A program made the translations under genes and the position numbers. From Aureimonas sp. Leaf324 (lineage in GTDB: Bacteria > Pseudomonadota > Alphaproteobacteria > Rhizobiales > Rhizobiaceae), in assembly GCF_001423245.1 (NCBI RefSeq), contig NZ_LMOH01000005.1, positions 1 through 64,000 of the forward strand: a stretch of 64,000 nt of DNA. The letters run 5' to 3'. Below, piece by piece: positions 1 to 64,000 of this stretch. How positions within the stretch are numbered: the stretch's first letter is position 1; every line of letters starts with the position of its first letter. The notes under the pieces were generated by a model. It was not told the DNA's origin, did not search any database, and saw only the letters and a list, made by a program, of their open reading frames with translations.

Positions 1-16
1 GCCAGCGACAATCAGG

Positions 17-430
17 ATGATACGATCCCAATCGCCGCGACATGATCTGTCTCATTTAGATCGTCGCCAGCGTCTCACTCAGATTGTCGCGCTATACTGG
101 CTGACGGATGAGCAGATGGAGCGGTTGCGGCCGTTCTTTCCCAAGAGCCACGGCAGACCACGGGTCGACGATCAGCGGGTTTTGAGCGGCATCATCTTCG
201 TCAATCGCAACGGCCTGCGATGGCGCGATGCGCCCAAGGACTATGGTCCGGTGAAGACGCTGCACAACCGTTGGAAGCGTTGGGGTGAAGCGGGTGTCTT
301 CGTCCGAATGATGAAAGGTCTGGCCGCTGCCAATGCCGATCCCAAGACTCTTATGATCGACGCGACCTATCTGGAGGCACACCGCACGGTATCGAGCCTT
401 GCGGTCAAAAAGGGGGGCTTGGACGTCTGA
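17..430 (+). CDS. IS5-family transposase, first frame (N-terminal half)
   Basis: This 137-residue frame carries the IS5 N-terminal domain (LTDEQMERLRPFFP, then GRPRVDDQRVLSGI and GLRWRDAP) and the first catalytic Asp in MIDATYLEAH near residue 115. It ends soon after an A5G6 run at 407-417, and the rest of the enzyme is in the -1 frame. The first 23 or so residues before VALYWLTDEQ do not resemble the family, so the true start is uncertain; 17 is simply the first ATG visible. The element may begin upstream of the window. Confidence 0.85.
   Translation: MIRSQSPRHDLSHLDRRQRLTQIVALYWLTDEQMERLRPFFPKSHGRPRVDDQRVLSGIIFVNRNGLRWRDAPKDYGPVKTLHNRWKRWGEAGVFVRMMKGLAAANADPKTLMIDATYLEAHRTVSSLAVKKGGLDV
407..417 (+). 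other. Slippery run for -1 frameshift in transposase
   Basis: Five A residues followed by six G residues sit just before the stop of the first transposase frame. Slipping back one base here places the ribosome in the frame that reads GLGRLIGRTKGGMNTK and continues to 840. Fusing the two frames restores a normal IS5 transposase across RTKGG, which argues for programmed -1 frameshifting as known in the IS427 group rather than a random mutation. Confidence 0.75.
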
Positions 431-450
431 TCGGCCGCACCAAGGGCGGC

Positions 451-840
451 ATGAACACAAAGCTTCACGCCGTGGCCAATGCCAATGGCCGCCCGTTGAG
501 CTTCTTCCTGACCGCCCGGCCCGTCAGCGACTACACCGGCGCGGCAGCCTTGCTTGACGATCTGCCCAAGGCGCAGTGGCTGCTCGGCGATCACGGCTAC
601 GATGCTGACTGGTTCCGGGACGCTCTAGCAGCGAAGGGCATCAAACCCTGCATTCCGGGCCGACGGTCTCGCAATGTGCCTGTCAAACACGACAAGCGCC
701 GCTACCAGCGACGCAACCGCATCGAGATCATGTTCGGGCGGCTGAAGGACTGGCGCCGCGTCGCAACCCGCTACGACCGCTGTCCGACCGTCTTCTTCTC
801 CACCATCGCGCTCGCAGCTACCGTCCTGCTCTGGCTCTAA
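451..840 (+). CDS. IS5-family transposase, second frame (C-terminal half)
   Basis: This frame supplies the rest of the DDE catalytic core. The second Asp lies in LLGDHGYDADWF and the catalytic Glu in RRNRIEIMFGRLKDWRR. The frame is open from about 415, in the -1 frame relative to the first half, and in the fusion protein the sequence would begin with GRLIGRTKGG. The ATG at 451 is the first internal Met and probably not a real initiation site. It ends with LAATVLLWL, a normal IS5 C-terminus, so this half looks intact. Confidence 0.85.
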   Translation: MNTKLHAVANANGRPLSFFLTARPVSDYTGAAALLDDLPKAQWLLGDHGYDADWFRDALAAKGIKPCIPGRRSRNVPVKHDKRRYQRRNRIEIMFGRLKDWRRVATRYDRCPTVFFSTIALAATVLLWL

Positions 841-841
841 G

Positions 842-856
842 CTATGAGTCCTGGCC
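842..856 (+). repeat. Candidate right terminal inverted repeat of IS5 element
   Basis: The sequence CTATGAGTCCTGGCC directly follows the transposase stop. Its complement, GGCCAGGACTCATAG, resembles the ends of IS427-group elements as I remember them. The partner end is outside the window, so the exact boundary is unproven. Confidence 0.5.
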
Positions 857-1084
857 TAAACAATAGCATGTCTTTCGCGCGTCAGACGAAAATTATTTTT
901 GTGCTCAGCCGAATACTTGCGACCCAGCTCTGGCATGATGGACCAAGGCGTAAGACCTGGTTCCACTGATAGATTGCAGGAGTGGGCGCATCTGGCGTGA
1001 AGCCCTCCCGCGAAGTCACCGTATGCGTGCCAGCCCAAGTCAATGTTTGTCATGCATTGACATTGACCAGAACTCATCCCTAAA

Positions 1085-1095
1085 TGGTCTTACCA
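1085..1095 (+). promoter_or_regulatory. FadR-type GntR operator
   Basis: TGGTCTTACCA is a perfect inverted repeat (TGGT, three bases, ACCA). It matches the TGGTNNNACCA core known for FadR-subfamily GntR operators such as the E. coli FadR site. It overlaps the first possible ATG (1084) of the GntR gene. It would therefore work as an autoregulatory site only if translation begins downstream, at 1108 or 1111. Confidence 0.65.
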
Positions 1096-1107
1096 CGGAC
1101 GGATCAC

Positions 1108-1923
1108 ATGATGAGCAGTGACGTTTCCATCACGCGCGGCGACGCCGACACCCGAAGCGGCTACGAACGGGTCGTCTCGTTTCTGCGCGAGCAGCTCCTG
1201 TCCGGGCAGTTGAAGACCGGCGACTGCCTCCTGCCCGAGCGTGAACTGTCGGCCCGGCTGAACGTCAGCCGCCCCATGCTGCGCGAGGCGCTTCGCGCCC
1301 TGGCGATGATCGGAGCCGTCGAGATCCGGCACGGCGTCGGAACGATCGTGAAGCGGCCGGACGTCTCGACGCTGGGGGAGTTCTTCTCCTTCGTCCTCGC
1401 GCAGCAGGCCGATGTCATCGACGACATCATGGAGGCGCGCATCGCGATCGAGCACCATGCCGTGCGTCTCGCCTGCCGCCGGGCGACGCAGCCCGATCTC
1501 GACCGGATCGCCGACGCCTTGAAGCTGATCGCCGAAACCATCCGCGACGTCGAAGCGGGCGGCGCGGCCGATTTCCGCTTCCACGAGGCGATCGTGCGCG
1601 CCGCCCATTCGCCGACGCTCGTCAGCATCTACGGCTCGCTCTCGGCCCTGATGATGCGCTCGCATCTCGACCGCCGCGAGCAGATCATCCGGATCGAGGG
1701 GATCGACGAGTTCCTGATCGACCACCATCGTCTGATCTTCTCCGCCATCGTCGACCGCGACGCACCGAAGGCCGACGACCTCCTCACCCGCCATTTCGAG
1801 ATCGGCGCCGAGTTCCGACGCCGGGCCACCATGCTCGAGACCGCGCACCGGATGGGGGAGCGCCGAGGCGCAGCCTCGCCTGCCGTCCCATCGAACGACC
1901 CGAACGCAAGGACCCATCCATGA
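1108..1923 (+). CDS. FadR-subfamily GntR transcriptional regulator
   Basis: An N-terminal winged helix-turn-helix (YERVVSFLREQLLSGQLKTG, LPERELSARLNVSRPMLREAL, GAVEIRHGVGTIV) is followed by an all-helical FCD ligand domain. The FCD His and Asp metal-binding residues are plausible in EARIAIEHHAVR and ADFRFHEAI. FCD-type regulators usually bind organic or sugar acids. I chose ATG 1108 rather than 1084 because the earlier ATG lies in a TGGTNNNACCA operator; ATG 1111 is equally possible. The stop overlaps the next gene by ATGA, so it heads, and probably controls, the operon through 6270. Confidence 0.9.
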   Translation: MMSSDVSITRGDADTRSGYERVVSFLREQLLSGQLKTGDCLLPERELSARLNVSRPMLREALRALAMIGAVEIRHGVGTIVKRPDVSTLGEFFSFVLAQQADVIDDIMEARIAIEHHAVRLACRRATQPDLDRIADALKLIAETIRDVEAGGAADFRFHEAIVRAAHSPTLVSIYGSLSALMMRSHLDRREQIIRIEGIDEFLIDHHRLIFSAIVDRDAPKADDLLTRHFEIGAEFRRRATMLETAHRMGERRGAASPAVPSNDPNARTHP

Positions 1924-2366
1924 AGATCGTCATCGGCAGCGACCACGCCGGCTTTCCGCTGAAGGCTGAGGTGATCGAGCATCTGAAGGCCGGGGGCCAC
2001 GAGATCGAGGACGTCGGCAGCTTCGATCCGAACCCAGTCGACTTCCCCGACATCGCCCGGCTCGTCTGCGACAAGGTGCGCGGCAAGGAGGCCGAGCGCG
2101 GCCTTCTCGTCTGCGGCACGGGCGTCGGCGCCGCGATCGCGGCCAACAAGATCCGCGGCATCCGCGCCGCCGTCTGCCACGATGTCCATTCGGCCCACCA
2201 GTCGGTGGAGCACGACGACGTCAACGTCATGTGCATCGGCGCCCAGATCGTCGGCCCCTGGCTCGCCAACGACCTCGTCGACGCCTTCTTCGCCGCCGCG
2301 TTCGATCGCAACGAGGACTTCGTGCGCCGCGTCGACAAGCTCGCCCAGCTCGAAACCGCAGACTGA
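1920..2366 (+). CDS. rpiB: RpiB/LacAB-family sugar-phosphate isomerase
   Basis: At 148 residues this is the normal length for the RpiB family, which interconverts aldose and ketose phosphates in the cytoplasm. It starts MKIVIGSDHAG, keeps the catalytic Cys65 in LVCGTGVGAAIAANK and the family His98 in VEHDDVNVMCIG. The usual SAR-M stretch before that His is replaced by SAHQS, so the substrate may not be ribose 5-phosphate. RpiB relatives acting on erythrose or erythrulose 4-phosphate are known in rhizobia and Brucella. ATGA overlap couples it to the GntR gene. Its place beside a hydroxyacid dehydrogenase and an uptake system points to a catabolic role. Confidence 0.88.
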   Translation: MKIVIGSDHAGFPLKAEVIEHLKAGGHEIEDVGSFDPNPVDFPDIARLVCDKVRGKEAERGLLVCGTGVGAAIAANKIRGIRAAVCHDVHSAHQSVEHDDVNVMCIGAQIVGPWLANDLVDAFFAAAFDRNEDFVRRVDKLAQLETAD

Positions 2367-2400
2367 CCCATCGGACGATGGCTTCGGGAGGAGGTCAGGG

Positions 2401-3321
2401 ATGAACGACACAGACGCGATGCGGATCGGCTTCGTCGGCCTCGGCACGATGGGCCGCGAAATGGCCCGCAACCTGGTCGAGGCGGGGTATGCCGTCACCG
2501 CCCACGACATCGATCCGGCGGCCGTCGAGGTCCTGGCGACGATCGGGGCCCGGCCCGCGCTAAGCGTCGCGGATGTCGGCGCCAGCGCGGACGTCGTCGT
2601 CACCATGCTGCCCGATACCCCGCATGTCGAGGAGGTGGCGCTCGGCGTGGGCGGTCTCGTCGAGACGATGCGTCCGGGCACCGCCCTCGTGGACATGAGC
2701 ACGATCTCGCCGGTGGCGACGCGGGCCATGGCGGAGCGTCTCGCCGCCTCCGGCATCGCCATGCTCGACGCGCCCGTGTCGGGCGGCCCGATCGGCGCAA
2801 AGAATGCGGCGCTCTCGATCATGGTGGGAGGCGACGCGCAGGCCTTCGAGCGCGTTCGGCCCGTCCTTTCGGCCATGGGGACCACGATCTCGCACGTGGG
2901 CGCCAGCGGCGCCGGCCAGACGGTGAAGCTCTGCAACCAGCTCGTCTGCGGCGTGAACCTCCAGGCCATCTGCGAGGCGCTGGCGCTCGGCCGTGCCTGC
3001 GGGGTCGATCTCGACCAGATGCGCGAGGTGCTGCTCGGCGGCTCGGCGTCGTCCTGGATGCTCGACAAGCTCGGGCCGGCGATGATCGCGGGAGACGCCG
3101 GGGCGGGCTTTCGCATCGACCTGATGCTGAAGGACCTGCGCCTGACGCTCGAGATGGCGCAGGCGCGCTCGGTGCCGCTGCCTGCGACCTCGCTCGTGAC
3201 CACGCAGTATCTCGAGGCCAAGGCGCATGGCGAGGGGGCCAACGGCAACCAGGCCCTGTTCCGCGTCTACGACCGGATGACGGGGCAGCGTGCCGCCGGC
3301 GCGCCGGACGGGCGGCCATGA
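2401..3321 (+). CDS. Beta-hydroxyacid dehydrogenase (GarR/HIBADH-like)
   Basis: This 306-residue NAD(P)-dependent enzyme has the Rossmann glycine motif IGFVGLGTMG at residues 9-18, the substrate loop DAPVSGGPIGA at 123-133 and the catalytic Lys176 in GQTVKLCNQ. These define the 3-hydroxyisobutyrate / tartronate-semialdehyde reductase superfamily. The start is set by the Shine-Dalgarno stretch GGGAGGAGGTC just before ATG 2401; the longer open frame upstream only shadows rpiB. Its stop overlaps the first permease by ATGA. The context suggests oxidation or reduction of a hydroxyacid derived from the imported compound; the exact substrate cannot be read from sequence. Confidence 0.88.
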   Translation: MNDTDAMRIGFVGLGTMGREMARNLVEAGYAVTAHDIDPAAVEVLATIGARPALSVADVGASADVVVTMLPDTPHVEEVALGVGGLVETMRPGTALVDMSTISPVATRAMAERLAASGIAMLDAPVSGGPIGAKNAALSIMVGGDAQAFERVRPVLSAMGTTISHVGASGAGQTVKLCNQLVCGVNLQAICEALALGRACGVDLDQMREVLLGGSASSWMLDKLGPAMIAGDAGAGFRIDLMLKDLRLTLEMAQARSVPLPATSLVTTQYLEAKAHGEGANGNQALFRVYDRMTGQRAAGAPDGRP

Positions 3322-3995
3322 GCCTCGACTTCACCGCCATCTTCGCCCGCTGGCAGATGCTGCAGGACGGCCTTCTCCTCACCATCCAGCTTGCGGCCGT
3401 GACGACGCTGACCGGATTCCTGATCGGCACGGCCTGCGCGATCGCCCGCCGGTCGAGCCTGAGTTGGGCATCCAGGGCAGCGGGCATCTACATCGAGAGC
3501 ATCCGCAACACGCCGTTCCTCGTGCAGATCTTCGTCGTCTATTTCGGGCTGTCGAGCCTCGGCTTCTCGTTCTCCGCCGTCACCGTCGCGATCATCGCGC
3601 TGACCATCAATGTCGGCGCCTACACGGCCGAAATCATGCGGGCCGGGTTCGACTCCGTGCATCGGGGACAGTGGGAGGCGGCCGAGTGCCTCGGCCTGTC
3701 GAAGCCCAAGGCCTACTGGCACGTCGCGCTGCGCCCGGCGATGGAGCGCGTCTACCCCTCGCTCACCAGCCAGTTCATCCTCCTGATGCTGGCGTCCTCT
3801 GTCACCTCGCAGATCTCCGTCGAGGAGCTGACGGCCGCCGCCAACTTCATCCAGTCCGAGACCTACCGGCCCTTCGAGACCTTTCTTGTGGCGGCGGTCC
3901 TCTATCTCGGGCTTTCGCTCCTGATGCGCCTCGTCTTCTGGCTCTTCGGCCTCCTCATCTTCCCGCGGCTGCGACGCCTCGGAACCGCCTTGTGA
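3318..3995 (+). CDS. Polar amino acid-type ABC transporter permease (HisM/GltK-like)
   Basis: This 225-residue inner-membrane protein has about five hydrophobic segments. Its cytoplasmic EAA loop, EAAECLGLSKPKAYWHVALR (from about residue 118), docks on the ATPase. The N-terminal pattern MLQDGLLLTIQLAAVTT and the motif ESIRNTPFLVQIF are typical of the PAAT family (His, Glu, Gln, opines). It forms a heterodimer with the next gene. Start ATG overlaps the upstream stop, and only about 10 bases separate it from the second permease. Confidence 0.92.
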   Translation: MSLDFTAIFARWQMLQDGLLLTIQLAAVTTLTGFLIGTACAIARRSSLSWASRAAGIYIESIRNTPFLVQIFVVYFGLSSLGFSFSAVTVAIIALTINVGAYTAEIMRAGFDSVHRGQWEAAECLGLSKPKAYWHVALRPAMERVYPSLTSQFILLMLASSVTSQISVEELTAAANFIQSETYRPFETFLVAAVLYLGLSLLMRLVFWLFGLLIFPRLRRLGTAL

Positions 3996-4005
3996 GGACG
4001 CGGCC

Positions 4006-4680
4006 ATGAACACCGCCGTCAATCTCGGCCACCTCCAGTTCCTTCTCACCGGCGCCCTGTGGACGCTCGTCCTGTCGCTGATGGCCTTCATCGGCGGAGG
4101 GCTCGTCGGCTTCCTGGTCGCGCTCGGGCGCACTGCGCCCTGGCGGGCCCTGCGGATCGTCGCCGGAGTCTACGTCACGGTGGTGCAGGGCACGCCGCTC
4201 CTGATCATCCTCTTCATCACCTATTTCGGCCTGCCGACGCTCGGTTATTCCATCTCGCCGCTGCTGGCGGCCGGCCTGTCGCTGACGATCTACGTGGGCG
4301 CCTATCTCGGCGAGATCTGGCGCGGTTGCCTCCAGTCGGTGCCGAAAGCCCAGTGGGAAGCGGCCGAGTGCCTGGCGCTGTCGAAGACCGCCCGGATGTT
4401 CCAGGTGATCCTGCCGCAGGCGATCCGCATCGCGACGCCGCCGACCGTCGGCTTCTGCGTCCAGATCATCAAGAACACCTCGCTCGCCTCCGTCGTCGGC
4501 TTCGTGGAGCTTGCCCGCGCCGGGCAGCTCATCAACAACTCGATCTTCGAGCCCTTCCTGATCTACGTGATCGTTGCCGCCCTCTACTTCTGCCTCTGCT
4601 ATCCGGTATCGCTTCTCAGCCGCCGTCTGGAGCAGCGCGGCGCAGCGCGTCTTCGCACCCTCAAGGCGCTGTCGGCATGA
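4006..4680 (+). CDS. Polar amino acid-type ABC transporter permease (HisQ-like)
   Basis: This 224-residue paralogue of the preceding permease has the EAA loop [20 protein letters not shown] and the PAAT motif [19 protein letters not shown]. The two proteins presumably form the heterodimeric channel. ATGA overlap at 4677-4680 couples it to the ATPase gene. In this family such transporters also carry opines and amino sugar acids, which fits the unusual catabolic partners encoded upstream better than a simple amino acid would. Confidence 0.92.
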
Positions 4681-5432
4681 CCGCGGCTCCCACTCAGGAT
4701 ACAGCCATGCCCATCGTCGCCCTCAAGGACGTCAGGAAGAGCTTCGGGTCCGTCCAGGTGCTGCACGGCGTCTCGTTCTGCGTCGAGAAGGGCGAGGTCG
4801 TCGCGCTCATCGGGGCGAGCGGCTCGGGCAAGTCCACGGCGCTGCGCTGCATCGACCGGTTGGAAGTCATCGACGGCGGCGAGATCGAGGTCTGCGGCCA
4901 CCGGGTCGACGACCCGAAGCTCGACCTCAGGCGGCTGCGCCAGGACGTCGGCATCGTCTTCCAGAGCTACAACCTTTTCCCGCACCTGACGATCGCCGAG
5001 AACATCATGCTGGCGCCGCGCTCGGTGAAGAAGATGGCGAAGGCAGAGGCGCGGGCGGTGGCCGAGGGCGTTCTCGCCAAGGTGGGCCTCGCCGAGAAGG
5101 CGGACCAGTATCCCGAGCAACTGTCGGGCGGTCAGCAGCAGCGCGCTGCGATCGCCCGTTCGCTGGCGATGGAGCCCAAGGTCATGCTCTTCGACGAGGT
5201 GACCTCGGCGCTCGATCCCAAGCTCACCGGCGAAGTGCTGCGCGTCATCGAGAGCTTGGCCGCTGGCGGCATGACGATGATCATGGTGACGCACGAGATG
5301 AACTTCGCCCGGCGCATCGCCGACCAGGTCGTGTTCATGCACCAGGGCCGCATCCACGAACACGGGACGGCCGGGATTCTCGACCGGCCGGCAACGCCGG
5401 AGCTGCGCGACTTCGTCGCCGAAGAACTGTGA
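4677..5432 (+). CDS. Polar amino acid-type ABC transporter ATPase (HisP/GlnQ-like)
   Basis: This 251-residue protein has Walker [11 protein letters not shown]-loop [10 protein letters not shown], signature LSGGQQQR, Walker [12 protein letters not shown] and switch MVTHEM, all intact. It powers the two permeases encoded just upstream. The start ATG at 4677 overlaps the upstream stop as ATGA; the much longer open frame upstream is a shadow of the second permease. A second in-frame Met at 4707, just before [13 protein letters not shown], is also possible. Confidence 0.93.
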
Positions 5433-5475
5433 CGGCGGGGCGACCCAGAACCCGCCGCATCAAGGGAGGAACCCC

Positions 5476-6270
5476 ATGACGCTGAAGACGCTCACCGCCG
5501 CTGCCGCGATCCTAGCGACGCTCGCCGCCGGTATCGCCCCCGCCGCGGCCGATGCGCTGGCCGACATCATGGCCGCCAAGAAGATCCGCATCGCCACCGA
5601 CATGGCGATCCCGCCATCGGGCATGCTCGACGCCAACCTCCAGCCGACGGGTTCCGATGTCGAGACGGCCAAGCTCCTCGCCGCCGACTGGGGTCTGGAA
5701 CTCGAGTTCGTCCAGACCACGGGCGCGACGCGCATTCCGAACCTTCAGACCAACAAGGCCGACATCGTGATCTCGACGCTGTCGGTCACACCGCAGCGCG
5801 CCGAGGTCATCGACTTCTCCAAACCCTATGCCGCGCTCCAATCGGTGGTCGGCGCTCCGAAGGCCTCGACGATCGCTGGCTGGGACGACGTGCGCGGCCA
5901 GGCGATCACCGTGACCCGAGGCACCACGCAGGACACCGAGCTGACGGGCCTTGCCTCCGAAAAGGGCTTCACCGTCACCCGCTACGACGACGACGCCACG
6001 ATGGTGACGGCGGCCGTCAGCGGACAGGCCAAGATGGTGGCAACCTCCGCGACGCTGGTGAACCAGATCGGGCAGCGCAACCCGGACCTCGCCTACGAGC
6101 CGAAGTTCGTGATCCGCACCTTCGATCTCGCGATCGGCCTGCGCAAGAACGAGCCCGAACTGAAGGCCAAGCTCGACGAGTGGGTCGCCGCCAACCTCAA
6201 GAACGGCAAGCTCAACGAGATCTACCAGCGCTTCCACGGCTCCGCCCTGCCGGCTGAGATGTTGCAGTAG
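5476..6270 (+). CDS. Family 3 periplasmic substrate-binding protein
   Basis: This 264-residue protein has a clear signal peptide (MTLKTLTAAAAILATLAAG, cleavage near AAADA at residue 25). It then has the SBP_bac_3 fold pattern IRIATDMAIPPSGM, GSDVETAKLLAADWGLELEFV, and the domain-2 region ITVTRGTTQDTEL. The typical arginine of amino-acid binders that follows the first hinge is not obvious; STLSVTPQRAEVIDFSKPY is present. It completes the transporter begun at 3318. A Shine-Dalgarno AAGGGAGG precedes the start. The ligand is unknown; the operon suggests a sugar-acid-like or amino-sugar-acid compound. Confidence 0.9.
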   Translation: MTLKTLTAAAAILATLAAGIAPAAADALADIMAAKKIRIATDMAIPPSGMLDANLQPTGSDVETAKLLAADWGLELEFVQTTGATRIPNLQTNKADIVISTLSVTPQRAEVIDFSKPYAALQSVVGAPKASTIAGWDDVRGQAITVTRGTTQDTELTGLASEKGFTVTRYDDDATMVTAAVSGQAKMVATSATLVNQIGQRNPDLAYEPKFVIRTFDLAIGLRKNEPELKAKLDEWVAANLKNGKLNEIYQRFHGSALPAEMLQ

Positions 6271-6537
6271 ATCAAATGCGCGGGGCGGTCGATTGTCCGT
6301 TCGCCTCGCGCCCCCAGCTTTCCCAGGCGCTCAACCCAGCTGCATGGCCTTCGTCGCGAAGATCCTGCTGCGCCTTACAACCCGACGCTCCGCTCTCAGC
6401 CCTATGATGCCGATGTATCGACATGCCAACTTGTTGAACGGGCTCGCGTTCGGAGAGAGAACTCGCCATCGAAGGACGCTGGGAGCCGAGCCCACGCGCT
6501 GGCACGCGTTCTTCATTCGCTGAGCGGCGCTCTCGAT

Positions 6538-7359
6538 TCACTCGCCGCTGAGTTGCTGGAGTTCTAAAAGATCGATCCGGCCTTCGAGGTAATCGGACCG
6601 GGCCTGCCGTGCGGTCGACGACACCTCGCGACCGTGCACGATGGCCCGCAGCTCGAACTCCCTCACGACGGCACCGCGGTCCGGCGCGCCGACCGCTTGC
6701 AGGAAGCCGACCTCCGGGCCATCGATGACCGCGGCCGTCAGAATACCCGATTGGAAGGCACCGGTGTCGATGGAGATACGGTTCGCGGTCACGACCGGCA
6801 CATCGCCGACGATCGTGTGACCATGCACCACCCGGCGCGGCAGCAGTCCGTCGTGATCGAGGAACTCGTGGCGGATCCAGAGCAGATCCTGCTCGGCCTG
6901 GAGTTCGAGCGCCACCCCCGGCCTGATCCCCGCATGCACGAAAAGATACGTGCCGTCATCGTGCGTCAGGCGAAGGGCTGCTAGGAATTGCGCATGACGA
7001 CTGAGCATCGGATCCGAACTGCTGGCGGACTCGCGATCGAGCCCATAGCTGACGACCGTGTGCCCGTAGAGAAGCCATGCCCAGTCCGGCAGCCCCTGGC
7101 CCGACGTGACGGCTCGGACGAACAGATCGTCGTGATTGCCGCGCAAGCAGACGAATTCGTCCTGCGAACGCTTCGGACCTGCCATCAGGCGCTCGATGAC
7201 CCCGCGAGAATCCGCTCCGCGGTCGACGTAGTCGCCGGTGAAGACGATCCTGGCCTGTGCGCCACGGGTCTCGGCGTCGCCCTCGACCTTGCCGAGGAGA
7301 TCGTCCAGGAGATCGAGGCGGCCGTGAATGTCCCCGATCGCATATGTGACTGTACGCAT
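6538..7359 (-). CDS. PPP-family metallophosphatase (Ser/Thr phosphatase / ApaH-like)
   Basis: The metal-binding signatures of the PPP superfamily are all present in order: GDIHGR at residue 8, GDYVDRGADS, RGNHD and FVHAGI, with a later VVHGHT. Family members are protein phosphatases (PrpA-like) or dinucleoside polyphosphatases; the sequence does not decide between them. I start at MRTVTYAIGDIHG because the 14 residues before it have no family resemblance; an in-frame ATG at 7383 is an alternative. It is transcribed divergently from the desaturase and convergently with the operon ending at 6270. Confidence 0.88.
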   Translation of the reverse strand: MRTVTYAIGDIHGRLDLLDDLLGKVEGDAETRGAQARIVFTGDYVDRGADSRGVIERLMAGPKRSQDEFVCLRGNHDDLFVRAVTSGQGLPDWAWLLYGHTVVSYGLDRESASSSDPMLSRHAQFLAALRLTHDDGTYLFVHAGIRPGVALELQAEQDLLWIRHEFLDHDGLLPRRVVHGHTIVGDVPVVTANRISIDTGAFQSGILTAAVIDGPEVGFLQAVGAPDRGAVVREFELRAIVHGREVSSTARQARSDYLEGRIDLLELQQLSGE

Positions 7360-7478
7360 GCGTGTCGCTCTACAGACCGCCATCCCAGGGTGCAACTTCA
7401 AAGGGCCTCGCCCCTTCGGTCACGGCCGTTCCCTCCTGTTTGGGCTCGGCATCGCAACATGGCTCGCGATCTCGTTGA

Positions 7479-8588
7479 TTGCCTGCGTCCCGTCGCCATG
7501 CGACGAGGACGCCGACCCGGTCGCCTTCAGGGTCTCACCATTGGATCGATCGATTGTCATTTCCGCATGTCGCGCCTGGACGCAGCTTCCAGCGCTCGCC
7601 CTTGAGCCTCGACGAGGCCGAGATCCGCCGCTTGTCGCGTCACTGCCTTCGCTACCGCGATGCCGACGACCGTACGGCCTGGATCCAGCTCAGTACGACG
7701 CTCGGTCTGTTCCTTTTAACAGTGGGACTGATGCTGTACGGAGCGGCATCGGGCGCGTACGCGCTTCTCGCGCTGTTTCTTCCCGCCGGTGGACTTCTCG
7801 TACGCTTGTTCGGCGTTCAGCACGACTGCGGCCACAACTCGTTCTTCGCATCCCGAAACACCAACCGCTTCGTCGGGCGCCTCCTCAGCGTCTTCACTCT
7901 GACGCCCTTCGGCTACTGGAGCCGCTCGCACGCCGTGCATCATACGACGGCGGGCGATCTCGGACGGCGCGGGATCGGCGACGTCGACACCTTGACGGTC
8001 GACGAATACGTGGCGCTGCCGCGCGGTGCGAAGCTGCGCTACCGCATCTATCGCCACCCCTTGTTTCTCCATGTGCTCGGGCCGCCGCTCTATTTCATCC
8101 TGTTGCAGCGCTCGCCCTTCGGGCAGGCGCTCCCCGTTCAGGATGCCTGGCGCAGCATCATGGGGCTGAACCTTGCCCTCTTGCTCGTCTACGGTGGTCT
8201 GGTCGCTGCGTTCGGCGTGGCCGCAGTCGCTCTGGTGGTGCTGCCGACGGCCCTCGTCGCATCCTGGGTCGGCGGCTGGCTCTTCTTCGTGCAGCACCAG
8301 TTCGAGGACACGCATTGGGAAACGTCGGATGAGTGGAGCCTGCAGCGCGCGGCGCTCAGCGGCAGTTCCTACTACGTGATGCCGAAGGTGCTGCAGTGGT
8401 TCACCGGCAATATCGGTCTCCATCACATCCACCATCTGAACCCTCGGATCCCCAACTACCGCCTCCAGTCGTGCCTCGACGACGAACCAGCGCTGGGAAC
8501 GCTGTCGCGCTTGACGATCCGCGAGAGCCTCCAGTGCATCGGACTGGCATTGTGGAACCCCGCCCAGCGTAAACTCGTCTCGTTCTGA
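7479..8588 (+). CDS. Fatty acid desaturase (membrane di-iron, DesA-like)
   Basis: The three histidine boxes of acyl-lipid desaturases are visible: HDCGH (near residue 124), HAVHH (near 160) and HHIHHL (near 312), with QHQFED in between. Several hydrophobic segments match an integral membrane enzyme of about 330 residues. The outermost ATG is 7479, but the first 41 residues look unlike protein; a TTG at 7602 before SLDEAEIRRLSRHC gives a family-like start. It probably introduces a double bond into membrane fatty acyl chains. It stands alone, divergent from the PPP phosphatase. Confidence 0.88.
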   Translation: MPASRRHATRTPTRSPSGSHHWIDRLSFPHVAPGRSFQRSPLSLDEAEIRRLSRHCLRYRDADDRTAWIQLSTTLGLFLLTVGLMLYGAASGAYALLALFLPAGGLLVRLFGVQHDCGHNSFFASRNTNRFVGRLLSVFTLTPFGYWSRSHAVHHTTAGDLGRRGIGDVDTLTVDEYVALPRGAKLRYRIYRHPLFLHVLGPPLYFILLQRSPFGQALPVQDAWRSIMGLNLALLLVYGGLVAAFGVAAVALVVLPTALVASWVGGWLFFVQHQFEDTHWETSDEWSLQRAALSGSSYYVMPKVLQWFTGNIGLHHIHHLNPRIPNYRLQSCLDDEPALGTLSRLTIRESLQCIGLALWNPAQRKLVSF

Positions 8589-8681
8589 GGAAGTCAGGCC
8601 GCTCGGGCCGGCGCCAGGCGCACACCGGCATACGCCTTCTCCGTTTGGGGACCTCCGGGACCATCTGTCCTGGGAGGGCTG

Positions 8682-9719
8682 TCAGCGTTGCTTGCCGCGG
8701 CCTCTGCCGGCCTGACCGCCCGCACCTCGAGGCTTCGTCCGGTCGTTCTGCACAGTCTCGTTCTGGAGGAGACGCCAGCGCTCCAGGCGCTGAGGATCGA
8801 TGCTGCCCTCCGTCACGGCCGCCCGCACCGCGCAGCCGGGCTCATGCGCGTGGGTACAGTCGCGAAAGCGGCAACGGGCCGCGAGTTCCGTGATCTCGGC
8901 GAACAGAACGTCCAACCCGTCGGCGAGGTCGCTGACCTGCAGGCTGCGGATGCCGGGCGTATCGATCACCCAGCCGCCACCCAGAATGGGGTGGAGCGAG
9001 CGGGCTGTCGTCGTGTGACGCCCCTTGGCGTCCTGCTCCCGGATGGTCCCCGTTTCCTGTGGCGGCTCCTCGGTCGCGCCGACCAGCGTGTTCACCAGCG
9101 TCGATTTGCCGACACCTGATGAGCCGACCAGCGCGATCGTCTGCCCGTGTCCGCACCAGCGCGCGAGCGTGGCGACGGTCTGCGCCGCCTTGGAGTGGAC
9201 CACCACGACATCGAGCCCGCGTTGCAGCGCACGGGCCCCGTCCTCGTAGAACGAGAGGTCATCGGCCAGATCGGCCTTGGTCAGGACGACCACCGGCTCG
9301 ATCCCGGCCTGATTGGCCCATGCCAGATACCGCTCCAGCCGGGCCGGATTGAAGTCCAGATTGCACGATGTCACGATGAAGAGCGTATCGATATTGGCCC
9401 CGCCGAGCTGCGGGACGCTGCCGCCCGACACGCGACGCTCGATCACCGACCGGCGTTCGAGGCGCCGATGGAGATGCGCCGTCACGGGATCGAGAAGAAC
9501 GAAGTCGCCGACGGCGAACTGGCTGGTCTCGACCTTGGGCCCGAGCACCGGCTCGACGTTCCCGCGCGCCGACAGTGCGGTCAGGCGTGAGCGGTGGACC
9601 CGGGAGATGCGCGCTGGCTCGAAACCCGCGTCGTCCGGCGTGATCTGGGCCGCGAAGAACGAATTCCAACCCAGCGCGCCGAGGGCCTCATGCTCGGCCT
9701 CTCGTGTCGGCGCGTTCAA
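8682..9719 (-). CDS. rsgA: Ribosome small subunit biogenesis GTPase RsgA
   Basis: This circularly permuted GTPase acts in late 30S subunit maturation. The order is an N-terminal OB-fold (FAVGDFVLLDP), then G4 TKAD, G1 VGSSGVGKSTL, G3 DTPG, and the zinc knuckle CRFRDCTHAHEPGC near residue 300. At 345 residues it has a normal length. The start codon is TTG at 9719, overlapping the stop of a preceding minus-strand frame (9716-9718), which suggests translational coupling. No better in-frame start is visible before the conserved part. Confidence 0.93.
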   Translation of the reverse strand: MNAPTREAEHEALGALGWNSFFAAQITPDDAGFEPARISRVHRSRLTALSARGNVEPVLGPKVETSQFAVGDFVLLDPVTAHLHRRLERRSVIERRVSGGSVPQLGGANIDTLFIVTSCNLDFNPARLERYLAWANQAGIEPVVVLTKADLADDLSFYEDGARALQRGLDVVVVHSKAAQTVATLARWCGHGQTIALVGSSGVGKSTLVNTLVGATEEPPQETGTIREQDAKGRHTTTARSLHPILGGGWVIDTPGIRSLQVSDLADGLDVLFAEITELAARCRFRDCTHAHEPGCAVRAAVTEGSIDPQRLERWRLLQNETVQNDRTKPRGAGGQAGRGRGKQR

Positions 9720-9989
9720 CGCCCGGCTCGATACGGGACGGCGAGCGATTTCGAAATCTCAGCCGCGTGGTCGACGCCCGTCGCCATGATGTCTCGCTCC
9801 TCGTCGCTCAAGGCTCTCTGGTTCCAACGGCTTCTCGCACCATTCCCCTGCATAGACGTGGATGCGCGATGCGAACAGTTGACTGGCCGCTTTTTTTGCC
9901 GAAGCGGCCCGGACGTCGACGTTCCGCCATCGGGCCCGGCACGCCCTTCCCCCGTGTCGTTCGATCCGCCGCACAAGGTCATCGGCCAT
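9716..9989 (-). pseudogene. Possible frameshifted hypothetical gene coupled to rsgA
   Basis: On the minus strand, a frame beginning MADDLVRRIE at 9989 runs through IHVYAGEWCEKPLEPES. Near 9810 the protein-like reading moves to another frame, LSDEERDIMATGVDHAAEIS, and ends at 9716 in a TGA that overlaps the TTG start of rsgA. A single indel would join the two into one protein of about 90 residues. I do not recognise the family. The coupling to rsgA and the protein-like composition on both sides argue for a real but broken gene; chance remains possible. Confidence 0.4.
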
Positions 9990-10056
9990 GACGGCCACGG
10001 GAGAACCACAAGGGACCATTCGACATTCGATCCGGTGACGAACGTCGGGAAAGGCT

Positions 10057-10650
10057 TGGAACGCAGGACCGGCGGTGGGCGCCAAGCGAGCCCTGAAGCC
10101 AAAGGCTTGGGCGATCGGCTTTCGGCTCGACCACCACGGGCGTCTTCGCGACCGGGCGCTGCCTGATCTTGCGATCGACAGCAGGCTGAGCAGATGCGAC
10201 GTCGTCGAGGAGACGATCGGCGCCCTCGTGCCGGAAGGACACGTTCGAGCTCGCGCCATGGTGGTTCAGCGAAAGACGAAGCGTCCGGTGCGGTTCGAGC
10301 TATTTGACGCGGCGCGCACGAGCCACCGGGCACGGCGGGAGCGACGCAGCGGAACGGTCGATGGCTCTGCCGTTCCGAGCCGCATCGCTCACTTCCCCCA
10401 ACTCGGCACGTGGCAGTCGGCCCGCCTCGTCGACGGGTGGAGGACCGCGATCGGCCTTCGGAAGGACGATGGCCCGCATTCGCTGCGGCGGAGGAAAGCT
10501 TCGATCATCGATCGCACGATCGGCAACCGTCGCGCCGTTCAGATCCTGCATGGCCATACCAACGTTCAGAACGCGGTGCACGACCTCGGTGACGATGTCG
10601 AGGATGCAATGACGCTGGCCCGAAGACCCGAGGTCTGCCCCTCGCCATCG
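10057..10650 (+). pseudogene. Decayed short tyrosine recombinase (integrase)
   Basis: The reading WNAGPAVGAKRALKPKAW resembles the start, as I remember it, of a short alphaproteobacterial integrase of about 200 residues. It continues with LAIDSRLSRCDVV, QRKTKRPVRFEL, PSRIAHFPQLGTWQSARLV, PHSLRRRKAS and GNRRAVQILHGHTNVQNAVHDLG. The HxxR (HSLR) and second His (GHT) remain. The box I Arg is replaced by Ser (RLSRCD), and the nucleophile Tyr, normally in VRYLG, is Asp. The family stop is also lost, since the frame runs on to 10767. No full-length start remains, because a TGA at 10036 closes the frame. It is a fossil of a mobile element. Confidence 0.75.
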
Positions 10651-10989
10651 ACACCATCTGTTCGGCCGGAACGCCAGCACCCGAAATCCAGACCGCCGTT
10701 CCGGCGCCCGGATGGATGGAGGAGATCCGTGATCGTCGTCGCCAGAGCCGTCCCGTGCCTGTCATAGCTCGTCGCGCTTTGCCGCGAAGTGTCTCATTCG
10801 ACGCGCGACAAGGGCCGAAGGAGCGCCTCACGCGCCGTTACGGACAGCGCAGTCAGATCGGTGATCGGCATTCCGTGCTTTCGCAGGCGACGGGGAGCGG
10901 GCGTCTTGTTCCGATGACCGCAACCGTTCCGTAACCGCTGGTCCGCTACGTTTCGAACGGCACGAACCGCGTGCTGATCGCGGAGACGA
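10651..10989. other. Intergenic, no gene recognised
   Basis: The stretch between the integrase remnant and the GGDEF gene has only open frames without protein-like composition. I see no RNA gene, repeat or strong terminator in it. Confidence 0.5.
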
Positions 10990-12153
10990 ATGGCAATGGA
11001 CGAAGGCCTCGCCTGGGCAGTCCCGGTGGTGCTGGCCACGCTCGGGGCGCTGTTCTTCGCGGCTCGGCGTGCGGGGGCCGCAGCGGAGGCACAGTTCTGG
11101 GGCTCGGGATTTGCGCTTTCGGCGGCGGCATTTGCGTTCCCGCTGACCGATGCCGTCATCCCGACGAAGCTCATCGCGTTCGTCTCGGATACGGCCTTCG
11201 CCACCGCCTATCTCTGCTACGCCTGGGCTCTCGTCATCCGCTACGAGGGCCACCGCCTCTTGCGGGCACGCGTCGCGCTCCTCGTCGTCGGCGTCGTCGC
11301 GCCGATCTACGGCATCTTCGTCGTCGACAGCCTGCCGGCGGAAGTCCTCGCGTCCGATCTCACCTGCATGGCGCAGCTCGCGTTTGCCCTCGTCACGATC
11401 CGACGCTGGCCGGCAACCTGGATCGACCGAGGGATCGTGGCGATCTCCTGGGCCATCGTCGCCCAGAACCTGCTGCTGACGGCCAGCATCCCCCTGACGA
11501 TCGCAGGCGCCGACCCGACGGAGTTCTTCGGCACGACGTACAGCGATCTCATGTTCAGCTGGGCGCTGCTGACCTACCTCGGTTTTGCTCTGCTCGCCTT
11601 GTCGGCGGTGATGTCCGAACTCGTCAACGGCCATCGAAACGACGCGCTCGTCGACCCGCTGACCGGCCTCCTCAACCGGCGCGGCCTCGATCAGGCCGCC
11701 TCGGAACCGCGCCCGCGTCAGGGCGATGGCGTGATCGTCTGCGATCTCGACCGCTTCAAACAGGTGAACGACACATGGGGCCATGAAGCCGGAGACAACG
11801 TCCTGCAGGCGTTTGCCGAGCTCGTGCGCAAGGTCGTCGGCTCAGCCGGCGTCGCCGCGCGGACGGGCAGCGAAGAGTTCGTGCTCTACCTCCCGGGGGC
11901 GCCTGTCCATCTGGCAGCGTCGACAGCCAAGGTCCTTCAGATGGCCATGCATCGCTTCGACTGGTCGTCGACGGGCATCACAGGCCCGCAGACGGCCTCC
12001 TTCGGCGTGTCGACGCGGCGGCATTCCGAAGCCCTGGAACACGCTCTTCGTCGCGCCGATCGCCTCGTCTATACGGCGAAGCGTAATGGCCGCGATCGGA
12101 TCGAAGTCGATGGGTCGAGCGATGGGCTTAAGCTGTCGGTCGCGACCGCTTGA
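10990..12153 (+). CDS. Membrane GGDEF-domain protein (putative diguanylate cyclase)
   Basis: About 210 N-terminal residues form six or seven hydrophobic segments. The GGDEF domain follows, with DPLTGLLNRRGL, CDLDRFKQVNDTWGHEAGD and the signature ARTGSEEFVLYLPG. The active-site loop reads GSEEF instead of GG(D/E)EF. Variants in the first Gly are known to stay active; the effect of Ser at the second is uncertain, so cyclase activity is inferred only. No RxxD inhibitory site is obvious. ATG 10996 is an alternative start with better Shine-Dalgarno spacing. It is monocistronic. Confidence 0.87.
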   Translation: MAMDEGLAWAVPVVLATLGALFFAARRAGAAAEAQFWGSGFALSAAAFAFPLTDAVIPTKLIAFVSDTAFATAYLCYAWALVIRYEGHRLLRARVALLVVGVVAPIYGIFVVDSLPAEVLASDLTCMAQLAFALVTIRRWPATWIDRGIVAISWAIVAQNLLLTASIPLTIAGADPTEFFGTTYSDLMFSWALLTYLGFALLALSAVMSELVNGHRNDALVDPLTGLLNRRGLDQAASEPRPRQGDGVIVCDLDRFKQVNDTWGHEAGDNVLQAFAELVRKVVGSAGVAARTGSEEFVLYLPGAPVHLAASTAKVLQMAMHRFDWSSTGITGPQTASFGVSTRRHSEALEHALRRADRLVYTAKRNGRDRIEVDGSSDGLKLSVATA

Positions 12154-12288
12154 GGACCGCCGGCGCCCCGCCCGCGATCCTTCTCCTAGCTGGCCCAGCC
12201 AAGTTCGACAGCCACCACCCTTACGATGGTGATGCGCGAGAACTTCGCATGATCACACGCCGAATCCCGGCCGCGGAGCTGCCCTTCT

Positions 12289-12438
12289 TTAGATTCGCCG
12301 ACGCCCGGAAATCAGCTGAAACACCACAACGATAATCGCGATCACGAGCAGAAGGTGGATGAGCCCTCCAGCGACATGAAACACGAATCCCCCAAGTATC
12401 CAGAGAACGAACAAGATGACGGCGATCGTCCACAACAT
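12289..12438 (-). CDS. Small lmo0937/DUF5670-family membrane protein
   Basis: This 49-residue protein, MLWTIAVILFVLWILGGFVF then HVAGGLIHLLLVIAIIVVVFQLISGRRRI, is two transmembrane helices with a basic tail. That is the pattern of the widespread lmo0937 (DUF5670) small membrane proteins of unknown function. I take the start at 12438, because the longer upstream frame (to 12504) adds a non-conserved hydrophilic stretch and a GGAAG stretch precedes this ATG. It is a single gene. Confidence 0.75.
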   Translation of the reverse strand: MLWTIAVILFVLWILGGFVFHVAGGLIHLLLVIAIIVVVFQLISGRRRI

Positions 12439-13091
12439 GAAAGGTCTTCCACTTCCCACCTTAACGACCTCTCGAAAACGTGAGGAGCCCACCAGACGTT
12501 CCAACCCTCGCGATTAAAATCCGGATCTGAAACCCGATCTCGATCTCGCGCATCCGCCGGCCGATCGGGGATGGGTGGTAAGGAGCGACCGACCGCTCGT
12601 GGTCCGGACACGAAGGCAGGCAGGATCAGGGCACCGCGGTCGCTATCGAGCGTTGGCCACAGGCAAGGAACCAACAGCTCGACCCGATGCCGCGCTAGGC
12701 CTTCATCCTTTTCGACGGTGCATGAGCCGTTCCTGACACCGAAGGTCTGGAACCTCCCGATATCCAGCGTGCCGGAGCCGAACAACAGAAGGATTGTCGA
12801 GCTTATTCCATCGATCAGTTCCGCGCCGGGCAGGCTTTCCCGGCCTGGTCTGCTGGAGGGGTCTGCGATGATCCCGACGTGGCTTGCCACATCGAGCAAG
12901 GCAGAAGCCCGCTTCCCAGAACGCCCTTCGATCGCCCGACGCGGCGCGCCATCGGCGGCCTTCCTCACCGGATCGGCAGAGGACTCTGCTCCGGGGGACT
13001 GTCCGCTTCCGACCCGTCAGGGACACTCCGCACACAGTGTCACCAGCCAAAGAGCTGGACACTGAACCGCGGAATGGCATGCCATGAGAAA
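12439..13091. other. Intergenic, about 650 bases, no gene recognised
   Basis: Both strands contain open frames of over 100 codons here, but none looks like a known protein and none has a convincing ribosome binding site. The only structure I can point to is the stem-loop at 13035-13064. Confidence 0.5.
13035..13064. terminator. Stem-loop downstream of the minus-strand lipoprotein gene
   Basis: CAGTGTC and CAGC pair with GCTG and GACACTG around a six-base loop, giving 11 paired bases with a two-base bulge. It lies about 28 bases past the stop of the lipoprotein gene. There is no T-run, so a terminator role is tentative. Confidence 0.4.
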
Positions 13092-13463
13092 CTACCGGCC
13101 CTGAATGACACGAACGAGCTTAGGCGTGGCCTGCATCGTTCGTATCGCTTGGAAGTCCGCGTAGGTGATGCGACCGGATGTGAGAGCTGCAACCATTCTC
13201 TGACAGTACAGGGGGATGGGGTCTCGGTTCGGCGGCAAGTTCATGAGAACGCCCATAGCCGAAATGTTCCTTGCTCCAGACCGACGGGCAATGGTCGCAC
13301 ACTCCTGAAGCGCGGCGCGACGCAGCGCCGGACTTCCCTTCAAGGCTTCGGTAGAAGCCGCGTACTGGACGGCCGTAAGGTTCCGTCCTGACCCTTGTTG
13401 CGCCGAGGTGCAGCCACTGAGCAGTGCCAAGCCAACGAACAGGGCGAATTGACGTCTTTGCAT
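13092..13463 (-). CDS. Small secreted lipoprotein of unknown function
   Basis: The N-terminus MQRRQFALFVGLALLSGCTS is a lipoprotein signal with lipobox LSGC (lipidated Cys at residue 18). About 100 residues follow, including QECATIARRSGARNISAMG and YCQRMVAALTSGRITYADF. I chose ATG 13463 because GGGGA lies at a proper distance upstream; ATGs at 13469 and 13493 are alternatives. It is presumably anchored to the inner leaflet of the outer membrane. No family is recognised. This gene and the next one look less GC-biased than the rest of the window. Confidence 0.65.
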   Translation of the reverse strand: MQRRQFALFVGLALLSGCTSAQQGSGRNLTAVQYAASTEALKGSPALRRAALQECATIARRSGARNISAMGVLMNLPPNRDPIPLYCQRMVAALTSGRITYADFQAIRTMQATPKLVRVIQGR

Positions 13464-13563
13464 GTCCATTCCCCATGGATCGAAGCCGCCCATCGATAAC
13501 TGGCGAGTAGTTCCGTTACGTCAATGACGACCGCTGGATTGCGAGATCGGGCGCTTGCTACCT

Positions 13564-13926
13564 TCAATGGACAGGATAGCACTCGCTTTTGCCGTAAAGG
13601 ACGCAGACAAACTCGACGTTGCCCTTCACCATCCGTTGAAACTCTGCCTTGTCCGTCCAGCTGCGCTCAACCTGGCACGTATCAATCCGATCCCGCATGG
13701 TTGCGATCGGTGCACCGATGCAAGAGGGCGTTCGGCCCTTTCCGAAGATGCCGATGTCCACAGGCGGGATCAGCTTGCGTCTCATCACCAAATCCCCAGA
13801 CGCCTCCAGCTTGTAACCTTGCGATACGAGCTCATCCAGCTTCGGATGTGCGCTGGTTTCCTCCGCAGCGAGCGCGGTTACCGCTGCATATAGGGTTGCG
13901 AAGGTGAGGAGGACGCAGACCCTCAT
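13564..13926 (-). CDS. Hypothetical secreted cysteine-containing protein
   Basis: The 120-residue product starts with a signal peptide (MRVCVLLTFATLYAAVTALA, cleavage after AAVTALA). The mature part has about 100 residues with four cysteines (PSCIG, DTCQV, FVCVL, SECYP), consistent with two disulfides in the periplasm. I start at 13926 because residues before it in the longer frame are not protein-like. The product is not recognised. Together with the lipoprotein at 13092 it forms a small island of AT-richer codon use. Confidence 0.6.
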   Translation of the reverse strand: MRVCVLLTFATLYAAVTALAAEETSAHPKLDELVSQGYKLEASGDLVMRRKLIPPVDIGIFGKGRTPSCIGAPIATMRDRIDTCQVERSWTDKAEFQRMVKGNVEFVCVLYGKSECYPVH

Positions 13927-14214
13927 GACCAGACCGTTGTCTTGTTTGCGCAAACGGCAGCGTATCGGTCGCCACACCTCGAAACCAGAGCGACCGCAAT
14001 CCACCCCTACTGGACACTCCGGTTGGTACTCGACAGCGATGTAGGCCACCACTCGGTGTCGAAGGTTCCACCAATTCTGCAAGCTCGCCGCTCCGAAGCC
14101 GGCCAATCAATTCGCGACAAAACGTCCTGAACGCATGGAGCAGTATGGCCTGCTGTATTGCAGGGGATCGCGATACGGCATGGTCAGCCCGATTCAGGAC
14201 GGGGTGTGAGACCG

Positions 14215-15507
14215 ATGACGAAACTGACGGCGTATGCGATCACGCTCCTGTCGATGCTGGCCATCGCGCCGGGAGCCCGGGCGCAGGAACCGGTCATCCT
14301 GACTTTCGCGGCTCACGACACCGACACCGACATGGCGCCGCTCACCGCCTGCTTCCATCGCTACGAGGCCGGGAACCCAGGGATCCGCATTGCCTACCGG
14401 CAGACGCCGATCGCAGACGTCATGCAGAGCGTCATGACCTCGCAGGTCGCGGGCGCCAGCCCCGACATCTACAACGTCTATTCGATCTAGGGGGAACGCC
14501 TGGTCGACAACCCGATCCTCGCCGAACCGCTGCAGGAGATCCTCGACTTCATCGCCGAGAACTTCGAGGCGAGCACGGCGCAGGCCGCGGTGATCGACGA
14601 CAAGCTCTGGGGCATCCCTGCCGAAGTCGCCCTCTACATGCTGATCTACAACAAGAAGCTGTTCGCCGAGGCCGGCATCGCCGAGCCGCCGACGGACTGG
14701 CCGAGTCTGATGAACGCGGCCGCCAATATCGCCAAGCGCGACAGTCTCGGCCGCGTCAAGGTCGCGGGCTATGCGTTCGGGCCGAGCGTCGCCAACGCGG
14801 CGCATCCGTTCCGCACGCTCCTGTTCTCGAAGGGCACGAGCATCCTGACCGATGATCTCATGGGCACGCACCTAACCGAGCCGGCTGCGGTGGAGGACCT
14901 GGAGGGCCTGGAGGGCCTGGAGGGCCTGGAGGGCCTGGCTGAGCTGTTTCGCGACGGCTTGACCAGCGCCTCGCACCAGATCCGCGACTTTCCGGCGGGC
15001 CGCATCGGCATGATCACCGGCGCCAACTGGATGAAGCAACTGATGCGCGAGCGGCTCGGCAACAAGCTCGACGAAACGGTCGGCGTCGCCCCGATTCCCG
15101 GCGGTCCGGACTGGAAGACCTATCAGTAGTCCTTTTAGCAGAGCGTGGACGCCAGGAGCGCGCATCCGGCGGAAGCCTGGGCGCTCCTGCGCTGGCTACA
15201 TAGCCCGCAGGGCGAAGGGCAACGCTCCTACGTCGGCGACATGCTGGTCTCGCCGGGCAGCCTGACGGCCAACAAGGCGGACCTTGCGGCATCGCAGGCG
15301 GATTTCGGCGACACTTTCACCGCTCCATTCGTCGAGGCGCTGCGTTCGAGGCGTGCGGTGAGCGATCCCAACGTCGCCCAGACCGCCGAGGTGGACCGTG
15401 TCCTGCGCAAGCAGATCGAGGAAGCCTGGCTCGGCCGCATGAGCCCAGCCGACGCGCTCGCGAAGGCGGACGCCGAAATCACCGACCTCCTGGCCCTGCC
15501 GCAGTGA
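14215..15507 (+). pseudogene. Sugar ABC transporter substrate-binding protein (family 1), broken by three stops
   Basis: A signal peptide (MTKLTAYAITLLSMLAIAPG) and an SBP_bac_1 sequence run in one frame from 14215 to 15507. The frame is interrupted by TAG at 14488-14490 (after YNVYSI, where Trp would be expected), TAG at 15127-15129 and TAG at 15136-15138 (around Q-stop-SF-stop-QSVDARS). On either side of each stop the protein reads normally, for example GERLVDNPILAEPLQEI and HPAEAWALLRWL. So this is a recently dead copy of an otherwise complete gene of about 430 codons. The following permease is also broken. Confidence 0.9.
14899..14934 (+). repeat. Four tandem copies of a 9-base unit in the dead binding-protein gene
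   Basis: CTGGAGGGC repeats four times in a row with partial copies on each side, coding for repeated Leu-Glu-Gly within the pseudogene. Such an in-frame expansion is typical of replication slippage in a gene no longer under selection. Confidence 0.9.
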
Positions 15508-15547
15508 GCGGCACGGCTGGCAGCCAGACCCGGGACGCTCGCCGCGC

Positions 15548-16283
15548 ATGACGCTCGGCAAGCGGCTCGCGCCGTATGTGTTCCTGGCGCCGACGCTGGT
15601 CCTCGGGACGGTGTTCTTCGTCCTGCCGCTCGTGCTATCGCTGGGCCTGAGCTTCGCGACCTGGAACTCGCTGGCCCCGCCGCACTTTGCGGGGCTCGCC
15701 AACTATCGCTACCTCCTGACGCGCGATCCCCTGTTCTACGCCTCGGTGCGCAATACGGCCGTGTTCGTGGGCGCGACGATTGCCGTCGGCGTGCCGCTGG
15801 CGCTGGCCCTCGCCTTCCGCCGAAGCCGGCTGAAGCGCCTGTGGCGCAGCGCGTTCTGGCTGCCCACCGTCACCACCGTCGTGGCGGTCGCCTACATCTG
15901 GCAGTTCCTCCTGGCCGATCCCTACGGCTTGGTGAACCGGCTGCTCGCGCTCTTCGGCATCGCAGGTCCCGCCTGGCTTGCCGATTCCGCCTTCGCGGTG
16001 GTGGCCCTCGTGGTCGTCTTCGTCTGGTTCCACGTCGGGCAGGACATGATGCTCTTGGCCTCCGGCCTCGACGGGAGCGAGGAGGCGGCCGAAATGGACG
16101 GGGCCGGCCCGCTGCGGGTGTTCTGGTATGTGACCCTGCCGCTCCTGAAGCCGACGATCCTCCTCGTCGCGATGACCAACATGATGAAGGGCGTCGGCTA
16201 CTTCGCGCTTATGCTGGTTCTGACCGGCGGCGGCCCCGTCAACTCCACGCATGTCGCGGCGCTCCACATCTACACGATGGCCT
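15548..16283 (+). pseudogene. Truncated sugar ABC transporter permease (MalF-like, CUT1)
   Basis: The reading MTLGKRLAPYVFLAPTLVLG through the EAA loop EEAAEMDGAGPLRVFWYVTL and LTGGGPVNSTHVAALHIYTM is a normal CUT1 permease of up to 245 residues. After TMAFSS the frame leaves the family and reads the reverse strand of a YcaO gene until a stop at 16387. The last 40 or so residues of the permease, including the final membrane helix, are therefore missing. It belonged with the dead binding protein upstream; no second permease or ATPase follows. Confidence 0.85.
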
Positions 16284-16782
16284 TTTCGAGCGGCGTGTCG
16301 TGGGTGACCGGACTGCCGGCCGGCAGGCACAGGGTCAGGGGATCGACGGTGCCGGCCGCGCCGCGCTCGGCCTTCAGGCTTCGGTAGCTATCGATCCAGC
16401 GCGGCTCCTTGATCAGGCGCAGCGTCGGCAGGATCGCTTCGGCGATCTCGGCGAACGCTCCGATCAGCGCCGTGTCGTCGTCGAACCCGTAGCCGTAGTC
16501 CGACGGCAGGTTCCCGGGCAGCGCCGCCCCATCGTCGAGAAACAGCGCGACCTTCCACGCCCGCGCGCCGGTCCGGTCGAGATCGTGCAGCGGGAATCCG
16601 ACGAAGCGCCCCGGCCGCAGCGTGTCCCGATAGGCTCGCGCGGCATCGGGCAGCGTAGGCAGGCCCGCCAAACTCATCAGCCAAACTGCCGTCTGAAACG
16701 AGGCTCCCGTATCCGTCAGCGGATCGGTGTCGCCCCGGCTTGATGGGAAACCTGGGATCGGCACCGCGGTTTGCGACGACAA
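16270..16782 (-). pseudogene. N-terminal fragment of a YcaO-like protein
   Basis: On the minus strand, TGASFQTAVWLMSLAGL, GRFVGFPLHDLDRTG, GYGFDDDTALIGAFAEIAE and GTVDPLTLCLPAGSPV resemble the N-terminal part of the rhizobial YcaO-like family. YcaO proteins activate amides with ATP during peptide or ribosomal-protein modification. The reading collapses at HDTPLEKAIV, exactly where the permease on the other strand also breaks, so the ATP-binding core and C-terminus are gone. The start is uncertain; TTG 16782 is the outermost option. The family assignment comes from memory of sequence patterns and is less certain than the truncation. Confidence 0.55.
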
Positions 16783-16914
16783 GAGTTGCCGAATGGATGT
16801 TTGGCCGCAGGATCGAGAGAAGCGGCGTCCGGTCGCCGGCTCGCCTCAGAGCGGTTCCGGCTTCCCGCAATTGGGAGGCGAACCGCCGAGACGCTCGGGG
16901 GTCGACCGCTGCGT

Positions 16915-17916
16915 TCAGGCCGGCTGACCGTTGCCGCCGGTCGAACCGAAAATCTGCCCCGTGGAGTAGCTGAGGAGCGGGTCGGCGGCCGCGACGTAGA
17001 GGCCCGCGATCTCGGCCGGCTGCCCCGCGCGACCCATCGGCGAGTCGCCGCCGAACATACGCAGCTTCTCCTGCGTCGCGCCGCCCGACACCTGAAGCGG
17101 CGTCCAGAACGGGCCCGGCGCGACCGCGTTGACCCGGATGCCGCGCGGGGCCAGCTCCTTCGCCAGCCCCTTCGTGAAGTTGAGCACCGCGGCACGGGTC
17201 ATCGCATAGTGCATGATCTCCGGCGACGGATTGCCGGCCTGCTCCGACGAGGTGTTCACGATGACCGCACCGGCGCCCATGCGCTCCAGCGCGGCCTTCG
17301 TCAGCCAGAACGGCGCATAGACGTTGGTCTTCATCGTATCGTCGAAGAGGTCCGACGAGATGTCGGCGATCGAGGGCCGCGTCTGCTGCAGGGCGGCGTT
17401 GTTGACGAGAATGTCGAGGCCGCCCAGCTGGCCCGCCGCCTGTGCGACGAGGCTCCGGCAGAACGCCTCGGTCCGCAGGTCGCCGGGAATGGCGACGGCC
17501 TTGCGACCCTCCGCCTCGATCAGGGCGACGACCTCCTTCGCGTCCGGCTCTTCCGCCGGCAAGTAGTTGATGGCGACATCGGCGCCTTCGCGGGCGTACG
17601 CGATGGCCGCGGCTCGGCCGATGCCGCTGTCGCCGCCGGTGATGAGCGCCTTCTTGCCGGCCAGCCGGCCCGATCCCTTGTAGCTCGTCTCGCCATGGTC
17701 GGGCCGCGGGTTCATCTTCGAGGCGAGGCCGGGCCAGGGCTGCATCTCGGTGGGATAGGGGGGCGTCGGATAGGCCGCGGCACCCGGGGCGGTCGGGGCA
17801 GCAGCGGTGTCGGCCTCGGCTTGCGCGGACGCCCTCGTGTTGGAGGCGAGCGTCACGGCAGCGCCGGCGGTCAGCGCCGCTCCGGCCAGGAACGTGCGGC
17901 GGTTCGTATCGGTCAT
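16915..17916 (-). CDS. Exported short-chain dehydrogenase/reductase with Tat signal
   Basis: The 333-residue protein begins TNRRTFLAGAALTAGAAVTLA, a twin-arginine signal. A proline-rich linker follows (PTPPYPTEMQPWPGL), then an SDR fold with cofactor motif TGGDSGIG near residue 95, NNAA and the catalytic segment NTSSEQAG...HYAMTR. The canonical YxxxK here is YAMTR, with Arg in place of the catalytic Lys. The family (YghA/GsiB-like) is an NADP-linked oxidoreductase group often linked to stress. The start at 17916 is supported by GGAGAG upstream; the 944-codon open frame extending to 19749 is an artefact antisense to the flagellin. Confidence 0.88.
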   Translation of the reverse strand: MTDTNRRTFLAGAALTAGAAVTLASNTRASAQAEADTAAAPTAPGAAAYPTPPYPTEMQPWPGLASKMNPRPDHGETSYKGSGRLAGKKALITGGDSGIGRAAAIAYAREGADVAINYLPAEEPDAKEVVALIEAEGRKAVAIPGDLRTEAFCRSLVAQAAGQLGGLDILVNNAALQQTRPSIADISSDLFDDTMKTNVYAPFWLTKAALERMGAGAVIVNTSSEQAGNPSPEIMHYAMTRAAVLNFTKGLAKELAPRGIRVNAVAPGPFWTPLQVSGGATQEKLRMFGGDSPMGRAGQPAEIAGLYVAAADPLLSYSTGQIFGSTGGNGQPA

Positions 17917-18137
17917 GGGGCATCTCTCCGTCTTCCAGAGCGAAGCCCGCAGCGAACCGAAGGTTCCCGGTCCGGTTTGCCGCATGCGGGAACGTCCCCG
18001 GTGAGGGCCCCGGCTGGAGGCGCCGCCGGCTCCATCCGAGGCGACGCGCGCCTGCGATCGGGCGACTTCCCCCACGGCGACACCAGCGTGACGGCCGAAG
18101 CGATCCGTTAACGTGTCATAAAATTGGGTTAAAATCA

Positions 18138-18161
18138 GCCCTCGCCGGTTTAGCCGAGGGC
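18138..18161 (+). promoter_or_regulatory. Hairpin covering the flagellin ribosome binding site
   Basis: GCCCTCG and CGAGGGC form a perfect 7-base stem with a 10-base loop that ends one base before ATG 18163. The GAGGG Shine-Dalgarno lies inside the stem, so folding would hide the start unless a protein opens it. Control of flagellin mRNA through its leader is known in alphaproteobacteria (FlbT/FlaF). It would matter less if the true start is ATG 18222 or 18225. Confidence 0.45.
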
Positions 18162-18162
18162 G

Positions 18163-20733
18163 ATGAAATTCCGGCACTCCCACGCCATCGAGTCTCGACT
18201 CACCCCCGTGGCGGATGCGGAAATGATGATCACGGCCTTGTCCGGCAGCGAGCTGCCGGCGTTTCGATCGCTGAGGACCATCAATCAGCAGATCGCCCTG
18301 TCCAGGACACGTCTGGCAACGGGTTTGCGGATCACCGGCCCTTCGAGCGATCCCCCGTTGTGGCGGGTATCCACCGAATTCCGATCCCGAACGTCCGCTC
18401 TCTCGGTGCTCCGCGCCGATCTCGACCGGGCTCATGTTCTGACGGCCCGTGGCGCCGACGGGCTCGGCGACACGCGACAGGCCCTGCAGGCCCTTCAGCT
18501 GCTCCTGGCCCGAGCGAAGGGCGATCCGACGGAGCGCCCCGCCCTTCACGCCGAATTGAGGTCCGCGATCGGGGCCTTGCGGACGATCGCCGAAGGGGCG
18601 TCGGTAGCGGGAACCGGCATCCTCACAGGATCGGCCGACGTCCTCACATTCCCGGCTTCGCTCGACACCGACGCCGCGCGTTATGCGATCGCTCTCGACA
18701 AGAGCCGAACCGTCCTCTTCGGCATGGGATCGGGTGACGGCATCCTCGAGACCCCGTTCGATCTTTCGGGCCTGTCGGCGGTCGCCAGCACCGGCCCGGC
18801 CTTGCTCGGCCTTTCGGGGACCACCACGGCTCAACCGGGGGCGGACGCCTTTTCCGTGCCGACGAGCGGTCTCGCCGGGGCAAATACCGACATCACCGTT
18901 GGGGCTGGCGCGCGGGATGCGACCGCCGCGACGCTCCGCCTCGGCTCCCTCGACGCTGCAGCGGTCGGAAGCGGCGACCGGCTGCAGTTCGATCTGACGG
19001 TCGACGGCGTGCGCCGAACCGTGACGGCGGCCCTCCCCGCGGCGGCGAACGCGGCTTCGTTCGGGGCCGCGCTGCAGACCGCGATCGACACGGCGATGGG
19101 CCCTGGCAAGGTGCGGGTCACCACGGGCACGGACGGCGCGATCACCTTCGCCACGGTCAGTACGGGATCGAACGCCCGTCTCGAGGTCGCGAACATCGCC
19201 CTCTCGGACGGGAATGGAACTGTGACGGGCATCGGCGGTCTCAGTCCCCAATCGGCCTACAGTTCGACGCAGGCGACCATCGGCGGGCAATCTCGAACCT
19301 ACGACGCTCTGGGCAGCTTCAGCGTGTCCGGCGTCGACAGCACCGACCGACTGCGCCTGCGGATCGACGCCCTCGCCGGCGGACAGACCGGTTCCGGAAC
19401 CATCGACGTCCAACTCGCGGGGGTGACCGACACCACCTCGATGGCAGCGGCCATCAACGCGGCCATCAGCCGCGATCCGACCTATGGCGCGTATGTCGGC
19501 GCTACCGTCGTCAACGGCGAGGTCGCCGTCTACCTGAAGATCAGCGGCAACATCAGGGCCTCCTCCATCACCGGCATCGACGGGAACGGCACAACCGTCG
19601 GCGACAGCGGCCTTCGCGCCGGCTCGGCGGGGGGAACCGCGGCGGTGAGCGGGACCAGCGCGACCATCACCACCGGGTCCGATTTCCAGGGGCCGGTCAC
19701 GATCGCAGACGGCGGATCGTTGCTCTTCGATCTCGTGCGCAACGGCCAATCCACCACGGTTACCATCACGAAGGCGGACGTGGACGATGCGCTGGCCTCG
19801 GATGCCGGCTACGATCCGTCGAGCGGGACGATCGCAGACGCGGGCGCGCTCGCGCGCGTCGTCACGCAGGCCATCCGGCGCGCCGGGATCGGCGACGTGT
19901 CCGTCGCCGCGTCGGGTGGGAGATTGCAGCTCGCCTTGACCGGGCCATCCGCCGATGGCGACACGCTCGAACTCGCAAACGTCCAGTCACCGGCGGTCGC
20001 CGCGACGCAGGCCGCACTCACGACCGGCAGCGTCTTTTCCGTGCCCCTGGTTCTGGACGCGAGCCAGTCGATCTCGTTCCAGCTCTCGGTGGACGGACAA
20101 CCCGGAACCTCGATCACCTTGGACCGCAGCTCGATCGAGGCGGCACTCGGCATGGACACCGGATTTTCCGAAGGACGGATCGAGAACGCGGACCAAGTGG
20201 CCCGGGTGGTGCAGCAGGCCCTGATGGAAGCTGGGGTGGCTGGGGTAACTGTCGCCGCCGCCGCGAACCGGCTCCGGTTCACGAAGGCCGCCGCGGGCGG
20301 CGGCAGCCTGGCGCTCGCCGACGTCACCCTCCGCTCCGGCTCGGCGCTTCCCGCGGGCACCACGCTCCTGACGCTCGATCGGACCGTCGAGGCCTTGGCC
20401 CCGCTGGACGAAGGGCGCTTCCTGCAGCACCTCGACGCCATCGCCTCGAACATCGCCATGCTCGTCGCGCACGTGTCCGAGGCCGAGGCGTACGTGGGAT
20501 TTGTCGGCACCCAGCTCCGGAGCCAATCCAGATTCAGCGCCCGTCTGGAAGGCATCTACCAGGACGCGTTCAGGACGATCGCCGAAGTCGACATCAGCGC
20601 CGAACAGGCAAGGCTCAAGGCTCTGGAGGCGAGGCGCGAACTCCTGAAGCGCGCCCTGTCGATCATGAGCGAGTCGCGACAGAATCTGCTGCTGCTGTTC
20701 AAGGACTGGGCGCCTGCAGGGCAGGCCGGGTAG
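18163..20733 (+). CDS. Large flagellin-like protein with repeated central domain
   Basis: The N-terminus LRTINQQIALSRTRLATGLRI (from about residue 38) is flagellin D0/D1-like. The C-terminus, with VGTQLRSQSRFSARLEGI and EVDISAEQARLKALEARREL, matches the flagellin C-terminal helix. Between them lie about 500 residues of repeats of 90-110 residues that recur with LQFDLTVDG, LRLRIDALAGG, LLFDLVRNG and ISFQLSVDG, resembling Flagellin_IN modules. At 856 residues it is far longer than a typical 280-500 residue rhizobial flagellin. No other flagellar gene lies nearby. Starts at 18222 or 18225 (MMITALSG) would resemble flagellins better than 18163. It may form an unusual filament or a surface fibre. 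Confidence 0.8.
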   Translation: MKFRHSHAIESRLTPVADAEMMITALSGSELPAFRSLRTINQQIALSRTRLATGLRITGPSSDPPLWRVSTEFRSRTSALSVLRADLDRAHVLTARGADGLGDTRQALQALQLLLARAKGDPTERPALHAELRSAIGALRTIAEGASVAGTGILTGSADVLTFPASLDTDAARYAIALDKSRTVLFGMGSGDGILETPFDLSGLSAVASTGPALLGLSGTTTAQPGADAFSVPTSGLAGANTDITVGAGARDATAATLRLGSLDAAAVGSGDRLQFDLTVDGVRRTVTAALPAAANAASFGAALQTAIDTAMGPGKVRVTTGTDGAITFATVSTGSNARLEVANIALSDGNGTVTGIGGLSPQSAYSSTQATIGGQSRTYDALGSFSVSGVDSTDRLRLRIDALAGGQTGSGTIDVQLAGVTDTTSMAAAINAAISRDPTYGAYVGATVVNGEVAVYLKISGNIRASSITGIDGNGTTVGDSGLRAGSAGGTAAVSGTSATITTGSDFQGPVTIADGGSLLFDLVRNGQSTTVTITKADVDDALASDAGYDPSSGTIADAGALARVVTQAIRRAGIGDVSVAASGGRLQLALTGPSADGDTLELANVQSPAVAATQAALTTGSVFSVPLVLDASQSISFQLSVDGQPGTSITLDRSSIEAALGMDTGFSEGRIENADQVARVVQQALMEAGVAGVTVAAAANRLRFTKAAAGGGSLALADVTLRSGSALPAGTTLLTLDRTVEALAPLDEGRFLQHLDAIASNIAMLVAHVSEAEAYVGFVGTQLRSQSRFSARLEGIYQDAFRTIAEVDISAEQARLKALEARRELLKRALSIMSESRQNLLLLFKDWAPAGQAG

Positions 20734-20883
20734 GGCTTTCGGCGGCGGGAGCAGCGTCCGAAGCCGCCGTGCACGTCTGGTCTTCCCCGCGTGAGATGGT
20801 CAGACGCGCACGGCCCGGAACGTCGTGACCTTGTGCCATTCCCTCTGTTCGAGGTTGGGAGTCCTCCTTCGGCGACTGGCCGA

Positions 20884-23424
20884 TCACCCCGTATCTTCGA
20901 CCGCCTCGACGAGGGCGCGCGTGATCGGCGCGCGGGCGCGCTCGTAGCCTGTCCAGGGGTCGGGGCCGGATAGGCGGTCGAGCACGTCGTCCGGTGTTAA
21001 CGTGTTGGCGGCCTCCAAACCGGCGAGTTCGTTCCACGACACGGGCGTCGCGACCGGCGCCCCTGCCCTCGCCCGCGTCGAATACGGCGCGACGGCCGTC
21101 TGGCCCTGCTCGTTGCGCAGCCAGTCGATGAAGATGCGCCCACGCCGCCTGGCCTTCGACATGGTGGCGACGAAATGGACCGGATCGCTCGCCGCAATCC
21201 GATTGGCCAGCCCCTTGGCGAAGCGCGCGACGTCATCGAAGCTCGCCTTGGGTAAAAGCGGGACGACGACGTGAACGCCCTTGCCGCCGGTCACCATCGG
21301 GAACGCGCTCAGGCCGAGCGCCTCCAGCGCGCCGCGCACGAGGACGGCGGCCTCGCGCACCGCCTCGAAGCCAACGGACGGATCGGGGTCGAGGTCGAAG
21401 ACCAGGCGGTCGGGCCGCTCTATGGCGTCGTTATGCGAGCCCCAGATGTGGAATTCGAGCGCCCCCATCTGCACGGCCGCCACAAGGCTCGCCGCGTTGA
21501 GGAGCGTCATGTACCGCGCCGGTTCGCCATCGTGCTCCAGAAGGTCGACCGTTCCCATCTCATCGGGGAAGCCCTCGCCGAGATGCTTTTGGAAGAAGCA
21601 GGGGCGCGCCATGCCGGAAGGGCAGCGCTTCAAGGTCAGCGGGCGGTCGCCGGCGTGAGCGAGCATGTGCGCGGCAACACGCTCGTAGTAGCGCGCGAGG
21701 TCGCCCTTCGTGACCCCGCCCTCGCTATAGACAACACGATCGGGATGCGAGATGCGCACGCCTGAGACGGTGAGATTTCCACCCTTCGATCCGCTCGGCG
21801 ATAGCGCAGGCTTTTCGACACGTTCGTCCACCACGGCGCCCGCCGGCTTGTCGGCGCGCAGGCCCTTGAACACGCCGTGACGGATCTGCCCGTCGGCCGT
21901 CAGTTCGGCGAAATCCACCTCGGCGACGAGGTCCGGCCGCACGAAACACGCGTTCCGGGCGACCGGTCGCGGCAGGTCGGCAAAAGGCGAGGGCTTCGTC
22001 TCCAGCGCTTCGAAGCGCGCGGCAAGATCTTCCAGCGCCTTGGCGTCGAAGCCCGACCCGACACGGCCGCGATAGACGAGCCTCCCGTCCTCCATGACGC
22101 CGACGAGGATCGAGGAGAAGGGCCGACCGGGCTTGGCCGACCGCGACCAGCCGCCGATCACGAATTCCTGCCGCCGCGTGCACTTCACCTTCAGCCAGTC
22201 GCCGTTTCGGGTTCCAGTGTATGGCGCATCGGCGTGCTTGGACACGATGCCCTCCTGGCCGCCCTCGCAGATGCCTTGGAAGACGGAAGGGCCGTTGCCG
22301 CGCACATGCTCGCTGTAGAGAAGCGCGCCCTCCCCGCCCGCCTCGATCAGCGCCTTCAGGAGCGCCTTGCGCTCGAGGAGCGGCGCGCCGGTCAGGTCGT
22401 TGCCGTCGAGTTCGAGAAGGTCGAAGCAGAAGCAGGACAGAGGCGCCCCGGCACCGAGCGCCTTCTGGAGTGTCGAGAAGTCGGCGCGCCCGTCCGCGTC
22501 GAAGGCGACGACCTCGCCGTCGATCAGCGCACTCTTGCAAGGCAGCGCCAGCGCCGAGTCCATCAGGCTTGCAAAGCGCGTCGTCCAGTCCTGCTCGTTG
22601 CGGGTGGAGAAGCGCACCGCGCCGCCGCTGAACGCGATCTCGACGCGGTAGCCGTCGTACTTCACCTCGTGCAACCAGTCGTCGCCCTCGGGCGCCGCGT
22701 CCGTCAGGAGAGCGAGTTGAACCGGGCGGAAAGCGGGGAGCTTGGCCTGTCTGCCTTTCGCCTCGCGCCGGCTCGACTTGGGGCGCGCCGCCGGCCCCGC
22801 CGCGTCCGCGGCCGAGCGTACCATCGTCCTCGAAGGGCTTCCCTTCGCGATCTCGTCGAGGCTGCGTCCCGTCTTGACGCTCCGGTTGAGGGCGAGAAGG
22901 TCCGTGTCAGGCGCCGCATCCCCGTCGCGTTCCTTGATGAGGAGCCAGTTCTCGCGGGCACCGCGATCCCTGCCCTTCATCCGCACCAGCGCCCAGCGGC
23001 CGTCCATCTTCTCGCCGTGAAGGCACATCTTGAGATTGCCGCATTCAAGCCCCTCCGTGGCATCGCCCTCGGGCTCCCACCAGCCTCGGTCCCAGAGCAT
23101 GACCGTGCCTCCGCCGTATTCGCCGGCCGGGATCGTGCCCTCGAATGTGCCGTAGTCGAGTGGATGGTCCTCGACCCGGACGGCCAGCCGCTTGTCGGCC
23201 GGGTCGAGGCTCGGACCCTTCGTCACCGCCCAGCTCTTGAGGACGCCCTCCCATTCGATGCGGAAGTCATAGTGCAGGCGGCGTGCATCGTGCTTTTGCA
23301 CGGTGAACGCCAGCCGCGTCCCCGCCTGCCCGACATGCTTTCCACCGCCTTCCGGCTCAGCCGTGCGCGTAAAGTCCCGCTTCTCGCGGTAGCGCTTCAG
23401 CAGCGTGTCGGCGCGGGACGCCAT
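20884..23424 (-). CDS. ligD: Multifunctional NHEJ DNA ligase LigD
   Basis: This 846-residue enzyme has three domains. A 3'-phosphoesterase spans residues 1-170 (KHDARRLHYDFRIEWEG, VEDHPLDY). An ATP-dependent ligase has adenylated Lys255 in HEVKYDGYR. A primase-like polymerase runs from about residue 550, with FDLDPDPSVGFEAVREAA and GVHVVVPLL. The order phosphoesterase-ligase-polymerase is common in Rhizobiales. It repairs double-strand breaks together with Ku, whose gene lies 14 bases upstream, so the two are co-transcribed. The plus-strand open frames here are shadows. Confidence 0.96.
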   Translation of the reverse strand: MASRADTLLKRYREKRDFTRTAEPEGGGKHVGQAGTRLAFTVQKHDARRLHYDFRIEWEGVLKSWAVTKGPSLDPADKRLAVRVEDHPLDYGTFEGTIPAGEYGGGTVMLWDRGWWEPEGDATEGLECGNLKMCLHGEKMDGRWALVRMKGRDRGARENWLLIKERDGDAAPDTDLLALNRSVKTGRSLDEIAKGSPSRTMVRSAADAAGPAARPKSSRREAKGRQAKLPAFRPVQLALLTDAAPEGDDWLHEVKYDGYRVEIAFSGGAVRFSTRNEQDWTTRFASLMDSALALPCKSALIDGEVVAFDADGRADFSTLQKALGAGAPLSCFCFDLLELDGNDLTGAPLLERKALLKALIEAGGEGALLYSEHVRGNGPSVFQGICEGGQEGIVSKHADAPYTGTRNGDWLKVKCTRRQEFVIGGWSRSAKPGRPFSSILVGVMEDGRLVYRGRVGSGFDAKALEDLAARFEALETKPSPFADLPRPVARNACFVRPDLVAEVDFAELTADGQIRHGVFKGLRADKPAGAVVDERVEKPALSPSGSKGGNLTVSGVRISHPDRVVYSEGGVTKGDLARYYERVAAHMLAHAGDRPLTLKRCPSGMARPCFFQKHLGEGFPDEMGTVDLLEHDGEPARYMTLLNAASLVAAVQMGALEFHIWGSHNDAIERPDRLVFDLDPDPSVGFEAVREAAVLVRGALEALGLSAFPMVTGGKGVHVVVPLLPKASFDDVARFAKGLANRIAASDPVHFVATMSKARRRGRIFIDWLRNEQGQTAVAPYSTRARAGAPVATPVSWNELAGLEAANTLTPDDVLDRLSGPDPWTGYERARAPITRALVEAVEDTG

Positions 23425-23438
23425 CGGCCGTCTCGACC

Positions 23439-24311
23439 TCAGGCCCGCTTGCGCTTGGGTGCGGCCTTCGCCTTACCCGCCGGCTTGCGCGCGGGTGTCT
23501 TGTCGCCCTCGCCCCTGCTGCGTTCCAGGCTCTTCTTCAGGCTGGCCATCAGATCGACGACGTTGGACTTGGCATGGCCCTTCGGCGCCTCGTCCGGCTC
23601 GTCCTCGATCTCGACTTCGCCGTGCTTGCGGCGCTTCTCCTCGACCAGCGCCCGGACCGCCGCGAGGTAGTGGTTCTTGAAAGCCCCCGCCGTGAACGGA
23701 TGGGTCTTGCGTTCGATCAGCTCCTGCGCGACCGCGAGGAGATCGTCATCGGTCTCACCCTTGGCGATGTCGGCGAACAACTCGTCGGCCTTGCGGATCT
23801 CGTCGGCGTAATGGAGCGTCTCGAGCAGAAGGCCGGTGCCGTAGGGCCGCACGGCGACGAGATACTCCTTGCCGCGCATCGTCATCTGGCCGAGCCCGGT
23901 CTTGCCGCCCTGCTTCAGCGCGTCCCGCAGCACACGAAACGCGTCCTCGGCGAGTTCGTCCTGCGGCACGACATAGTGCGGCTTGTCGAAGTAGAGCGGC
24001 GGGATTTCAGCGGTGTCGACGAACTGGACGAGTTCCAGCGTCTTCTTGGTCTCGAGCTTGACCGCGTCGAGCTCCTCGTCGGTGAGGATGACGTACTGGT
24101 CCTTCTTCACCTCGAAGCCGCGCACGATGTCGTCCGGCGAGACCGGCTTATGCCCCTCGACAACCTTGTCGTAGTGGATGCGCTTTCCGCTCTTCCGGTC
24201 GATCTGGTGGAAGCTTACCGTTCCGGACGACGACGTCGCCGGAAAGATCTCGACCGGAATGGAAACGAGGGACAGGCGGATTTGGCCCTTCCAGATGGGA
24301 CGCCGCGCCAT
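23439..24311 (-). CDS. ku: Ku protein for non-homologous end joining
   Basis: The 290-residue product starts MARRPIWKGQIRLSLVSIPVEIF, the classic bacterial Ku N-terminus, and includes the Ku core (PLYFDKPHYVVPQD, LGQMTMRGKEYLVAVRP). It ends in a Lys-rich tail (GKAKAAPKRKRA), which in known Ku proteins affects DNA binding and LigD stimulation. It forms a dimer that encircles DNA ends and recruits LigD. Ku, LigD and the upstream DUF3606 gene share direction and tight spacing. Confidence 0.96.
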   Translation of the reverse strand: MARRPIWKGQIRLSLVSIPVEIFPATSSSGTVSFHQIDRKSGKRIHYDKVVEGHKPVSPDDIVRGFEVKKDQYVILTDEELDAVKLETKKTLELVQFVDTAEIPPLYFDKPHYVVPQDELAEDAFRVLRDALKQGGKTGLGQMTMRGKEYLVAVRPYGTGLLLETLHYADEIRKADELFADIAKGETDDDLLAVAQELIERKTHPFTAGAFKNHYLAAVRALVEEKRRKHGEVEIEDEPDEAPKGHAKSNVVDLMASLKKSLERSRGEGDKTPARKPAGKAKAAPKRKRA

Positions 24312-24428
24312 GCGAGAAACTCCGGACCGAACAATGGCGGACGAACGCCTGGCTCGACGCGGACGTTCCGCCCGTGCGCCGACCGGAAACCGGTCACGGG
24401 AAACGAGAAGCCAGCGCTGGTCCCGGCG

Positions 24429-24614
24429 CTAGGATCCGTCTTCCAGCCGCTTCTCGACCTTGCGACGGCTGTTGCCGACGTCCTTGACGGCCTCTTTTAC
24501 CTCAGCCTTCGAGACGCCTTCCTTGCCAGCCTCGTAGCGGACCTCGTGGTCCTGGCCGGCGGCGACCCGGGCGCGGTCCTGGGCGCGACCGCGGGATGTA
24601 TGCTCGTTCGACAT
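24429..24614 (-). CDS. DUF3606-family small protein
   Basis: This 61-residue basic protein ends with VRYEAGKEGVSKAEVKEAV and KDVGNSRRKVEKRL, matching the DUF3606 pattern found in many rhizobia and often near DNA repair or stress genes. The start at 24614 follows GGGAGAG. It precedes ku by about 117 bases in the same direction, so it may be part of the end-joining operon; its molecular role is unknown. Confidence 0.75.
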   Translation of the reverse strand: MSNEHTSRGRAQDRARVAAGQDHEVRYEAGKEGVSKAEVKEAVKDVGNSRRKVEKRLEDGS

Positions 24615-24924
24615 GGCGCTCTCCCTCGTCGGGTTCGGGCGGACCAAGTTCCAGGCCGCCTATGAATTGAATTCACGCCAGTAAACGCTAGTCGGGATGG
24701 TAAGTTGTTCTTTTCCGAACCAAAACGCTTGGGTGGCTCAAAACCCAGCGTGCCTCGTTGGGACGGTTTATTTGCCGGCCCATGTCGCGTCGCGCAAAGG
24801 CCCAAGAGCCTTCCCGGCGCGCGGCGGCACGTTTGGCGGACCTGTGCGGACGGGCGAGCCCGTGGAGCGGCGGCGACACGTCGGAGCCGGCGTGTCGCCG
24901 AAGATGGGGATTACCCTCGGGCAG
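24615..24924. other. Intergenic, about 310 bases, no gene recognised
   Basis: The only open frames here are short and run over the upstream parts of neighbours. The stretch must hold the promoter for the DUF3606-ku-ligD group, transcribed leftward. I see no distinct site. Confidence 0.4.
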
Positions 24925-26040
24925 CTATGCCGACTGGGGGATGATGTTGATCATGTCGTCCTCCGTGGGCTGCGTCGCGGACTTCAGCGTCAGCGCCTGA
25001 TCCGGCTCGACGGATCGCGTGCGCGTGCGCGGCTCCAACGACACCGTCTCGCCCGTGTCCAGCGACCGCGCCACCGCCTCGAGAACCCGCATGTCGAGAA
25101 GCCCCTCCTCGCCGTCCGCTTCCGGATGACTGTCGTTGAGGATGCAATCGGAGAAGTATTCCGTCTCGTTGCCGAACTGCTCGACCGGGTCGAAGCGGTG
25201 CTCGGTCTCCCCATCCTCGGTCTTCTCGACGTAAGCGATGCCGACCTTCGGCCCGAACATGAAGCACGGCGAGGCGTGGATGCTGGCGTTCCGGCCCACC
25301 AGGGTAAAGGACTCGGACGGGGCGGTTGCGTAACTGACGGTGAACTGCGCCAGCCGCTCTCCCGGGAAGCGCAGCGTCACCGCCACCGTGTCGTGGAAGT
25401 TGAAGCCGCGGCTCGGCGTCTTGGTGCCGACAGCATGGACGGCGACCGGCTCCTCGCCGAACAGGTTGCGCACCGCGTTCAAGGGATAGGTGCCCATGTC
25501 CGGCACGGGACCGCCCCAGTAGCCGTTGTGACCGCGCGAGTTCTCCTCGCGCACGTTCTGGGCGAAGGTCGAGGTGAAGTATCGCAACTCGCCGAACTCC
25601 CCCTTCCGGACTCGGGTGATCATCTCGACCGTGCCCGGCTCATGGTGGAGGCGGTACGCGATCATCAGCTTGGCACCTCCCTTGCGCTGCGCGGCGAGGA
25701 TCGCCGTGGCCTTCTCGACGCTCGAAGCCATCGGCTTCTCGAGCAGGACATGGATGCCCGCCTCGAGCGCAGGAACGGCATGGTCGCGGTGGAGGAAGTT
25801 CGGCGTCGCGACGTAGACGGCGTCGATCTCGCCGGACGCCAGCAGTTCGCCGTATTGCTCGTAGCTCCAGGCCTTGATGCCGTAATGCCCCGCCAGTTTC
25901 TCGGCCTTCACGGGGTCTCCCGTCACGAGAGCGGCCAGTTCCGAATTCCCGGTGCGCCCGATGCCGGGCATGAACGCCTGCTGCGAGATCTGTCCCCCGC
26001 CGACGACAGCTTAGCGAACCTTCTTCCTGCTTCCGAACAT
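24925..26040 (-). pseudogene. Gfo/Idh/MocA-family oxidoreductase with a nonsense codon at position 10
   Basis: Reading from ATG 26040 gives MFGSRKKVR, then TAA (26011-26013), then AVVGGGQISQQAFMPGIGRT in the same frame. The last part is the Rossmann NAD(P) motif of this family. Downstream, ATPNFLHRDHAVPALEAG, HVLLEKPM and the catalytic PDMGTYPLNAVRNLFG are intact to the stop at 24925. The family usually has Tyr at the stop position (VRYAVVG), so a single C-to-A change would explain it. Reinitiation at ATG 25971 would lack the nucleotide-binding glycines. The enzyme would have oxidised a sugar or cyclitol; it sits beside organophosphate-uptake genes. Confidence 0.88.
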
Positions 26041-26289
26041 GATGCCTTCCCGTGTTTCGTCGCGGTCGAGCCGCGTCGAGGTCGCAAGGCCTGGGAAGCC
26101 TGAATGTTCCCCTCCGCATGTGGGCGGCGGCGGCAAAGCCGTCGTCCGGGAGGTCGAGAAGCGCTTCGTCCGCATCGACCGAGGCCATCCGAAAATGCCC
26201 CTTCCGAGCTGCTCCAGAAAGATTGCCGTCCTCCCGAAAGCGGACATCGCCTAGGCTGCGTTGGCAGCCAATCCGCCGGATCGGGGGTC

Positions 26290-26865
26290 ATGCCAACGCT
26301 TCTCTTCATCAGCCACCCCGAGGTCGTCGTCGATCCCGCCACGCCGGTCGAACGATGGTCCCTCAGTCCAGCGGGCGTCGAGCGCATGCGCGCCTTCTCG
26401 CAGTCCCCGGTTGTGTCGGGTGTCCGATCGATCTGGTGCAGCACGGAAACGAAGGCGATCGAAGCCGCCGACATTCTCGCCGGGGCTCTCGGGCTCGGGG
26501 TTGGCCTGTCGCAGGACCTTGGCGAAAACGACCGCAGCGCGACCGGCTTCCTTCCCCCTGACGAGTTCGAGAGCGTCGCCGATGCGTTCTTCGCATCCCC
26601 CGCCGACAGCGTTCGCGGATGGGAGCGGGCCGTCGACGCGCAGGCCCGCGTCCGACGAGCCGTCGCCCGGATCGCAAACGATCACGAGGAAGGCGATCTG
26701 GCCATCGTCGCGCACGGCGCCGTCGGCACGCTGCTGTTCTGCGCCTTATCGGACACGCCGATTGCGCGCTCCGTCGACCAACCCTTCCAGGGGCATTTCT
26801 GGATCGCATCCCTTCCCTCGCTCGAACCGGTCGAGGGATGGATGCCGATTGCCCCCCGCATCTGA
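26290..26865 (+). CDS. Histidine phosphatase family protein with variant RHG motif
   Basis: The 191-residue product shows the histidine phosphatase order: LLFISHPEVVVDP at the N-terminus, IWCSTETKAIEAADILA (normally SSxxxRAxQTA), and AIVAHGAVGTLL for the second catalytic His. The usual RHG is SHP, keeping the nucleophile His but losing the Arg. I recall similar SHP/THP forms in rhizobial homologues, so this may be a subfamily rather than decay. GGGGG precedes ATG 26290. It lies between the broken dehydrogenase and the LacI gene and adds another phosphatase-like protein to the block. Confidence 0.75.
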   Translation: MPTLLFISHPEVVVDPATPVERWSLSPAGVERMRAFSQSPVVSGVRSIWCSTETKAIEAADILAGALGLGVGLSQDLGENDRSATGFLPPDEFESVADAFFASPADSVRGWERAVDAQARVRRAVARIANDHEEGDLAIVAHGAVGTLLFCALSDTPIARSVDQPFQGHFWIASLPSLEPVEGWMPIAPRI

Positions 26866-26987
26866 CCGTTCGCCGATCCACCGAGACCGCGTGGACCTGG
26901 CGAACCGGTTTCGACGCAGGTCCGCGGTTCGCATGTGCCTCTGCGTCGCTCTCGACGCACATGCCGCCGATGGTGTGGGAGGATCGA

Positions 26988-28058
26988 CTACAAAGCTCGC
27001 GCGACCGACGACCGCCATACGAGCGATGCCTCGAACACGCGATCCGCCGTCCCCTCGACGATCCCGTCCGCGACGATCCGCACCGTCCAGTCGGTGATGT
27101 CCTCGACGGGTTGCGCGAAGGTCGTCAGATCATACGACGCCCAGCCTGCCTGTTCGATGTCGTCGAAGCCGATCACCCCGACCTCGTCGGGTACGCGGCG
27201 ACGGAAGCGATGGCGAACGGCGTCCATGACCCCGCAGGCTAGAAGGTCGGTTACGGCGAAGACGGCATCGGGCGGATCATCGGATGAGAACAGCGCCGTC
27301 CCTCCCTGAAGTCCGCTCTCGTACGCCGTCGCGCCGCCTTCCCACACCGTGACGTCGGCCCCGGCCTCGGCGGCGGTGGCGATAAAGCACTCTCGCCGGG
27401 CCAAGAGGCTCGGAGTTCCGATCCCCGAAGTGACAAGGGCAAAACGCTTGTAGCCGGCCCGAACGAAGAGCGTCGCGGCCGTTCGGGCAGCGCGGGCGTT
27501 GTCGACCGAAAGGTTGACCGTGCCGGGCAGGTGATCGTTCCGGTTGAGAAGCACGAGGCGCTGGCCGCTGTCGAGGCAGCTTTGTGCGATCGAGCGGTAG
27601 GGTGTGCCGGAGAGAACGACGGTCGCATCGGCGCGATAGTTGAGCGTCTGGCGCAGCGCCCCCTCGACATTGCCGGAGGCCCTGCCGGCGTTCAGCACCA
27701 TCACGACCTTGCCGGCCTCCTGAAGCGATCGGGACAGGCTTTCGAGCAGTCGCGACAGGTAAGGCGTCTGGATGTCGGCGACGACGAGGCAGACGATCCC
27801 CGTCTGCTGGCGCATCAGCCCTCGCGCCAGATGGTTCACGTGATAGCCGAGTTCGGCCGCGGCCGCCTCGACCTTGGCGCGCGTGTCCGGCGAGATGCTC
27901 GCACCCGGCGTGAAGGCGCGAGACACGGCGGAACGAGACACACCGGCCAGCCGTGCCACCTCCTGCGCGCTTGCAAAGGCGGGTCCGCCCCCTCGGCCAT
28001 GCGTCGTCCTGCTCAGAGCCTCGATCTCCCTTTGCATCCCCGTGCACCGGCTTTCCAT
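26988..28058 (-). CDS. LacI-family regulator of the first organophosphate-type operon
   Basis: The helix-turn-helix AQEVARLAGVSRSAVSRAF and hinge ELGYHVNHLARGLMRQQTG are followed by a sugar-binding-protein-like effector domain (VIGFDDIEQAGWASYDLTTFAQP). Its recognition helix SRSAVSR is identical to that of the LacI protein at 42851-43861. The start is 28058 or 28037; upstream residues in the open frame are not conserved. It is divergent from the ABC operon at 28156. Two TTGCA..GTGCA sites in the shared region suggest it represses both that operon and itself. Confidence 0.9.
   Translation of the reverse strand: MESRCTGMQREIEALSRTTHGRGGGPAFASAQEVARLAGVSRSAVSRAFTPGASISPDTRAKVEAAAAELGYHVNHLARGLMRQQTGIVCLVVADIQTPYLSRLLESLSRSLQEAGKVVMVLNAGRASGNVEGALRQTLNYRADATVVLSGTPYRSIAQSCLDSGQRLVLLNRNDHLPGTVNLSVDNARAARTAATLFVRAGYKRFALVTSGIGTPSLLARRECFIATAAEAGADVTVWEGGATAYESGLQGGTALFSSDDPPDAVFAVTDLLACGVMDAVRHRFRRRVPDEVGVIGFDDIEQAGWASYDLTTFAQPVEDITDWTVRIVADGIVEGTADRVFEASLVWRSSVARAL
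28032..28047. promoter_or_regulatory. Imperfect second LacI operator overlapping the regulator start
   Basis: TTGCATCCCCGTGCAC differs at two positions from the form TTGCACNNNNGTGCAA seen at 28111-28126. It lies over the possible start codon of the LacI gene, 79 bases centre-to-centre from the better site, so it could serve autoregulation or looping. Confidence 0.4.
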
Positions 28059-28110
28059 GCAACCATGGCACTCCACTCCGCGGTTGACAATTCGGTACGT
28101 CCAGTTGAGC

Positions 28111-28126
28111 TTGCACAGCAGTGCAA
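28111..28126. promoter_or_regulatory. LacI-type operator upstream of the ABC operon
   Basis: TTGCACAGCAGTGCAA is an inverted repeat with 6-base arms and a 4-base centre, 30 bases before the substrate-binding-protein start. A TTGACA at 28084-28089 could be the -35 element, which would put the operator over or just past the -10 region. The arms match those at 42742-42773. Confidence 0.65.
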
Positions 28127-28155
28127 AGATGCTCACGATGCTGGGAGGCTCGACC

Positions 28156-29181
28156 ATGCGCACCAAACTTCTCGTCACGACCATTCTCTTCGGCGCGCTG
28201 GCAGCCGCCCTACCCGCCCGCGCCGCCGGAACGCTGAATCTCGTCTGCGCCGCCGACGTGAAGTGGTGCGAGCTGATGGAGCGGGAGTTCGAGGCGAGCC
28301 ACGACATCGACGTCAACATGGTCCGCATGAGTTCGGGCGAGGCTTACGCGCGCCTGCGTGCCGAGGCCCGCAATCCGAAGACCGACATCTGGTGGGCGGG
28401 CACGGGAGACCCGCATCTGCAGGCGGCCGACGACAACCTGACGCTGGAATACAAGTCGCCGATGCTGGACCAGCTCCAGCCCTGGGCACAGAAACAGGCG
28501 GAGGTTTCCGGCTACAAGACGGTCGGCGTCTACTCCGGCGCGCTCGGCTGGGGCTACAACACGCAGATCCTGGAGAAGAAGGGCCTCGCTGCACCCGCCT
28601 GCTGGAAGGACCTCACCGACGCCAAGTACAAGGGCGAGATCCAGATCGCCAACCCGAACTCGTCCGGCACCGCCTACACGGCGCTCGCCACACTCGTCCA
28701 GCTCATGGGCGAGGACGAGGCCTTCGCCTACCAGAAGGCGTTGAACGCCAATATCACGCAGTACACCAAGTCCGGCTCCGCACCGGTGAAGGCGGCGGCG
28801 CGCGGCGAGACCGGCATCGGCATCGTCTTCATGCACGATGCCGTCGCCATGACCAAGCAGGGCTTCCCGGTTGAGACCGTCGCCCCTTGCGAAGGCACCG
28901 GCTTCGAGGTCGGATCGATGTCGATCGTCAAGGGCGCCAAGAACCTCGAGAACGCCAAGGTCTTCTACGACTGGGCGCTGTCGCCCGAGGTGCAGTCGAA
29001 GGCTGCCGAGGCCGACAGCTTCCAGCTGCCGTCCAACAAGAGCGCGACCGTGCCGCCCGAAGCGCCCAAGCTCGATGACATCAAGCTGATCGACTACGAC
29101 TTCGCCAAGTACGGCAATGCCGAGACCCGCAAGGCGCTGCTCGAACGCTGGGACCGCGAGATCGGCGCCGCCGCCAACTGA
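28156..29181 (+). CDS. ABC transporter substrate-binding protein (iron(III)/sugar-phosphate type)
   Basis: This 341-residue protein has a signal peptide (MRTKLLVTTILFGALAAALPARA). The body, with GTLNLVCAADVKWCELMEREFE, KTDIWWAGTGDPHLQAADD and NPNSSGTAYTALATLVQLMG, matches the FbpA/AfuA-type fold. Members bind ferric iron, thiamine, phosphonates or, in AfuA, hexose phosphates. The iron-binding paired Tyr near the C-terminus is not seen (VFYDWALSPEVQS, LIDYDFAKYG), so a phosphorylated organic ligand is more likely. GGGAGG precedes ATG 28156. It is the first gene of the LacI-controlled operon. Confidence 0.88.
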   Translation: MRTKLLVTTILFGALAAALPARAAGTLNLVCAADVKWCELMEREFEASHDIDVNMVRMSSGEAYARLRAEARNPKTDIWWAGTGDPHLQAADDNLTLEYKSPMLDQLQPWAQKQAEVSGYKTVGVYSGALGWGYNTQILEKKGLAAPACWKDLTDAKYKGEIQIANPNSSGTAYTALATLVQLMGEDEAFAYQKALNANITQYTKSGSAPVKAAARGETGIGIVFMHDAVAMTKQGFPVETVAPCEGTGFEVGSMSIVKGAKNLENAKVFYDWALSPEVQSKAAEADSFQLPSNKSATVPPEAPKLDDIKLIDYDFAKYGNAETRKALLERWDREIGAAAN

Positions 29182-29242
29182 TCCAGCCTCGGCGGGCGCC
29201 GCATCGGTGCCCGCCATCCCCAGCATCCGGGAGGATCCGTCG

Positions 29243-31483
29243 ATGGATTCGCGCGTTCGCCGTCTCGATGGGGCCTTGGCTCTCGCCCTCGTCGCTTTCG
29301 CCGTCCTGCCCTGGTACGGGCTCGAGGGTGGCCTCTGGTCGCTCGGCTGGGCGCAGGACTGGCCGCTTTCGCCGGACGCGGCGCCGGGCCTTCTTCAGAT
29401 CGGCCTTCGCTCCGTTTTTTGGCTCGTGCCGCTCGGCCTCGCGATCGCCGCGGCCGTGGCGCTGCGCTTCGTCCCGCCCGGCGAGCGGCGGGGCCGATGG
29501 CTGGCTGCCGTCGGCGGCACCGGTCTCGCCCTCCTGATCACCGAAGGTCTGGCTGTCGGATACGGTGGCTGGAACTGGAGCGGCTGGGAGTCCCTGTTCG
29601 GCCCTCTGGAAGACGGCCAGCCGCCGTTCGGCCTCGGCGCCTTCGCTCTGGCTCTGGCGTTCCTTCTGTTTCTGACCTTCGGTCTGGCTGAGCGTGGACG
29701 CCTGCGCGGCGACGCGTTCGTGCTGTCGGCCATCGCGCTGGTGGTCGCGCTTGTCACCGCCTTCGTGCTGTACCCGCTCGCCAGCCTGTTTGTGGGCGCC
29801 TTCCAGGCCCTCGACGGATCCTTCGACGCCTCGAGCTTCCTCGCCAACATCCAGGATCCCTCGATCTGGTCGCTCGCCTGTCTGGCGGGCACGGGCAGTT
29901 GCGGCCTCGCCTGGCGCACGGTGACGCTCGCGATCTGCACGGGCCTCGGCACGACGATCCTCGGCCTTGCCTTCGCGCTCGTCGCCACGCGCACGGCCTT
30001 TCCCTTCAAGCGCCTGCTGCGCCTTCTCACCATCCTCCCCATCATCACGCCGCCCTTCGTGATCGGCCTCGCCCTGATCCTCCTGTTCGGCCGCTCCGGC
30101 GTCGTCACGCAGGGGCTTCTCACCCTGACCGGCCTCGATGGCGGACGCTGGCTCTACGGCCTTCCCGGCATCTGGATCGCGCAGATGCTGAGCTTCACGC
30201 CGATCGCCTTCATGGTGCTGATCGGCGTGATGGAGGGCATCAGCCCGGCGATGGAGGAAGCGGCGCAAACCATGCGGGCCAACCGCTGGCGCACGTTCTG
30301 GACCGTCACGTTCCCCCTGATGCGTCCGGGCCTCGCCAACGCCTTTCTCGTCGGCTTCATCGAGAGCATGGCCGACTTCGGCAACCCGCTGGTGCTCGGC
30401 GGCAGCCACGGCGTCCTGTCGACCGAAATCTTCTTTGCCGTCGTCGGCGCGCAGAACGATCCGGCCCGCGCCGCCGTCCTCGCGCTCGTCCTCCTCGGCT
30501 TCACCCTCTCCGCCTTCTTCCTTCAGCGCGTCTGGCTGCGTGGGCGCAGCTATACGACGGTCACCGGCAAGGGCGATTCCGGCCGCCATGTGCCCCTCGA
30601 TCCGAAGCTGCGGGCCGTCGTGGTGGGGGCGGTCTCGATCTGGGTGTTCTTCACGCTCACCGTCTACGCGATGATCGTCGCCGGCAGCTTCGTGCGCACG
30701 CTCGGCCTCGACAACACGCTGACGCTCGAACACTACGCCAAGGCCTTTTCGGTCTCGGCCGAAGACACCGGCCTTCGCTGGACGGGCGTTGCGTGGGATT
30801 CGTTCTGGACGACGATGGAGATCGCGCTGATCGCCGCGCCGCTCACCGCCCTCGTCGGCCTCCTGTCGGCCTATCTCCTGGTGCGCCAGCGCTTTGCCGG
30901 CCGGGAGGCGCTGGAATTCATGCTGATGCTGTCCTTCGCCATCCCCGGCACGGTGATCGGCGTGTCCTACGTCCTCGCCTTCAACCTGCCGCCGATCGAG
31001 ATGACCGGGACGGCGCTGATCCTCGTGATCTGCTTCGTGTTCCGCAACATGCCGGTCGGCGTGCGGGGTGGCATCGCGGCGATGAGTCAGCTCGACCGGA
31101 GCCTCGACGAGGCCTCGCTGACGCTGGGCGCCAACTCCTTCACGACGCTTCGCCGCGTCGTGCTGCCGCTGCTCAAGCCCGCCATCGTTGCAGCGCTGGT
31201 CTATTCGTTCGTGCGCTCGATCACCTCGATCAGCGCCGTCATCTTCCTCGTCAGCGCCCAGTACAACATGGCGACCTCCTACATCGTCGGCCTCACCGAA
31301 AACGGCGAATACGGCGTCGCCATCGCCTACTCCACCATGCTGATCGTCGTCATGATCTGCGTGATCGCGCTGTTCCAACTCGCGGTGGGCAAGCGCACGC
31401 TGCGGCGCGAGACCCGCAACGTCGCGCCGGCCGCCGCAGCCTCGGCGACCGCCGTCACGCTCTCGAAGGAGTCGCCCGCATGA
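29243..31483 (+). CDS. Fused two-domain ABC permease (FbpB/AfuB-like)
   Basis: This 746-residue permease contains two membrane domains, each with its own EAA loop: EEAAQTMRANRWRTFWTVTF near residue 340 and DEASLTLGANSFTTLRRVVL near 630. One polypeptide thus replaces a permease dimer, as in the ferric iron/sugar-phosphate family. An extra 150-residue hydrophobic N-terminal part (ALALALVAFAVLPWYGLEGG) precedes the first domain. GGGAGGA lies upstream of ATG 29243. The stop overlaps the ATPase start by ATGA. Confidence 0.93.
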   Translation: MDSRVRRLDGALALALVAFAVLPWYGLEGGLWSLGWAQDWPLSPDAAPGLLQIGLRSVFWLVPLGLAIAAAVALRFVPPGERRGRWLAAVGGTGLALLITEGLAVGYGGWNWSGWESLFGPLEDGQPPFGLGAFALALAFLLFLTFGLAERGRLRGDAFVLSAIALVVALVTAFVLYPLASLFVGAFQALDGSFDASSFLANIQDPSIWSLACLAGTGSCGLAWRTVTLAICTGLGTTILGLAFALVATRTAFPFKRLLRLLTILPIITPPFVIGLALILLFGRSGVVTQGLLTLTGLDGGRWLYGLPGIWIAQMLSFTPIAFMVLIGVMEGISPAMEEAAQTMRANRWRTFWTVTFPLMRPGLANAFLVGFIESMADFGNPLVLGGSHGVLSTEIFFAVVGAQNDPARAAVLALVLLGFTLSAFFLQRVWLRGRSYTTVTGKGDSGRHVPLDPKLRAVVVGAVSIWVFFTLTVYAMIVAGSFVRTLGLDNTLTLEHYAKAFSVSAEDTGLRWTGVAWDSFWTTMEIALIAAPLTALVGLLSAYLLVRQRFAGREALEFMLMLSFAIPGTVIGVSYVLAFNLPPIEMTGTALILVICFVFRNMPVGVRGGIAAMSQLDRSLDEASLTLGANSFTTLRRVVLPLLKPAIVAALVYSFVRSITSISAVIFLVSAQYNMATSYIVGLTENGEYGVAIAYSTMLIVVMICVIALFQLAVGKRTLRRETRNVAPAAAASATAVTLSKESPA

Positions 31484-32547
31484 GCCAGCCCGCCGCACGC
31501 AAGGGATCCGTCCGCTTCGAAGCCGTCGAGAAGCGTTTCGGGTCGGTCGTCGCCATCCGTTCGCTCTCCTTCGACATCGAGCCGGGAACGCTGGTGACGC
31601 TGCTCGGCCCCTCCGGCTGCGGCAAGACCACGACGCTGCGCATGCTGGCAGGCCTCGAACAGCCGACCGCCGGGCGCATCCTAATCGGCGGCCGGGACGT
31701 CACCAACCTTCCCGCCAACGAGCGCGACGTCTCGATGGTGTTTCAGTCCTACGCCCTCTTCCCGCACATGAGCGTCGGCGAGAACGTCGCCTACGGCCTA
31801 CGGTCGGGCGGCAGCTCCAAACGCGAAGCGCTGGAGCGAGGAAAGGAGGGTCTCGCGCTCGTCGGTCTGGCGGGCTTTGCCGACCGTCTGCCGAGCGAAC
31901 TGTCCGGTGGCCAGCAACAGCGCGTGGCCGTGGCGCGCGCTCTGGTGCTGGAGCCGCAGGTGCTGCTTCTCGACGAGCCGCTGTCCAATCTCGACGCGCG
32001 TCTGCGCCGCCATGTGCGCACCGAGATCCGCGAGCTGCAGCAGCGCCTCGGCTTCACCGCCGTCTACGTGACGCACGACCAGGAAGAGGCGCTGGCTGTC
32101 TCCGACCGGATCGTCGTGATGCAGGCCGGAGAGATCGCGCAGGCGGGTACGCCGCGAGAGCTTTACGAGACGCCGGCCTCCTCCTTCATCGCGGATTTCA
32201 TCGGCGAGGCGAATGTCGTCCCTTGCGAGGTCGCAAGGCGCTTGGACGGTGGACTGGAGGCCAGGCTCGGCGGCCTGCGCCATCCGATCCGGATGCCGGC
32301 CGCGCGCGAAGGCGCAGCGAAGCTCGCGATCCGCCCGAATGCGATGATCATCGGCGAGCCTCGTCCCGATCGCCTGGACGGGCGTGTCGCCAGCGCCGCC
32401 TATCTCGGCGACCACATCGAATACGAGGTCGAGACGGCGCACGGCCGCCTCTTCGTCGTCGACACCGCGATCGAGAACGTGCGCCCCGTTGCCAGCGATA
32501 TCGGCATCGGCCTGCATGAGCGCGGCGTCGCACTGATCCCTGCCTGA
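31480..32547 (+). CDS. ABC transporter ATPase (FbpC/AfuC-like, with regulatory domain)
   Basis: This 355-residue protein has Walker A GPSGCGKTT, Q-loop QSYALFPH, signature LSGGQQQR, Walker B VLLLDEPLSNLDA and switch VTHDQ. After about residue 240 a TOBE-like domain follows (AIRPNAMIIGEPRP, ASAAYLGDHIEYEVET). It energises the fused permease immediately upstream, with which it overlaps by four bases. Nothing in the motifs is altered. Confidence 0.94.
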   Translation: MSQPAARKGSVRFEAVEKRFGSVVAIRSLSFDIEPGTLVTLLGPSGCGKTTTLRMLAGLEQPTAGRILIGGRDVTNLPANERDVSMVFQSYALFPHMSVGENVAYGLRSGGSSKREALERGKEGLALVGLAGFADRLPSELSGGQQQRVAVARALVLEPQVLLLDEPLSNLDARLRRHVRTEIRELQQRLGFTAVYVTHDQEEALAVSDRIVVMQAGEIAQAGTPRELYETPASSFIADFIGEANVVPCEVARRLDGGLEARLGGLRHPIRMPAAREGAAKLAIRPNAMIIGEPRPDRLDGRVASAAYLGDHIEYEVETAHGRLFVVDTAIENVRPVASDIGIGLHERGVALIPA

Positions 32548-32555
32548 GAGAGCTT

Positions 32556-33371
32556 ATGTCTGACACGATCGAACACGCCGATACCGCGGTCGCAGATCGC
32601 CAGAGGCTCGCCGAAGCCATCGCCCGCGAGGGCGGGCGCATCGCGCTCGGCTATTTCCGCGACCGCTCGCGCCTGACGATCGACCAGAAGACGAGCGGTC
32701 AGGACGTCGTCTCGATCGCCGACAAGGAGGTGGAGACGCTGCTGCGCGAGCGCATCGCGGCACGCTTCCCCGACGACGGCCTGCTCGGCGAGGAATACGG
32801 TCTTCAGGAGGGGACGTCCGGTTTTCGCTGGGTGATGGACCCGATCGACGGAACCAGCCCCTTCGTGTTCGGCATCCCCGCCTGGTGCGTATCGATCGCG
32901 ATCATGCGGGGCGAGGCGATCGTGGCCGGCGTCATCTACGCGCCCACCACCGACGAGCTCTACTCCGCCCGGCGCGGCGCCGGCACGACGCTGAACGGCC
33001 ATCGCGTCCAGGTCGCCGAGGCCGCAACGCTCCAGACCGGCATCCTCGGCCTCGGCGCCAACCACCGCGTTCCCAGCAAGGTCGTCTCGGGCGTCATCGA
33101 GCAGCTTCTCGACGAGGGCGGCATGTTCGTGCGCAACGGGTCCGGCGCGCTGATGCTGGCCTATGTCGCGGCGGGACGTTTGGTGGGCTACTGGGAGCCG
33201 CACATGAACGCCTGGGACTGCTATGCCGGGTTTTTGCTGGTCGAGGAGGCCGGCGGCTGGTTCTCCGATCCGTCGAGCTGGGTTCGCATGATCGACGGCG
33301 GCGCCGTCGTCGCAGGTTGCCCCGGCGTGAAGGCGGACCTCCTGCGCATCGTCGAGGCACACGCCGTCTGA
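32556..33371 (+). CDS. Inositol monophosphatase-family phosphatase (first copy)
   Basis: The 271-residue enzyme has the family's metal sites: GEEYG (Glu), WVMDPIDGTSPF (two Asp) and WDCYAGFLLVEEAGG. These Mg-dependent phosphatases remove phosphate from inositol phosphates, sugar phosphates, histidinol phosphate or PAP. It starts eight bases after the ATPase stop and is clearly part of the transport operon. I infer that it dephosphorylates the imported compound. It has a paralogue in the second operon (41890-42726). Confidence 0.9.
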   Translation: MSDTIEHADTAVADRQRLAEAIAREGGRIALGYFRDRSRLTIDQKTSGQDVVSIADKEVETLLRERIAARFPDDGLLGEEYGLQEGTSGFRWVMDPIDGTSPFVFGIPAWCVSIAIMRGEAIVAGVIYAPTTDELYSARRGAGTTLNGHRVQVAEAATLQTGILGLGANHRVPSKVVSGVIEQLLDEGGMFVRNGSGALMLAYVAAGRLVGYWEPHMNAWDCYAGFLLVEEAGGWFSDPSSWVRMIDGGAVVAGCPGVKADLLRIVEAHAV

Positions 33372-33540
33372 ACAGGAGGGGCCGGCTCGCAGAGCCTCGC
33401 GCCCCCTTGTTCCCTTCATCGTCCGGCCGATCCGTCGATCGAGACCCCAGCGAGCGTGGCAGCGTCGCCGCGCTTGGCGCGGGTCGGATGCGGCCACGAA
33501 GCAAAGGCGAGCGGCACGTCGTTTCTCGCCCGGCCTCTCG

Positions 33541-35190
33541 TCACTCGGTCGCGAAGTCGAGCACGCGGCTTTCGGCGAGAAGGCCCTTCTCGTCCATGAT
33601 CGGATGCGCGACCGAGACGATATGAGCGTTGATGCGTTTCAGGTCGCGCAGGATGTCGAGATGGAGCGAGCTCGTCTGGAGGCTTGCCGCATGGCCCTCA
33701 CGCAGGCGCTGGAGATGACGCTCGGCGGACTGGCGCTCGAGCACCCGCACCTCGACTTTGATGCTCATCAGACGGCGCGCCAGCGTCATGTCGCGGGTCA
33801 CGAAGATCGTCTGGGCGATGCGCAGGTTCTCGATCGTCAGCTCGAACAGCTTGTCGAGCTCGCGGTATCCGGCGTCCGAGAAGCGCAGGCCGTTCGTCAC
33901 GATCTTGCTGACCTGCTCCAATAGCCCCTTTTCGATGATGTCGCCGATGTGCTCGAGATTGATGGCGTAGTCGACGATCACCATCGCCTTGGCGCCGTCC
34001 TCGGCGCTTCCCCCCTCCTGGCCGAGCTTCGACAGGTAGAGCTTGACCTCCTGCTGCAAGCTGTCGACCCCCCGCTCCAGCGTCGGGATGTCCTGCAGCG
34101 GCGACAGGTCTCGGCGCCGGAACGCGTCGAGAACCTGCACGAGCATGCGCTCGATGAGGTCGCCGACGCCCAGCACCTCGCGCGTGGCGCTGGTGAGGGC
34201 GACGAGCGGCGTGGAAAGCTCCGTCGGGTCGAGGAATTTCGGCACCGTCCCGGTCTTCGGCCCGTCCGGCACGAGGCGCCGCATCGCATCGGACACGAGC
34301 CCGGCGAAAGGCCATGCGAGGGCGGCGAGCGCGAGGTTGAAGGCGAGATGCGCGTCCACCGGCAGCTTGTCCTGCGGAAGCGGAAGGAGGGCGAGAAGCG
34401 CACCCGCCTGATCGGCGATCGGCAGCGCCAGGAGACAGCCGGCCGCCCGCACGGCGAGATTGCCGAGGACGACCCGGCGCGCGGCCGCGCCCGCACCGAG
34501 CGAGGCGACGACGGGCGGGATCGCGCCGCCGAGATTGGCGCCGAGCACCAGCGCGACGACGAGGCCGGGCGACAGGACGCCGGTTCCCGCGATCGACAGG
34601 ACGAGCACCACGATCGCCAGACTCGACGAGGCGACGAAGGCGAGCGTCGCCGCGATGATGAGGGCCACCGGCCAGGCATCGTCGAGAAGGCCGATGAAGG
34701 CGGCGAGCGCGGGCGAGGCGCGCAGCGGCTCCGTCGCGGCCCCCATGAGATGCAGCGACAGGAGCATCAGGCCGATGCCCGTCAGCGCAGCGCCCGCCCC
34801 CTGGCGCGCCGTGCCCCGGCCGCGCTGGAGGACGACGCCGGACAGGACCAGGAGCGGCGAAAGCCAGACGATGCCGGCGGCCACGATCCAGGCGGTGACG
34901 GCCGTGCCGACATTGGCGCCGAGGAGCACGATCTGCGCCATGCGCGGGCGCACCAGCCCGCGCTCGACGAAGGAGGAGACCATCAGGGCCGTCGCGGTGG
35001 AGCTCTGCAGCGCGATCGTGGCCGTGAGGCCCGACAGGAAGGACCGCCAGGACCCGTTGGTGCCGGCCGCCAGCCCCGTGCGCAACTGGGCGCCGAAGGC
35101 ACGCGAGACGCCCTGCTTCACCTGCGCCAGGCCGAACAGGAGCAACGCGACGGCGCCGGCCAGATTGATCATGACGATGGTGGACTGCAT
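33541..35190 (-). CDS. Na/Pi cotransporter-family protein with PhoU domain
   Basis: The 549-residue protein has two inverted membrane repeats marked by LQSSTATALM (near residue 62) and VASSSLAIVV (near 187), the Na/Pi signature. A C-terminal PhoU-like helical domain carries DYAINLEHIGDIIEKG and related motifs. Bacterial NptA-type carriers move phosphate and are often proposed to export excess Pi. As the last gene of an eight-gene operon with three phosphatase-like genes, it fits a role in expelling Pi freed inside the cell; that is inference. It follows the phosphoesterase gene by 33 bases. Confidence 0.9.
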   Translation of the reverse strand: MQSTIVMINLAGAVALLLFGLAQVKQGVSRAFGAQLRTGLAAGTNGSWRSFLSGLTATIALQSSTATALMVSSFVERGLVRPRMAQIVLLGANVGTAVTAWIVAAGIVWLSPLLVLSGVVLQRGRGTARQGAGAALTGIGLMLLSLHLMGAATEPLRASPALAAFIGLLDDAWPVALIIAATLAFVASSSLAIVVLVLSIAGTGVLSPGLVVALVLGANLGGAIPPVVASLGAGAAARRVVLGNLAVRAAGCLLALPIADQAGALLALLPLPQDKLPVDAHLAFNLALAALAWPFAGLVSDAMRRLVPDGPKTGTVPKFLDPTELSTPLVALTSATREVLGVGDLIERMLVQVLDAFRRRDLSPLQDIPTLERGVDSLQQEVKLYLSKLGQEGGSAEDGAKAMVIVDYAINLEHIGDIIEKGLLEQVSKIVTNGLRFSDAGYRELDKLFELTIENLRIAQTIFVTRDMTLARRLMSIKVEVRVLERQSAERHLQRLREGHAASLQTSSLHLDILRDLKRINAHIVSVAHPIMDEKGLLAESRVLDFATE

Positions 35191-35223
35191 GCGCCCCGTC
35201 CTGTTCGAGATCCGTTCCCCGCC

Positions 35224-36867
35224 TCAGCTCGCTCGCGCGAGGCCAGGTGTCCGATCGGCCGACGTCCCGTCCGCCCGCGCGATCGACTGACCCAGCACCT
35301 GAAGAAAAAATTCGAGAAAGGCGCCGATCGGCGTCTGGCGCTCGTCCGGAGGCCCAAGGACCGTCAAGGCTCGGTAGAGTGCCAGGCGTTCGGGGGCAAT
35401 GTAAGGCAGCGCCCGATCCTGCGCATGGCGCAGGACGTACCAGTCCGCCACGAAATCCTCAGCCGTGCACCGGGCGGAAGCCGGGCTTGGGGGAACGGGC
35501 CAACCGGCGGCCCGGAAAACATCCTCGACGCCGGCACCCGCGAACGTCGTTGCGATCTCCGGCGGCCATTCCTTCGGGAAGTAGCGGTGCGTCACGAGTG
35601 CCCGCGCATGCTCGTAGAGAAATGCGCCGAGGTCGGGGGCGTCGAAGGCGGCATGGGGCGCCTCGCCCGTCAGCGCTGCCTCGCGGCGGTAAAGCGCGGC
35701 GAGCCGCGGGTCCAGCGGGCAGCCGGACAGGTCGACCGTCTCCATCGCGCCGCCCGAGGGATCGAGCACCCCGAAGGCCGGCGGAAAGGCGACCGGCGAA
35801 GGCACGGCGACGTTGACGAGCCGCCGCCCCCCGACGCCCCGCGAGGTCTCGCCGGCGACGTGCATGTGGCCGCTGTAATGGCGCGTCATCCCCGCCTCGA
35901 CCAGCCGGCGCGCGACCGCCATGCCCGGCGTGCGTCGGGCCACGTTGGTCTCGCCGAAGAGCGCGCGCTCGGCGTCGAGATTGTCGCCGAACGGGTCCAC
36001 GACGGGATAATGCGAGAAGCAGAGAAGCGACTTGCCGAGACTGTTCGCCCGCCGATGTACGTCGGCGATCCAGTCGATCAGGAAGGGCTTCAGGCGCAGG
36101 ACCGCGTTCCAGCCGGCATTGGTGCTGTCGATGAAGCCGTCCTCCCGCGTGAGGTCGCTCGCGCCGCTTCGCGGCTCGAAGACGTTGGCGTCGATCATCA
36201 GGAGCCAGAGCCCGTCTTCCGGCTCGACGAGATAGGAGGCGTCCATCAGCGAGACCCGCGTTGCCCCATCGGCGGATGCGACCTCGTAGCGGCGGCCCTG
36301 CGGATCGTCGGATGAGCCGAACGGCGTTTCCCAGTGGAGATCAGCGGACTGGCGGAAGAAGCCGTGGCTCGCCATCGGTCGCAGCGCCTCCGGGTAGCCC
36401 TCGCAATACATGGCCGGCGAGACGACCGCACCCGGCTCGGCGGCGGGGTCGCTGGTGACGAGAACCGCCTCCCCATCGGCGCGTAAGAACCGTTTCGACT
36501 GGTGGCGACCATGGAGGGCATAGGCGTCGTGGTTTCCGGGAAGCGCGAAGAAGCGCAGGCCGTGCCGCTCGCGGTAGCCCGCCAGAAGGGTCGTGACGGA
36601 AGCGACCGTCCGGCGCTGTCCGTCGTCGCTGTAGTCGCCCAGCAGCACCACGAGCCGGATGCCGCGCGCGACCACCTCGTCGAGCGCATGCGTCAAGGCG
36701 AGCGCGCTCTCGTTGAAGACGCGTGTCGAGGCGCGCGTGTCCGCCCAACTGCGCACCGTCAGCCGCCGCCCGTCGACCTCGGCGCCGTCAAAGCCGTAGT
36801 CGCCTTCTACGTCGTGATAGTGGGCATCCGCGACCACGGCGACGGGCGGTAGGGCGGCCGGCTTCAT
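35224..36867 (-). CDS. Calcineurin-like metallophosphoesterase
   Basis: The 547-residue protein carries the metal motifs of this superfamily: VVADAHYHD near residue 10, VVLLGDYSDDG, ALPGNHD, a catalytic SHYP and SGHMH. It is longer than most, with a C-terminal part of about 200 residues of unknown role. I see no signal peptide, so it likely acts in the cytoplasm on a phosphodiester or phosphomonoester. Its ATG overlaps the stop of the upstream phosphatase gene, fixing the start at 36867 rather than farther upstream. Confidence 0.87.
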   Translation of the reverse strand: MKPAALPPVAVVADAHYHDVEGDYGFDGAEVDGRRLTVRSWADTRASTRVFNESALALTHALDEVVARGIRLVVLLGDYSDDGQRRTVASVTTLLAGYRERHGLRFFALPGNHDAYALHGRHQSKRFLRADGEAVLVTSDPAAEPGAVVSPAMYCEGYPEALRPMASHGFFRQSADLHWETPFGSSDDPQGRRYEVASADGATRVSLMDASYLVEPEDGLWLLMIDANVFEPRSGASDLTREDGFIDSTNAGWNAVLRLKPFLIDWIADVHRRANSLGKSLLCFSHYPVVDPFGDNLDAERALFGETNVARRTPGMAVARRLVEAGMTRHYSGHMHVAGETSRGVGGRRLVNVAVPSPVAFPPAFGVLDPSGGAMETVDLSGCPLDPRLAALYRREAALTGEAPHAAFDAPDLGAFLYEHARALVTHRYFPKEWPPEIATTFAGAGVEDVFRAAGWPVPPSPASARCTAEDFVADWYVLRHAQDRALPYIAPERLALYRALTVLGPPDERQTPIGAFLEFFLQVLGQSIARADGTSADRTPGLARAS

Positions 36868-37466
36868 GCCTTGGCGCCCTCGATCAGGTCGATCCAGTCG
36901 GAAGCCTTGCGGGCCGCGTCGTAGAGCATGGGCTTGGGCGTCTCGAACCATTCGTCGGGCCTCAGCTCGCGCTTGTCGCGGATATGGGCGACGGCGGCGT
37001 CCAGCGTTGGGAAGCGGTCCGGCTGCTGGCGGTGGAGATAGAGGGCGACGAGCGAGACCGAGCGGCTGCGCCCGCTGCGGCAATTGACGAGGACGTTGCC
37101 GCCGTCGGGATAGGGATAGGTCTCGCGCCTCGGCAGTCTCTGATGCAGTGCCCCGTGCAGGATGTAGTAGGCGCCGAGCATCATCGTGTCCGGGCTGCCG
37201 CCGCCGTCGATCATGCCGAGCTTGTAGTAGCGGATGTCGGAAAAGCCGGTGGCGCAGAGATCGCCCTCTTCCGGGTTGGCGGGACGGCGCACGAAGTTGA
37301 CGTCGAGATTGACCGCGCAGTTGACGACGATGCCGATGCCGTGGGCGCGCAGCAGCGACAGATCCCGCGCGCCTTCGAGGCCGCCGATGTAGAGCTTGCT
37401 ATCGAAGGGGCCGAGCCCTTCGGTGATGAGGCTGATCGCCGGGCGGGCGTAGACGGGTGCGTCCAT
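36864..37466 (-). CDS. Dual-specificity/tyrosine-type phosphatase
   Basis: The 200-residue protein has the cysteine-phosphatase P-loop VNCRSGRSRS (Cys plus Arg five residues on), with Asn replacing the usual His before Cys. The N-terminal LYIGGLEGARDLSLLRAHGI is typical of the DSP fold. Members may act on phosphoproteins or on phospho-sugars and inositol phosphates. It lies between the ATPase and the phosphoesterase, coupled to the latter by ATGA, so a substrate linked to the imported compound is plausible. Confidence 0.82.
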   Translation of the reverse strand: MDAPVYARPAISLITEGLGPFDSKLYIGGLEGARDLSLLRAHGIGIVVNCAVNLDVNFVRRPANPEEGDLCATGFSDIRYYKLGMIDGGGSPDTMMLGAYYILHGALHQRLPRRETYPYPDGGNVLVNCRSGRSRSVSLVALYLHRQQPDRFPTLDAAVAHIRDKRELRPDEWFETPKPMLYDAARKASDWIDLIEGAKA

Positions 37467-37512
37467 GTCGGTTCCTTTCGGGCGAAGGGATGCCCCTCGC
37501 CCCGTCGTGCGG

Positions 37513-38640
37513 TCAGGCGGCGTCGACGTGGCGCGTGAGCGTCGTCACGGGCCGGGCGATGCCGCCCGTCGCGGGGTCGAACACCATGACGCCGGCCGGA
37601 TCGAGTTCCAGCCAGACCTTGCGGCTCGGCCACGCCTCCACGAAACGTGGGATGAGGGCGGTCATCGCCGTCCCGCGCGCCGAGAGCGAGAGGATGGTCT
37701 GCGAGCCCGTCGGCTGCACGACGTCGACCTCGGCCGGCAGCGTGTTGGCGGTCGGCCGGTCGTGCAGCGTCAGCCGCTCGGGGCGGATCGCGACGCGCAC
37801 GGGACCCGCCGTTTGGGCCAGCATGTAGGGTAGCACGATCTCGGTTTCGCGCAGGCGCAGGACGCTGCGCCCGTCGCGCTCGAAGAGTTCGCCGTCCAGG
37901 AGATTGACGCGGGGATCGCCGATGAACTCGGCGACGAAGAGATTGGCGGGCTGGTGGTAGATCTCGTAGGGGCTGCCGATCTGCTGGATCACCCCGTCCT
38001 TCATCACCACGATGATGTCGGACATGGTCAGCGCCTCGACCTGGTCATGCGTGACGTAGATCGTGGTGGCGCCGAGATCTCGCGACAGGCGCTTCAGCTC
38101 GGTGCGCATCTCGGTGCGCAGCACCGCGTCGAGATTCGACAGCGGCTCGTCCATGAGAAGGATCGCGTTGCGCGCGGCGATCAGCCGGGCGACGGCGACG
38201 CGCTGCTGCTGGCCGCCCGACAATTCGGACGGGAAGCGCTCGCCGCAGCCCTGGAGCTGGACCTTCTGCAGCGCCTCGGCCAGCCGCTCGGAAATCTCGG
38301 CCTTGGGCCGCCCCGCCTGCGACAGCGCGAGCGTGATGTTGCGGTCCACCTTCATGTTGGGCCAGAGCGCGTAGCTCTGGAAGATGAAGCCGAGGCCGCG
38401 CTTTTCCGGCGGCACGAAATGGCCGGTCTCGCCGGAATAGACGGTTCGCCCGCCGAGCGAGAGTTCGCCCGACGAGGGCTGTTCGAGCCCGGCGATGATG
38501 CGCAGCGTCGTCGTCTTGCCGCAGCCGGAGGGCCCGAGCAGCGTGACGAACTTGCCCTTCGGGATCTCCAGGTCGAGCGGGGGAATGGCGAGATGGCCGC
38601 CGTAGGATTTGGTGATGCCCTTCAGGGTGACTTCGCTCAT
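37513..38640 (-). CDS. ABC transporter ATPase of second organophosphate-type system
   Basis: The 375-residue protein has Walker A GPSGCGKTT, Q-loop QSYALWPNM, signature LSGGQQQR, Walker B LLMDEPLSNLDA and switch VTHDQ, then a TOBE-like tail (AIRPERLTLHDRP). It resembles the ATPase at 31480 and should power the permease encoded at 39987-41816. That permease has a nonsense codon, so the ATPase may now be without its partner unless it serves the first system. Confidence 0.93.
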   Translation of the reverse strand: MSEVTLKGITKSYGGHLAIPPLDLEIPKGKFVTLLGPSGCGKTTTLRIIAGLEQPSSGELSLGGRTVYSGETGHFVPPEKRGLGFIFQSYALWPNMKVDRNITLALSQAGRPKAEISERLAEALQKVQLQGCGERFPSELSGGQQQRVAVARLIAARNAILLMDEPLSNLDAVLRTEMRTELKRLSRDLGATTIYVTHDQVEALTMSDIIVVMKDGVIQQIGSPYEIYHQPANLFVAEFIGDPRVNLLDGELFERDGRSVLRLRETEIVLPYMLAQTAGPVRVAIRPERLTLHDRPTANTLPAEVDVVQPTGSQTILSLSARGTAMTALIPRFVEAWPSRKVWLELDPAGVMVFDPATGGIARPVTTLTRHVDAA

Positions 38641-38726
38641 GGTCTTCTCCCAGGATCGGCTAGAGGGGGTCGTCTGGCGCGGACGCCGCTGGGACCGGGC
38701 GGCGCGGCCCGGTCCCAGCGCGTCGG

Positions 38727-39953
38727 TCAGTTGCTCGTCTCGTAGATCCAGAAGTCGTTGACGGCGGCGACGTTGTCGCGCTGGAACTCGGCCGAGCCGA
38801 AGATCTTGCGCACCTCCGGCCAGTTCTCGCCGCCCGGGGGCAGCGGAACGTCGGTGCGCGGCGAGAAGGTGCCGACCTTGAAATAGCTCGCCAGTCCCTG
38901 GAGCTTCTGGAGGCTCTCGCCCTCGCGATAGGGCTTGTCGAGCCTCGTCTCGCGCGTCAGGTCCTTCGGCCCCATCTGGAAGGCGATGAAGAGCTTGGCG
39001 GCGTTGGGGTGCGGCGCGCGGCCGGCGATCCCGACATAGGTGGAATAGGCGTAGACCCCCGCCGGATCGACGTCGGTGAGGATCTCGTTGGCATAGTCGT
39101 CGCTGGCGTTCTTGCCGATGTAGTGCATCGAGGAGAAGGTGATGGGCGGGCTGGACTGACCCTTCAGACCGGAGGCCGTCGCCAGCTTCGAGCCGGAATC
39201 GTAGATCACGAGGTCGTTCTGCAGCAGGCGGTGCAGGAACTCGTAGCCTGCGTTCTCGCTGCCGTCCGACAGCTCGATCGGCTTGCCGGCATGCTTCTCG
39301 TAGGCCGCGGCGAAGTCGTCCGCATGCTCGACGATTGAGGTGAGGAGCGCGAGCGAGGTCAGCGAGCCGAGCGGGCTCTTCATCGCGAACCGCTTGTTCC
39401 AGTCCGGCTCGGTGAGCTGCCAGACGTTGGTGATGGGCGGTGCGTCCTTGTAGGTGTCGGCATTGTACATGAGGGTCGTCGCCTCGACGACGTGGGTGAG
39501 CAGCGGCTCGCGCAACTCCTGCGGGATCTTGTCCACGAGGTAGCGCGGCACGTAGTTCACCACCCGACCGTTCGGCACCATGTCGAAGAACATCTGGGCG
39601 GTGCCGGCGGTGTTCACGACGTCCACCGCGTAGACGCCGGCCTGGTGCTCGCGCACCACCTTCTCAATCGTCTTCTCCGAGCCGAGGTCATAGGCGTTGA
39701 CCTTGATCTCCGGATAGAATTTGCGGAAATCCTCGGCGAGCGCGTTCACGCCGGAGGACGACGAGTAGATCGTGACCTCGCCCTCCTCCTTGGCCTTGCG
39801 GATGATCTCGTCCCAGTTCTCCTCCGCCGGCTGGTCGGCGCCGAGTTCGGCGCTCTTCAGCCAGGCCTCGAACTCTGCCCCTTGGGCCAGGGCCGGCGAT
39901 GCGGTCAGGACCGCAAGGGCAAGCGTCGCCAGTGATATGCGAAGGCGCGTCAT
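38727..39953 (-). CDS. ABC transporter substrate-binding protein of second organophosphate-type system
   Basis: The 408-residue precursor has a signal peptide (MTRLRISLATLALAVLTASPALA) and a family-1, iron(III)-type body. This includes GEVTIYSSSSGVNALAEDFRK, YPEIKVNAYDLGSEKTIEKVV and FKVGTFSPRTDVPLPPGG. It is some 65 residues longer than the first system's binding protein and only distantly similar, so its ligand may differ. It lies 33 bases after the permease and 86 before the ATPase. Confidence 0.9.
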   Translation of the reverse strand: MTRLRISLATLALAVLTASPALAQGAEFEAWLKSAELGADQPAEENWDEIIRKAKEEGEVTIYSSSSGVNALAEDFRKFYPEIKVNAYDLGSEKTIEKVVREHQAGVYAVDVVNTAGTAQMFFDMVPNGRVVNYVPRYLVDKIPQELREPLLTHVVEATTLMYNADTYKDAPPITNVWQLTEPDWNKRFAMKSPLGSLTSLALLTSIVEHADDFAAAYEKHAGKPIELSDGSENAGYEFLHRLLQNDLVIYDSGSKLATASGLKGQSSPPITFSSMHYIGKNASDDYANEILTDVDPAGVYAYSTYVGIAGRAPHPNAAKLFIAFQMGPKDLTRETRLDKPYREGESLQKLQGLASYFKVGTFSPRTDVPLPPGGENWPEVRKIFGSAEFQRDNVAAVNDFWIYETSN

Positions 39954-39986
39954 CGTCGTTTCCTCCCTTGTTTCGAGACCGCCTCC

Positions 39987-41816
39987 TCAAGCGAATCCCA
40001 TCTTCGTGTTCTTGAAGACCAGCCGGAACAACAGGTTGCAGCCGACCACGAGGCCGACGAGCAGGAGCGTCGCGGCGCCGATCAGCTGGGGCACGTCGTC
40101 CGTCTGGTAGGTGTAGATCACGCTGGCGAGCACGGCCGTCGACGGCGTGACGAGAAGGATGATGAGGGACAACTCGCGCATCGTACCGATGAAGGAGAGC
40201 AGCATGCCGGACACGAGGCCGGAGGCGGCGAGCGGGGCGATGATGCGCCGGATCCGGCCGAACCAGCCGATGCCCTGGACGCGCGCCGACTCCTCCAGAG
40301 ACTTGTCGATCTGCAGCATGGCGGCGATGCCGGTGCGCGAGGTGTAGGGCAGGTTCTTGACCGCCGCGATCAGGACCAGCAGCGCGAAGGTTCCGTAGAG
40401 CGCCGGGATCGGGCCGACGGGCTTGGAGAACATGCCGATATAGATCGCCCCGAAGGCCACGGCCGGGAAGATGTACGGCAGGAAGGCCGCCATCTCGAGG
40501 GCGCGCGAGGACAGGGTGCCGCGCGTGCGCACTACGACATAGCCGATCAGGAAGCCGAGGACGCCCGTGGCGAGCGCGGTGAAGAAGGCGAGGCGCAGGC
40601 TGTTCCAGGCGGCATTCAGGATCTGCGGGTTCTGGAAGACGCCGGCATAAAGCGCGTTCACCCCGCCCCGCTCGCCGATCCAGTAGTGCAGCGTCAGGTT
40701 GGTGAGGTCGTAGTTGCCCGCCGTGCGCGACAGCGACTGGAGCACGAGGAGCCCGAGCGGCAGGACCACCGTCGCGCACATCAGGAGGACGACGAGGCCG
40801 AAGACCAGCCAGCGGGCGCGCCCGAGATCGATCTCGCGCCGACGGAAGCCCTTGCCGGACATGGTCACGAAGCTCTTGCGCACGCCGATCATGCGCTGGT
40901 TGATCCAGATGAAGAGCACCGCCATGACGACGAGGACGAGCGCCAGGAGATAGCCGTCGCCGACATTGCGCGAGCCGATGGCGGCGTAGATCTGGGTCGG
41001 CAGCACGAAGTAGCGGATCGGCATGCCGAGCACCGCGGGCGTTCCGAAGGAGCCGATGACGCGGATGAAGGTCATCACCACGGCCGACCCGACGGCGGGC
41101 AGCACGAGCGGCATGGTGATCGAGACGAACTGCCGGAAGCGCGACATGCCGGCGATCGCCCCCGCTTCCTCCAGTTGGCTGTCCACGGTGGAGAGCGAGC
41201 CGGAGATGATGAGGAAGCCGTAGACGTAGTAGTGCAGCGACAGGCAGATGATGATCGGCACGGCGCCGAAGGCGAGCCAGTCGGGCGGCTGGACGCCGAA
41301 GAGATAGACGAAGACGCCGGACGCGCCGCCGATGCGGTCGTTCTTGAAGAAGGTCACCCAGGCGAGCGCCATAACCCAGGACGGCAGCATGTAGGGCAGG
41401 ACGACCGCCGTGTTGACGAACTCGCGGAACGGCACGTTGGTGCGCACCACGACCCATGCGAGGACCCCGCCGAGCGTCAGGCAGATCGCGGTGGCGCCGA
41501 AGGCGGTGATCAGCGAGTTGAAGAAGGGCTTTTAGAAGAGCGCCCAGGACATGCGCCCGGAAAAGACGCGCTCGTAGTGAAACCAAGTCAGCTCGCCGGG
41601 CTGCCGGCCCGGCAGATAGGCCGCGTCGTACGGCTGGACGGTCACCGTCTCGCGCACCAGCTGGAACAGCGGCACGATGACGAGTAGGCCGAGGACGACC
41701 GCCAGCACCAGCGCGATCAGGCGTTCGGGCGCCGTGAAGAAACGGGCCACGCGGCGTGCGTGCCGTCCGTCGGGGCCGCGACGCCCCCTCCCCTCGACAT
41801 GTTCGACCGTGACCAT
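39987..41816 (-). pseudogene. Fused ABC permease interrupted by one nonsense codon
   Basis: From ATG 41816 (preceded by GGGAGG) the frame reads MVTVEHVEGRGRRG, a first membrane helix, then RVFSGRMSWALF and TAA at 41532-41534. It continues in the same frame KPFFNSLITAFGATAICL through two EAA loops (EEAGAIAGMSRFRQFVSITM, EESARVQGIGWFGRIRRIIA) to the stop at 39987. A single C-to-A change of a Tyr codon would explain it. The rest is undamaged at about 609 residues, so the loss is recent or could be a sequence error. Restart at GTG/ATG further in would omit the first helix. Confidence 0.88.
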
Positions 41817-41889
41817 GCTTTTCCTCCCAGACGGCGTGGACGAGCCGTGTTCCTCCCGAGCCGGGGCGTCGTTGCCCCGGCCGCCGCCC

Positions 41890-42726
41890 TCAGGCGGCTT
41901 CCGTCTCCATGCCGATGCGCAGGTTCGGAGCCAGCGGAATGCCGGCGGCGGCGGAAACCGCCTCGGCGACACCGGGGGCGGCCGCCAGGACCGGCCCGCC
42001 ATCCTGCAGCGAGCCGAGTTCGAGATAGGGGCAGACCCGACCGCCGGCTTCGGCGACGATCAGGAGGCCGGGCACGCAGTCCCAGGCGTTCATGTGCAGC
42101 TCGGCATAGCCGTCCGACCGTCCGTCGGCGACATAGGCGAGCCCCAGCGCGCCGGACGCGCCGCGCCGCACGTTCGCCCCCTTCTCCAGAAGCTTCGCCG
42201 TCACAGCGAGATAGGCTTCGTTGGGAACGCGCGTGGACCAGCCGAGCTCGACCGAGGCCGCCTCGAAGCTGCGCGTCGACGCGCAGGCGATCGGCCGGCC
42301 GTTGCGCGTGGCGCCCCCGCCTGCCTGCGCGAAGTGCAACTCGTCGAGCGCCGGATTGTAGATCGCGCCGAACCGCGGCACGCCGCCTTCGAGATAGCCG
42401 ATCGAGATGCAGAAATGGGGAATGCGCCGGGCGAAGTTCGCCGTGCCGTCGATCGGATCGACCACCCAGACCCGATCGAGGATCTCGCCGCCGCCCTCCT
42501 CCCCAAAGAAGCCGTCGCCGGGAAAGGCGCCTGCGATCACGGAGCGGATGTGGGCTTCCGATGCGGCATCGGTCTCGGTCAGGAAGTCCTGCGGCCCCTT
42601 CATCGAGAAGGCGGCGACATCGGAGCGGAAGGCGGCGAGCACCAGCGCGCCGGCCGAGCGGATGACGTCGTGGCAGAGCCGGACGCGGCCGCCGAGATCG
42701 TCGGAGTACGGCGCTTTGGATTTCAT
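41890..42726 (-). CDS. Inositol monophosphatase-family phosphatase (second copy)
   Basis: The 278-residue enzyme retains FFGEEGGG, VWVVDPIDGTANF and NAWDCVPGLLIVAEAGG, the metal and phosphate-binding sites of the family. It is the first structural gene of the second operon, 73 bases ahead of the permease. GGGGG precedes ATG 42726, and the tandem LacI operators begin only 16 bases upstream of the start. Pairing of an IMPase with the same transporter class in both operons indicates a shared type of substrate. Confidence 0.9.
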   Translation of the reverse strand: MKSKAPYSDDLGGRVRLCHDVIRSAGALVLAAFRSDVAAFSMKGPQDFLTETDAASEAHIRSVIAGAFPGDGFFGEEGGGEILDRVWVVDPIDGTANFARRIPHFCISIGYLEGGVPRFGAIYNPALDELHFAQAGGGATRNGRPIACASTRSFEAASVELGWSTRVPNEAYLAVTAKLLEKGANVRRGASGALGLAYVADGRSDGYAELHMNAWDCVPGLLIVAEAGGRVCPYLELGSLQDGGPVLAAAPGVAEAVSAAAGIPLAPNLRIGMETEAA

Positions 42727-42741
42727 GACATCCCCCGGTCT

Positions 42742-42773
42742 TGCACACGTGTGCACAATTGCACACGTGTTCA
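42742..42773. promoter_or_regulatory. Two tandem LacI operators
   Basis: TGCACACGTGTGCA (42742-42755) is a perfect 14-base palindrome. TGCACACGTGTTCA (42760-42773) is the same site with one mismatch, 18 bases centre to centre, so on the same DNA face to within about a third of a turn. They sit between the LacI gene and the IMPase gene, right before the IMPase ribosome binding site, and share TGCAC..GTGCA arms with the operator at 28111. Confidence 0.75.
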
Positions 42774-42850
42774 TTGACGGCAACAGCCTTTTCAACGCTG
42801 GGTTATTCTTGATGCCTTGAGCATGAGAGGAAGGCGGCCGCGGTGACCGT

Positions 42851-43861
42851 TCAGGCTGGAACGGCTTCGGCCATCACCCGCGCCGTGGCGCGCTCGATCA
42901 AGGTCACCGGGATGGTGCGGATGGTCGCCTGCTCCGCGGTGTGGTCGAGCGCGGCAAGCACCGCATCCGTCAGGGCCTCGAACGGTTGGGCGACCGTCGT
43001 CAGCCGGTAACTCGCCCAGGATGCCTGCGGAATGTCGTCGAAGCCGATCACCGACACGTCTTCCGGCACGCGGCGGCCGAGATCGTGGCGCGCGGCGTCG
43101 AGGAAGCCGAGGGCCAGAAGATCGGTGACGCAGAAGACGCCGTCGATCGAAGGGTCGGCCAGGACTGAATGAGCGGCAGCGGCGCCCGTCTCGTAGCTCG
43201 TCACCGAACCCTCCCAGACCGCGGTCTCGACGCCCCGCTCGGCCATCACGCGTATGAAGGTCTCGGCACGGCGCGTCTGGGTCGGCGTGCGGCTGCCGCT
43301 GCGCACCACGGCCGCCTTGCGGCACCCGCCCGCGAGAAGACGCTCGGCGACCAGCGTGCTGCCGTGGACATCGTCGCTGAGGATCATGTCGGTGTCCGAG
43401 CGATCGAGAAGCCGGTTGATGACGATGAGCTTCACCCCGTTGGCGAGGCACTCCTCGACGATGGAGGACGGCGGCTCCCCGGACAGGACGACGATGGCGC
43501 GGGCCCGAAATTCGAAGATCAGGTCGATGAGCGGGGCGATGTCGCTGCGCGCATCGGCGGCGTTGAGCAGAAGACATTGCTGGCCGCGGCGCAGGAGCGC
43601 GAGGCTCAGCATGTCGAGCTGCTTGGCGATGAAGGGCGAGGACAGGTTGGCGCCCACGACCCCCACGAGGTTGGAGCTCGAGTTGTTGAGCGTCTGTGCC
43701 AGCCGGTTGACCCGGTAGCCGAGCGCCTGCGCCGCCGCCAGAACCTTCTCGCGCACCTCGTTCGAGACGCTTGCGCCCTCGGTGAACGTCCGGGACACCG
43801 CCGACCGAGACACACCCGCCCGGCGGGCGACGTCGGAGGCAGTGACGAATGGCTTGGCCAT
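42851..43861 (-). CDS. LacI-family regulator of the second organophosphate-type operon
   Basis: The 336-residue protein has the helix-turn-helix ASDVARRAGVSRSAVSRTF and hinge ALGYRVNRLAQTL. The effector domain ends VIGFDDIPQASWASYRLTTVAQP, closely similar to the LacI at 26988. The start at 43861 (MAKPFVTASDV) is preferred; residues upstream in the frame are not conserved. It is transcribed toward its operon, with the tandem operators between. It is likely a paralogue of the first regulator, able to bind similar sites. Confidence 0.92.
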   Translation of the reverse strand: MAKPFVTASDVARRAGVSRSAVSRTFTEGASVSNEVREKVLAAAQALGYRVNRLAQTLNNSSSNLVGVVGANLSSPFIAKQLDMLSLALLRRGQQCLLLNAADARSDIAPLIDLIFEFRARAIVVLSGEPPSSIVEECLANGVKLIVINRLLDRSDTDMILSDDVHGSTLVAERLLAGGCRKAAVVRSGSRTPTQTRRAETFIRVMAERGVETAVWEGSVTSYETGAAAAHSVLADPSIDGVFCVTDLLALGFLDAARHDLGRRVPEDVSVIGFDDIPQASWASYRLTTVAQPFEALTDAVLAALDHTAEQATIRTIPVTLIERATARVMAEAVPA

Positions 43862-44034
43862 GATGGAAGGTGCGGTTCTGAGCTTTCGAATGAGCCGACC
43901 TCTAACTGTCCGCCGAGAAATGGACAATCCGAAGGCTTGTGCTTTCGCGCGGGACGGCGGCTCGAAGGCATCGCGCGGACGAGGTTCCGGCGATGGAACC
44001 GGTTGCTCCGATGAAAATCGATGGCAAGGCTGGT

Positions 44035-44162
44035 CGGCTTGTGGCCCAGAACCAGCCGCACCGCCCCCTCGCGGACCTCAGGCGAAGACTTGTTCGTCGT
44101 TCGGCTCGCCCTGGCTCCATCCTCTTGAGAAGTTGGAGCCTCCGGCAAACCCGACGGGGTCG
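44035..44162 (-). mobile_element. Remnant of the left end of an IS3-family element
   Basis: On the minus strand the end-like stretch GGGTTTGCCGGAGGCTCCAA is followed by a short reading NKSSPEVREGAVRLVLGHK, which matches the start of IS3-family OrfA transposases (usually KYSPEVRERAVRMV). The match stops after about 20 codons and no second end is visible, so only a scar remains. It lies upstream of the second LacI gene. Confidence 0.6.
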
Positions 44163-44248
44163 AGACAAGGGGTGGCCGACGTCGTGGAACGTTCGCCGAC
44201 ACGAAAGCTTACCTGATAGAGCCTCGATCACGGGGCGAGGATCTCGAC

Positions 44249-44518
44249 ATGCCTCCGACCGATCGCGCGTCCGCAACGCAGCACCACCCGGACCCTTCCG
44301 AACGCACCGACGTGTTCTGGTCCTCGGGCAGCCGCGGCGGGATTCACAAAGGAAGGATGCAGTTCAAATCGTTCCCGAGCCTGGATGAAGCGGTCGATTT
44401 CGTCCGCCTGAAGACGGCGGGGTCGAAGACATCTCTCATGTATACGATCGACACGGGCGAGCGCAGCTTGGAGGGCGCCGAGTTGAACGCGCTTCTTCTG
44501 GCGGGAGACAAGCCTTAG
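44249..44518 (+). CDS. Hypothetical 89-residue protein
   Basis: The frame has a good ribosome binding site (GCGAGGA, eight bases before ATG 44249). The C-terminal half is protein-like: FPSLDEAVDFVRLKTAGSK, LMYTIDTGERSLEGAELNAL. No signal peptide or membrane segment is present. Short proteins of similar layout occur in rhizobia, but I do not recognise a named family. It stands alone beyond the IS3 scar. Confidence 0.55.
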   Translation: MPPTDRASATQHHPDPSERTDVFWSSGSRGGIHKGRMQFKSFPSLDEAVDFVRLKTAGSKTSLMYTIDTGERSLEGAELNALLLAGDKP

Positions 44519-45174
44519 ATCGTCTTCCAACGAAGATAATGTTTGCTATCGGGCGAGATAGCTCTATCCTTATTCGTAGAGCGTCGAAGACTACCAGTCG
44601 CCGGGACGTTCGACCGGGCTTTCGCCTCCAGGGGTGCCTTCTCGCGAAGCTCTCCCATGTCGGGTGATCAAGATCGCGAAAGCGCCCAGATCGTCGCCCG
44701 CAAGCATGGTCATGCGATGAAGGATCGTCAGCGCTGGCGGTTCCCTCACACGGTTCGATGTCACGACGATCCATGACCGGACGCAACCCGTCACGAAGGC
44801 GCGTGATCGACGGGAGCGTCCGAAGGATCAGGCGGACGCCGAGGTCTATCGCCGAGTAGAGCGCAAGACGCTCCAGGCCGGTGCTGCAAGCAAGCCCGGC
44901 ATTCGTCGGGTCAGCCTGGCCGCATCACACTACACCGCACCGACCGCCGACTCGCCTTGTCCTCCTGCCCCAGAATGCTTCATGCCCGTCCGATTCACGC
45001 CCATCCGCGCTCTCCGTCTCGGGATCGTCGTCGAACGGTTTCCGGGATTTTAGAGCCTGCAGAGGCGGGATGCCATCGCAAGTCTGACTGAGGGGCGTCT
45101 GCGACGCCGTCGCGGGGATCTCGAAGACAAGGCCGACGCCATCCGTTCCCCCATGCCGTCCTAAGGACACTCCT
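44519..45174. other. Intergenic, about 650 bases, no gene recognised
   Basis: No open frame here is protein-like. A 6-base inverted repeat (GCTATC..GATAGC at 44545-44562) lies 26 bases after the preceding gene and may be a weak stem-loop. The area between an IS3 scar and small genes of unknown role looks like degraded accessory DNA. Confidence 0.45.
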
Positions 45175-45369
45175 ATGAAATCGTCAAACAGTCAGTTCTA
45201 TCTCGAGCGCGCCGCCGAGTGTCGCCTGGCGGCCGAGGCCACGTCTCTGGCGGAGGTTCGGCGCAAGTATGCCGATGCCGAAGAAAGCTGGAGGACGATG
45301 GCGGCCCTTGCCCTCAGTCGCGAAGACGCGAACCGGCCCGCATCCATCCCACTGGATCTCGCGCATTGA
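45175..45369 (+). CDS. Small conserved hypothetical protein
   Basis: This 64-residue soluble protein, with FYLERAAECRLAAEATSLAEV and KYADAEESWRTMAALAL, follows a pattern repeated in many short rhizobial proteins (YLxRAAECRxxAExA...W). AAGGAC precedes ATG 45175. It is probably a helical hairpin. Function is unknown. Confidence 0.65.
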   Translation: MKSSNSQFYLERAAECRLAAEATSLAEVRRKYADAEESWRTMAALALSREDANRPASIPLDLAH

Positions 45370-45961
45370 CCGCCCTCCAACCTCCAGCGTCTCCCATGGA
45401 CGGCAGTCGCCCGACGGGCACGAGCTGGGCGCTCTGCGCAAGCGGCAATCTCGGCGTCGCCGTCGGGTTTGTGCGCAGCGCAAGTTCCGTTCGCCTCACT
45501 GAGGCGAATGCCGTGTGCTGTCGCCCATCTTCGCCGCGATAGACGGATCCTGCGCGAGCGATCCTGATCGGCAGGCCGTCCAATCACAGACCAGAGACCG
45601 AGGCTCCGCCATGCCGACGATCCGCTCGCCATGGGAGGCGGCCCCCGGCGCATCCTCGCCTCCGGTCATGTCCGGTCCGATCGAACGTCACGACACGGAT
45701 CCCGGCCTTGATCGCAGATCTCCTTCATCGGGACGTTCTGCCGACCGGGACTCCCGGGAACAGGGTGCGCTTGTAGGGCCGGATCCCTCGATGCCAGACA
45801 TCCGGCGTCGGGCATCCGGCATCGACCCGAAGACCGTCTTCGAAGCGCCCGACATGGCCCGCTGCCCGAACCGGACCGCTCCAGGATCGGGATCGAGCGC
45901 TCCGGGTGATTCCAAGGTCGTGCGACGACCGTCCGATGCCGGATCAACCAGGGGCCTGTCC
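45370..45961. other. Intergenic, about 590 bases, no gene recognised
   Basis: A plus-strand open frame runs from 45515 into the next small gene, but its early part is Arg/Ser/Pro-rich without family resemblance. I see no RNA gene or repeat here. Confidence 0.4.
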
Positions 45962-46168
45962 ATGATCGCCTTCCTTCTATCGCGCCTCCTTCACCCCGCC
46001 CGGCGCTCGTTTCTCGCGATGCGTCGAGGATGGCGTTGGGAGACGATCCCCTTCGATCGGCCGCGGCATCTGACCAACGGTCGGATGAGCCGAGACGATG
46101 GCGGGCAGATGTGGCGGCGCTGGAATGGACGAGACTACGATTGGGTCCAACTGGCGATGATGCCCTGA
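45962..46168 (+). CDS. Doubtful small hypothetical protein
   Basis: The 68-residue reading MIAFLLSRLLHPARRSFLAM then RRGWRWETIPFDRP and MWRRWNGRDYDWVQLAMMP is more protein-like than the frame before it, with Trp and Tyr clustered near the end. The ribosome binding site is weak and no family is recognised. It could be chance. Confidence 0.3.
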   Translation: MIAFLLSRLLHPARRSFLAMRRGWRWETIPFDRPRHLTNGRMSRDDGGQMWRRWNGRDYDWVQLAMMP

Positions 46169-46461
46169 TGCTCGCCGCCGAGCCGGCATCGACCCCGCAG
46201 TCGTCGTGTCCATCGCAGCGTCGGACCGGATGATCGCAACAGCGGTTGCGGGCCTGTTCGCAAGAAACAGGCGATTCGACTGGGTGGGGCTTGCACAATC
46301 GATCGGAAGAGCCCACTGTTAATACGTCGATAGACGGCCGGAACTTTTGGCCCTGCGTCGCCGATTGCGGCGCCTTGCTTCCAAGCTCTTTCTGAACACT
46401 CGATCTGCAACGGACGGCAACGCATGCCGGCCGACGAGAACTTTATGCTGAAAGGTATCCC

Positions 46462-46674
46462 ATGACGACGGGAACCGTGAAATTCTTCAATCACGACAAG
46501 GGTTTTGGCTTCATCGCGCCGGACGACGGCAGCAAGGACGCCTTCGTCCACATCAGCGCCGTCGAGCGCTCGGGCATGAGTGGCCTTCAGGAAGGCGACA
46601 AGGTCAGCTTCGAGCTGGTCGCCGACCGTCGGACCGGCAAGATGGCCGCCGAGAACCTTCAGTCGATCGACTGA
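46462..46674 (+). CDS. Cold-shock domain protein (CspA family)
   Basis: The 70-residue protein shows [20 protein letters not shown] (RNP1 KGFGFI), VFVH-like DAFVHIS (RNP2) and [19 protein letters not shown], a complete single cold-shock domain. It binds single-stranded RNA and DNA as a chaperone. The start follows AAAGG with proper spacing. The preceding 290 bases hold no gene, so a long regulatory leader is possible, as is common for csp genes, but no defined structure is seen. Confidence 0.95.
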
Positions 46675-46866
46675 TCGCCTGTTCTCCGGATCATCTCGAT
46701 CCGAGCGGGATCAAGCTCTCCTCCGCCTGCCGACCACGGATGGACTGGCGGCTGCCGGGAACGAGAACGACGTCCCCACCGAACGAGGCCCCATTCCGAC
46801 GAGGAAGCGGGGCCTCTTCCATATCCAGCCGATGCCAGAGGCGTCGGCCACGCACAGGAGCGTCTG

Positions 46867-47088
46867 ATGGACAGCTCGACCAAATCCCGCGCAGCAGCGG
46901 AGCGCCACTTCCAGCCGCACGATACCCGGCCCGAAAAAGGATCGGCGATGCGCACCATTGCCGCCCAGCAGGCCGCAACCCAGGACAAGACCGCCCGCCT
47001 GAGAGCACTTCGTCTGGCCCAGGCCGCCACGATCATCGTGGCCCCCGAGAAGAAGAAGCGTGCCGCGCGCGTCAAGAGCATCGCCTGA
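46867..47088 (+). CDS. Small conserved basic hypothetical protein
   Basis: The 73-residue protein begins MDSSTKSRAAAERHFQP and ends with KTARLRALRLAQAAT and a Lys/Arg-rich tail (PEKKKRAARVKSIA). I recall many short rhizobial proteins with a TKSRAAAEAxF start and a TxRLRxxRLA segment; function is unknown. It lies downstream of the cold-shock gene in the same direction. Confidence 0.55.
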   Translation: MDSSTKSRAAAERHFQPHDTRPEKGSAMRTIAAQQAATQDKTARLRALRLAQAATIIVAPEKKKRAARVKSIA

Positions 47089-47442
47089 CGTCCTGCCGCG
47101 CTTCCGCTCTTGCCTGCTGAACGTCGCCGTCGGCCGGACGACGGCCATATCGCTGCGCCTCCCGTCGGCGGACCGCCGGAAACCGCCCGGAAAGGGCGTC
47201 GAACAGACCTTGCCGTCGGCCCGGACGCGCACGGTCGGGTTGCGGGCAGGCCCGGCCGGACATCTGCCATTCCGCCGGAAGATCCCCCTTACCGCTCGGT
47301 GCTCCTGCGACCATCTCCCGGACGTCGCGCGGACGGTCCCGCGGTTCCCCTCGCCCGACACCGGCCATCACCCGGCCTTGATCGAACTGCGTCGAAGTCC
47401 GACGGGAAGGCTCCCCGGCGAGGAGCCGGAGAGCCGCAGCCG
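47089..47442. other. Convergent intergenic region, no gene recognised
   Basis: About 350 bases separate two genes that point at each other. Permease or ATPase genes that would normally accompany the binding protein at 47443 are absent; I see no recognisable remnant of them here. Confidence 0.45.
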
Positions 47443-48780
47443 CTACTTGATGTAGCCGGCGCGCGTCATGTCGCGGGTGGCCTGCGCCTGCGATGCGGCC
47501 AGCGCCTGCTCGACGGTCTGCGTCCCGGCGAGAGCCGACGCGATTTGCTGACCGACGGCTGTGCCGATGCCCGCAAACTCGGGAATGGCGGCGAACTGGA
47601 GGCCGACATAGGGCTTGTCCGGTCCCGAGCTCGGATCGGCTGCATTCATGGCCCGGAGGGTCTCGGCCGCAAACGGGGCCGCCTCCATGTACTTCGGGTT
47701 TTCGTAGAGCGACGTCCGCGAGCCCGGCGGAACGTTGCTCCAGCCATCGCGGCCGGCGACGAGTTCCTGATACTTTCTGTCGGTCGCCCAGGAGATGAAC
47801 TTCTCCGCCGCTTCCTTCTTCTGCGAGGAGGCGGGAATGGCCAGCGACCACGACCAGAGCCAGTTGGCGCCGCCGTTCGGACAGTTCTCGATGCCGCAGG
47901 GCGCCTGGGTGAAGGCGACCTTGTCGGCGACCGTGCTTTCCTTGGGGTTCGAGACGAAGGAGGCGTTGGCTGTCGCGTCCACCCAGAGCCCGCACTTGCC
48001 CTGCGCGAACAGCGCGAGATTCTCGGTGAAGCCGTTTCCGGCGGCGCCCGGAGGTCCGTGTTCCTGCATGACCTTGACGTAGTTTCCGACCGCCTTCTTC
48101 CAGGGGTCGGAATCGAACTGCGGCTTCCAGTTCGCGTCGAAATAGTTGCCGCCATAGGAGCGGGCGAGGTTGCCGATGAAGGCCATGTTCTCGCCCCAGC
48201 CTGGCTTGCCGCGCAGGCAGATACCGTAGACGCCGGTCGACGTGTCGGAGAGCTTGGCGGCGACCTCCATCAGGAAGTCGAAGGTCGGCCTCCCCGGCAT
48301 CGTCAGCCCGGCCTTCTCCATCAGGTCGCGGCGGTAGATGGTGAAGACGCTCTCGCCGTAGAAGGGTGCGGCGTAGAGCTTGCCGTTCGTCGACAGGGCA
48401 TTGCGGATTGGCGGCAGGAGGTCGTCGACATCGTAGTCGGCACCGAGGTTCTCGAGCGGCGCCAGCCACTCCTTCTGCGACCAGATCGGCACCTCGTAAT
48501 TGCCGATCGTCATGATGTCGAACTGGCCGCCCCTGGTGGCGATATCGGTGGTGATGCGCTGGCGCAGGATGTTCTCCTCCAGCGTGACCCAGGTGATCTT
48601 GATGTCCGGGTTCGCCTTCTCGAACTCCGGCGTCAGACCCTGCATCCGGATCATGTCCAGGTTGTTGACCGTGCCGATCGTCAGCGTCGTCTGCTGAGCC
48701 GCGGCCCCGCCGACAGATGCGAGAAGGCAGGTCGTGCCGATCGCCAGGAGCGACGGCCACCCTCCGTTGCACATTCTCAT
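47443..48780 (-). CDS. Polyol/sugar ABC substrate-binding protein (SmoE-like), orphan
   Basis: The 445-residue precursor has a signal peptide (RMCNGGWPSLLAIGTTCLLA, cleavage near GGAAAQQ) and an SBP_bac_1 body. TLTIGTVNNLDMIRMQGLTP, ITWVTLEENILRQRITTDIA and FYGESVFTIYRRDLMEKAG resemble sorbitol/mannitol-binding proteins. GGGAG precedes ATG 48780. It is 143 bases downstream of the ketose epimerase gene and in the same direction. No CUT1 permease or ATPase follows, so it must use another transporter, or its partners were lost. Confidence 0.88.
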   Translation of the reverse strand: MRMCNGGWPSLLAIGTTCLLASVGGAAAQQTTLTIGTVNNLDMIRMQGLTPEFEKANPDIKITWVTLEENILRQRITTDIATRGGQFDIMTIGNYEVPIWSQKEWLAPLENLGADYDVDDLLPPIRNALSTNGKLYAAPFYGESVFTIYRRDLMEKAGLTMPGRPTFDFLMEVAAKLSDTSTGVYGICLRGKPGWGENMAFIGNLARSYGGNYFDANWKPQFDSDPWKKAVGNYVKVMQEHGPPGAAGNGFTENLALFAQGKCGLWVDATANASFVSNPKESTVADKVAFTQAPCGIENCPNGGANWLWSWSLAIPASSQKKEAAEKFISWATDRKYQELVAGRDGWSNVPPGSRTSLYENPKYMEAAPFAAETLRAMNAADPSSGPDKPYVGLQFAAIPEFAGIGTAVGQQIASALAGTQTVEQALAASQAQATRDMTRAGYIK

Positions 48781-48923
48781 CGCTTCTTCTCCCAAGGGGC
48801 TGGTCCTGACTTCTGCACGTTCGCCCCGTTGTTCTCCGATTTCGCGCAGAAGATCTGGGAAGACCGGGACGATCCCGGGCACGTCCCGACTGCGTGCCCG
48901 GCATCGATCCGGCCTTGTCGGAT

Positions 48924-49820
48924 TTACGGAAGCCGGCTGCGCTCGCTCGCCTGCCGCTCGGCCTCCTCGGCGGCCTTCAGCATCGCGCGCGTGTACATCA
49001 GCGCGTGCGATGCGAGATCGTGGCCGTCGTTCCAGAGGTTCCGCCACACGCCGAGGATGCCCTCCAGCGGTTGCCCGACGACGCGCGACGAGAAGCTCTC
49101 GAAGGTGATCGGTCCCTGGTACTTCGCCCGGACGAGGGCACGGAAGACGGAGGTCAGGTCGACCGAACCCGAGCCCATGTAGCCGCGATGCGAGTCCCCG
49201 GTGTGGAAGTAGCCGATGTGCGGCCCGGCATCGACGATCGCCTGGGCGATGTCGGATTCCTCGATGTTCATGTGGTAGACGTCGAGATGGACCTTCACGT
49301 TCGGCGCGCCGACGAGCTTGGCCATCTCGACGCCCTGCGCCGCCGTGTTGCAGATGTTGGTCTCGTAGCGGTTCACCACTTCGAGCGAGAGGGTGATGTC
49401 GCTGCGGGCGGCGATCTCGGCCACGGTGGCGAGCGTCTCGGCCGACTGGCGGATGCCCTCGCGCGTCGGCGGCTCGTAGTATTTGCCGAAGGCGGAGTAG
49501 AGGATGCCGCCGATACTCGTGCCGCCGCAGTCGCGGCACACGCGAATGGCGTCCTCGAGCTTCTGCTGGCCCCGCGCGCGCTTTTCCGGGTCTCCCGACG
49601 AAATGTCGCTGTCGAAGTCGAGGCCGAGCGAAAAGGCGATGCCGATGCCGGCCTTCTCCAGCTCGCGACGCGTGAACTCGGCGTCGATCAGGCTGGGATC
49701 GAGCGCCGGCGCCTCGATGAAGTCGTAGCCGACCTCGGCGGTCTTGCCGATCGCCCGCGCGCACTCCTCGTGGCTCCATCCCGCTTCCCAGACCAACGCA
49801 TGCACACCGAGCTTGTTCAT
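48924..49820 (-). CDS. Ketose 3-epimerase (D-tagatose/D-psicose 3-epimerase family)
   Basis: The 298-residue TIM barrel has the four metal ligands of the family at family-like spacing: Glu147 (SLEVVNRYETN), Asp180 (HLDVYHMN), His206 (YFHTGDSHRGYMGSG) and Glu241 (ITFESFSS). These enzymes invert C3 of free ketoses using Mn or Co. A strong GGGGGAGAG precedes ATG 49820. It is divergent from the LacI-CUT2-kinase-aldolase operon, so it may act on the same sugar before phosphorylation. Confidence 0.88.
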   Translation of the reverse strand: MNKLGVHALVWEAGWSHEECARAIGKTAEVGYDFIEAPALDPSLIDAEFTRRELEKAGIGIAFSLGLDFDSDISSGDPEKRARGQQKLEDAIRVCRDCGGTSIGGILYSAFGKYYEPPTREGIRQSAETLATVAEIAARSDITLSLEVVNRYETNICNTAAQGVEMAKLVGAPNVKVHLDVYHMNIEESDIAQAIVDAGPHIGYFHTGDSHRGYMGSGSVDLTSVFRALVRAKYQGPITFESFSSRVVGQPLEGILGVWRNLWNDGHDLASHALMYTRAMLKAAEEAERQASERSRLP

Positions 49821-49910
49821 CCCACTCTCCCCCGCCGCGCCGCTTTGGCGCGCCTGCAATATACTTTTGCGTTGCAGCAAGATCGCAGTGCTGCTCGACA
49901 TTCCCCATGA

Positions 49911-49939
49911 TTGACAGAGACAAATCCGCTGTCTAGCCT
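49911..49939 (+). promoter_or_regulatory. Candidate sigma-70 promoter for the LacI/CUT2 operon
   Basis: TTGACA at 49911-49916 is followed after 17 bases by TAGCCT (49934-49939). The -35 is perfect and the -10 is weak (3 of 6). The LacI-type operator begins five bases downstream, at the expected transcription start. Confidence 0.45.
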
Positions 49940-49943
49940 CTGA

Positions 49944-49955
49944 TGAAACGTTTTA
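49944..49955. promoter_or_regulatory. LacI-type operator
   Basis: TGAAACGTTTTA contains the perfect palindrome AAACGTTT and differs by one base from TGAAACGTTTCA, a common LacI-family operator. It lies 47 bases before the LacI start and over the likely transcription start, suggesting autoregulation and control of the divergent epimerase gene too. Confidence 0.65.
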
Positions 49956-50001
49956 TTGTTTGTCTCACATAATATTCGACCCAACACAGAGGGAGGGCGT
50001 C

Positions 50002-51027
50002 ATGTCACGACTGCAGTCGCCGTCCATTCGGATGGTGGCCGAGCGCGCCGGCGTGTCGATCGCGACGGTCTCGAACGTCATCAACGGCAAGAGCAGCGTC
50101 TCGCCCGGTTTCGCCGATCGTGTCCGCGTCGCGATCGAGGAGCTCGGCTACGTCACCGACATCGCCGCCTCGCGGCTGCGCTCGGGCAAGGCCGCGCTCG
50201 CCGCGGTCGTCGTGCCGGACCTCACCAACCCGATGTTCGCGGCCTTCGTCTCGACGCTGGAGCACGAGGCGCGCGAAGGGGGCTACGACCTCGTGGTGGT
50301 CTCGGCGCGCAACGATCCCGGCGAGGAGGCCGACCGCCTCGCCAATATCCGCGCCTGGCGGCCGGCCGGGCTGATCGTCATCCCCTGCGACGGCGCCCTG
50401 ACAACGCGACTGCCGACGGGCTTTTCGGTCCCGACGGTCGTCGCCGACCGCATCCCCGACGACCGGCGTTTCGACCTCGTGGCGGTCGACAACGGACCGG
50501 CGTCGGGCGCGATGGCGGCACATCTGGCGGGTGGCGGGCGACGAAGCTGCCTCGTCGCCGGCACGAGCCTTGCCATCAGCAACGTGCGCGAGCGCTGGGA
50601 CGGGTTCTCGGCGCAGGCCGGCCCGATGCGCGCCGAGATGCTGGAAGTCGGCTTCGACGCGGGCGAGGCGGTCGCGCGCCTCCGGGCGCGGCTGGAGGCG
50701 AGCCGTCCCGACGCGCTCTTCGCGCTCGATCACATGACCTCGCTCCTCGCCTACAAGCTCTTGGCCGAGATGGGCCTGCGCGTTCCCGACGACGTCGCGT
50801 TCGCCTCGTTCGACGAGATGGAATGGATGCGGCTCGTCTCGCCCGCCGTCACCGCCGTGCGCCAGCCGGTCGAGGACATGGCCGTCGCGGCCTGGACGCT
50901 GCTTCACGCTCGCATGGAGGGTCGGGAGGCCCCGGAAGAAACAAGGCGCCTCGAATGCGCCGTCACGATCCGCGGCTCGACGCTGCGGGTCCCGCACCGG
51001 CGCAACGCCCGGGCGGGCCAGGCATAA
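50002..51027 (+). CDS. LacI-family regulator of the ketose/deoxy-sugar operon
   Basis: The 341-residue protein has the helix-turn-helix MVAERAGVSIATVSNVINGK, hinge ELGYVTDIAASRLRSGK and a ribose-binding-protein-like effector domain (FASFDEMEWMRLVSPAVTAV). Its recognition helix (SIATVSN) is the classic type that binds A-rich AAACGTTT sites, unlike the SRSAVSR pair elsewhere in the window. GAGGGAGG precedes ATG 50002; an earlier ATG at 49960 in frame would lie downstream of the operator but lacks a good site. It leads the operon. Confidence 0.92.
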   Translation: MSRLQSPSIRMVAERAGVSIATVSNVINGKSSVSPGFADRVRVAIEELGYVTDIAASRLRSGKAALAAVVVPDLTNPMFAAFVSTLEHEAREGGYDLVVVSARNDPGEEADRLANIRAWRPAGLIVIPCDGALTTRLPTGFSVPTVVADRIPDDRRFDLVAVDNGPASGAMAAHLAGGGRRSCLVAGTSLAISNVRERWDGFSAQAGPMRAEMLEVGFDAGEAVARLRARLEASRPDALFALDHMTSLLAYKLLAEMGLRVPDDVAFASFDEMEWMRLVSPAVTAVRQPVEDMAVAAWTLLHARMEGREAPEETRRLECAVTIRGSTLRVPHRRNARAGQA

Positions 51028-51045
51028 CAAAGGGAGGATGAAACG

Positions 51046-52050
51046 ATGCTGATGTCGCGTCGCCGCGCTCTCGCGGCTCTGGGAGGCCTTCTGGCCCTCT
51101 CGCTCACCGCCCCGGCGGCCCTCGCCCAGAGTGCCGAGCCGCAGGCGGGAATCGTCGTGAAGATCGGGGGCATCCCCTGGTTCAACGCGATGGAGGAAGG
51201 GATCAAGAAGGGCGCCGGGGAGTACAAGGTCAACGCTTGGATGGTCGGCCCGACCCAGGCCGATGCCGCCCAGCAGGTCCGCGCCATCGAGGACCTGATC
51301 GCCCGCAAGGTGAATGTCATCGGCATCGTGCCCAACGATTCCGCCGCGCTCGAGCCGGTGCTCGGCCGCGCCCGCGCGGCGGGCATCAAGGTGCTGGCGC
51401 ACGAGGGTCCGGACCAGAAGGAAAAGGACTGGGACTTCGAGCTGACGACGACCGAGGCCTACGGCCAGGCCCACATGGATCTCCTCGCCAAGGAGATGGG
51501 CGAGGAGGGCAAGTACATCGTCTATGTCGGCTCCCTGACCGTGCCGCTGCACAACGCCTGGGCCGATGCCGCGATCGCCTATCAGAAGGAGAAGTATCCG
51601 AAGATGCAGATGGTCGGCGACCGCTTCGGCGTCGCCGAGAGCCTCGACGAAAGCCTGAAGACCACGCAGGACCAGCTGCGCGCCAATCCCGACCTCAAGG
51701 GCATCCTGACCTTCGGCAGCCAGGGACCGATCGGCGCCGCGCGCGTCCTCGACGACCGCGGCAAGGCCAAGACGGTCGCCCTCGTCGGCGGCTTCTCGCC
51801 GGGACAGGGCGCCAAATACGTGAAGTCCGGCGTGATCCGCGGCGGCTACATCTGGAACCCGCTGACGGCGGGCGAGGTCTTCGCGCAGCTGTCCTCGATG
51901 CTGGCGGCCGGCAAGGAGCCGACCGACAACATGGAGCTCGTCGGGGTCGGCCCCGTGCGCGTCTATTCCGACAAGAAGCTGATCCAGGCCCAGAAGCTCG
52001 AATCCCTCGACAAGGCCAACATCGACCGCCTCGTCGCGCTCGGACTGTGA
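51046..52050 (+). CDS. CUT2 sugar ABC substrate-binding protein (LsrB/RhaS-like)
   Basis: The 334-residue precursor has a signal peptide (RRRALAALGGLLALSLTAP, cleavage near ALAQS) and a periplasmic-binding-protein type 1 fold. Recognisable parts are GIPWFNAMEEGIKKGAGEY, IGIVPNDSAALEPVLGRARA and LVGGFSPGQGAKYVKSG. It resembles the autoinducer-2/rhamnose-binding group. AAAGGGAGG lies upstream. It begins 18 bases after the lacI stop and delivers a sugar to the transporter encoded next. Confidence 0.9.
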   Translation: MLMSRRRALAALGGLLALSLTAPAALAQSAEPQAGIVVKIGGIPWFNAMEEGIKKGAGEYKVNAWMVGPTQADAAQQVRAIEDLIARKVNVIGIVPNDSAALEPVLGRARAAGIKVLAHEGPDQKEKDWDFELTTTEAYGQAHMDLLAKEMGEEGKYIVYVGSLTVPLHNAWADAAIAYQKEKYPKMQMVGDRFGVAESLDESLKTTQDQLRANPDLKGILTFGSQGPIGAARVLDDRGKAKTVALVGGFSPGQGAKYVKSGVIRGGYIWNPLTAGEVFAQLSSMLAAGKEPTDNMELVGVGPVRVYSDKKLIQAQKLESLDKANIDRLVALGL

Positions 52051-52112
52051 GCCTCAGCCGGCGGCCTTCGGTGGCCGCCGGCCCTTTCCATTCGGGCGAC
52101 GGGAGGCGGCCG

Positions 52113-53606
52113 ATGACGCAGGACGTTCCATTTCTCAGGCTGCGCGGCCTGTCCAAGCGCTTCGGCGGCGTGCGCGCGCTGGAGGGCATCGACTGGGATG
52201 TGCGCGCGGGCGAGGTCCATTGCCTCGTCGGCGAGAACGGCTGCGGGAAGTCGACGCTGATCAAGACCGTGGCCGGCGTCCATCCGCCGACCGAGGGCTC
52301 GATCGAGATCGAGGGCGAGAGCGTCCTGCCGCTGACGCCCGCGCGCGCCAAGGCGCTCGGCATCCAGGTCATCTTCCAGGACCTGTCGCTGTTTCCCAAC
52401 CTCAGCGTCGCCGAGAACATCGCGGTGGAGAGCCATCTCGACGGCGCGCTGAAGCCCGTCCGACGCGCGCACATGCGCCGCATCGCCGACGAGGTCCTGA
52501 AGCGCCTCGACTTCGACCTCGACCCGTCCGCCCTCGTCTCCGACCTGCCGGTCGCCGAGCGCCAGATCGTGGCCATCGCGCGCGGGCTGGCGGCCCGGGC
52601 CCGCCTCATCTTCATGGACGAGCCGACCGCCTCGCTGACGCGCGCCGAGGTCGACCGGCTGCTGGCGATCGTCGCTCGCCTCAAGGCCGACGGCATCGCC
52701 GTCGTGTTCGTCTCGCATCGCCTCGAGGAGGTGGTCGAGATCGCCGAGCGCGTCACCGTGTTCCGCGACGGGCGCAAGGTCGGCACCTGGCCCGTCGCCG
52801 AGGTCGACCAGCGCCGCATCGCCCATCTGATGACCGGGCTCGACCTCGACCATGGCGTCGCCGCGCGCGACATGAGCGCGGCGCCCCCGCTCCTCACCGT
52901 CGACCGCCTGTCGCGCCGCGGCGAGTTCGCCGACGTCAGCTTCACGCTCCGGCGAGGCGAGGTCCTGGGTCTCGTCGGGCTTCTCGGCGCCGGACGCACC
53001 GAACTCGCGCTGACGCTGTTCGGCATGAGCCGCGCGGAAGGCGGCACGATCCGCCTGAACGGCGAGCCGCTCGTGCTACGCTCCAACCGCGACGCGGTGC
53101 GCGCCGGCATCGCCTATGTCTCGGAAGACCGGCTCTCGCTCGGCGTGATCCTGCCGCAGTCGATCGAGGACAATATCGGCCTGGCGGTGATGAAGGGGCT
53201 GGCCGGCCCCGCCGGCCTGATCGCGCGGCGGCGTCGGCGCGACCTCGCGCGCGAGTGGGTCCGCCGCCTCGCCATCAAGGTTCCCGACATCGACCGGCCC
53301 GTCCAGACGCTGTCGGGCGGCAACCAGCAGCGCGTGGTGCTGGCGAAATGGCTGGCGACGCGTCCGAGCGTCCTGATCCTCGATTCGCCGACGGTCGGCG
53401 TCGACATCAAGAACAAGCAGGGGATCTACGAGATCGTCGCCGAACTCGCGCGCGAGGGCGTCGGCGTCATCCTGATCTCCGACGAGGTCGGCGAGGCCTT
53501 CGCCACCTGCGACCGCGTCCTGCACATGCGCGCCGGGCGCATCGTCGGCGAAGCCGTTCCCGGCCGCATCACCGAGCGCGAACTGGAGGAGCGCATCTAT
53601 GCCTGA
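52113..53606 (+). CDS. CUT2 sugar ABC transporter ATPase (two nucleotide-binding domains)
   Basis: The 497-residue protein has two ABC domains. The first has Walker A GENGCGKST and Walker B LIFMDEPTASL but a degenerate signature (LPVAERQ). The second keeps the signature LSGGNQQR, but its Walker A region is degenerate (GLLGAGRTEL) and its Walker B Glu is replaced by Ser (LDSPTVGVD). One working composite site is usual in RbsA-type proteins; the Ser replacement is less usual. GGGAGG precedes ATG 52113. The stop overlaps the next gene. Confidence 0.94.
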   Translation: MTQDVPFLRLRGLSKRFGGVRALEGIDWDVRAGEVHCLVGENGCGKSTLIKTVAGVHPPTEGSIEIEGESVLPLTPARAKALGIQVIFQDLSLFPNLSVAENIAVESHLDGALKPVRRAHMRRIADEVLKRLDFDLDPSALVSDLPVAERQIVAIARGLAARARLIFMDEPTASLTRAEVDRLLAIVARLKADGIAVVFVSHRLEEVVEIAERVTVFRDGRKVGTWPVAEVDQRRIAHLMTGLDLDHGVAARDMSAAPPLLTVDRLSRRGEFADVSFTLRRGEVLGLVGLLGAGRTELALTLFGMSRAEGGTIRLNGEPLVLRSNRDAVRAGIAYVSEDRLSLGVILPQSIEDNIGLAVMKGLAGPAGLIARRRRRDLAREWVRRLAIKVPDIDRPVQTLSGGNQQRVVLAKWLATRPSVLILDSPTVGVDIKNKQGIYEIVAELAREGVGVILISDEVGEAFATCDRVLHMRAGRIVGEAVPGRITERELEERIYA

Positions 53607-54636
53607 TCCCGCGCACCCGACCCCGACCCACGCCTCCGCGCTGGCGCGGCTGCGCCGCCGCCCCGAAGCCTGGCTCTTCGGCGTGATCGTCATCGCCGTC
53701 CTGTTCTTCGGCTCGACGGCGCCGGGCTTCCTGACGCTGCCCAACGTCATCGACCTGCTCGAGACCTATTCGGTGCAGGCGATCATGGCGATGGGCCTCT
53801 TCGTGGTGCTCGTCTCGGGCGGCATCGACATCTCGTTCGCGGCCACCGCGTCCGTGTCGCAGTATGTCGCCGCGCTCCTGGCGGCTCGGCTCGGCCTTCC
53901 CGCTCCCCTGGTGATCGCGGCCGGCCTTGCCGTCGGCACGGCGCTCGGCGGACTGAACGCGGCGCTGATCCACTTCGTGCGCATCCCCTCGATCATCGCG
54001 ACGATCGCGATGATGAGCGTCACCTTCTCGCTCCTCATGTACTTCTCGGGCGGTCGCTCGATCTACGACCTGCCGGAATGGTGGACGACGCGCATCACCG
54101 TCTACGAGACCGAACTCGCCAGCGGCGACCTCGTGCGCGTCACGCTGCCGATCGTGGCGATGATCGTGGTGAGCCTCGGGACCTGTGCGCTGATGACGCG
54201 CATGTCGGTCGGCCGCCAGCTCTACGCGATGGGCGGCAACCCGGAAGCGGCGCGGCGCATCGGCATCTCGATCGGCCGCCTCCACTTCGTCGCCTACGGT
54301 TTCCTCGGCTTCCTCGCGGCCCTGGCCGGCATGCTGCAGGCGCATCGCGTCGGCGAAAGCGTGCCCAACGCCATGGTCAACACGGAGCTTGCGGTTCTCT
54401 CGGCCGCCGTCCTCGGCGGCGCCAGCCTGACGGGCGGCATCGGCACCGTGCCGGGCGTCCTTCTCGGCATCGTGCTCCTCGCCATCCTGCAGAACGGTCT
54501 CAACCTTCTCGGCGTCTCCTCGTACTTCTTCCAGATCGTGATCGGCTTGACGATCCTCGCCTCGACCTCGCTCACCGTCCTGTCGTCACGGCGGGGCCGG
54601 CGCCACCGCACGCTCGGCGAGGCCGCCCATGCTTGA
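53599..54636 (+). CDS. CUT2 sugar ABC transporter permease, first
   Basis: The 345-residue protein has eight or more hydrophobic segments. It shows the CUT2 signatures VSGGIDISFAATASVSQYV, YAMGGNPEAARRIGISIGRL and TGGIGTVPGVLLGI. It overlaps the ATPase by eight bases and the second permease by eight. The two permeases differ and presumably form a heterodimer, as in rhamnose transporters. Confidence 0.94.
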   Translation: MPDPAHPTPTHASALARLRRRPEAWLFGVIVIAVLFFGSTAPGFLTLPNVIDLLETYSVQAIMAMGLFVVLVSGGIDISFAATASVSQYVAALLAARLGLPAPLVIAAGLAVGTALGGLNAALIHFVRIPSIIATIAMMSVTFSLLMYFSGGRSIYDLPEWWTTRITVYETELASGDLVRVTLPIVAMIVVSLGTCALMTRMSVGRQLYAMGGNPEAARRIGISIGRLHFVAYGFLGFLAALAGMLQAHRVGESVPNAMVNTELAVLSAAVLGGASLTGGIGTVPGVLLGIVLLAILQNGLNLLGVSSYFFQIVIGLTILASTSLTVLSSRRGRRHRTLGEAAHA

Positions 54637-55702
54637 GACCGACAAGCCCCATCCGATCGGCGAGGCCGGCCCCCTGGCGGACTTCATGGCACGGCTGCGC
54701 ACGGCCGTTCCCCATGCGCATCTCGGGCTCGTCGGGCTCCTCGCCGCGCTTCTCGTCCTCTTCTCGCTTGCGGTTCCGGGCTTTGCGAGCGTCGGGACGC
54801 TGCAGTCGTTCATGTTCCAGATGCCGCTTCTGGGGCTTCTGTCGCTGGCGATGATCGTGCCGCTCATCACCGGCGGGCTGAACCTGGCGATCATCGCGAC
54901 CACCAACCAGTGCGCGCTCCTGATTGTGTTCGTGATGCAGAACGCGATCGCCCCCGATGCGGGGACCGGGGCAGTGCTGGCAGGGGCAGCGCTCGCCTTC
55001 GCCGCCGGGCTTCTCCTCTGCCTCGTGATCGGCCTCCTGACGGGCCTCCTCGTCGCCTATACCGGCGTCCACCCGATCCTCGTCACCCTCGGCACCAAGT
55101 CGCTGATCGACGGCGTCAGCATCTACCTGACGCGCGGCATGGCGCTGTCCGGCGTGCCCGAGCTCGTCTCGCGCCTCGGCAATTCGAGCTTTTTAGGCAT
55201 TCCGCTCGTCTTCGTCCTCCTGGTGCTGGTCGCGATCCTCGTCGGGCTCGTCCTGAAGAAGACCGCCTTCGGCATCGCCTGCCACATGATCGGCTCCAAC
55301 CTCGAGGCCGCGCGCTATTCGGCGATCGACACCAAGCGCGTCCTCGTCGGCGTCTACACCCTCTCCAGCCTCGTCTGCTTCATGGCCGCGCTGGTGATGC
55401 TCGTGATCTTCAATTCGGCGAGCGCCGACTACGCGCAGTCCTATCTTCTGGTGACGATCCTCGCCGCCGTGCTCGGCGGCGTCGATCCGTTCGGCGGCTT
55501 CGGCACGGTGGGCGGCCTGATGGTGGCGCTGGCGATCCTTCAGGTGATCTCGTCGGGCTTCAACCAGTTCGGGCTGTCGAACTACCTGACGCTCGCGATC
55601 TGGGGCGGCACCCTGATCGTCGTGGTGGTGGCGCAGACGCTGCGCCCGCATCTCTCGCTCTTCGTCTCGATGCTGCGACCGCACCGGGAGAAGCGCCCAT
55701 GA
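54629..55702 (+). CDS. CUT2 sugar ABC transporter permease, second
   Basis: The 357-residue paralogue has LITGGLNLAIIATTNQCAL, CHMIGSNLEAARYSAIDTKR and GGVDPFGGFGTVGGLMVAL. The CUT2 GIDLS motif is altered to GLNLA, as is common in the second subunit. It is translationally coupled on both sides (overlap with the first permease, ATGA with the kinase). Confidence 0.94.
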   Translation: MLETDKPHPIGEAGPLADFMARLRTAVPHAHLGLVGLLAALLVLFSLAVPGFASVGTLQSFMFQMPLLGLLSLAMIVPLITGGLNLAIIATTNQCALLIVFVMQNAIAPDAGTGAVLAGAALAFAAGLLLCLVIGLLTGLLVAYTGVHPILVTLGTKSLIDGVSIYLTRGMALSGVPELVSRLGNSSFLGIPLVFVLLVLVAILVGLVLKKTAFGIACHMIGSNLEAARYSAIDTKRVLVGVYTLSSLVCFMAALVMLVIFNSASADYAQSYLLVTILAAVLGGVDPFGGFGTVGGLMVALAILQVISSGFNQFGLSNYLTLAIWGGTLIVVVVAQTLRPHLSLFVSMLRPHREKRP

Positions 55703-57087
55703 GCGTGGTCGCCGTCTTCGACATCGGCAAGACCAACGTCAAGCTCTTCGCCGCGACCGGGAGCGGCACCATCCTGGAGGAGCTTTCCGCGCCGAACCGC
55801 GTCCAGGACGGTCCGCCCTATCGCCATCACGATCTCGATGCGCTGGAAGGCTGGCTGCTCGACGGGCTCGCCGATCTCGGCCGGCGCCACCCGATCGAGG
55901 CGATCGTCGCCTGTTCGCACGGCTCGGGCGGCGTCCTCGTCGGACCGGACGTGGCCGCAATGCCGATGATCGACTACGAGCAGGACCCGCCGCCCGATAT
56001 CACGGCGGACTACGCCGGCATGGCAGGCTCGTTCCGCGACCGGGGCAGCGCGGTGATGCTCGGCTCGGCGCATCTGGCGCGCCAGATGCTGTGGCTGGAG
56101 CGCGGCTGGCCGGACGCCTTCGCCCGGGCGACGGCCTTCCTGGCCCTCCCGCAATACTGGGCCTTCCGCCTCTGTGGCGTCGCGGCCAGCGAAGTCACGA
56201 GCCTTGCGGCGCAGTCGCACCTCTGGTCGGGCGCCGACGGGCGGCCGACACCGCTCGTCGCCCGGCGCGGCTGGGAGCACCTCCTGCCGCCGATGCGCCC
56301 CGCCTTCGAGACGCTCGGCACGCTGAAGCCCGAGCTCGCGCGACGCTGCGGCCTGCCGCCCGGAACCCGCGTCGTGTGCGGCATCCACGATTCCTCGGCC
56401 AACTTCTATCGCTACCAGGCCGCCGGCCTGTCCGACCTCACCGTGATCTCGACCGGCACGTGGATCGTGGCCCTCACCGACCGCACCGGCGTCGACCTCG
56501 ACACCGAAACCCCCGGACTGTCCTGCAACGCCGACGTCTTCGGCCGCCCGGTTCCGGGCATCCTGACGATGGGCGGGCGCGAGTTCGCGGCCGTCGCCGA
56601 CGGCGCGGACGGACCGGCGACCCTCGAAGCGCTGAGGCGCTGTGTCGCCAGCCGGACCGTCGTCCTGCCCTCCTTCGGAGCCGACGACGGCCTGTTTCCG
56701 GGCACCTCGCGCCGCGGTCGCATCCACGGGCCGCTCGCCGGCGATCCGTCCGTTCGCTTCACCCTCGCCCTCCTTTATGCGGCCCTTCTCGCCAGCCAGT
56801 GCCTTCAGGCCCTGCCGGCATCACGAACAGTCGTTCTCGACGGCGGACTGGTGCGCGATCCCCTGTTCGGCGCGATCATGGCGGCGCTGAACCCGACGGT
56901 CCGCGTGCTCGTGGACCGGGATCCGCACGGCACCGCAACGGGCGCCGCGCTTCTGGCAACACATGAAGCCCGTCGCGGCCTCGCCCCGCTGGCGGCGGAA
57001 GCACCGGACGTGTACGGCCTTCCCGACCTTCTCCCCTATTGGTCGCACTGGCGCGACCTGACCCATCCCGGAGCCCGAGCCTCATGA
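55699..57087 (+). CDS. FGGY-family carbohydrate kinase
   Basis: The 462-residue enzyme starts VVAVFDIGKTNVKLFA (phosphate-binding loop) and has the catalytic Asp in CGIHDSSANFYRYQA near residue 233 and STGTWIVALTDR. The C-terminal nucleotide-binding region includes VLDGGLVRDPLFGAIMAALN. It phosphorylates a keto-sugar; fuculokinase, rhamnulokinase and xylulokinase are relatives. ATGA overlap joins it to the permease, and to the aldolase after it, so its product is probably the aldolase substrate (a ketose 1-phosphate). Confidence 0.9.
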   Translation: MSVVAVFDIGKTNVKLFAATGSGTILEELSAPNRVQDGPPYRHHDLDALEGWLLDGLADLGRRHPIEAIVACSHGSGGVLVGPDVAAMPMIDYEQDPPPDITADYAGMAGSFRDRGSAVMLGSAHLARQMLWLERGWPDAFARATAFLALPQYWAFRLCGVAASEVTSLAAQSHLWSGADGRPTPLVARRGWEHLLPPMRPAFETLGTLKPELARRCGLPPGTRVVCGIHDSSANFYRYQAAGLSDLTVISTGTWIVALTDRTGVDLDTETPGLSCNADVFGRPVPGILTMGGREFAAVADGADGPATLEALRRCVASRTVVLPSFGADDGLFPGTSRRGRIHGPLAGDPSVRFTLALLYAALLASQCLQALPASRTVVLDGGLVRDPLFGAIMAALNPTVRVLVDRDPHGTATGAALLATHEARRGLAPLAAEAPDVYGLPDLLPYWSHWRDLTHPGARAS

Positions 57088-57785
57088 CCCTGCGAACCGA
57101 CGACGCCTTGCGCGAGGAGATGGTCGCGACCTGCCGCCGCATGAACGAGAGCGGCATCAACCAGGGAACCGCGGGCAACCTGTCCGTGCGCAACGAGGGG
57201 GGCTTCCTCGTCACCCCGACCTCCCTGCCCTACGACCGGATGCAGCCGGAAGACCTCGTGCAGATGTCGTTCGACGGCACCTACGAGGGCCCCCGGCGCC
57301 CGTCGTCGGAGTGGCGCTTCCACCGCGACATCCTCGCCGCCCGGCCCGACGTCGACTGCGTTCTTCACTGCCATTCCGTCTACGCCACGACGCTCGCCGT
57401 CCATCACCACGAGATCCCGAGCTTCCACTACATGACGGCGGTCGCCGGCGGCACGACGATCCGCTGCTCGCGCTATGCCACCTTCGGCACGCAGGCCCTG
57501 TCGGACGCCGCGCTGGAAGCGCTCGAGGACCGCTTGGCCTGCCTTCTCGGCCAGCACGGGCAGATCGCGCTCGGGCGCACGATGGCGAGCGCGCTGGCGC
57601 TGGCGATCGAGGTCGAGACCCTGTCGCGCCTCTACGTCCAGGCGCGCGTCCTCGGCGAGCCACCGGTCCTGCCGGACGAGGAGATGGCCCGCGTCATCCA
57701 GCAGATGAAGAACATGAGCTACGGCCACGCCCCCGACCTCGACGGGGTCAACGACACGCCGGGCACCCGATCCACGTTCGGGTAA
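57084..57785 (+). CDS. Class II aldolase/adducin-family aldolase (fuculose-phosphate type)
   Basis: The 233-residue enzyme has GNLSVRNEGGFLVTPT, the catalytic Glu76 (PSSEWRFH) and zinc ligands His95, His97 (LHCHSVYAT) and His158 (LLGQHGQIA). These match the positions in fuculose 1-phosphate aldolase. It would split a ketose 1-phosphate to dihydroxyacetone phosphate plus an aldehyde. Start ATG 57084 overlaps the kinase stop. It ends the operon, followed by a strong stem-loop. Confidence 0.92.
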   Translation: MTLRTDDALREEMVATCRRMNESGINQGTAGNLSVRNEGGFLVTPTSLPYDRMQPEDLVQMSFDGTYEGPRRPSSEWRFHRDILAARPDVDCVLHCHSVYATTLAVHHHEIPSFHYMTAVAGGTTIRCSRYATFGTQALSDAALEALEDRLACLLGQHGQIALGRTMASALALAIEVETLSRLYVQARVLGEPPVLPDEEMARVIQQMKNMSYGHAPDLDGVNDTPGTRSTFG

Positions 57786-58117
57786 TCCAGCGAGCGCGCC
57801 AGCCGTCGACATCCGGCCATCTGCCCGGCGCGAGAGCTGCCGCCAAGGGTCCATCGACCTTTGGCGGCAGCTGCGTCATCCGATCCGCGCCGCGCGGACG
57901 ATGAGAGAACACTCGAAGGTCGCGGCCGCCGCGAAGGCCCAGCCGGCGACATCCGCCTCCGGACAGTCAGCGTAAGCCATCCATCATCGACCGCGAAAGC
58001 GGACGGACGTGACCTTCACGCCGCATCTCCGTCGGTCACATGGCGGTGATCGCCCCATCCGATGCCGGCGTCCCACCGTACCTTTCGTGTTTGGAAAAAC
58101 GAACACGGGAGTGGGAC
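57786..58117. other. Intergenic, about 330 bases; stem-loop but no gene
   Basis: The only clear structure is the long inverted repeat at 57835-57872, described separately. The rest has no protein-like frame. It probably also carries the promoter of the DUF7282-like gene at 58118. Confidence 0.5.
57835..57872. terminator. Very stable stem-loop after the aldolase gene
   Basis: A 17-base arm starting AGCTGCCGCCAAGGGTC pairs with GACCTTTGGCGGCAGCT around the loop CATC, with one G-T wobble pair and no gap. It begins 50 bases after the aldolase stop. No T-run follows on either strand, so it may be a Rho-type pause or 3'-end stabiliser rather than a classic intrinsic terminator. Confidence 0.65.
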
Positions 58118-58531
58118 ATGAAGAAGAGCACGATCCTCGTCGCGGGAGCCCTGTGCATGGCGGCATCGTCCGCCTTTGCCCAGCAGGCCATGCAAGGCGT
58201 CAAGGCATCGGATCAGGATGTTTCGAACGGCATCGTCAGCGCCGACGCCGTCATGGCCGCGAAGAACGGCTGGCTCGTCGTCCATCGCACCGACGCCGCG
58301 ATGAAGCCGGGCCCGGTCGTCGGGCATGCCCCGATCCGGGCCGGGACCACCAACGACGTCGCGGCGATCCTGACGGAAGACGTCAAATCCGGCGACATGT
58401 TGATGCTGATGGTTCACGCGGAGGACGGCGGGACCAAGAAGGGTGTGTTCGAGTACACGCTGGGCGCCAAGGAGGACGGCCCCGTCCGCGTCGACGACAA
58501 GCTCGTCATGACCATGATCGAGGCTCAGTAG
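58118..58531 (+). CDS. Secreted DUF7282-like protein
   Basis: The 137-residue precursor has a signal peptide (MKKSTILVAGALCMAASSAFA) and a beta-rich mature part. SADAVMAAKNGWLVVHRTD, PGPVVGHAPIRAGTTNDV and SGDMLMLMVHAEDG resemble the DUF7282 domain known from archaeal and bacterial exported proteins. Function is unknown; it is likely periplasmic. GGGAGTGGG lies upstream of ATG 58118. Confidence 0.7.
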   Translation: MKKSTILVAGALCMAASSAFAQQAMQGVKASDQDVSNGIVSADAVMAAKNGWLVVHRTDAAMKPGPVVGHAPIRAGTTNDVAAILTEDVKSGDMLMLMVHAEDGGTKKGVFEYTLGAKEDGPVRVDDKLVMTMIEAQ

Positions 58532-58931
58532 CCCGTCGGGGCTCGCCGCCATCGGGTGGCGGGCTCCTGCCCGCGTCTGCATCCTCCTGTCCGACGGGCA
58601 GCCACCGACAGCGGCATCGACGCGAAAATGGGCGACGGGGCGGACGCTCAAGATCGGCAGCCCGATCGCACTGCGGTTCTTCACCGGCCTCGTCGCGACG
58701 AACGCGACCCTCTCGTGGGATCGGCCGGCCAGCGTCGCGAGAAGGTCTGCGAGGCGCGCACCACGGTCGGCACGGTGGCCGCCGCCGGCACGAGGCCCGA
58801 CACGTTTCCGGCGCTCTTCGTGGTAGCGTTGCTTCCCTCCCCCTGCCGCGCAGTGCGCTCGAGACGGCGGTCGAAGCGACCGAACGCGGAAAACTCGTCG
58901 GAGGAGAGGTCCAGCCGGCCGAACCGCCGCC
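58532..58931. other. Convergent intergenic region, about 400 bases, no gene recognised
   Basis: No frame on either strand is protein-like, and I find no repeat or hairpin of note. It separates the DUF7282-like gene from the end of the leftward CUT2 operon. Confidence 0.45.
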
Positions 58932-59945
58932 CTATCGGGCCCGCGCCTTGAGCCAGCGGTCGAAGGCGACCGCCAGGATCAGGATCAGGCCGATCACCAC
59001 CTGCTGCGTGTAGGACGAGACGTTGTTGAGCACGAGGCCGTTGACGAGAACGCCGATCAGAGCCGCGCCGATGACCGTGCCGCCGACGGTGCCGACGCCG
59101 CCGAAGAGGCTGGTGCCCCCGATGACGACGGCCGATATCACCGTCAGCTCATAGCCGATGCCCGCCACGGCCTCCGCCGAGTTGAGGCGCGCCGAGAGGA
59201 CGAAGGCCGCCAGCCCGCAGAAGAAGCCGACGATGAGGTAGACCGAGACGAGGATCGCATCGACCTTCAGACCGGACAGGCGCGCGGCTTCCGCGTTGCC
59301 GCCCACCGCATAGACCGCCCGTCCGTAGCGCGTGTAGCGCAGGACGACATGGCACAGGATCGCGGCCACCGCGAAGATGATGACGGGCACCGGCACCGGA
59401 CCGACCAGCCCGGCACCGAACCAGCGCATGGACGCGTCGAAGCCCGAGATCGGGCCGCCGTTCGAAAGCGTCAGCGTCAGCCCGCGGAAGATCGTCAGCC
59501 CCCCGAGCGTCACCACGAAGGGCGGCACCTTCAGCCGGGTGATGGCGAGGCCCTGGATCGCGCCGCAGAGCGTGCCGACGGCCAAGGCCGCAAGGAGCGC
59601 GGCGAACCAGCCGTAGCCGCCCGCCGCCGCCCCCCCGAGCGACAGGGTGTTGGCCGCTCCGCCCTTGAAGACGATGGCCGCGACCATGCCCGACAGCGCC
59701 ACCAGCGAGCCCACAGACAGATCGATGCCGGCCGTCAGGATGACGAAGGTCATGCCGAGCGCGATCAGGCCGGTGATCGAGATCTGGCGCAGGACGTTGA
59801 AGAGATTGGTGGGGTTCAGGAAGTTCGGGTTGACGAGTGCGAAGACTGCCATCAGCACCAGGAGGAAGAGAAGCGGTCCGAAGGTCTTGAGCACGCGGAA
59901 GAGGTTGACCCGCGGGCGTGTCGCCGCCTCGTTGACTGCGGTCAT
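58932..59945 (-). CDS. CUT2 sugar ABC transporter permease (RbsC-like)
   Basis: The 337-residue protein has hydrophobic segments throughout. It shows RbsC signatures FVILTAGIDLSVGSLVALSG, YAVGGNAEAARLSGLKVDA and SLFGGVGTVGGTVIGA. A single permease gene is present, so it would act as a homodimer, as in ribose transport. Its ATG overlaps the ATPase stop by ATGA. Confidence 0.94.
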   Translation of the reverse strand: MTAVNEAATRPRVNLFRVLKTFGPLLFLLVLMAVFALVNPNFLNPTNLFNVLRQISITGLIALGMTFVILTAGIDLSVGSLVALSGMVAAIVFKGGAANTLSLGGAAAGGYGWFAALLAALAVGTLCGAIQGLAITRLKVPPFVVTLGGLTIFRGLTLTLSNGGPISGFDASMRWFGAGLVGPVPVPVIIFAVAAILCHVVLRYTRYGRAVYAVGGNAEAARLSGLKVDAILVSVYLIVGFFCGLAAFVLSARLNSAEAVAGIGYELTVISAVVIGGTSLFGGVGTVGGTVIGAALIGVLVNGLVLNNVSSYTQQVVIGLILILAVAFDRWLKARAR

Positions 59946-61531
59946 GGGCGGGGCTCCGTCCGGGTTCCGAGCGCCATCAGCGCCATGAGGGATTCTTCGC
60001 TGGCCTGCGCCGCCGGCATCTCGCCGGTGATGCGGCCCTCGCGCATGGTCACGATGCGATCGCTCACCGCCAGGATTTCCGGCAGTTCGGATGAAATCAC
60101 GAGAACGGCGATGCCGCGCGCCGCCAGCCCCACCAGGATCTGGTGGACCTCGGCCTTGGCTCCGACGTCGACGCCGCGCGTCGGCTCGTCGACGATCAGG
60201 ACCTTCGGATCGCGCGCCAGCCAGCGGGCGAGGATCACCTTCTGCTGGTTGCCGCCGGAAAGCCCGGCGATCAGCTGATCCGGGCCGGCCATGCGGATGT
60301 TCAGCATCTTCCTGTAGTCGGCGAGATCGCGGCGCTCGCGCCCTTCGGCCATGAAGCCCAGCGCGCCGGCATAGGCCTTCAGCGACGCGACGGAGAAGTT
60401 CGGCTGGATGCCGAGCGCCGGGAAGATCGCCTGGTGCTTGCGATCCTCCGGCACGAGGCCGATCCCGAGCGCGATGGCGTCGGACGGCGCGGCGGGGGCG
60501 ATCGGCCGGCCGTCGAGGCGGATCTCGCCGCCCGCACGCCGGTCGGCGCCGAAGATCGCCCGCGCCAGTTCCGTGCGCCCCGACCCGACGAGACCCGCGA
60601 TCCCCAGGATCTCGCCGGCCCGGAGATCGAGATCGACGCCTTTCAGGACGATCGCGTGCGGAGCCTCGGGATTGCGGTGCGTGGTCAATCCGCGCACCGA
60701 CAGGCGCACCTCGCCGGCCTTCGCCCGCTCCGCGGGCCGGGCATAGAGCTCGGAGGCGGCACGCCCGACCATCCGTTCGATCACCGCCGGGACCGGGATG
60801 GGACCCGTCCCGCGCTCCAGCTCGCCGGCCAGCCGGCCGTCGCGCAGAACGGTCATGCGGTCGCACACCTCGGAGGCTTCCTCCAGACGATGGGTGACGA
60901 ACATGATGGACACCCCGGCCGAGCGGAGCTGGCGCATGATGCCGAGGAGGCGGCTGACTTCGGCTTCCGAAAGGGCGGAGGTCGGCTCGTCCATCACGAT
61001 GACGCGCGAGCGAAGCGAAAGCGCGCGCGCGATCTCCACCATCTGCTGCTCGGCTACCGACAGCGCCGAGACGGGCGTGCGCACGTCGAGACGCAGGCCG
61101 ACCCGAGCGATCGCCTCCGACGCGGCCTCGCGCATGGCGCGCCAGTCGACGAACTTCCAGCGGTTCACCGGCGCCCGGCCGACGAAGATGTTCTCGGCCA
61201 CCGACAGGGTCGGGATCAGCGACAGTTCCTGGTAGATCGTCACGATGCCGGCCCGCATCGCCTCGTCCGGATTGGCGAAGGCGACCGGGCGGCCATCGAG
61301 GCGGATTTCGCCGCGCGAGGGCGGCTGGACGCCGGACAGGATCTTCAGAAGCGTCGACTTGCCGGCGCCGTTCTCGCCCATCAGGCCGAGGATCTCGCCG
61401 GCGTGCAGGCGCAACGAGACGTCGTCGAGCGCGCGCACGCCCGAGAAGTCCTTCGAGATGCCCTGCATCTCGAGCAGCGGAATGGCCGCCGGCGCGGCCG
61501 GGATGGTGACGGAGGGCGCGAGCATCGGCAT
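59942..61531 (-). CDS. CUT2 sugar ABC transporter ATPase (RbsA-like)
   Basis: This two-domain ABC ATPase of about 529 residues has a first domain with GENGAGKST, LSVAEQQMVEIARAL and VIVMDEPTSAL. The second has a degenerate Walker A (GLVGSGRTEL), the signature LSGGNQQKVILARWL and intact VLIVDEPTRGVDVGAK. The first ATG is 61531; GTG 61543 and ATG 61525 are alternatives. It lies 56 bases after the binding-protein gene. Confidence 0.94.
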   Translation of the reverse strand: MPMLAPSVTIPAAPAAIPLLEMQGISKDFSGVRALDDVSLRLHAGEILGLMGENGAGKSTLLKILSGVQPPSRGEIRLDGRPVAFANPDEAMRAGIVTIYQELSLIPTLSVAENIFVGRAPVNRWKFVDWRAMREAASEAIARVGLRLDVRTPVSALSVAEQQMVEIARALSLRSRVIVMDEPTSALSEAEVSRLLGIMRQLRSAGVSIMFVTHRLEEASEVCDRMTVLRDGRLAGELERGTGPIPVPAVIERMVGRAASELYARPAERAKAGEVRLSVRGLTTHRNPEAPHAIVLKGVDLDLRAGEILGIAGLVGSGRTELARAIFGADRRAGGEIRLDGRPIAPAAPSDAIALGIGLVPEDRKHQAIFPALGIQPNFSVASLKAYAGALGFMAEGRERRDLADYRKMLNIRMAGPDQLIAGLSGGNQQKVILARWLARDPKVLIVDEPTRGVDVGAKAEVHQILVGLAARGIAVLVISSELPEILAVSDRIVTMREGRITGEMPAAQASEESLMALMALGTRTEPRP

Positions 61532-61587
61532 GCGGCCCAGCACCGGCCGGCGCCAAGGGGGCGCCCGGCCGATGCTGAAGCCTTCCC

Positions 61588-62538
61588 TCAGCCGGCCTCG
61601 CTCAAACGCTCGGACTTGTCGAGATTGTCCTTGCCGATCACGATCGGCGTCAGGAGAACCTGGGATTGCGCCGGCTTCGTCTTGTTGCGGGCGAAATCCA
61701 CCGCGATGCGAACCGCGGTGCGGGACTGCTCGCCCGGAAACTGCTCCACCGTGCCGGCCAGCTTACCGTCGCGCACCGCCGCCAGCGCTTCGGGCAGCGC
61801 GTCGAAGCCGTAGATCAGGACGTCGGTGTGGCCCGCCGCCTCGCAGGCTTCCATCGCGCCGAGCGCCATGTCGTCGTTGGCGCAGACGATGACGTCCGGC
61901 TTGCCGTGGGCGGTGAGGCCGGCTTCCGTCACCGACAGGGCCTCGGCCCTCGCGAAATTGGCGGTCTGCTCGAAGACGATCTGATACTTGTCCTTGCCGT
62001 CGAGAATGGCATGGACGCCCTTGTTGCGGTCGATCGCGGGGCCGGCGCCCGGCTGTCCCTGCAGGTGGAAGATCTTGGCGCCGTCGGGCTTGGCAGCGAT
62101 GATGGCGTTGGCCTGCGCCTCGCCGCCCTTGGCGTTGTCGGCGCCGACATGGGCGAGGATGCCATCCACGCCGTCGACGCGCCGGTCGATCGTGACCACC
62201 GGGATGCCGGCCTGCACGGCCTGCTCGACGGCGGGCGCCAGCGAGTTGACGTCGAGCGGCGAGATGACGATGGCATCGACCTTCTGGACCACCGCGGCCT
62301 CGACGTCGCCCGTCTGCTTGGGCGCCGAGTTCTGGCCGTCGCTTTCGATCAGCGTGATGCCGCCGATCTCCTGCGCCTGCGCCTTGATCTGGTTCAGCAT
62401 GTGGACGAAGAACGGAAAGCTGAGGCTCGGCACGGAGCCGAGAATGGTCAGGGGCGCGGCTTGCGCCCAGCTTCTTCCGGCCGAAAGGGCGACCACGCCC
62501 AGGGCAGCCGACGACAACAGGAACGAACGCCTGTTCAT
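61588..62538 (-). CDS. CUT2 sugar ABC substrate-binding protein (RbsB-like)
   Basis: The 316-residue precursor begins MNRRSFLLSSAALGVVALSA, a twin-arginine-like signal. It continues as a ribose-type binding protein: DAIVISPLDVNSLAPAVEQA, PVVTIDRRVDGVDGILAHVGAD and VIVCANDDMALGAMEA. It is the first gene of a three-gene leftward operon with ATPase and permease. No metabolic enzyme accompanies it, so the sugar cannot be named. Confidence 0.93.
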   Translation of the reverse strand: MNRRSFLLSSAALGVVALSAGRSWAQAAPLTILGSVPSLSFPFFVHMLNQIKAQAQEIGGITLIESDGQNSAPKQTGDVEAAVVQKVDAIVISPLDVNSLAPAVEQAVQAGIPVVTIDRRVDGVDGILAHVGADNAKGGEAQANAIIAAKPDGAKIFHLQGQPGAGPAIDRNKGVHAILDGKDKYQIVFEQTANFARAEALSVTEAGLTAHGKPDVIVCANDDMALGAMEACEAAGHTDVLIYGFDALPEALAAVRDGKLAGTVEQFPGEQSRTAVRIAVDFARNKTKPAQSQVLLTPIVIGKDNLDKSERLSEAG

Positions 62539-62617
62539 GATGTGAACCCTCCCGCTTGCGCCGCCGGCCTCCCGCTCTGCGTCGGGTCGGTCCGGGCACA
62601 CGTCACGGTATCACGCA

Positions 62618-62635
62618 CACTTGTCCGTGCAAGTG
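62618..62635. promoter_or_regulatory. Inverted repeat upstream of the RbsB-like gene
   Basis: CACTTG and CAAGTG flank six bases (CACTTGTCCGTGCAAGTG) about 80 bases upstream of the binding-protein start. This is a plausible repressor site; the partial DeoR gene at 63732 is the nearest regulator, but the match to it is unproven. Confidence 0.45.
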
Positions 62636-62929
62636 GGATTGATGGATCGTTAAAGGTCACCGTTGCGGCGCCTGATTGGCCTTGGCGACGGGCTCTCTGC
62701 CGGTCGAGCCGGATACGGACGGCGGCGAGCCCGGTGGCGGTGCGGACGTTGCCGCGCCGTCGATCGTTGCGCGGGGCGAGCCCTCGCATCGGCTTGAAGC
62801 GGTCGCAGGAGCACCCCGCGAGGTTGCGCTGACGATGGACCCAGCGGCTTGCGGCGAAGGCGCCCTTTGCGCGTCGAACGCGGCGAGATGTTGGCCCGGC
62901 CACCCCGCGCGGCCACGAAGGACCGGATA

Positions 62930-63650
62930 CCGTCGGTCTCGTTGTCCTTGCCGCCATAGACGGCGTCGTCGTCCTTGCCGCCGTAGAGCGTGTCGTTGCC
63001 CTGGTTCCCGAAGAGGCTGTCCGCCCCCTGGGTGCCGATCAGGAGATCGGAACCCTCCCGGCCCAACAGCGTGTCGCTGCCGGCCCCCCTTGCAGCGTAT
63101 CCGGACCGGCTCCGCCGACCAGCGTGTCGGGGCCGTCCGTGCCAAGCGTCGGCCCCGGCACCGGTGCCGGCGTTCCACCGCCGCTGCCAGAGGGCGGGGT
63201 CTCGGCGCCCGTGGTGTTGGTGACCGCCTGACCGAAGAAGAGGTCCGCATCGTTGCCGGCGGCGTCCGGGATGACGCCGGACGCATCGTCGCGGGCGGGG
63301 TTCGGGTCGAGGTCGCTGACCGTCACGCTCGCGCCGTTGGCGACGGGCGCGGCCTGCGTCAGCGTGACAATGATGCCGGACACCGCGTCGCTTGCGACCG
63401 TCGCCGCCGCTCCGCCAGCGTCCACGGCGAAGGCCGAGGCGAGCGGCTAGGTTGACCGTATCCAGCGCGTCGCCGTCGGTCAGCACCAGCGTCGCACCGT
63501 TCACGGCGGCGGTCACGAAGCGCGGCGTGCCGGTCTCGTCGGTCGCCATGCCGTTGAGATGGCAACGGTCCTCGGGCGCGAGCTTCGAGACGAAGGCGTA
63601 CCGCGCTGCCGCTTCGAACCGTCGGGACCGATACCAGGGTTCACCCCCCC
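62930..63650 (-). pseudogene. Chimeric decayed RTX/SwmB-type calcium-binding protein gene
   Basis: On the minus strand three pieces read in different frames. FVSKLAPEDRCHLNGMATDE resembles TIGR03032-type proteins. AVNGATLVLTDGDALDTVN and GIIVTLTQAAPVANGASVTV resemble a SwmB domain. RTX nonapeptides follow (DTLVGGAGPDTLQGG, then SDTLLGREGSDLLIG, NDTLYGGKDDDAVYGG). The frame shifts near 63445 and again in a C6 run at 63084-63089, and no secretion signal remains after DNETDG. A fusion of parts of different genes followed by decay explains it best. Confidence 0.7.
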
Positions 63651-63731
63651 CTCACGCAGTCCGTCGTGGGCGCGAGGTTGCCGAGGCCATGTCGGACCGC
63701 CTGCGGAGAGCCACCCCGCGCCCTCGCCGTC

Positions 63732-64000
63732 CTATCCCGTCGCCAGCGTGACGCCCGTCTGCGTGACCACCTCATCGAACTGGTCGATCGACGCGAAATA
63801 GGCGGGCCGGACCTGACCGATCTTGGTCGCGTCCACCACCAGGGTGCGGCGCAGCGCCCGCTTCATCGCCGCCTGCTTGATGGGAACCTCGCTGAAGTTC
63901 GAACAGGTGACCCCATGCGTCGCATGAACGCCGCCGGCCGACAGGAACGCGTGGTTGATGCGCAGGTGCTCGATCGTCCGCAGCGCCTCTTCCCCCGAGA
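63732..64000 (-). CDS. DeoR-family regulator, C-terminal part (cut by window edge)
   Basis: The minus-strand reading from the window edge gives EEALRTIEHLRINHAFLSAG, GVHATHGVTCSNFSEVPIKQ, ALRRTLVVDATKIGQVRPAY and DQFDEVVTQTGV, ending at a TAG (63732-63734). This is the sugar-phosphate-sensing domain of DeoR regulators. The DNA-binding half lies outside the window. It points toward the leftward CUT2 operon but is separated from it by a pseudogene, so regulation of that operon is only a guess. Confidence 0.8.
   Translation of the reverse strand, partial: SGEEALRTIEHLRINHAFLSAGGVHATHGVTCSNFSEVPIKQAAMKRALRRTLVVDATKIGQVRPAYFASIDQFDEVVTQTGVTLATG

Follow-up and report, generated by a model that had tools for sequence, protein, structure and literature searches.

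Two loci in the window, i.e. the whole 64,000-nucleotide stretch of DNA analysed here, probably form a single LacI-controlled regulon for the uptake of phosphorylated inositol and its conversion to free inositol. The sequence basis of this assignment is gene content, an AfuA-type binding pocket, a common operator, recurrent linkage to phosphatases, and linkage to inositol-catabolic (iol) genes in some lineages; the exact ligands, the enzyme chemistry, the order of steps and the export direction of NptA we infer. Locus 1 (26988-33371) and locus 2 (33541-43858) of this relative of plant-associated species each comprise a LacI regulator, an ABC importer with fused permease and an inositol-monophosphatase family protein (IMPase). 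A first-pass annotation had proposed such a pair of LacI-controlled loci, and all genes named there are present and belong to the families it gave:

26988-28064, minus strand: LacI1, LacI family (Pfam LacI HTH and Peripla_BP_3 over cut-off; SRSAVSR helix), divergent from the SBP1 operon
28112-28125: predicted LacI operator TGCACAGCAGTGCA, one of three exact TGCACNNNNGTGCA sites in the 4.4-Mb genome
28156-29181, plus strand: SBP1, AfuA-class periplasmic binding protein (match to AfuA structures, E 2.8e-94; 14 of 16 AfuA contact positions kept)
29243-31483, plus strand: fused ABC permease of locus 1 (two Pfam BPD_transp_1 stretches)
31480-32547, plus strand: ABC ATPase of locus 1 (Pfam ABC_tran, TOBE_2)
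32556-33371, plus strand: IMPase 1, inositol-monophosphatase family (Pfam Inositol_P 175.7 bits, cut-off 27; GEE and DPIDGT motifs)
33541-35190, minus strand: NptA-PhoU Na/Pi carrier (TIGR01013 356 bits, cut-off 306.15; Pfam PhoU domain)
35224-36867, minus strand: metallophosphoesterase, GpdQ/Lmo2642-like fold
36864-37466, minus strand: cysteine phosphatase, DSP-like (CX5R motif CRSGRSR; Pfam DSPc 29.8 bits, below the cut-off of 33.5)
37513-38640, minus strand: ABC ATPase 2 (Pfam)
38727-39953, minus strand: SBP2, binding protein of the iron/metal-citrate/AfuA fold (by fold)
39987 to about 41820, minus strand: fused ABC permease 2 (Pfam on the part after the stop; 5' end uncertain)
41890-42696, minus strand: IMPase 2, inositol-monophosphatase family (Pfam Inositol_P 181.9 bits, cut-off 27)
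42742-42755: predicted LacI operator TGCACACGTGTGCA, from the motif search of the genome and relatives
42760-42773: second tandem predicted operator, one mismatch, 18 bp from the first
42851-43858, minus strand: LacI2 regulator (Pfam LacI HTH 43.1 bits, Peripla_BP_3 80 bits; SRSAVSR helix)

The GEE and DPIDGT sequences of IMPase 1 are motifs of its family. The extra genes ascribed to locus 2 were recovered as a phosphoesterase and an NptA-PhoU carrier, whereas the cysteine phosphatase is labelled DSP-like only, because its CX5R motif is accompanied by a DSPc score under the cut-off. The gene set had also been drawn from 24925 onwards. The segment from there to about 26052 is a separate Gfo/Idh/MocA oxidoreductase gene interrupted by an in-frame TAA (26011-26013); it resembles IolG at 24-30%, and its IolG score of 90.4 bits falls short of the cut-off of 355. 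In locus 2, the permease gene likewise contains one in-frame TAA (41532-41534), at a place uninterrupted in four distinct relatives, and locus 2 may therefore be broken in this strain.

Both loci are predicted to belong to one LacI-controlled regulon, with repression and an inducer as the presumed mode of control. The translations of LacI1 and LacI2 share the recognition helix SRSAVSR, as had been noticed earlier, and an TGCACNNNNGTGCA operator common to both loci lies upstream of each. With at most one mismatch, this pattern precedes 40 of 40 related IMPase genes, compared to 5 of 800 random windows. Sites between the LacI and SBP1 genes recur in the relatives' loci L040 and L123, and tandem copies spaced 17-18 bp are found in many relatives. 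Over the whole window, five sites were found with one mismatch allowed (1.88 expected; 3 of 100 shuffles reach five), a mild enrichment. The third exact site of the genome, on contig C12, is accompanied by what appears by eye to be a CBS-domain-like reading frame; it was not retained as a regulon member, as no link to the uptake system was seen. Control by PhoB was also considered and dropped: a window search for Pho-box-like sites gave none near the loci at up to three mismatches and a sole match at 10748.

The loci were originally proposed to be paralogous, but their two binding proteins cannot be counted as close paralogues; SBP2 has only the fold in common with SBP1, which is AfuA-class. 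In SBP1, all seven residues of the AfuA phosphate site are identical (Ser37, Gly38, Thr60, Ser148, Gly149, Thr150 and Gly185), and the ring-coordinating His205, Asp206 and Glu229 correspond to H227, D228 and E251. The two contacts not kept are Ser9 and Thr11, replaced by A32 and D34; at the Thr11 position, 66 of 72 further family members have Gln or Asp. Of 397 genomes sampled from the order, 88 contain a member of this family, whose nearest curated models and relatives carry the names of iron, phosphonates or hexose phosphates. FbpA-type ferric binding proteins possess an adjacent pair of iron-binding Tyr residues. A motif search revealed no such pair in SBP1, as previously remarked, nor in SBP2. 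Transport of Fe(III), metal-citrate, thiamine or 2-aminoethylphosphonate, as suggested by automatic annotation, appears highly improbable on these grounds. The fold of SBP2 gives HitA, MctA and AfuA as equal matches, which makes it uninformative as to ligand, and SBP1 does match PhnS2; still, the locus 1 proteins stay under the NCBIfam cut-offs for PhnS2, PhnU2 and PhnT2 (203.8/392.75, 289.7/593.25 and 375.9/457.7 bits), SBP1 is also below the thiamine cut-off of 93.4, and phosphatases are frequent company of these transporters. Fe(III) and 2-aminoethylphosphonate were rejected as substrates accordingly.

The residues kept in SBP1 bind hexose phosphates in AfuA itself, as described in the consulted excerpts of the AfuABC paper (PMC4546632), and V. 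cholerae VcA0625 (8x1a), which bears the title of a G6P binding protein, comes close to AfuA in similarity. Both systems could then be hexose- or heptose-phosphate importers like AfuABC, with the IMPases acting as general sugar phosphatases and the iol genes as merely frequent neighbours. We consider this unlikely, given the changed Ser9 and Thr11 contacts, the superfluous dephosphorylation (imported glucose 6-phosphate does not need it) and the genomic associations described in the following, although most SBP1 regions lack a close iol gene.

In 49 of 60 fetched regions an IMPase is situated no more than 8 kb from the SBP1 transporter, in 45 of them on the same strand. Absence of the phosphatases from most relatives, which had been named as speaking against the idea, is thus not what was observed. 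The remaining 11 regions, some on short contigs, include seven from IolB-positive genomes, defined by an IolB match with E up to 1e-30. Relatives repeatedly combine LacI with IMPase, cysteine phosphatase and phosphoesterase. Co-occurrence was counted at 80 loci collected by phosphoesterase search: 41 have any core partner, 38 of these both cysteine phosphatase and IMPase, and 33 of the 38 also the NptA carrier. As the loci were found via the phosphoesterase, these counts are silent on the frequency of that gene itself, relatives of which also occur in polysaccharide clusters. A phosphoesterase tree did not yield one functional clade; the best split misplaced 12 of 81 sequences, and those with core partners were not monophyletic. 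The cysteine phosphatase was rejected as a wide marker: it has matches at 1e-20 in 20 of 397 genomes, and at 55% identity or above in only seven, the present genome included. Among those seven, IolB lies within 16 kb of it in two genomes and 33 kb off in a third.

Linkage to inositol catabolism was evaluated across the same order. IolB-positive genomes account for 73 of 88 with SBP1 versus 94 of 309 without (not corrected for phylogeny), a strong association that disfavours hexose phosphates. All 49 IMPase-linked systems reside in genomes with inositol-catabolic genes: 47 are IolB-positive, and for the remaining two (L209, L213) the fetched region itself contains IolG and IolD matches at 84-85%. 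At closer range, IolB is found within 25 kb of SBP1 in at least nine of the 73 genomes having both, and clear IolG, IolD or IolB matches fall inside eight of the 60 SBP1 regions. Six of these eight share an arrangement that likewise argues against hexose phosphates, with SBP1 preceded on its own strand, at about 2 kb, by an IolG-like gene, and the IMPase between them. The linkage concerns a minority of loci and is not seen in this window, where iolB, iolC, iolD and iolE gave no match at 1e-6; the IolB of this genome is encoded outside it, on contig C1. Import of a phosphorylated polyol followed by internal dephosphorylation, the original proposal, is supported by the comparative genomics, and it is through the iol linkage that the polyol is made concrete as inositol.

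The metallophosphoesterase has the class III metallophosphodiesterase fold (GpdQ, Lmo2642) with conserved metal ligands present, its model being nearest to Lmo2642, a zebrafish dimetal phosphatase, GpdQ and Rv0805, and it may be described as a putative phosphodiester hydrolase. Since GpdQ is a glycerophosphodiesterase, the resemblance would also suit a system importing phosphodiesters without inositol, for example glycerophosphodiesters or agrocinopine-type plant sugar phosphodiesters, cut by this enzyme and then by the IMPase. The division of labour would be that of agrocinopine catabolism, and most phosphoesterase loci show no iol gene in the fetched flanks: clear iol matches occur at 2 of 80 (flanks up to 10 kb), and the S. 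meliloti locus is flanked by PdxA and a four-carbon acid sugar kinase instead. We nonetheless regard this explanation as very unlikely, as AfuA and P5PA hold a ring phosphomonoester and the phosphoesterase set has iol genes beside it at four loci from three genera. Neorhizobium SHOUNA12A has an uninterrupted same-strand run of iolG, IMPase, cysteine phosphatase and phosphoesterase; in Aureimonas sp. ME7, of the same genus as the present strain, NptA is adjoined by iolG, iolC, iolD and iolE; and two genomes of one further genus have stretches in which both transporter types occur together with iol genes, phosphoesterase, NptA, cysteine phosphatase, LacI and IMPase.

Under the preferred assignment to phosphorylated inositol, SBP1 and its ABC importer would take up an ester resembling inositol monophosphate. 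SBP2 and its importer may handle a bulkier form, perhaps one with a phosphodiester head group (glycerophosphoinositol or cyclic inositol phosphate) or inositol with more than one phosphate. The metallophosphoesterase would open the diester inside the cell, the cysteine phosphatase take off extra phosphates and the IMPases the last one; specificity in the IMPase family is often broad. Free inositol would enter the Iol pathway, and NptA-PhoU would perhaps discharge surplus phosphate. This last step is drawn by analogy: E. coli-type YjbB is described as able to export Pi upon overexpression and as not sufficient for import.

Inositol phosphates make up a major pool of organic phosphorus in soil. 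Their dephosphorylation by bacteria is commonly assumed to be extracellular. If the proposed regulon is real, it would represent a little-known recycling route for an organic form of phosphorus that soils commonly contain. Importer, internal phosphatases, Iol pathway and perhaps exporter would explain both carbon use of inositol phosphates and phosphate release by plant-associated bacteria, and the large AfuA-like family would gain a testable ligand. In a more speculative version, which we put forward tentatively and hold to be possible but doubtful, Hyphomicrobiales would take up plant phosphoinositol head groups whole (glycerophosphoinositol, cyclic inositol phosphate, inositol bis- or trisphosphates) via two kinds of importer, dismantle them with three dedicated internal phosphatases, burn the inositol, and return the phosphate to soil or plant via an operon-encoded exporter.

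Several known systems are related in part. Agrocinopine catabolism (acc genes) combines ABC import of a phosphate ester, a phosphodiesterase and then an IMPase-like phosphatase; it works alike, but its transporter and phosphodiesterase belong to other families and it has no NptA. No paper demonstrating ABC import of inositol phosphates was found in the open-licence PMC literature, mostly surveyed by listing. The likeness to the AfuABC hexose/heptose-phosphate transporter (PMC4546632, in excerpts) extends to binding-protein family, phosphate- and ring-binding residues and ABC architecture; conversely, the altered Ser9 and Thr11, the IMPase partner and the iol linkage set SBP1 apart, and a term search of the main text of that paper returned neither "inositol" nor "phosphatase". 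The P5PA pyridoxal-5'-phosphate transporter illustrates that the AfuA fold accepts a phosphomonoester beyond hexose phosphates; according to extracts of its description (PMC8427247), P5PA has Ala in place of AfuA Asp206 and Glu229, whereas SBP1 retains Asp and Glu. LacI-type inositol regulators exist, IolR among them in seven groups (PMC4052901, in part), and the Caulobacter paper, in the sections consulted, suggests a HlyB-family transporter as a possible mover of inositol phosphates (PMC2597717). The cluster counts of a survey of inositol catabolism (PMC9430895, in excerpts) omit transporters without homology to characterised inositol carriers, and a term search of its main text returned no word beginning with "ABC" or "phosphatase". 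As far as these partial sources describe them, myo-inositol catabolic clusters (PMC9430895; PMC2597717) share iolG, iolC, iolD, iolE, iolB and an RpiR-type regulator, genes that are found beside the present ones in several relatives, whereas their transporter family differs from the one here.

The two loci are oriented towards each other in the window, within a genome of 4.4 Mb in 30 contigs, and their gene families were assigned via Pfam and NCBIfam as follows:

26988-28064, minus strand: LacI1, regulator of locus 1
28156-33371, plus strand: SBP1 (AfuA-class binding protein), then fused permease, ATPase and IMPase (inositol-monophosphatase-family phosphatase) of locus 1
43858 down to 33541, all minus strand: LacI2, IMPase, fused permease, SBP2 (binding protein of the iron/metal-citrate/AfuA fold), ATPase, cysteine phosphatase, metallophosphoesterase and NptA-PhoU Na/Pi carrier (NptA) of locus 2, in this order

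The cysteine phosphatase has the CX5R motif, yet its Pfam DSPc score of 29.8 falls below the cut-off of 33.5. The permease gene of locus 2 contains a single in-frame TAA (41532-41534). As the same position is uninterrupted in four distinct relatives (alignment of five loci, L036 and L049 being one contig; a sixth, L050, yielded no reading frame), locus 2 may be non-functional in the window strain, unless the assembly is wrong. A second in-frame TAA (26011-26013) is located in a Gfo/Idh/MocA gene, about 15 kb from that of the permease, and both codons may represent real mutations or assembly errors. Outside the operon, a PGAM-like histidine-phosphatase gene (26308-26865) adjoins LacI1; a 60% match to it lies 7.8 kb from SBP1 in one related region (L202).

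SBP1 was detected in 88 of 397 genomes drawn from the order (E up to 1e-60), and the surrounding regions were retrieved for 60 of the remaining 87, chiefly those with the highest scores. An IMPase (≥35% identity over 110 residues) is found within 8 kb of SBP1 in 49 of these regions, in 45 on the same strand; some of the 11 regions without it are on short contigs. NptA is present in six of the 60. Relatives of the metallophosphoesterase were collected by scanning named genomes with a five-sequence alignment, keeping the best 80 of at least 474. IMPase, cysteine phosphatase or LacI2 occurs at 41 of these best 80 loci, with both phosphatases at 38 of the 41; NptA accompanies the pair in 33 cases and the fused permease in 35. 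The two LacI-controlled phosphatase/importer loci described in the first-pass annotation are real and conserved in relatives, and with the IMPase linkage and phosphatase pairing at these frequencies its proposal, import of a phosphorylated polyol or phosphodiester followed by dephosphorylation, stands. Some SBP1 regions differ in their surroundings: L186, L188, L196 and L198 carry a DUF1045 (LigT-like, “phn operon”) gene close to SBP1 and IMPase (family checked in L186), and in L165-L170, L175 and L176 SBP1 is joined by a second binding protein, with an upstream sensor kinase and response regulator replacing LacI (families checked in L166).

The importer next to the phosphatase core varies between loci. 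It can be of the SBP2 type seen in the window (e.g. L050, L052, L060, L091, L099), be of the SBP1 type (L123, and L040 from the genus of the window) or, as in S. meliloti, Ensifer and several Agrobacterium, carry two or three binding proteins; one core has two importer types (L088). Such interchangeability around one core suggests a single chemical class of substrate. The other 39 of the best 80 phosphoesterase loci have none of IMPase, cysteine phosphatase and LacI2, and several lie in apparent polysaccharide clusters. As distant relatives (e.g. L078, L095, L104, L121, L131; representatives checked) are located near UDP-sugar dehydrogenase, glycosyltransferase, deacetylase or Methyltransf_17 genes, the metallophosphoesterase family may have another role there.

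The genome contains three copies of the predicted LacI operator, TGCACNNNNGTGCA, compared to one of the reversed control pattern. Of the three, one separates LacI1 from SBP1 and another precedes the IMPase of locus 2 (IMPase 2), with a further, one-mismatch copy 18 bp on. Allowing one mismatch, the whole window contains five sites versus 1.88 expected; since 3 of 100 shuffles also attained five, the pattern alone is weak, and position and conservation carry the argument. An IMPase 2 orthologue is present at 40 of the best 80 phosphoesterase loci, and all 40 are preceded by a site (≤1 mismatch, ≤120 bp upstream), 26 by two or more, although these are not independent events because the sequences are related. 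Among 800 windows of 119 bases taken at random from these loci, 5 contained a site. Together with the sites before SBP1 in L040 and L123, this conservation supports a putative single regulon for both loci. LacI-type inositol regulators are on record (PMC4052901).

The substrate can be narrowed, with moderate confidence and by gene context, to a phosphorylated inositol. Eight of the 60 SBP1 regions (L206, L209, L213, L215, L216, L217, L219, L221) contain clear matches to the myo-inositol catabolic (iol) proteins IolG, IolD or IolB, with IolG and IolB passing the NCBIfam cut-offs in L206. In six of the eight, SBP1 follows an IolG-like gene of the same orientation at ~2 kb, and the IMPase lies in between. 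IolB (E up to 1e-30) was found in 167 of the 397 genomes, in 161 above the family cut-off. It is present in 73 of 88 genomes with SBP1 versus 94 of 309 without (Fisher p 6e-19, kinship of genomes ignored), and by coordinates lies within 25 kb of SBP1 in at least 9 of the 73, where about one is expected by chance (our own estimate, genomes of ~5 Mb). IolB-positive genomes hold 47 of the 49 IMPase-linked SBP1 loci versus 7 of the 11 unlinked ones (Fisher p 0.008); therefore, the inositol association is stronger with a linked IMPase. The two exceptions (genomes G148 and G363) encode IolG and IolD within the region fetched around SBP1 and IMPase.

The gene set of locus 2 is likewise linked to iol genes in some relatives. 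Aureimonas sp. ME7 combines parts of both loci on one strand, in the order permease 1, ATPase 1, IMPase 1, IMPase 2, permease 2, SBP2, ATPase 2, cysteine phosphatase, phosphoesterase and NptA; a partial match to LacI separates the two IMPases. NptA is followed by iolG, on the opposite strand, and by iolC, iolD and iolE, with IolG, IolC and IolD above their cut-offs. In Neorhizobium sp. SHOUNA12A, iolB, iolE, iolD, iolC and an RpiR-type regulator run in one direction, and iolG, IMPase, cysteine phosphatase and phosphoesterase, then LacI and importer, in the opposite one. Two genomes of one genus, G278 (L225 with L204) and G381 (L226 with L214), show a single stretch over adjacent fetched regions with iol genes, phosphoesterase, NptA, cysteine phosphatase, LacI, IMPase, and multi-binding-protein and SBP1 importers. 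Several observations count against the inositol link, however. Clear iol matches were found, within the fetched flanks, at only 2 of the best 80 phosphoesterase loci; upstream of the phosphatase operon, S. meliloti pSymB instead encodes PdxA and a four-carbon acid sugar kinase, together with an iron-containing alcohol dehydrogenase (L130, 6276-12152); and none of iolB, iolC, iolD and iolE has a match in the 64-kb window. The sole IolG-like gene there is the interrupted Gfo/Idh gene (24–30% identity), and IolB is encoded elsewhere in the genome. Inositol is probably the product of the pathway.

In genomes G017 and G057, more distant SBP2-type importers (33–37% identity) are accompanied by a histidine phosphatase and a SIS-type regulator, to which one G017 locus adds NptA (Pfam families for the L041 pair, other loci by eye):

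L041, 4214-11412: SBP2-like importer, SIS-type (RpiR) regulator, histidine phosphatase and NptA
L042, 8189-14009: SBP2-like importer, SIS-type (RpiR) regulator and histidine phosphatase
L045, 8371-13873: SBP2-like importer, SIS-type (RpiR) regulator and histidine phosphatase

These loci probably constitute another phosphate-ester uptake system. In the open-licence PMC literature, no description of the gene combination or of phosphorylated inositol as its ligand was found. The AfuA paper counts 121 homologues in alpha- and betaproteobacteria and regards the family as sugar-phosphate carriers (PMC4546632), and a Caulobacter study proposes an HlyB-family transporter as a possible inositol phosphate carrier (PMC2597717). 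The component parts are already known.
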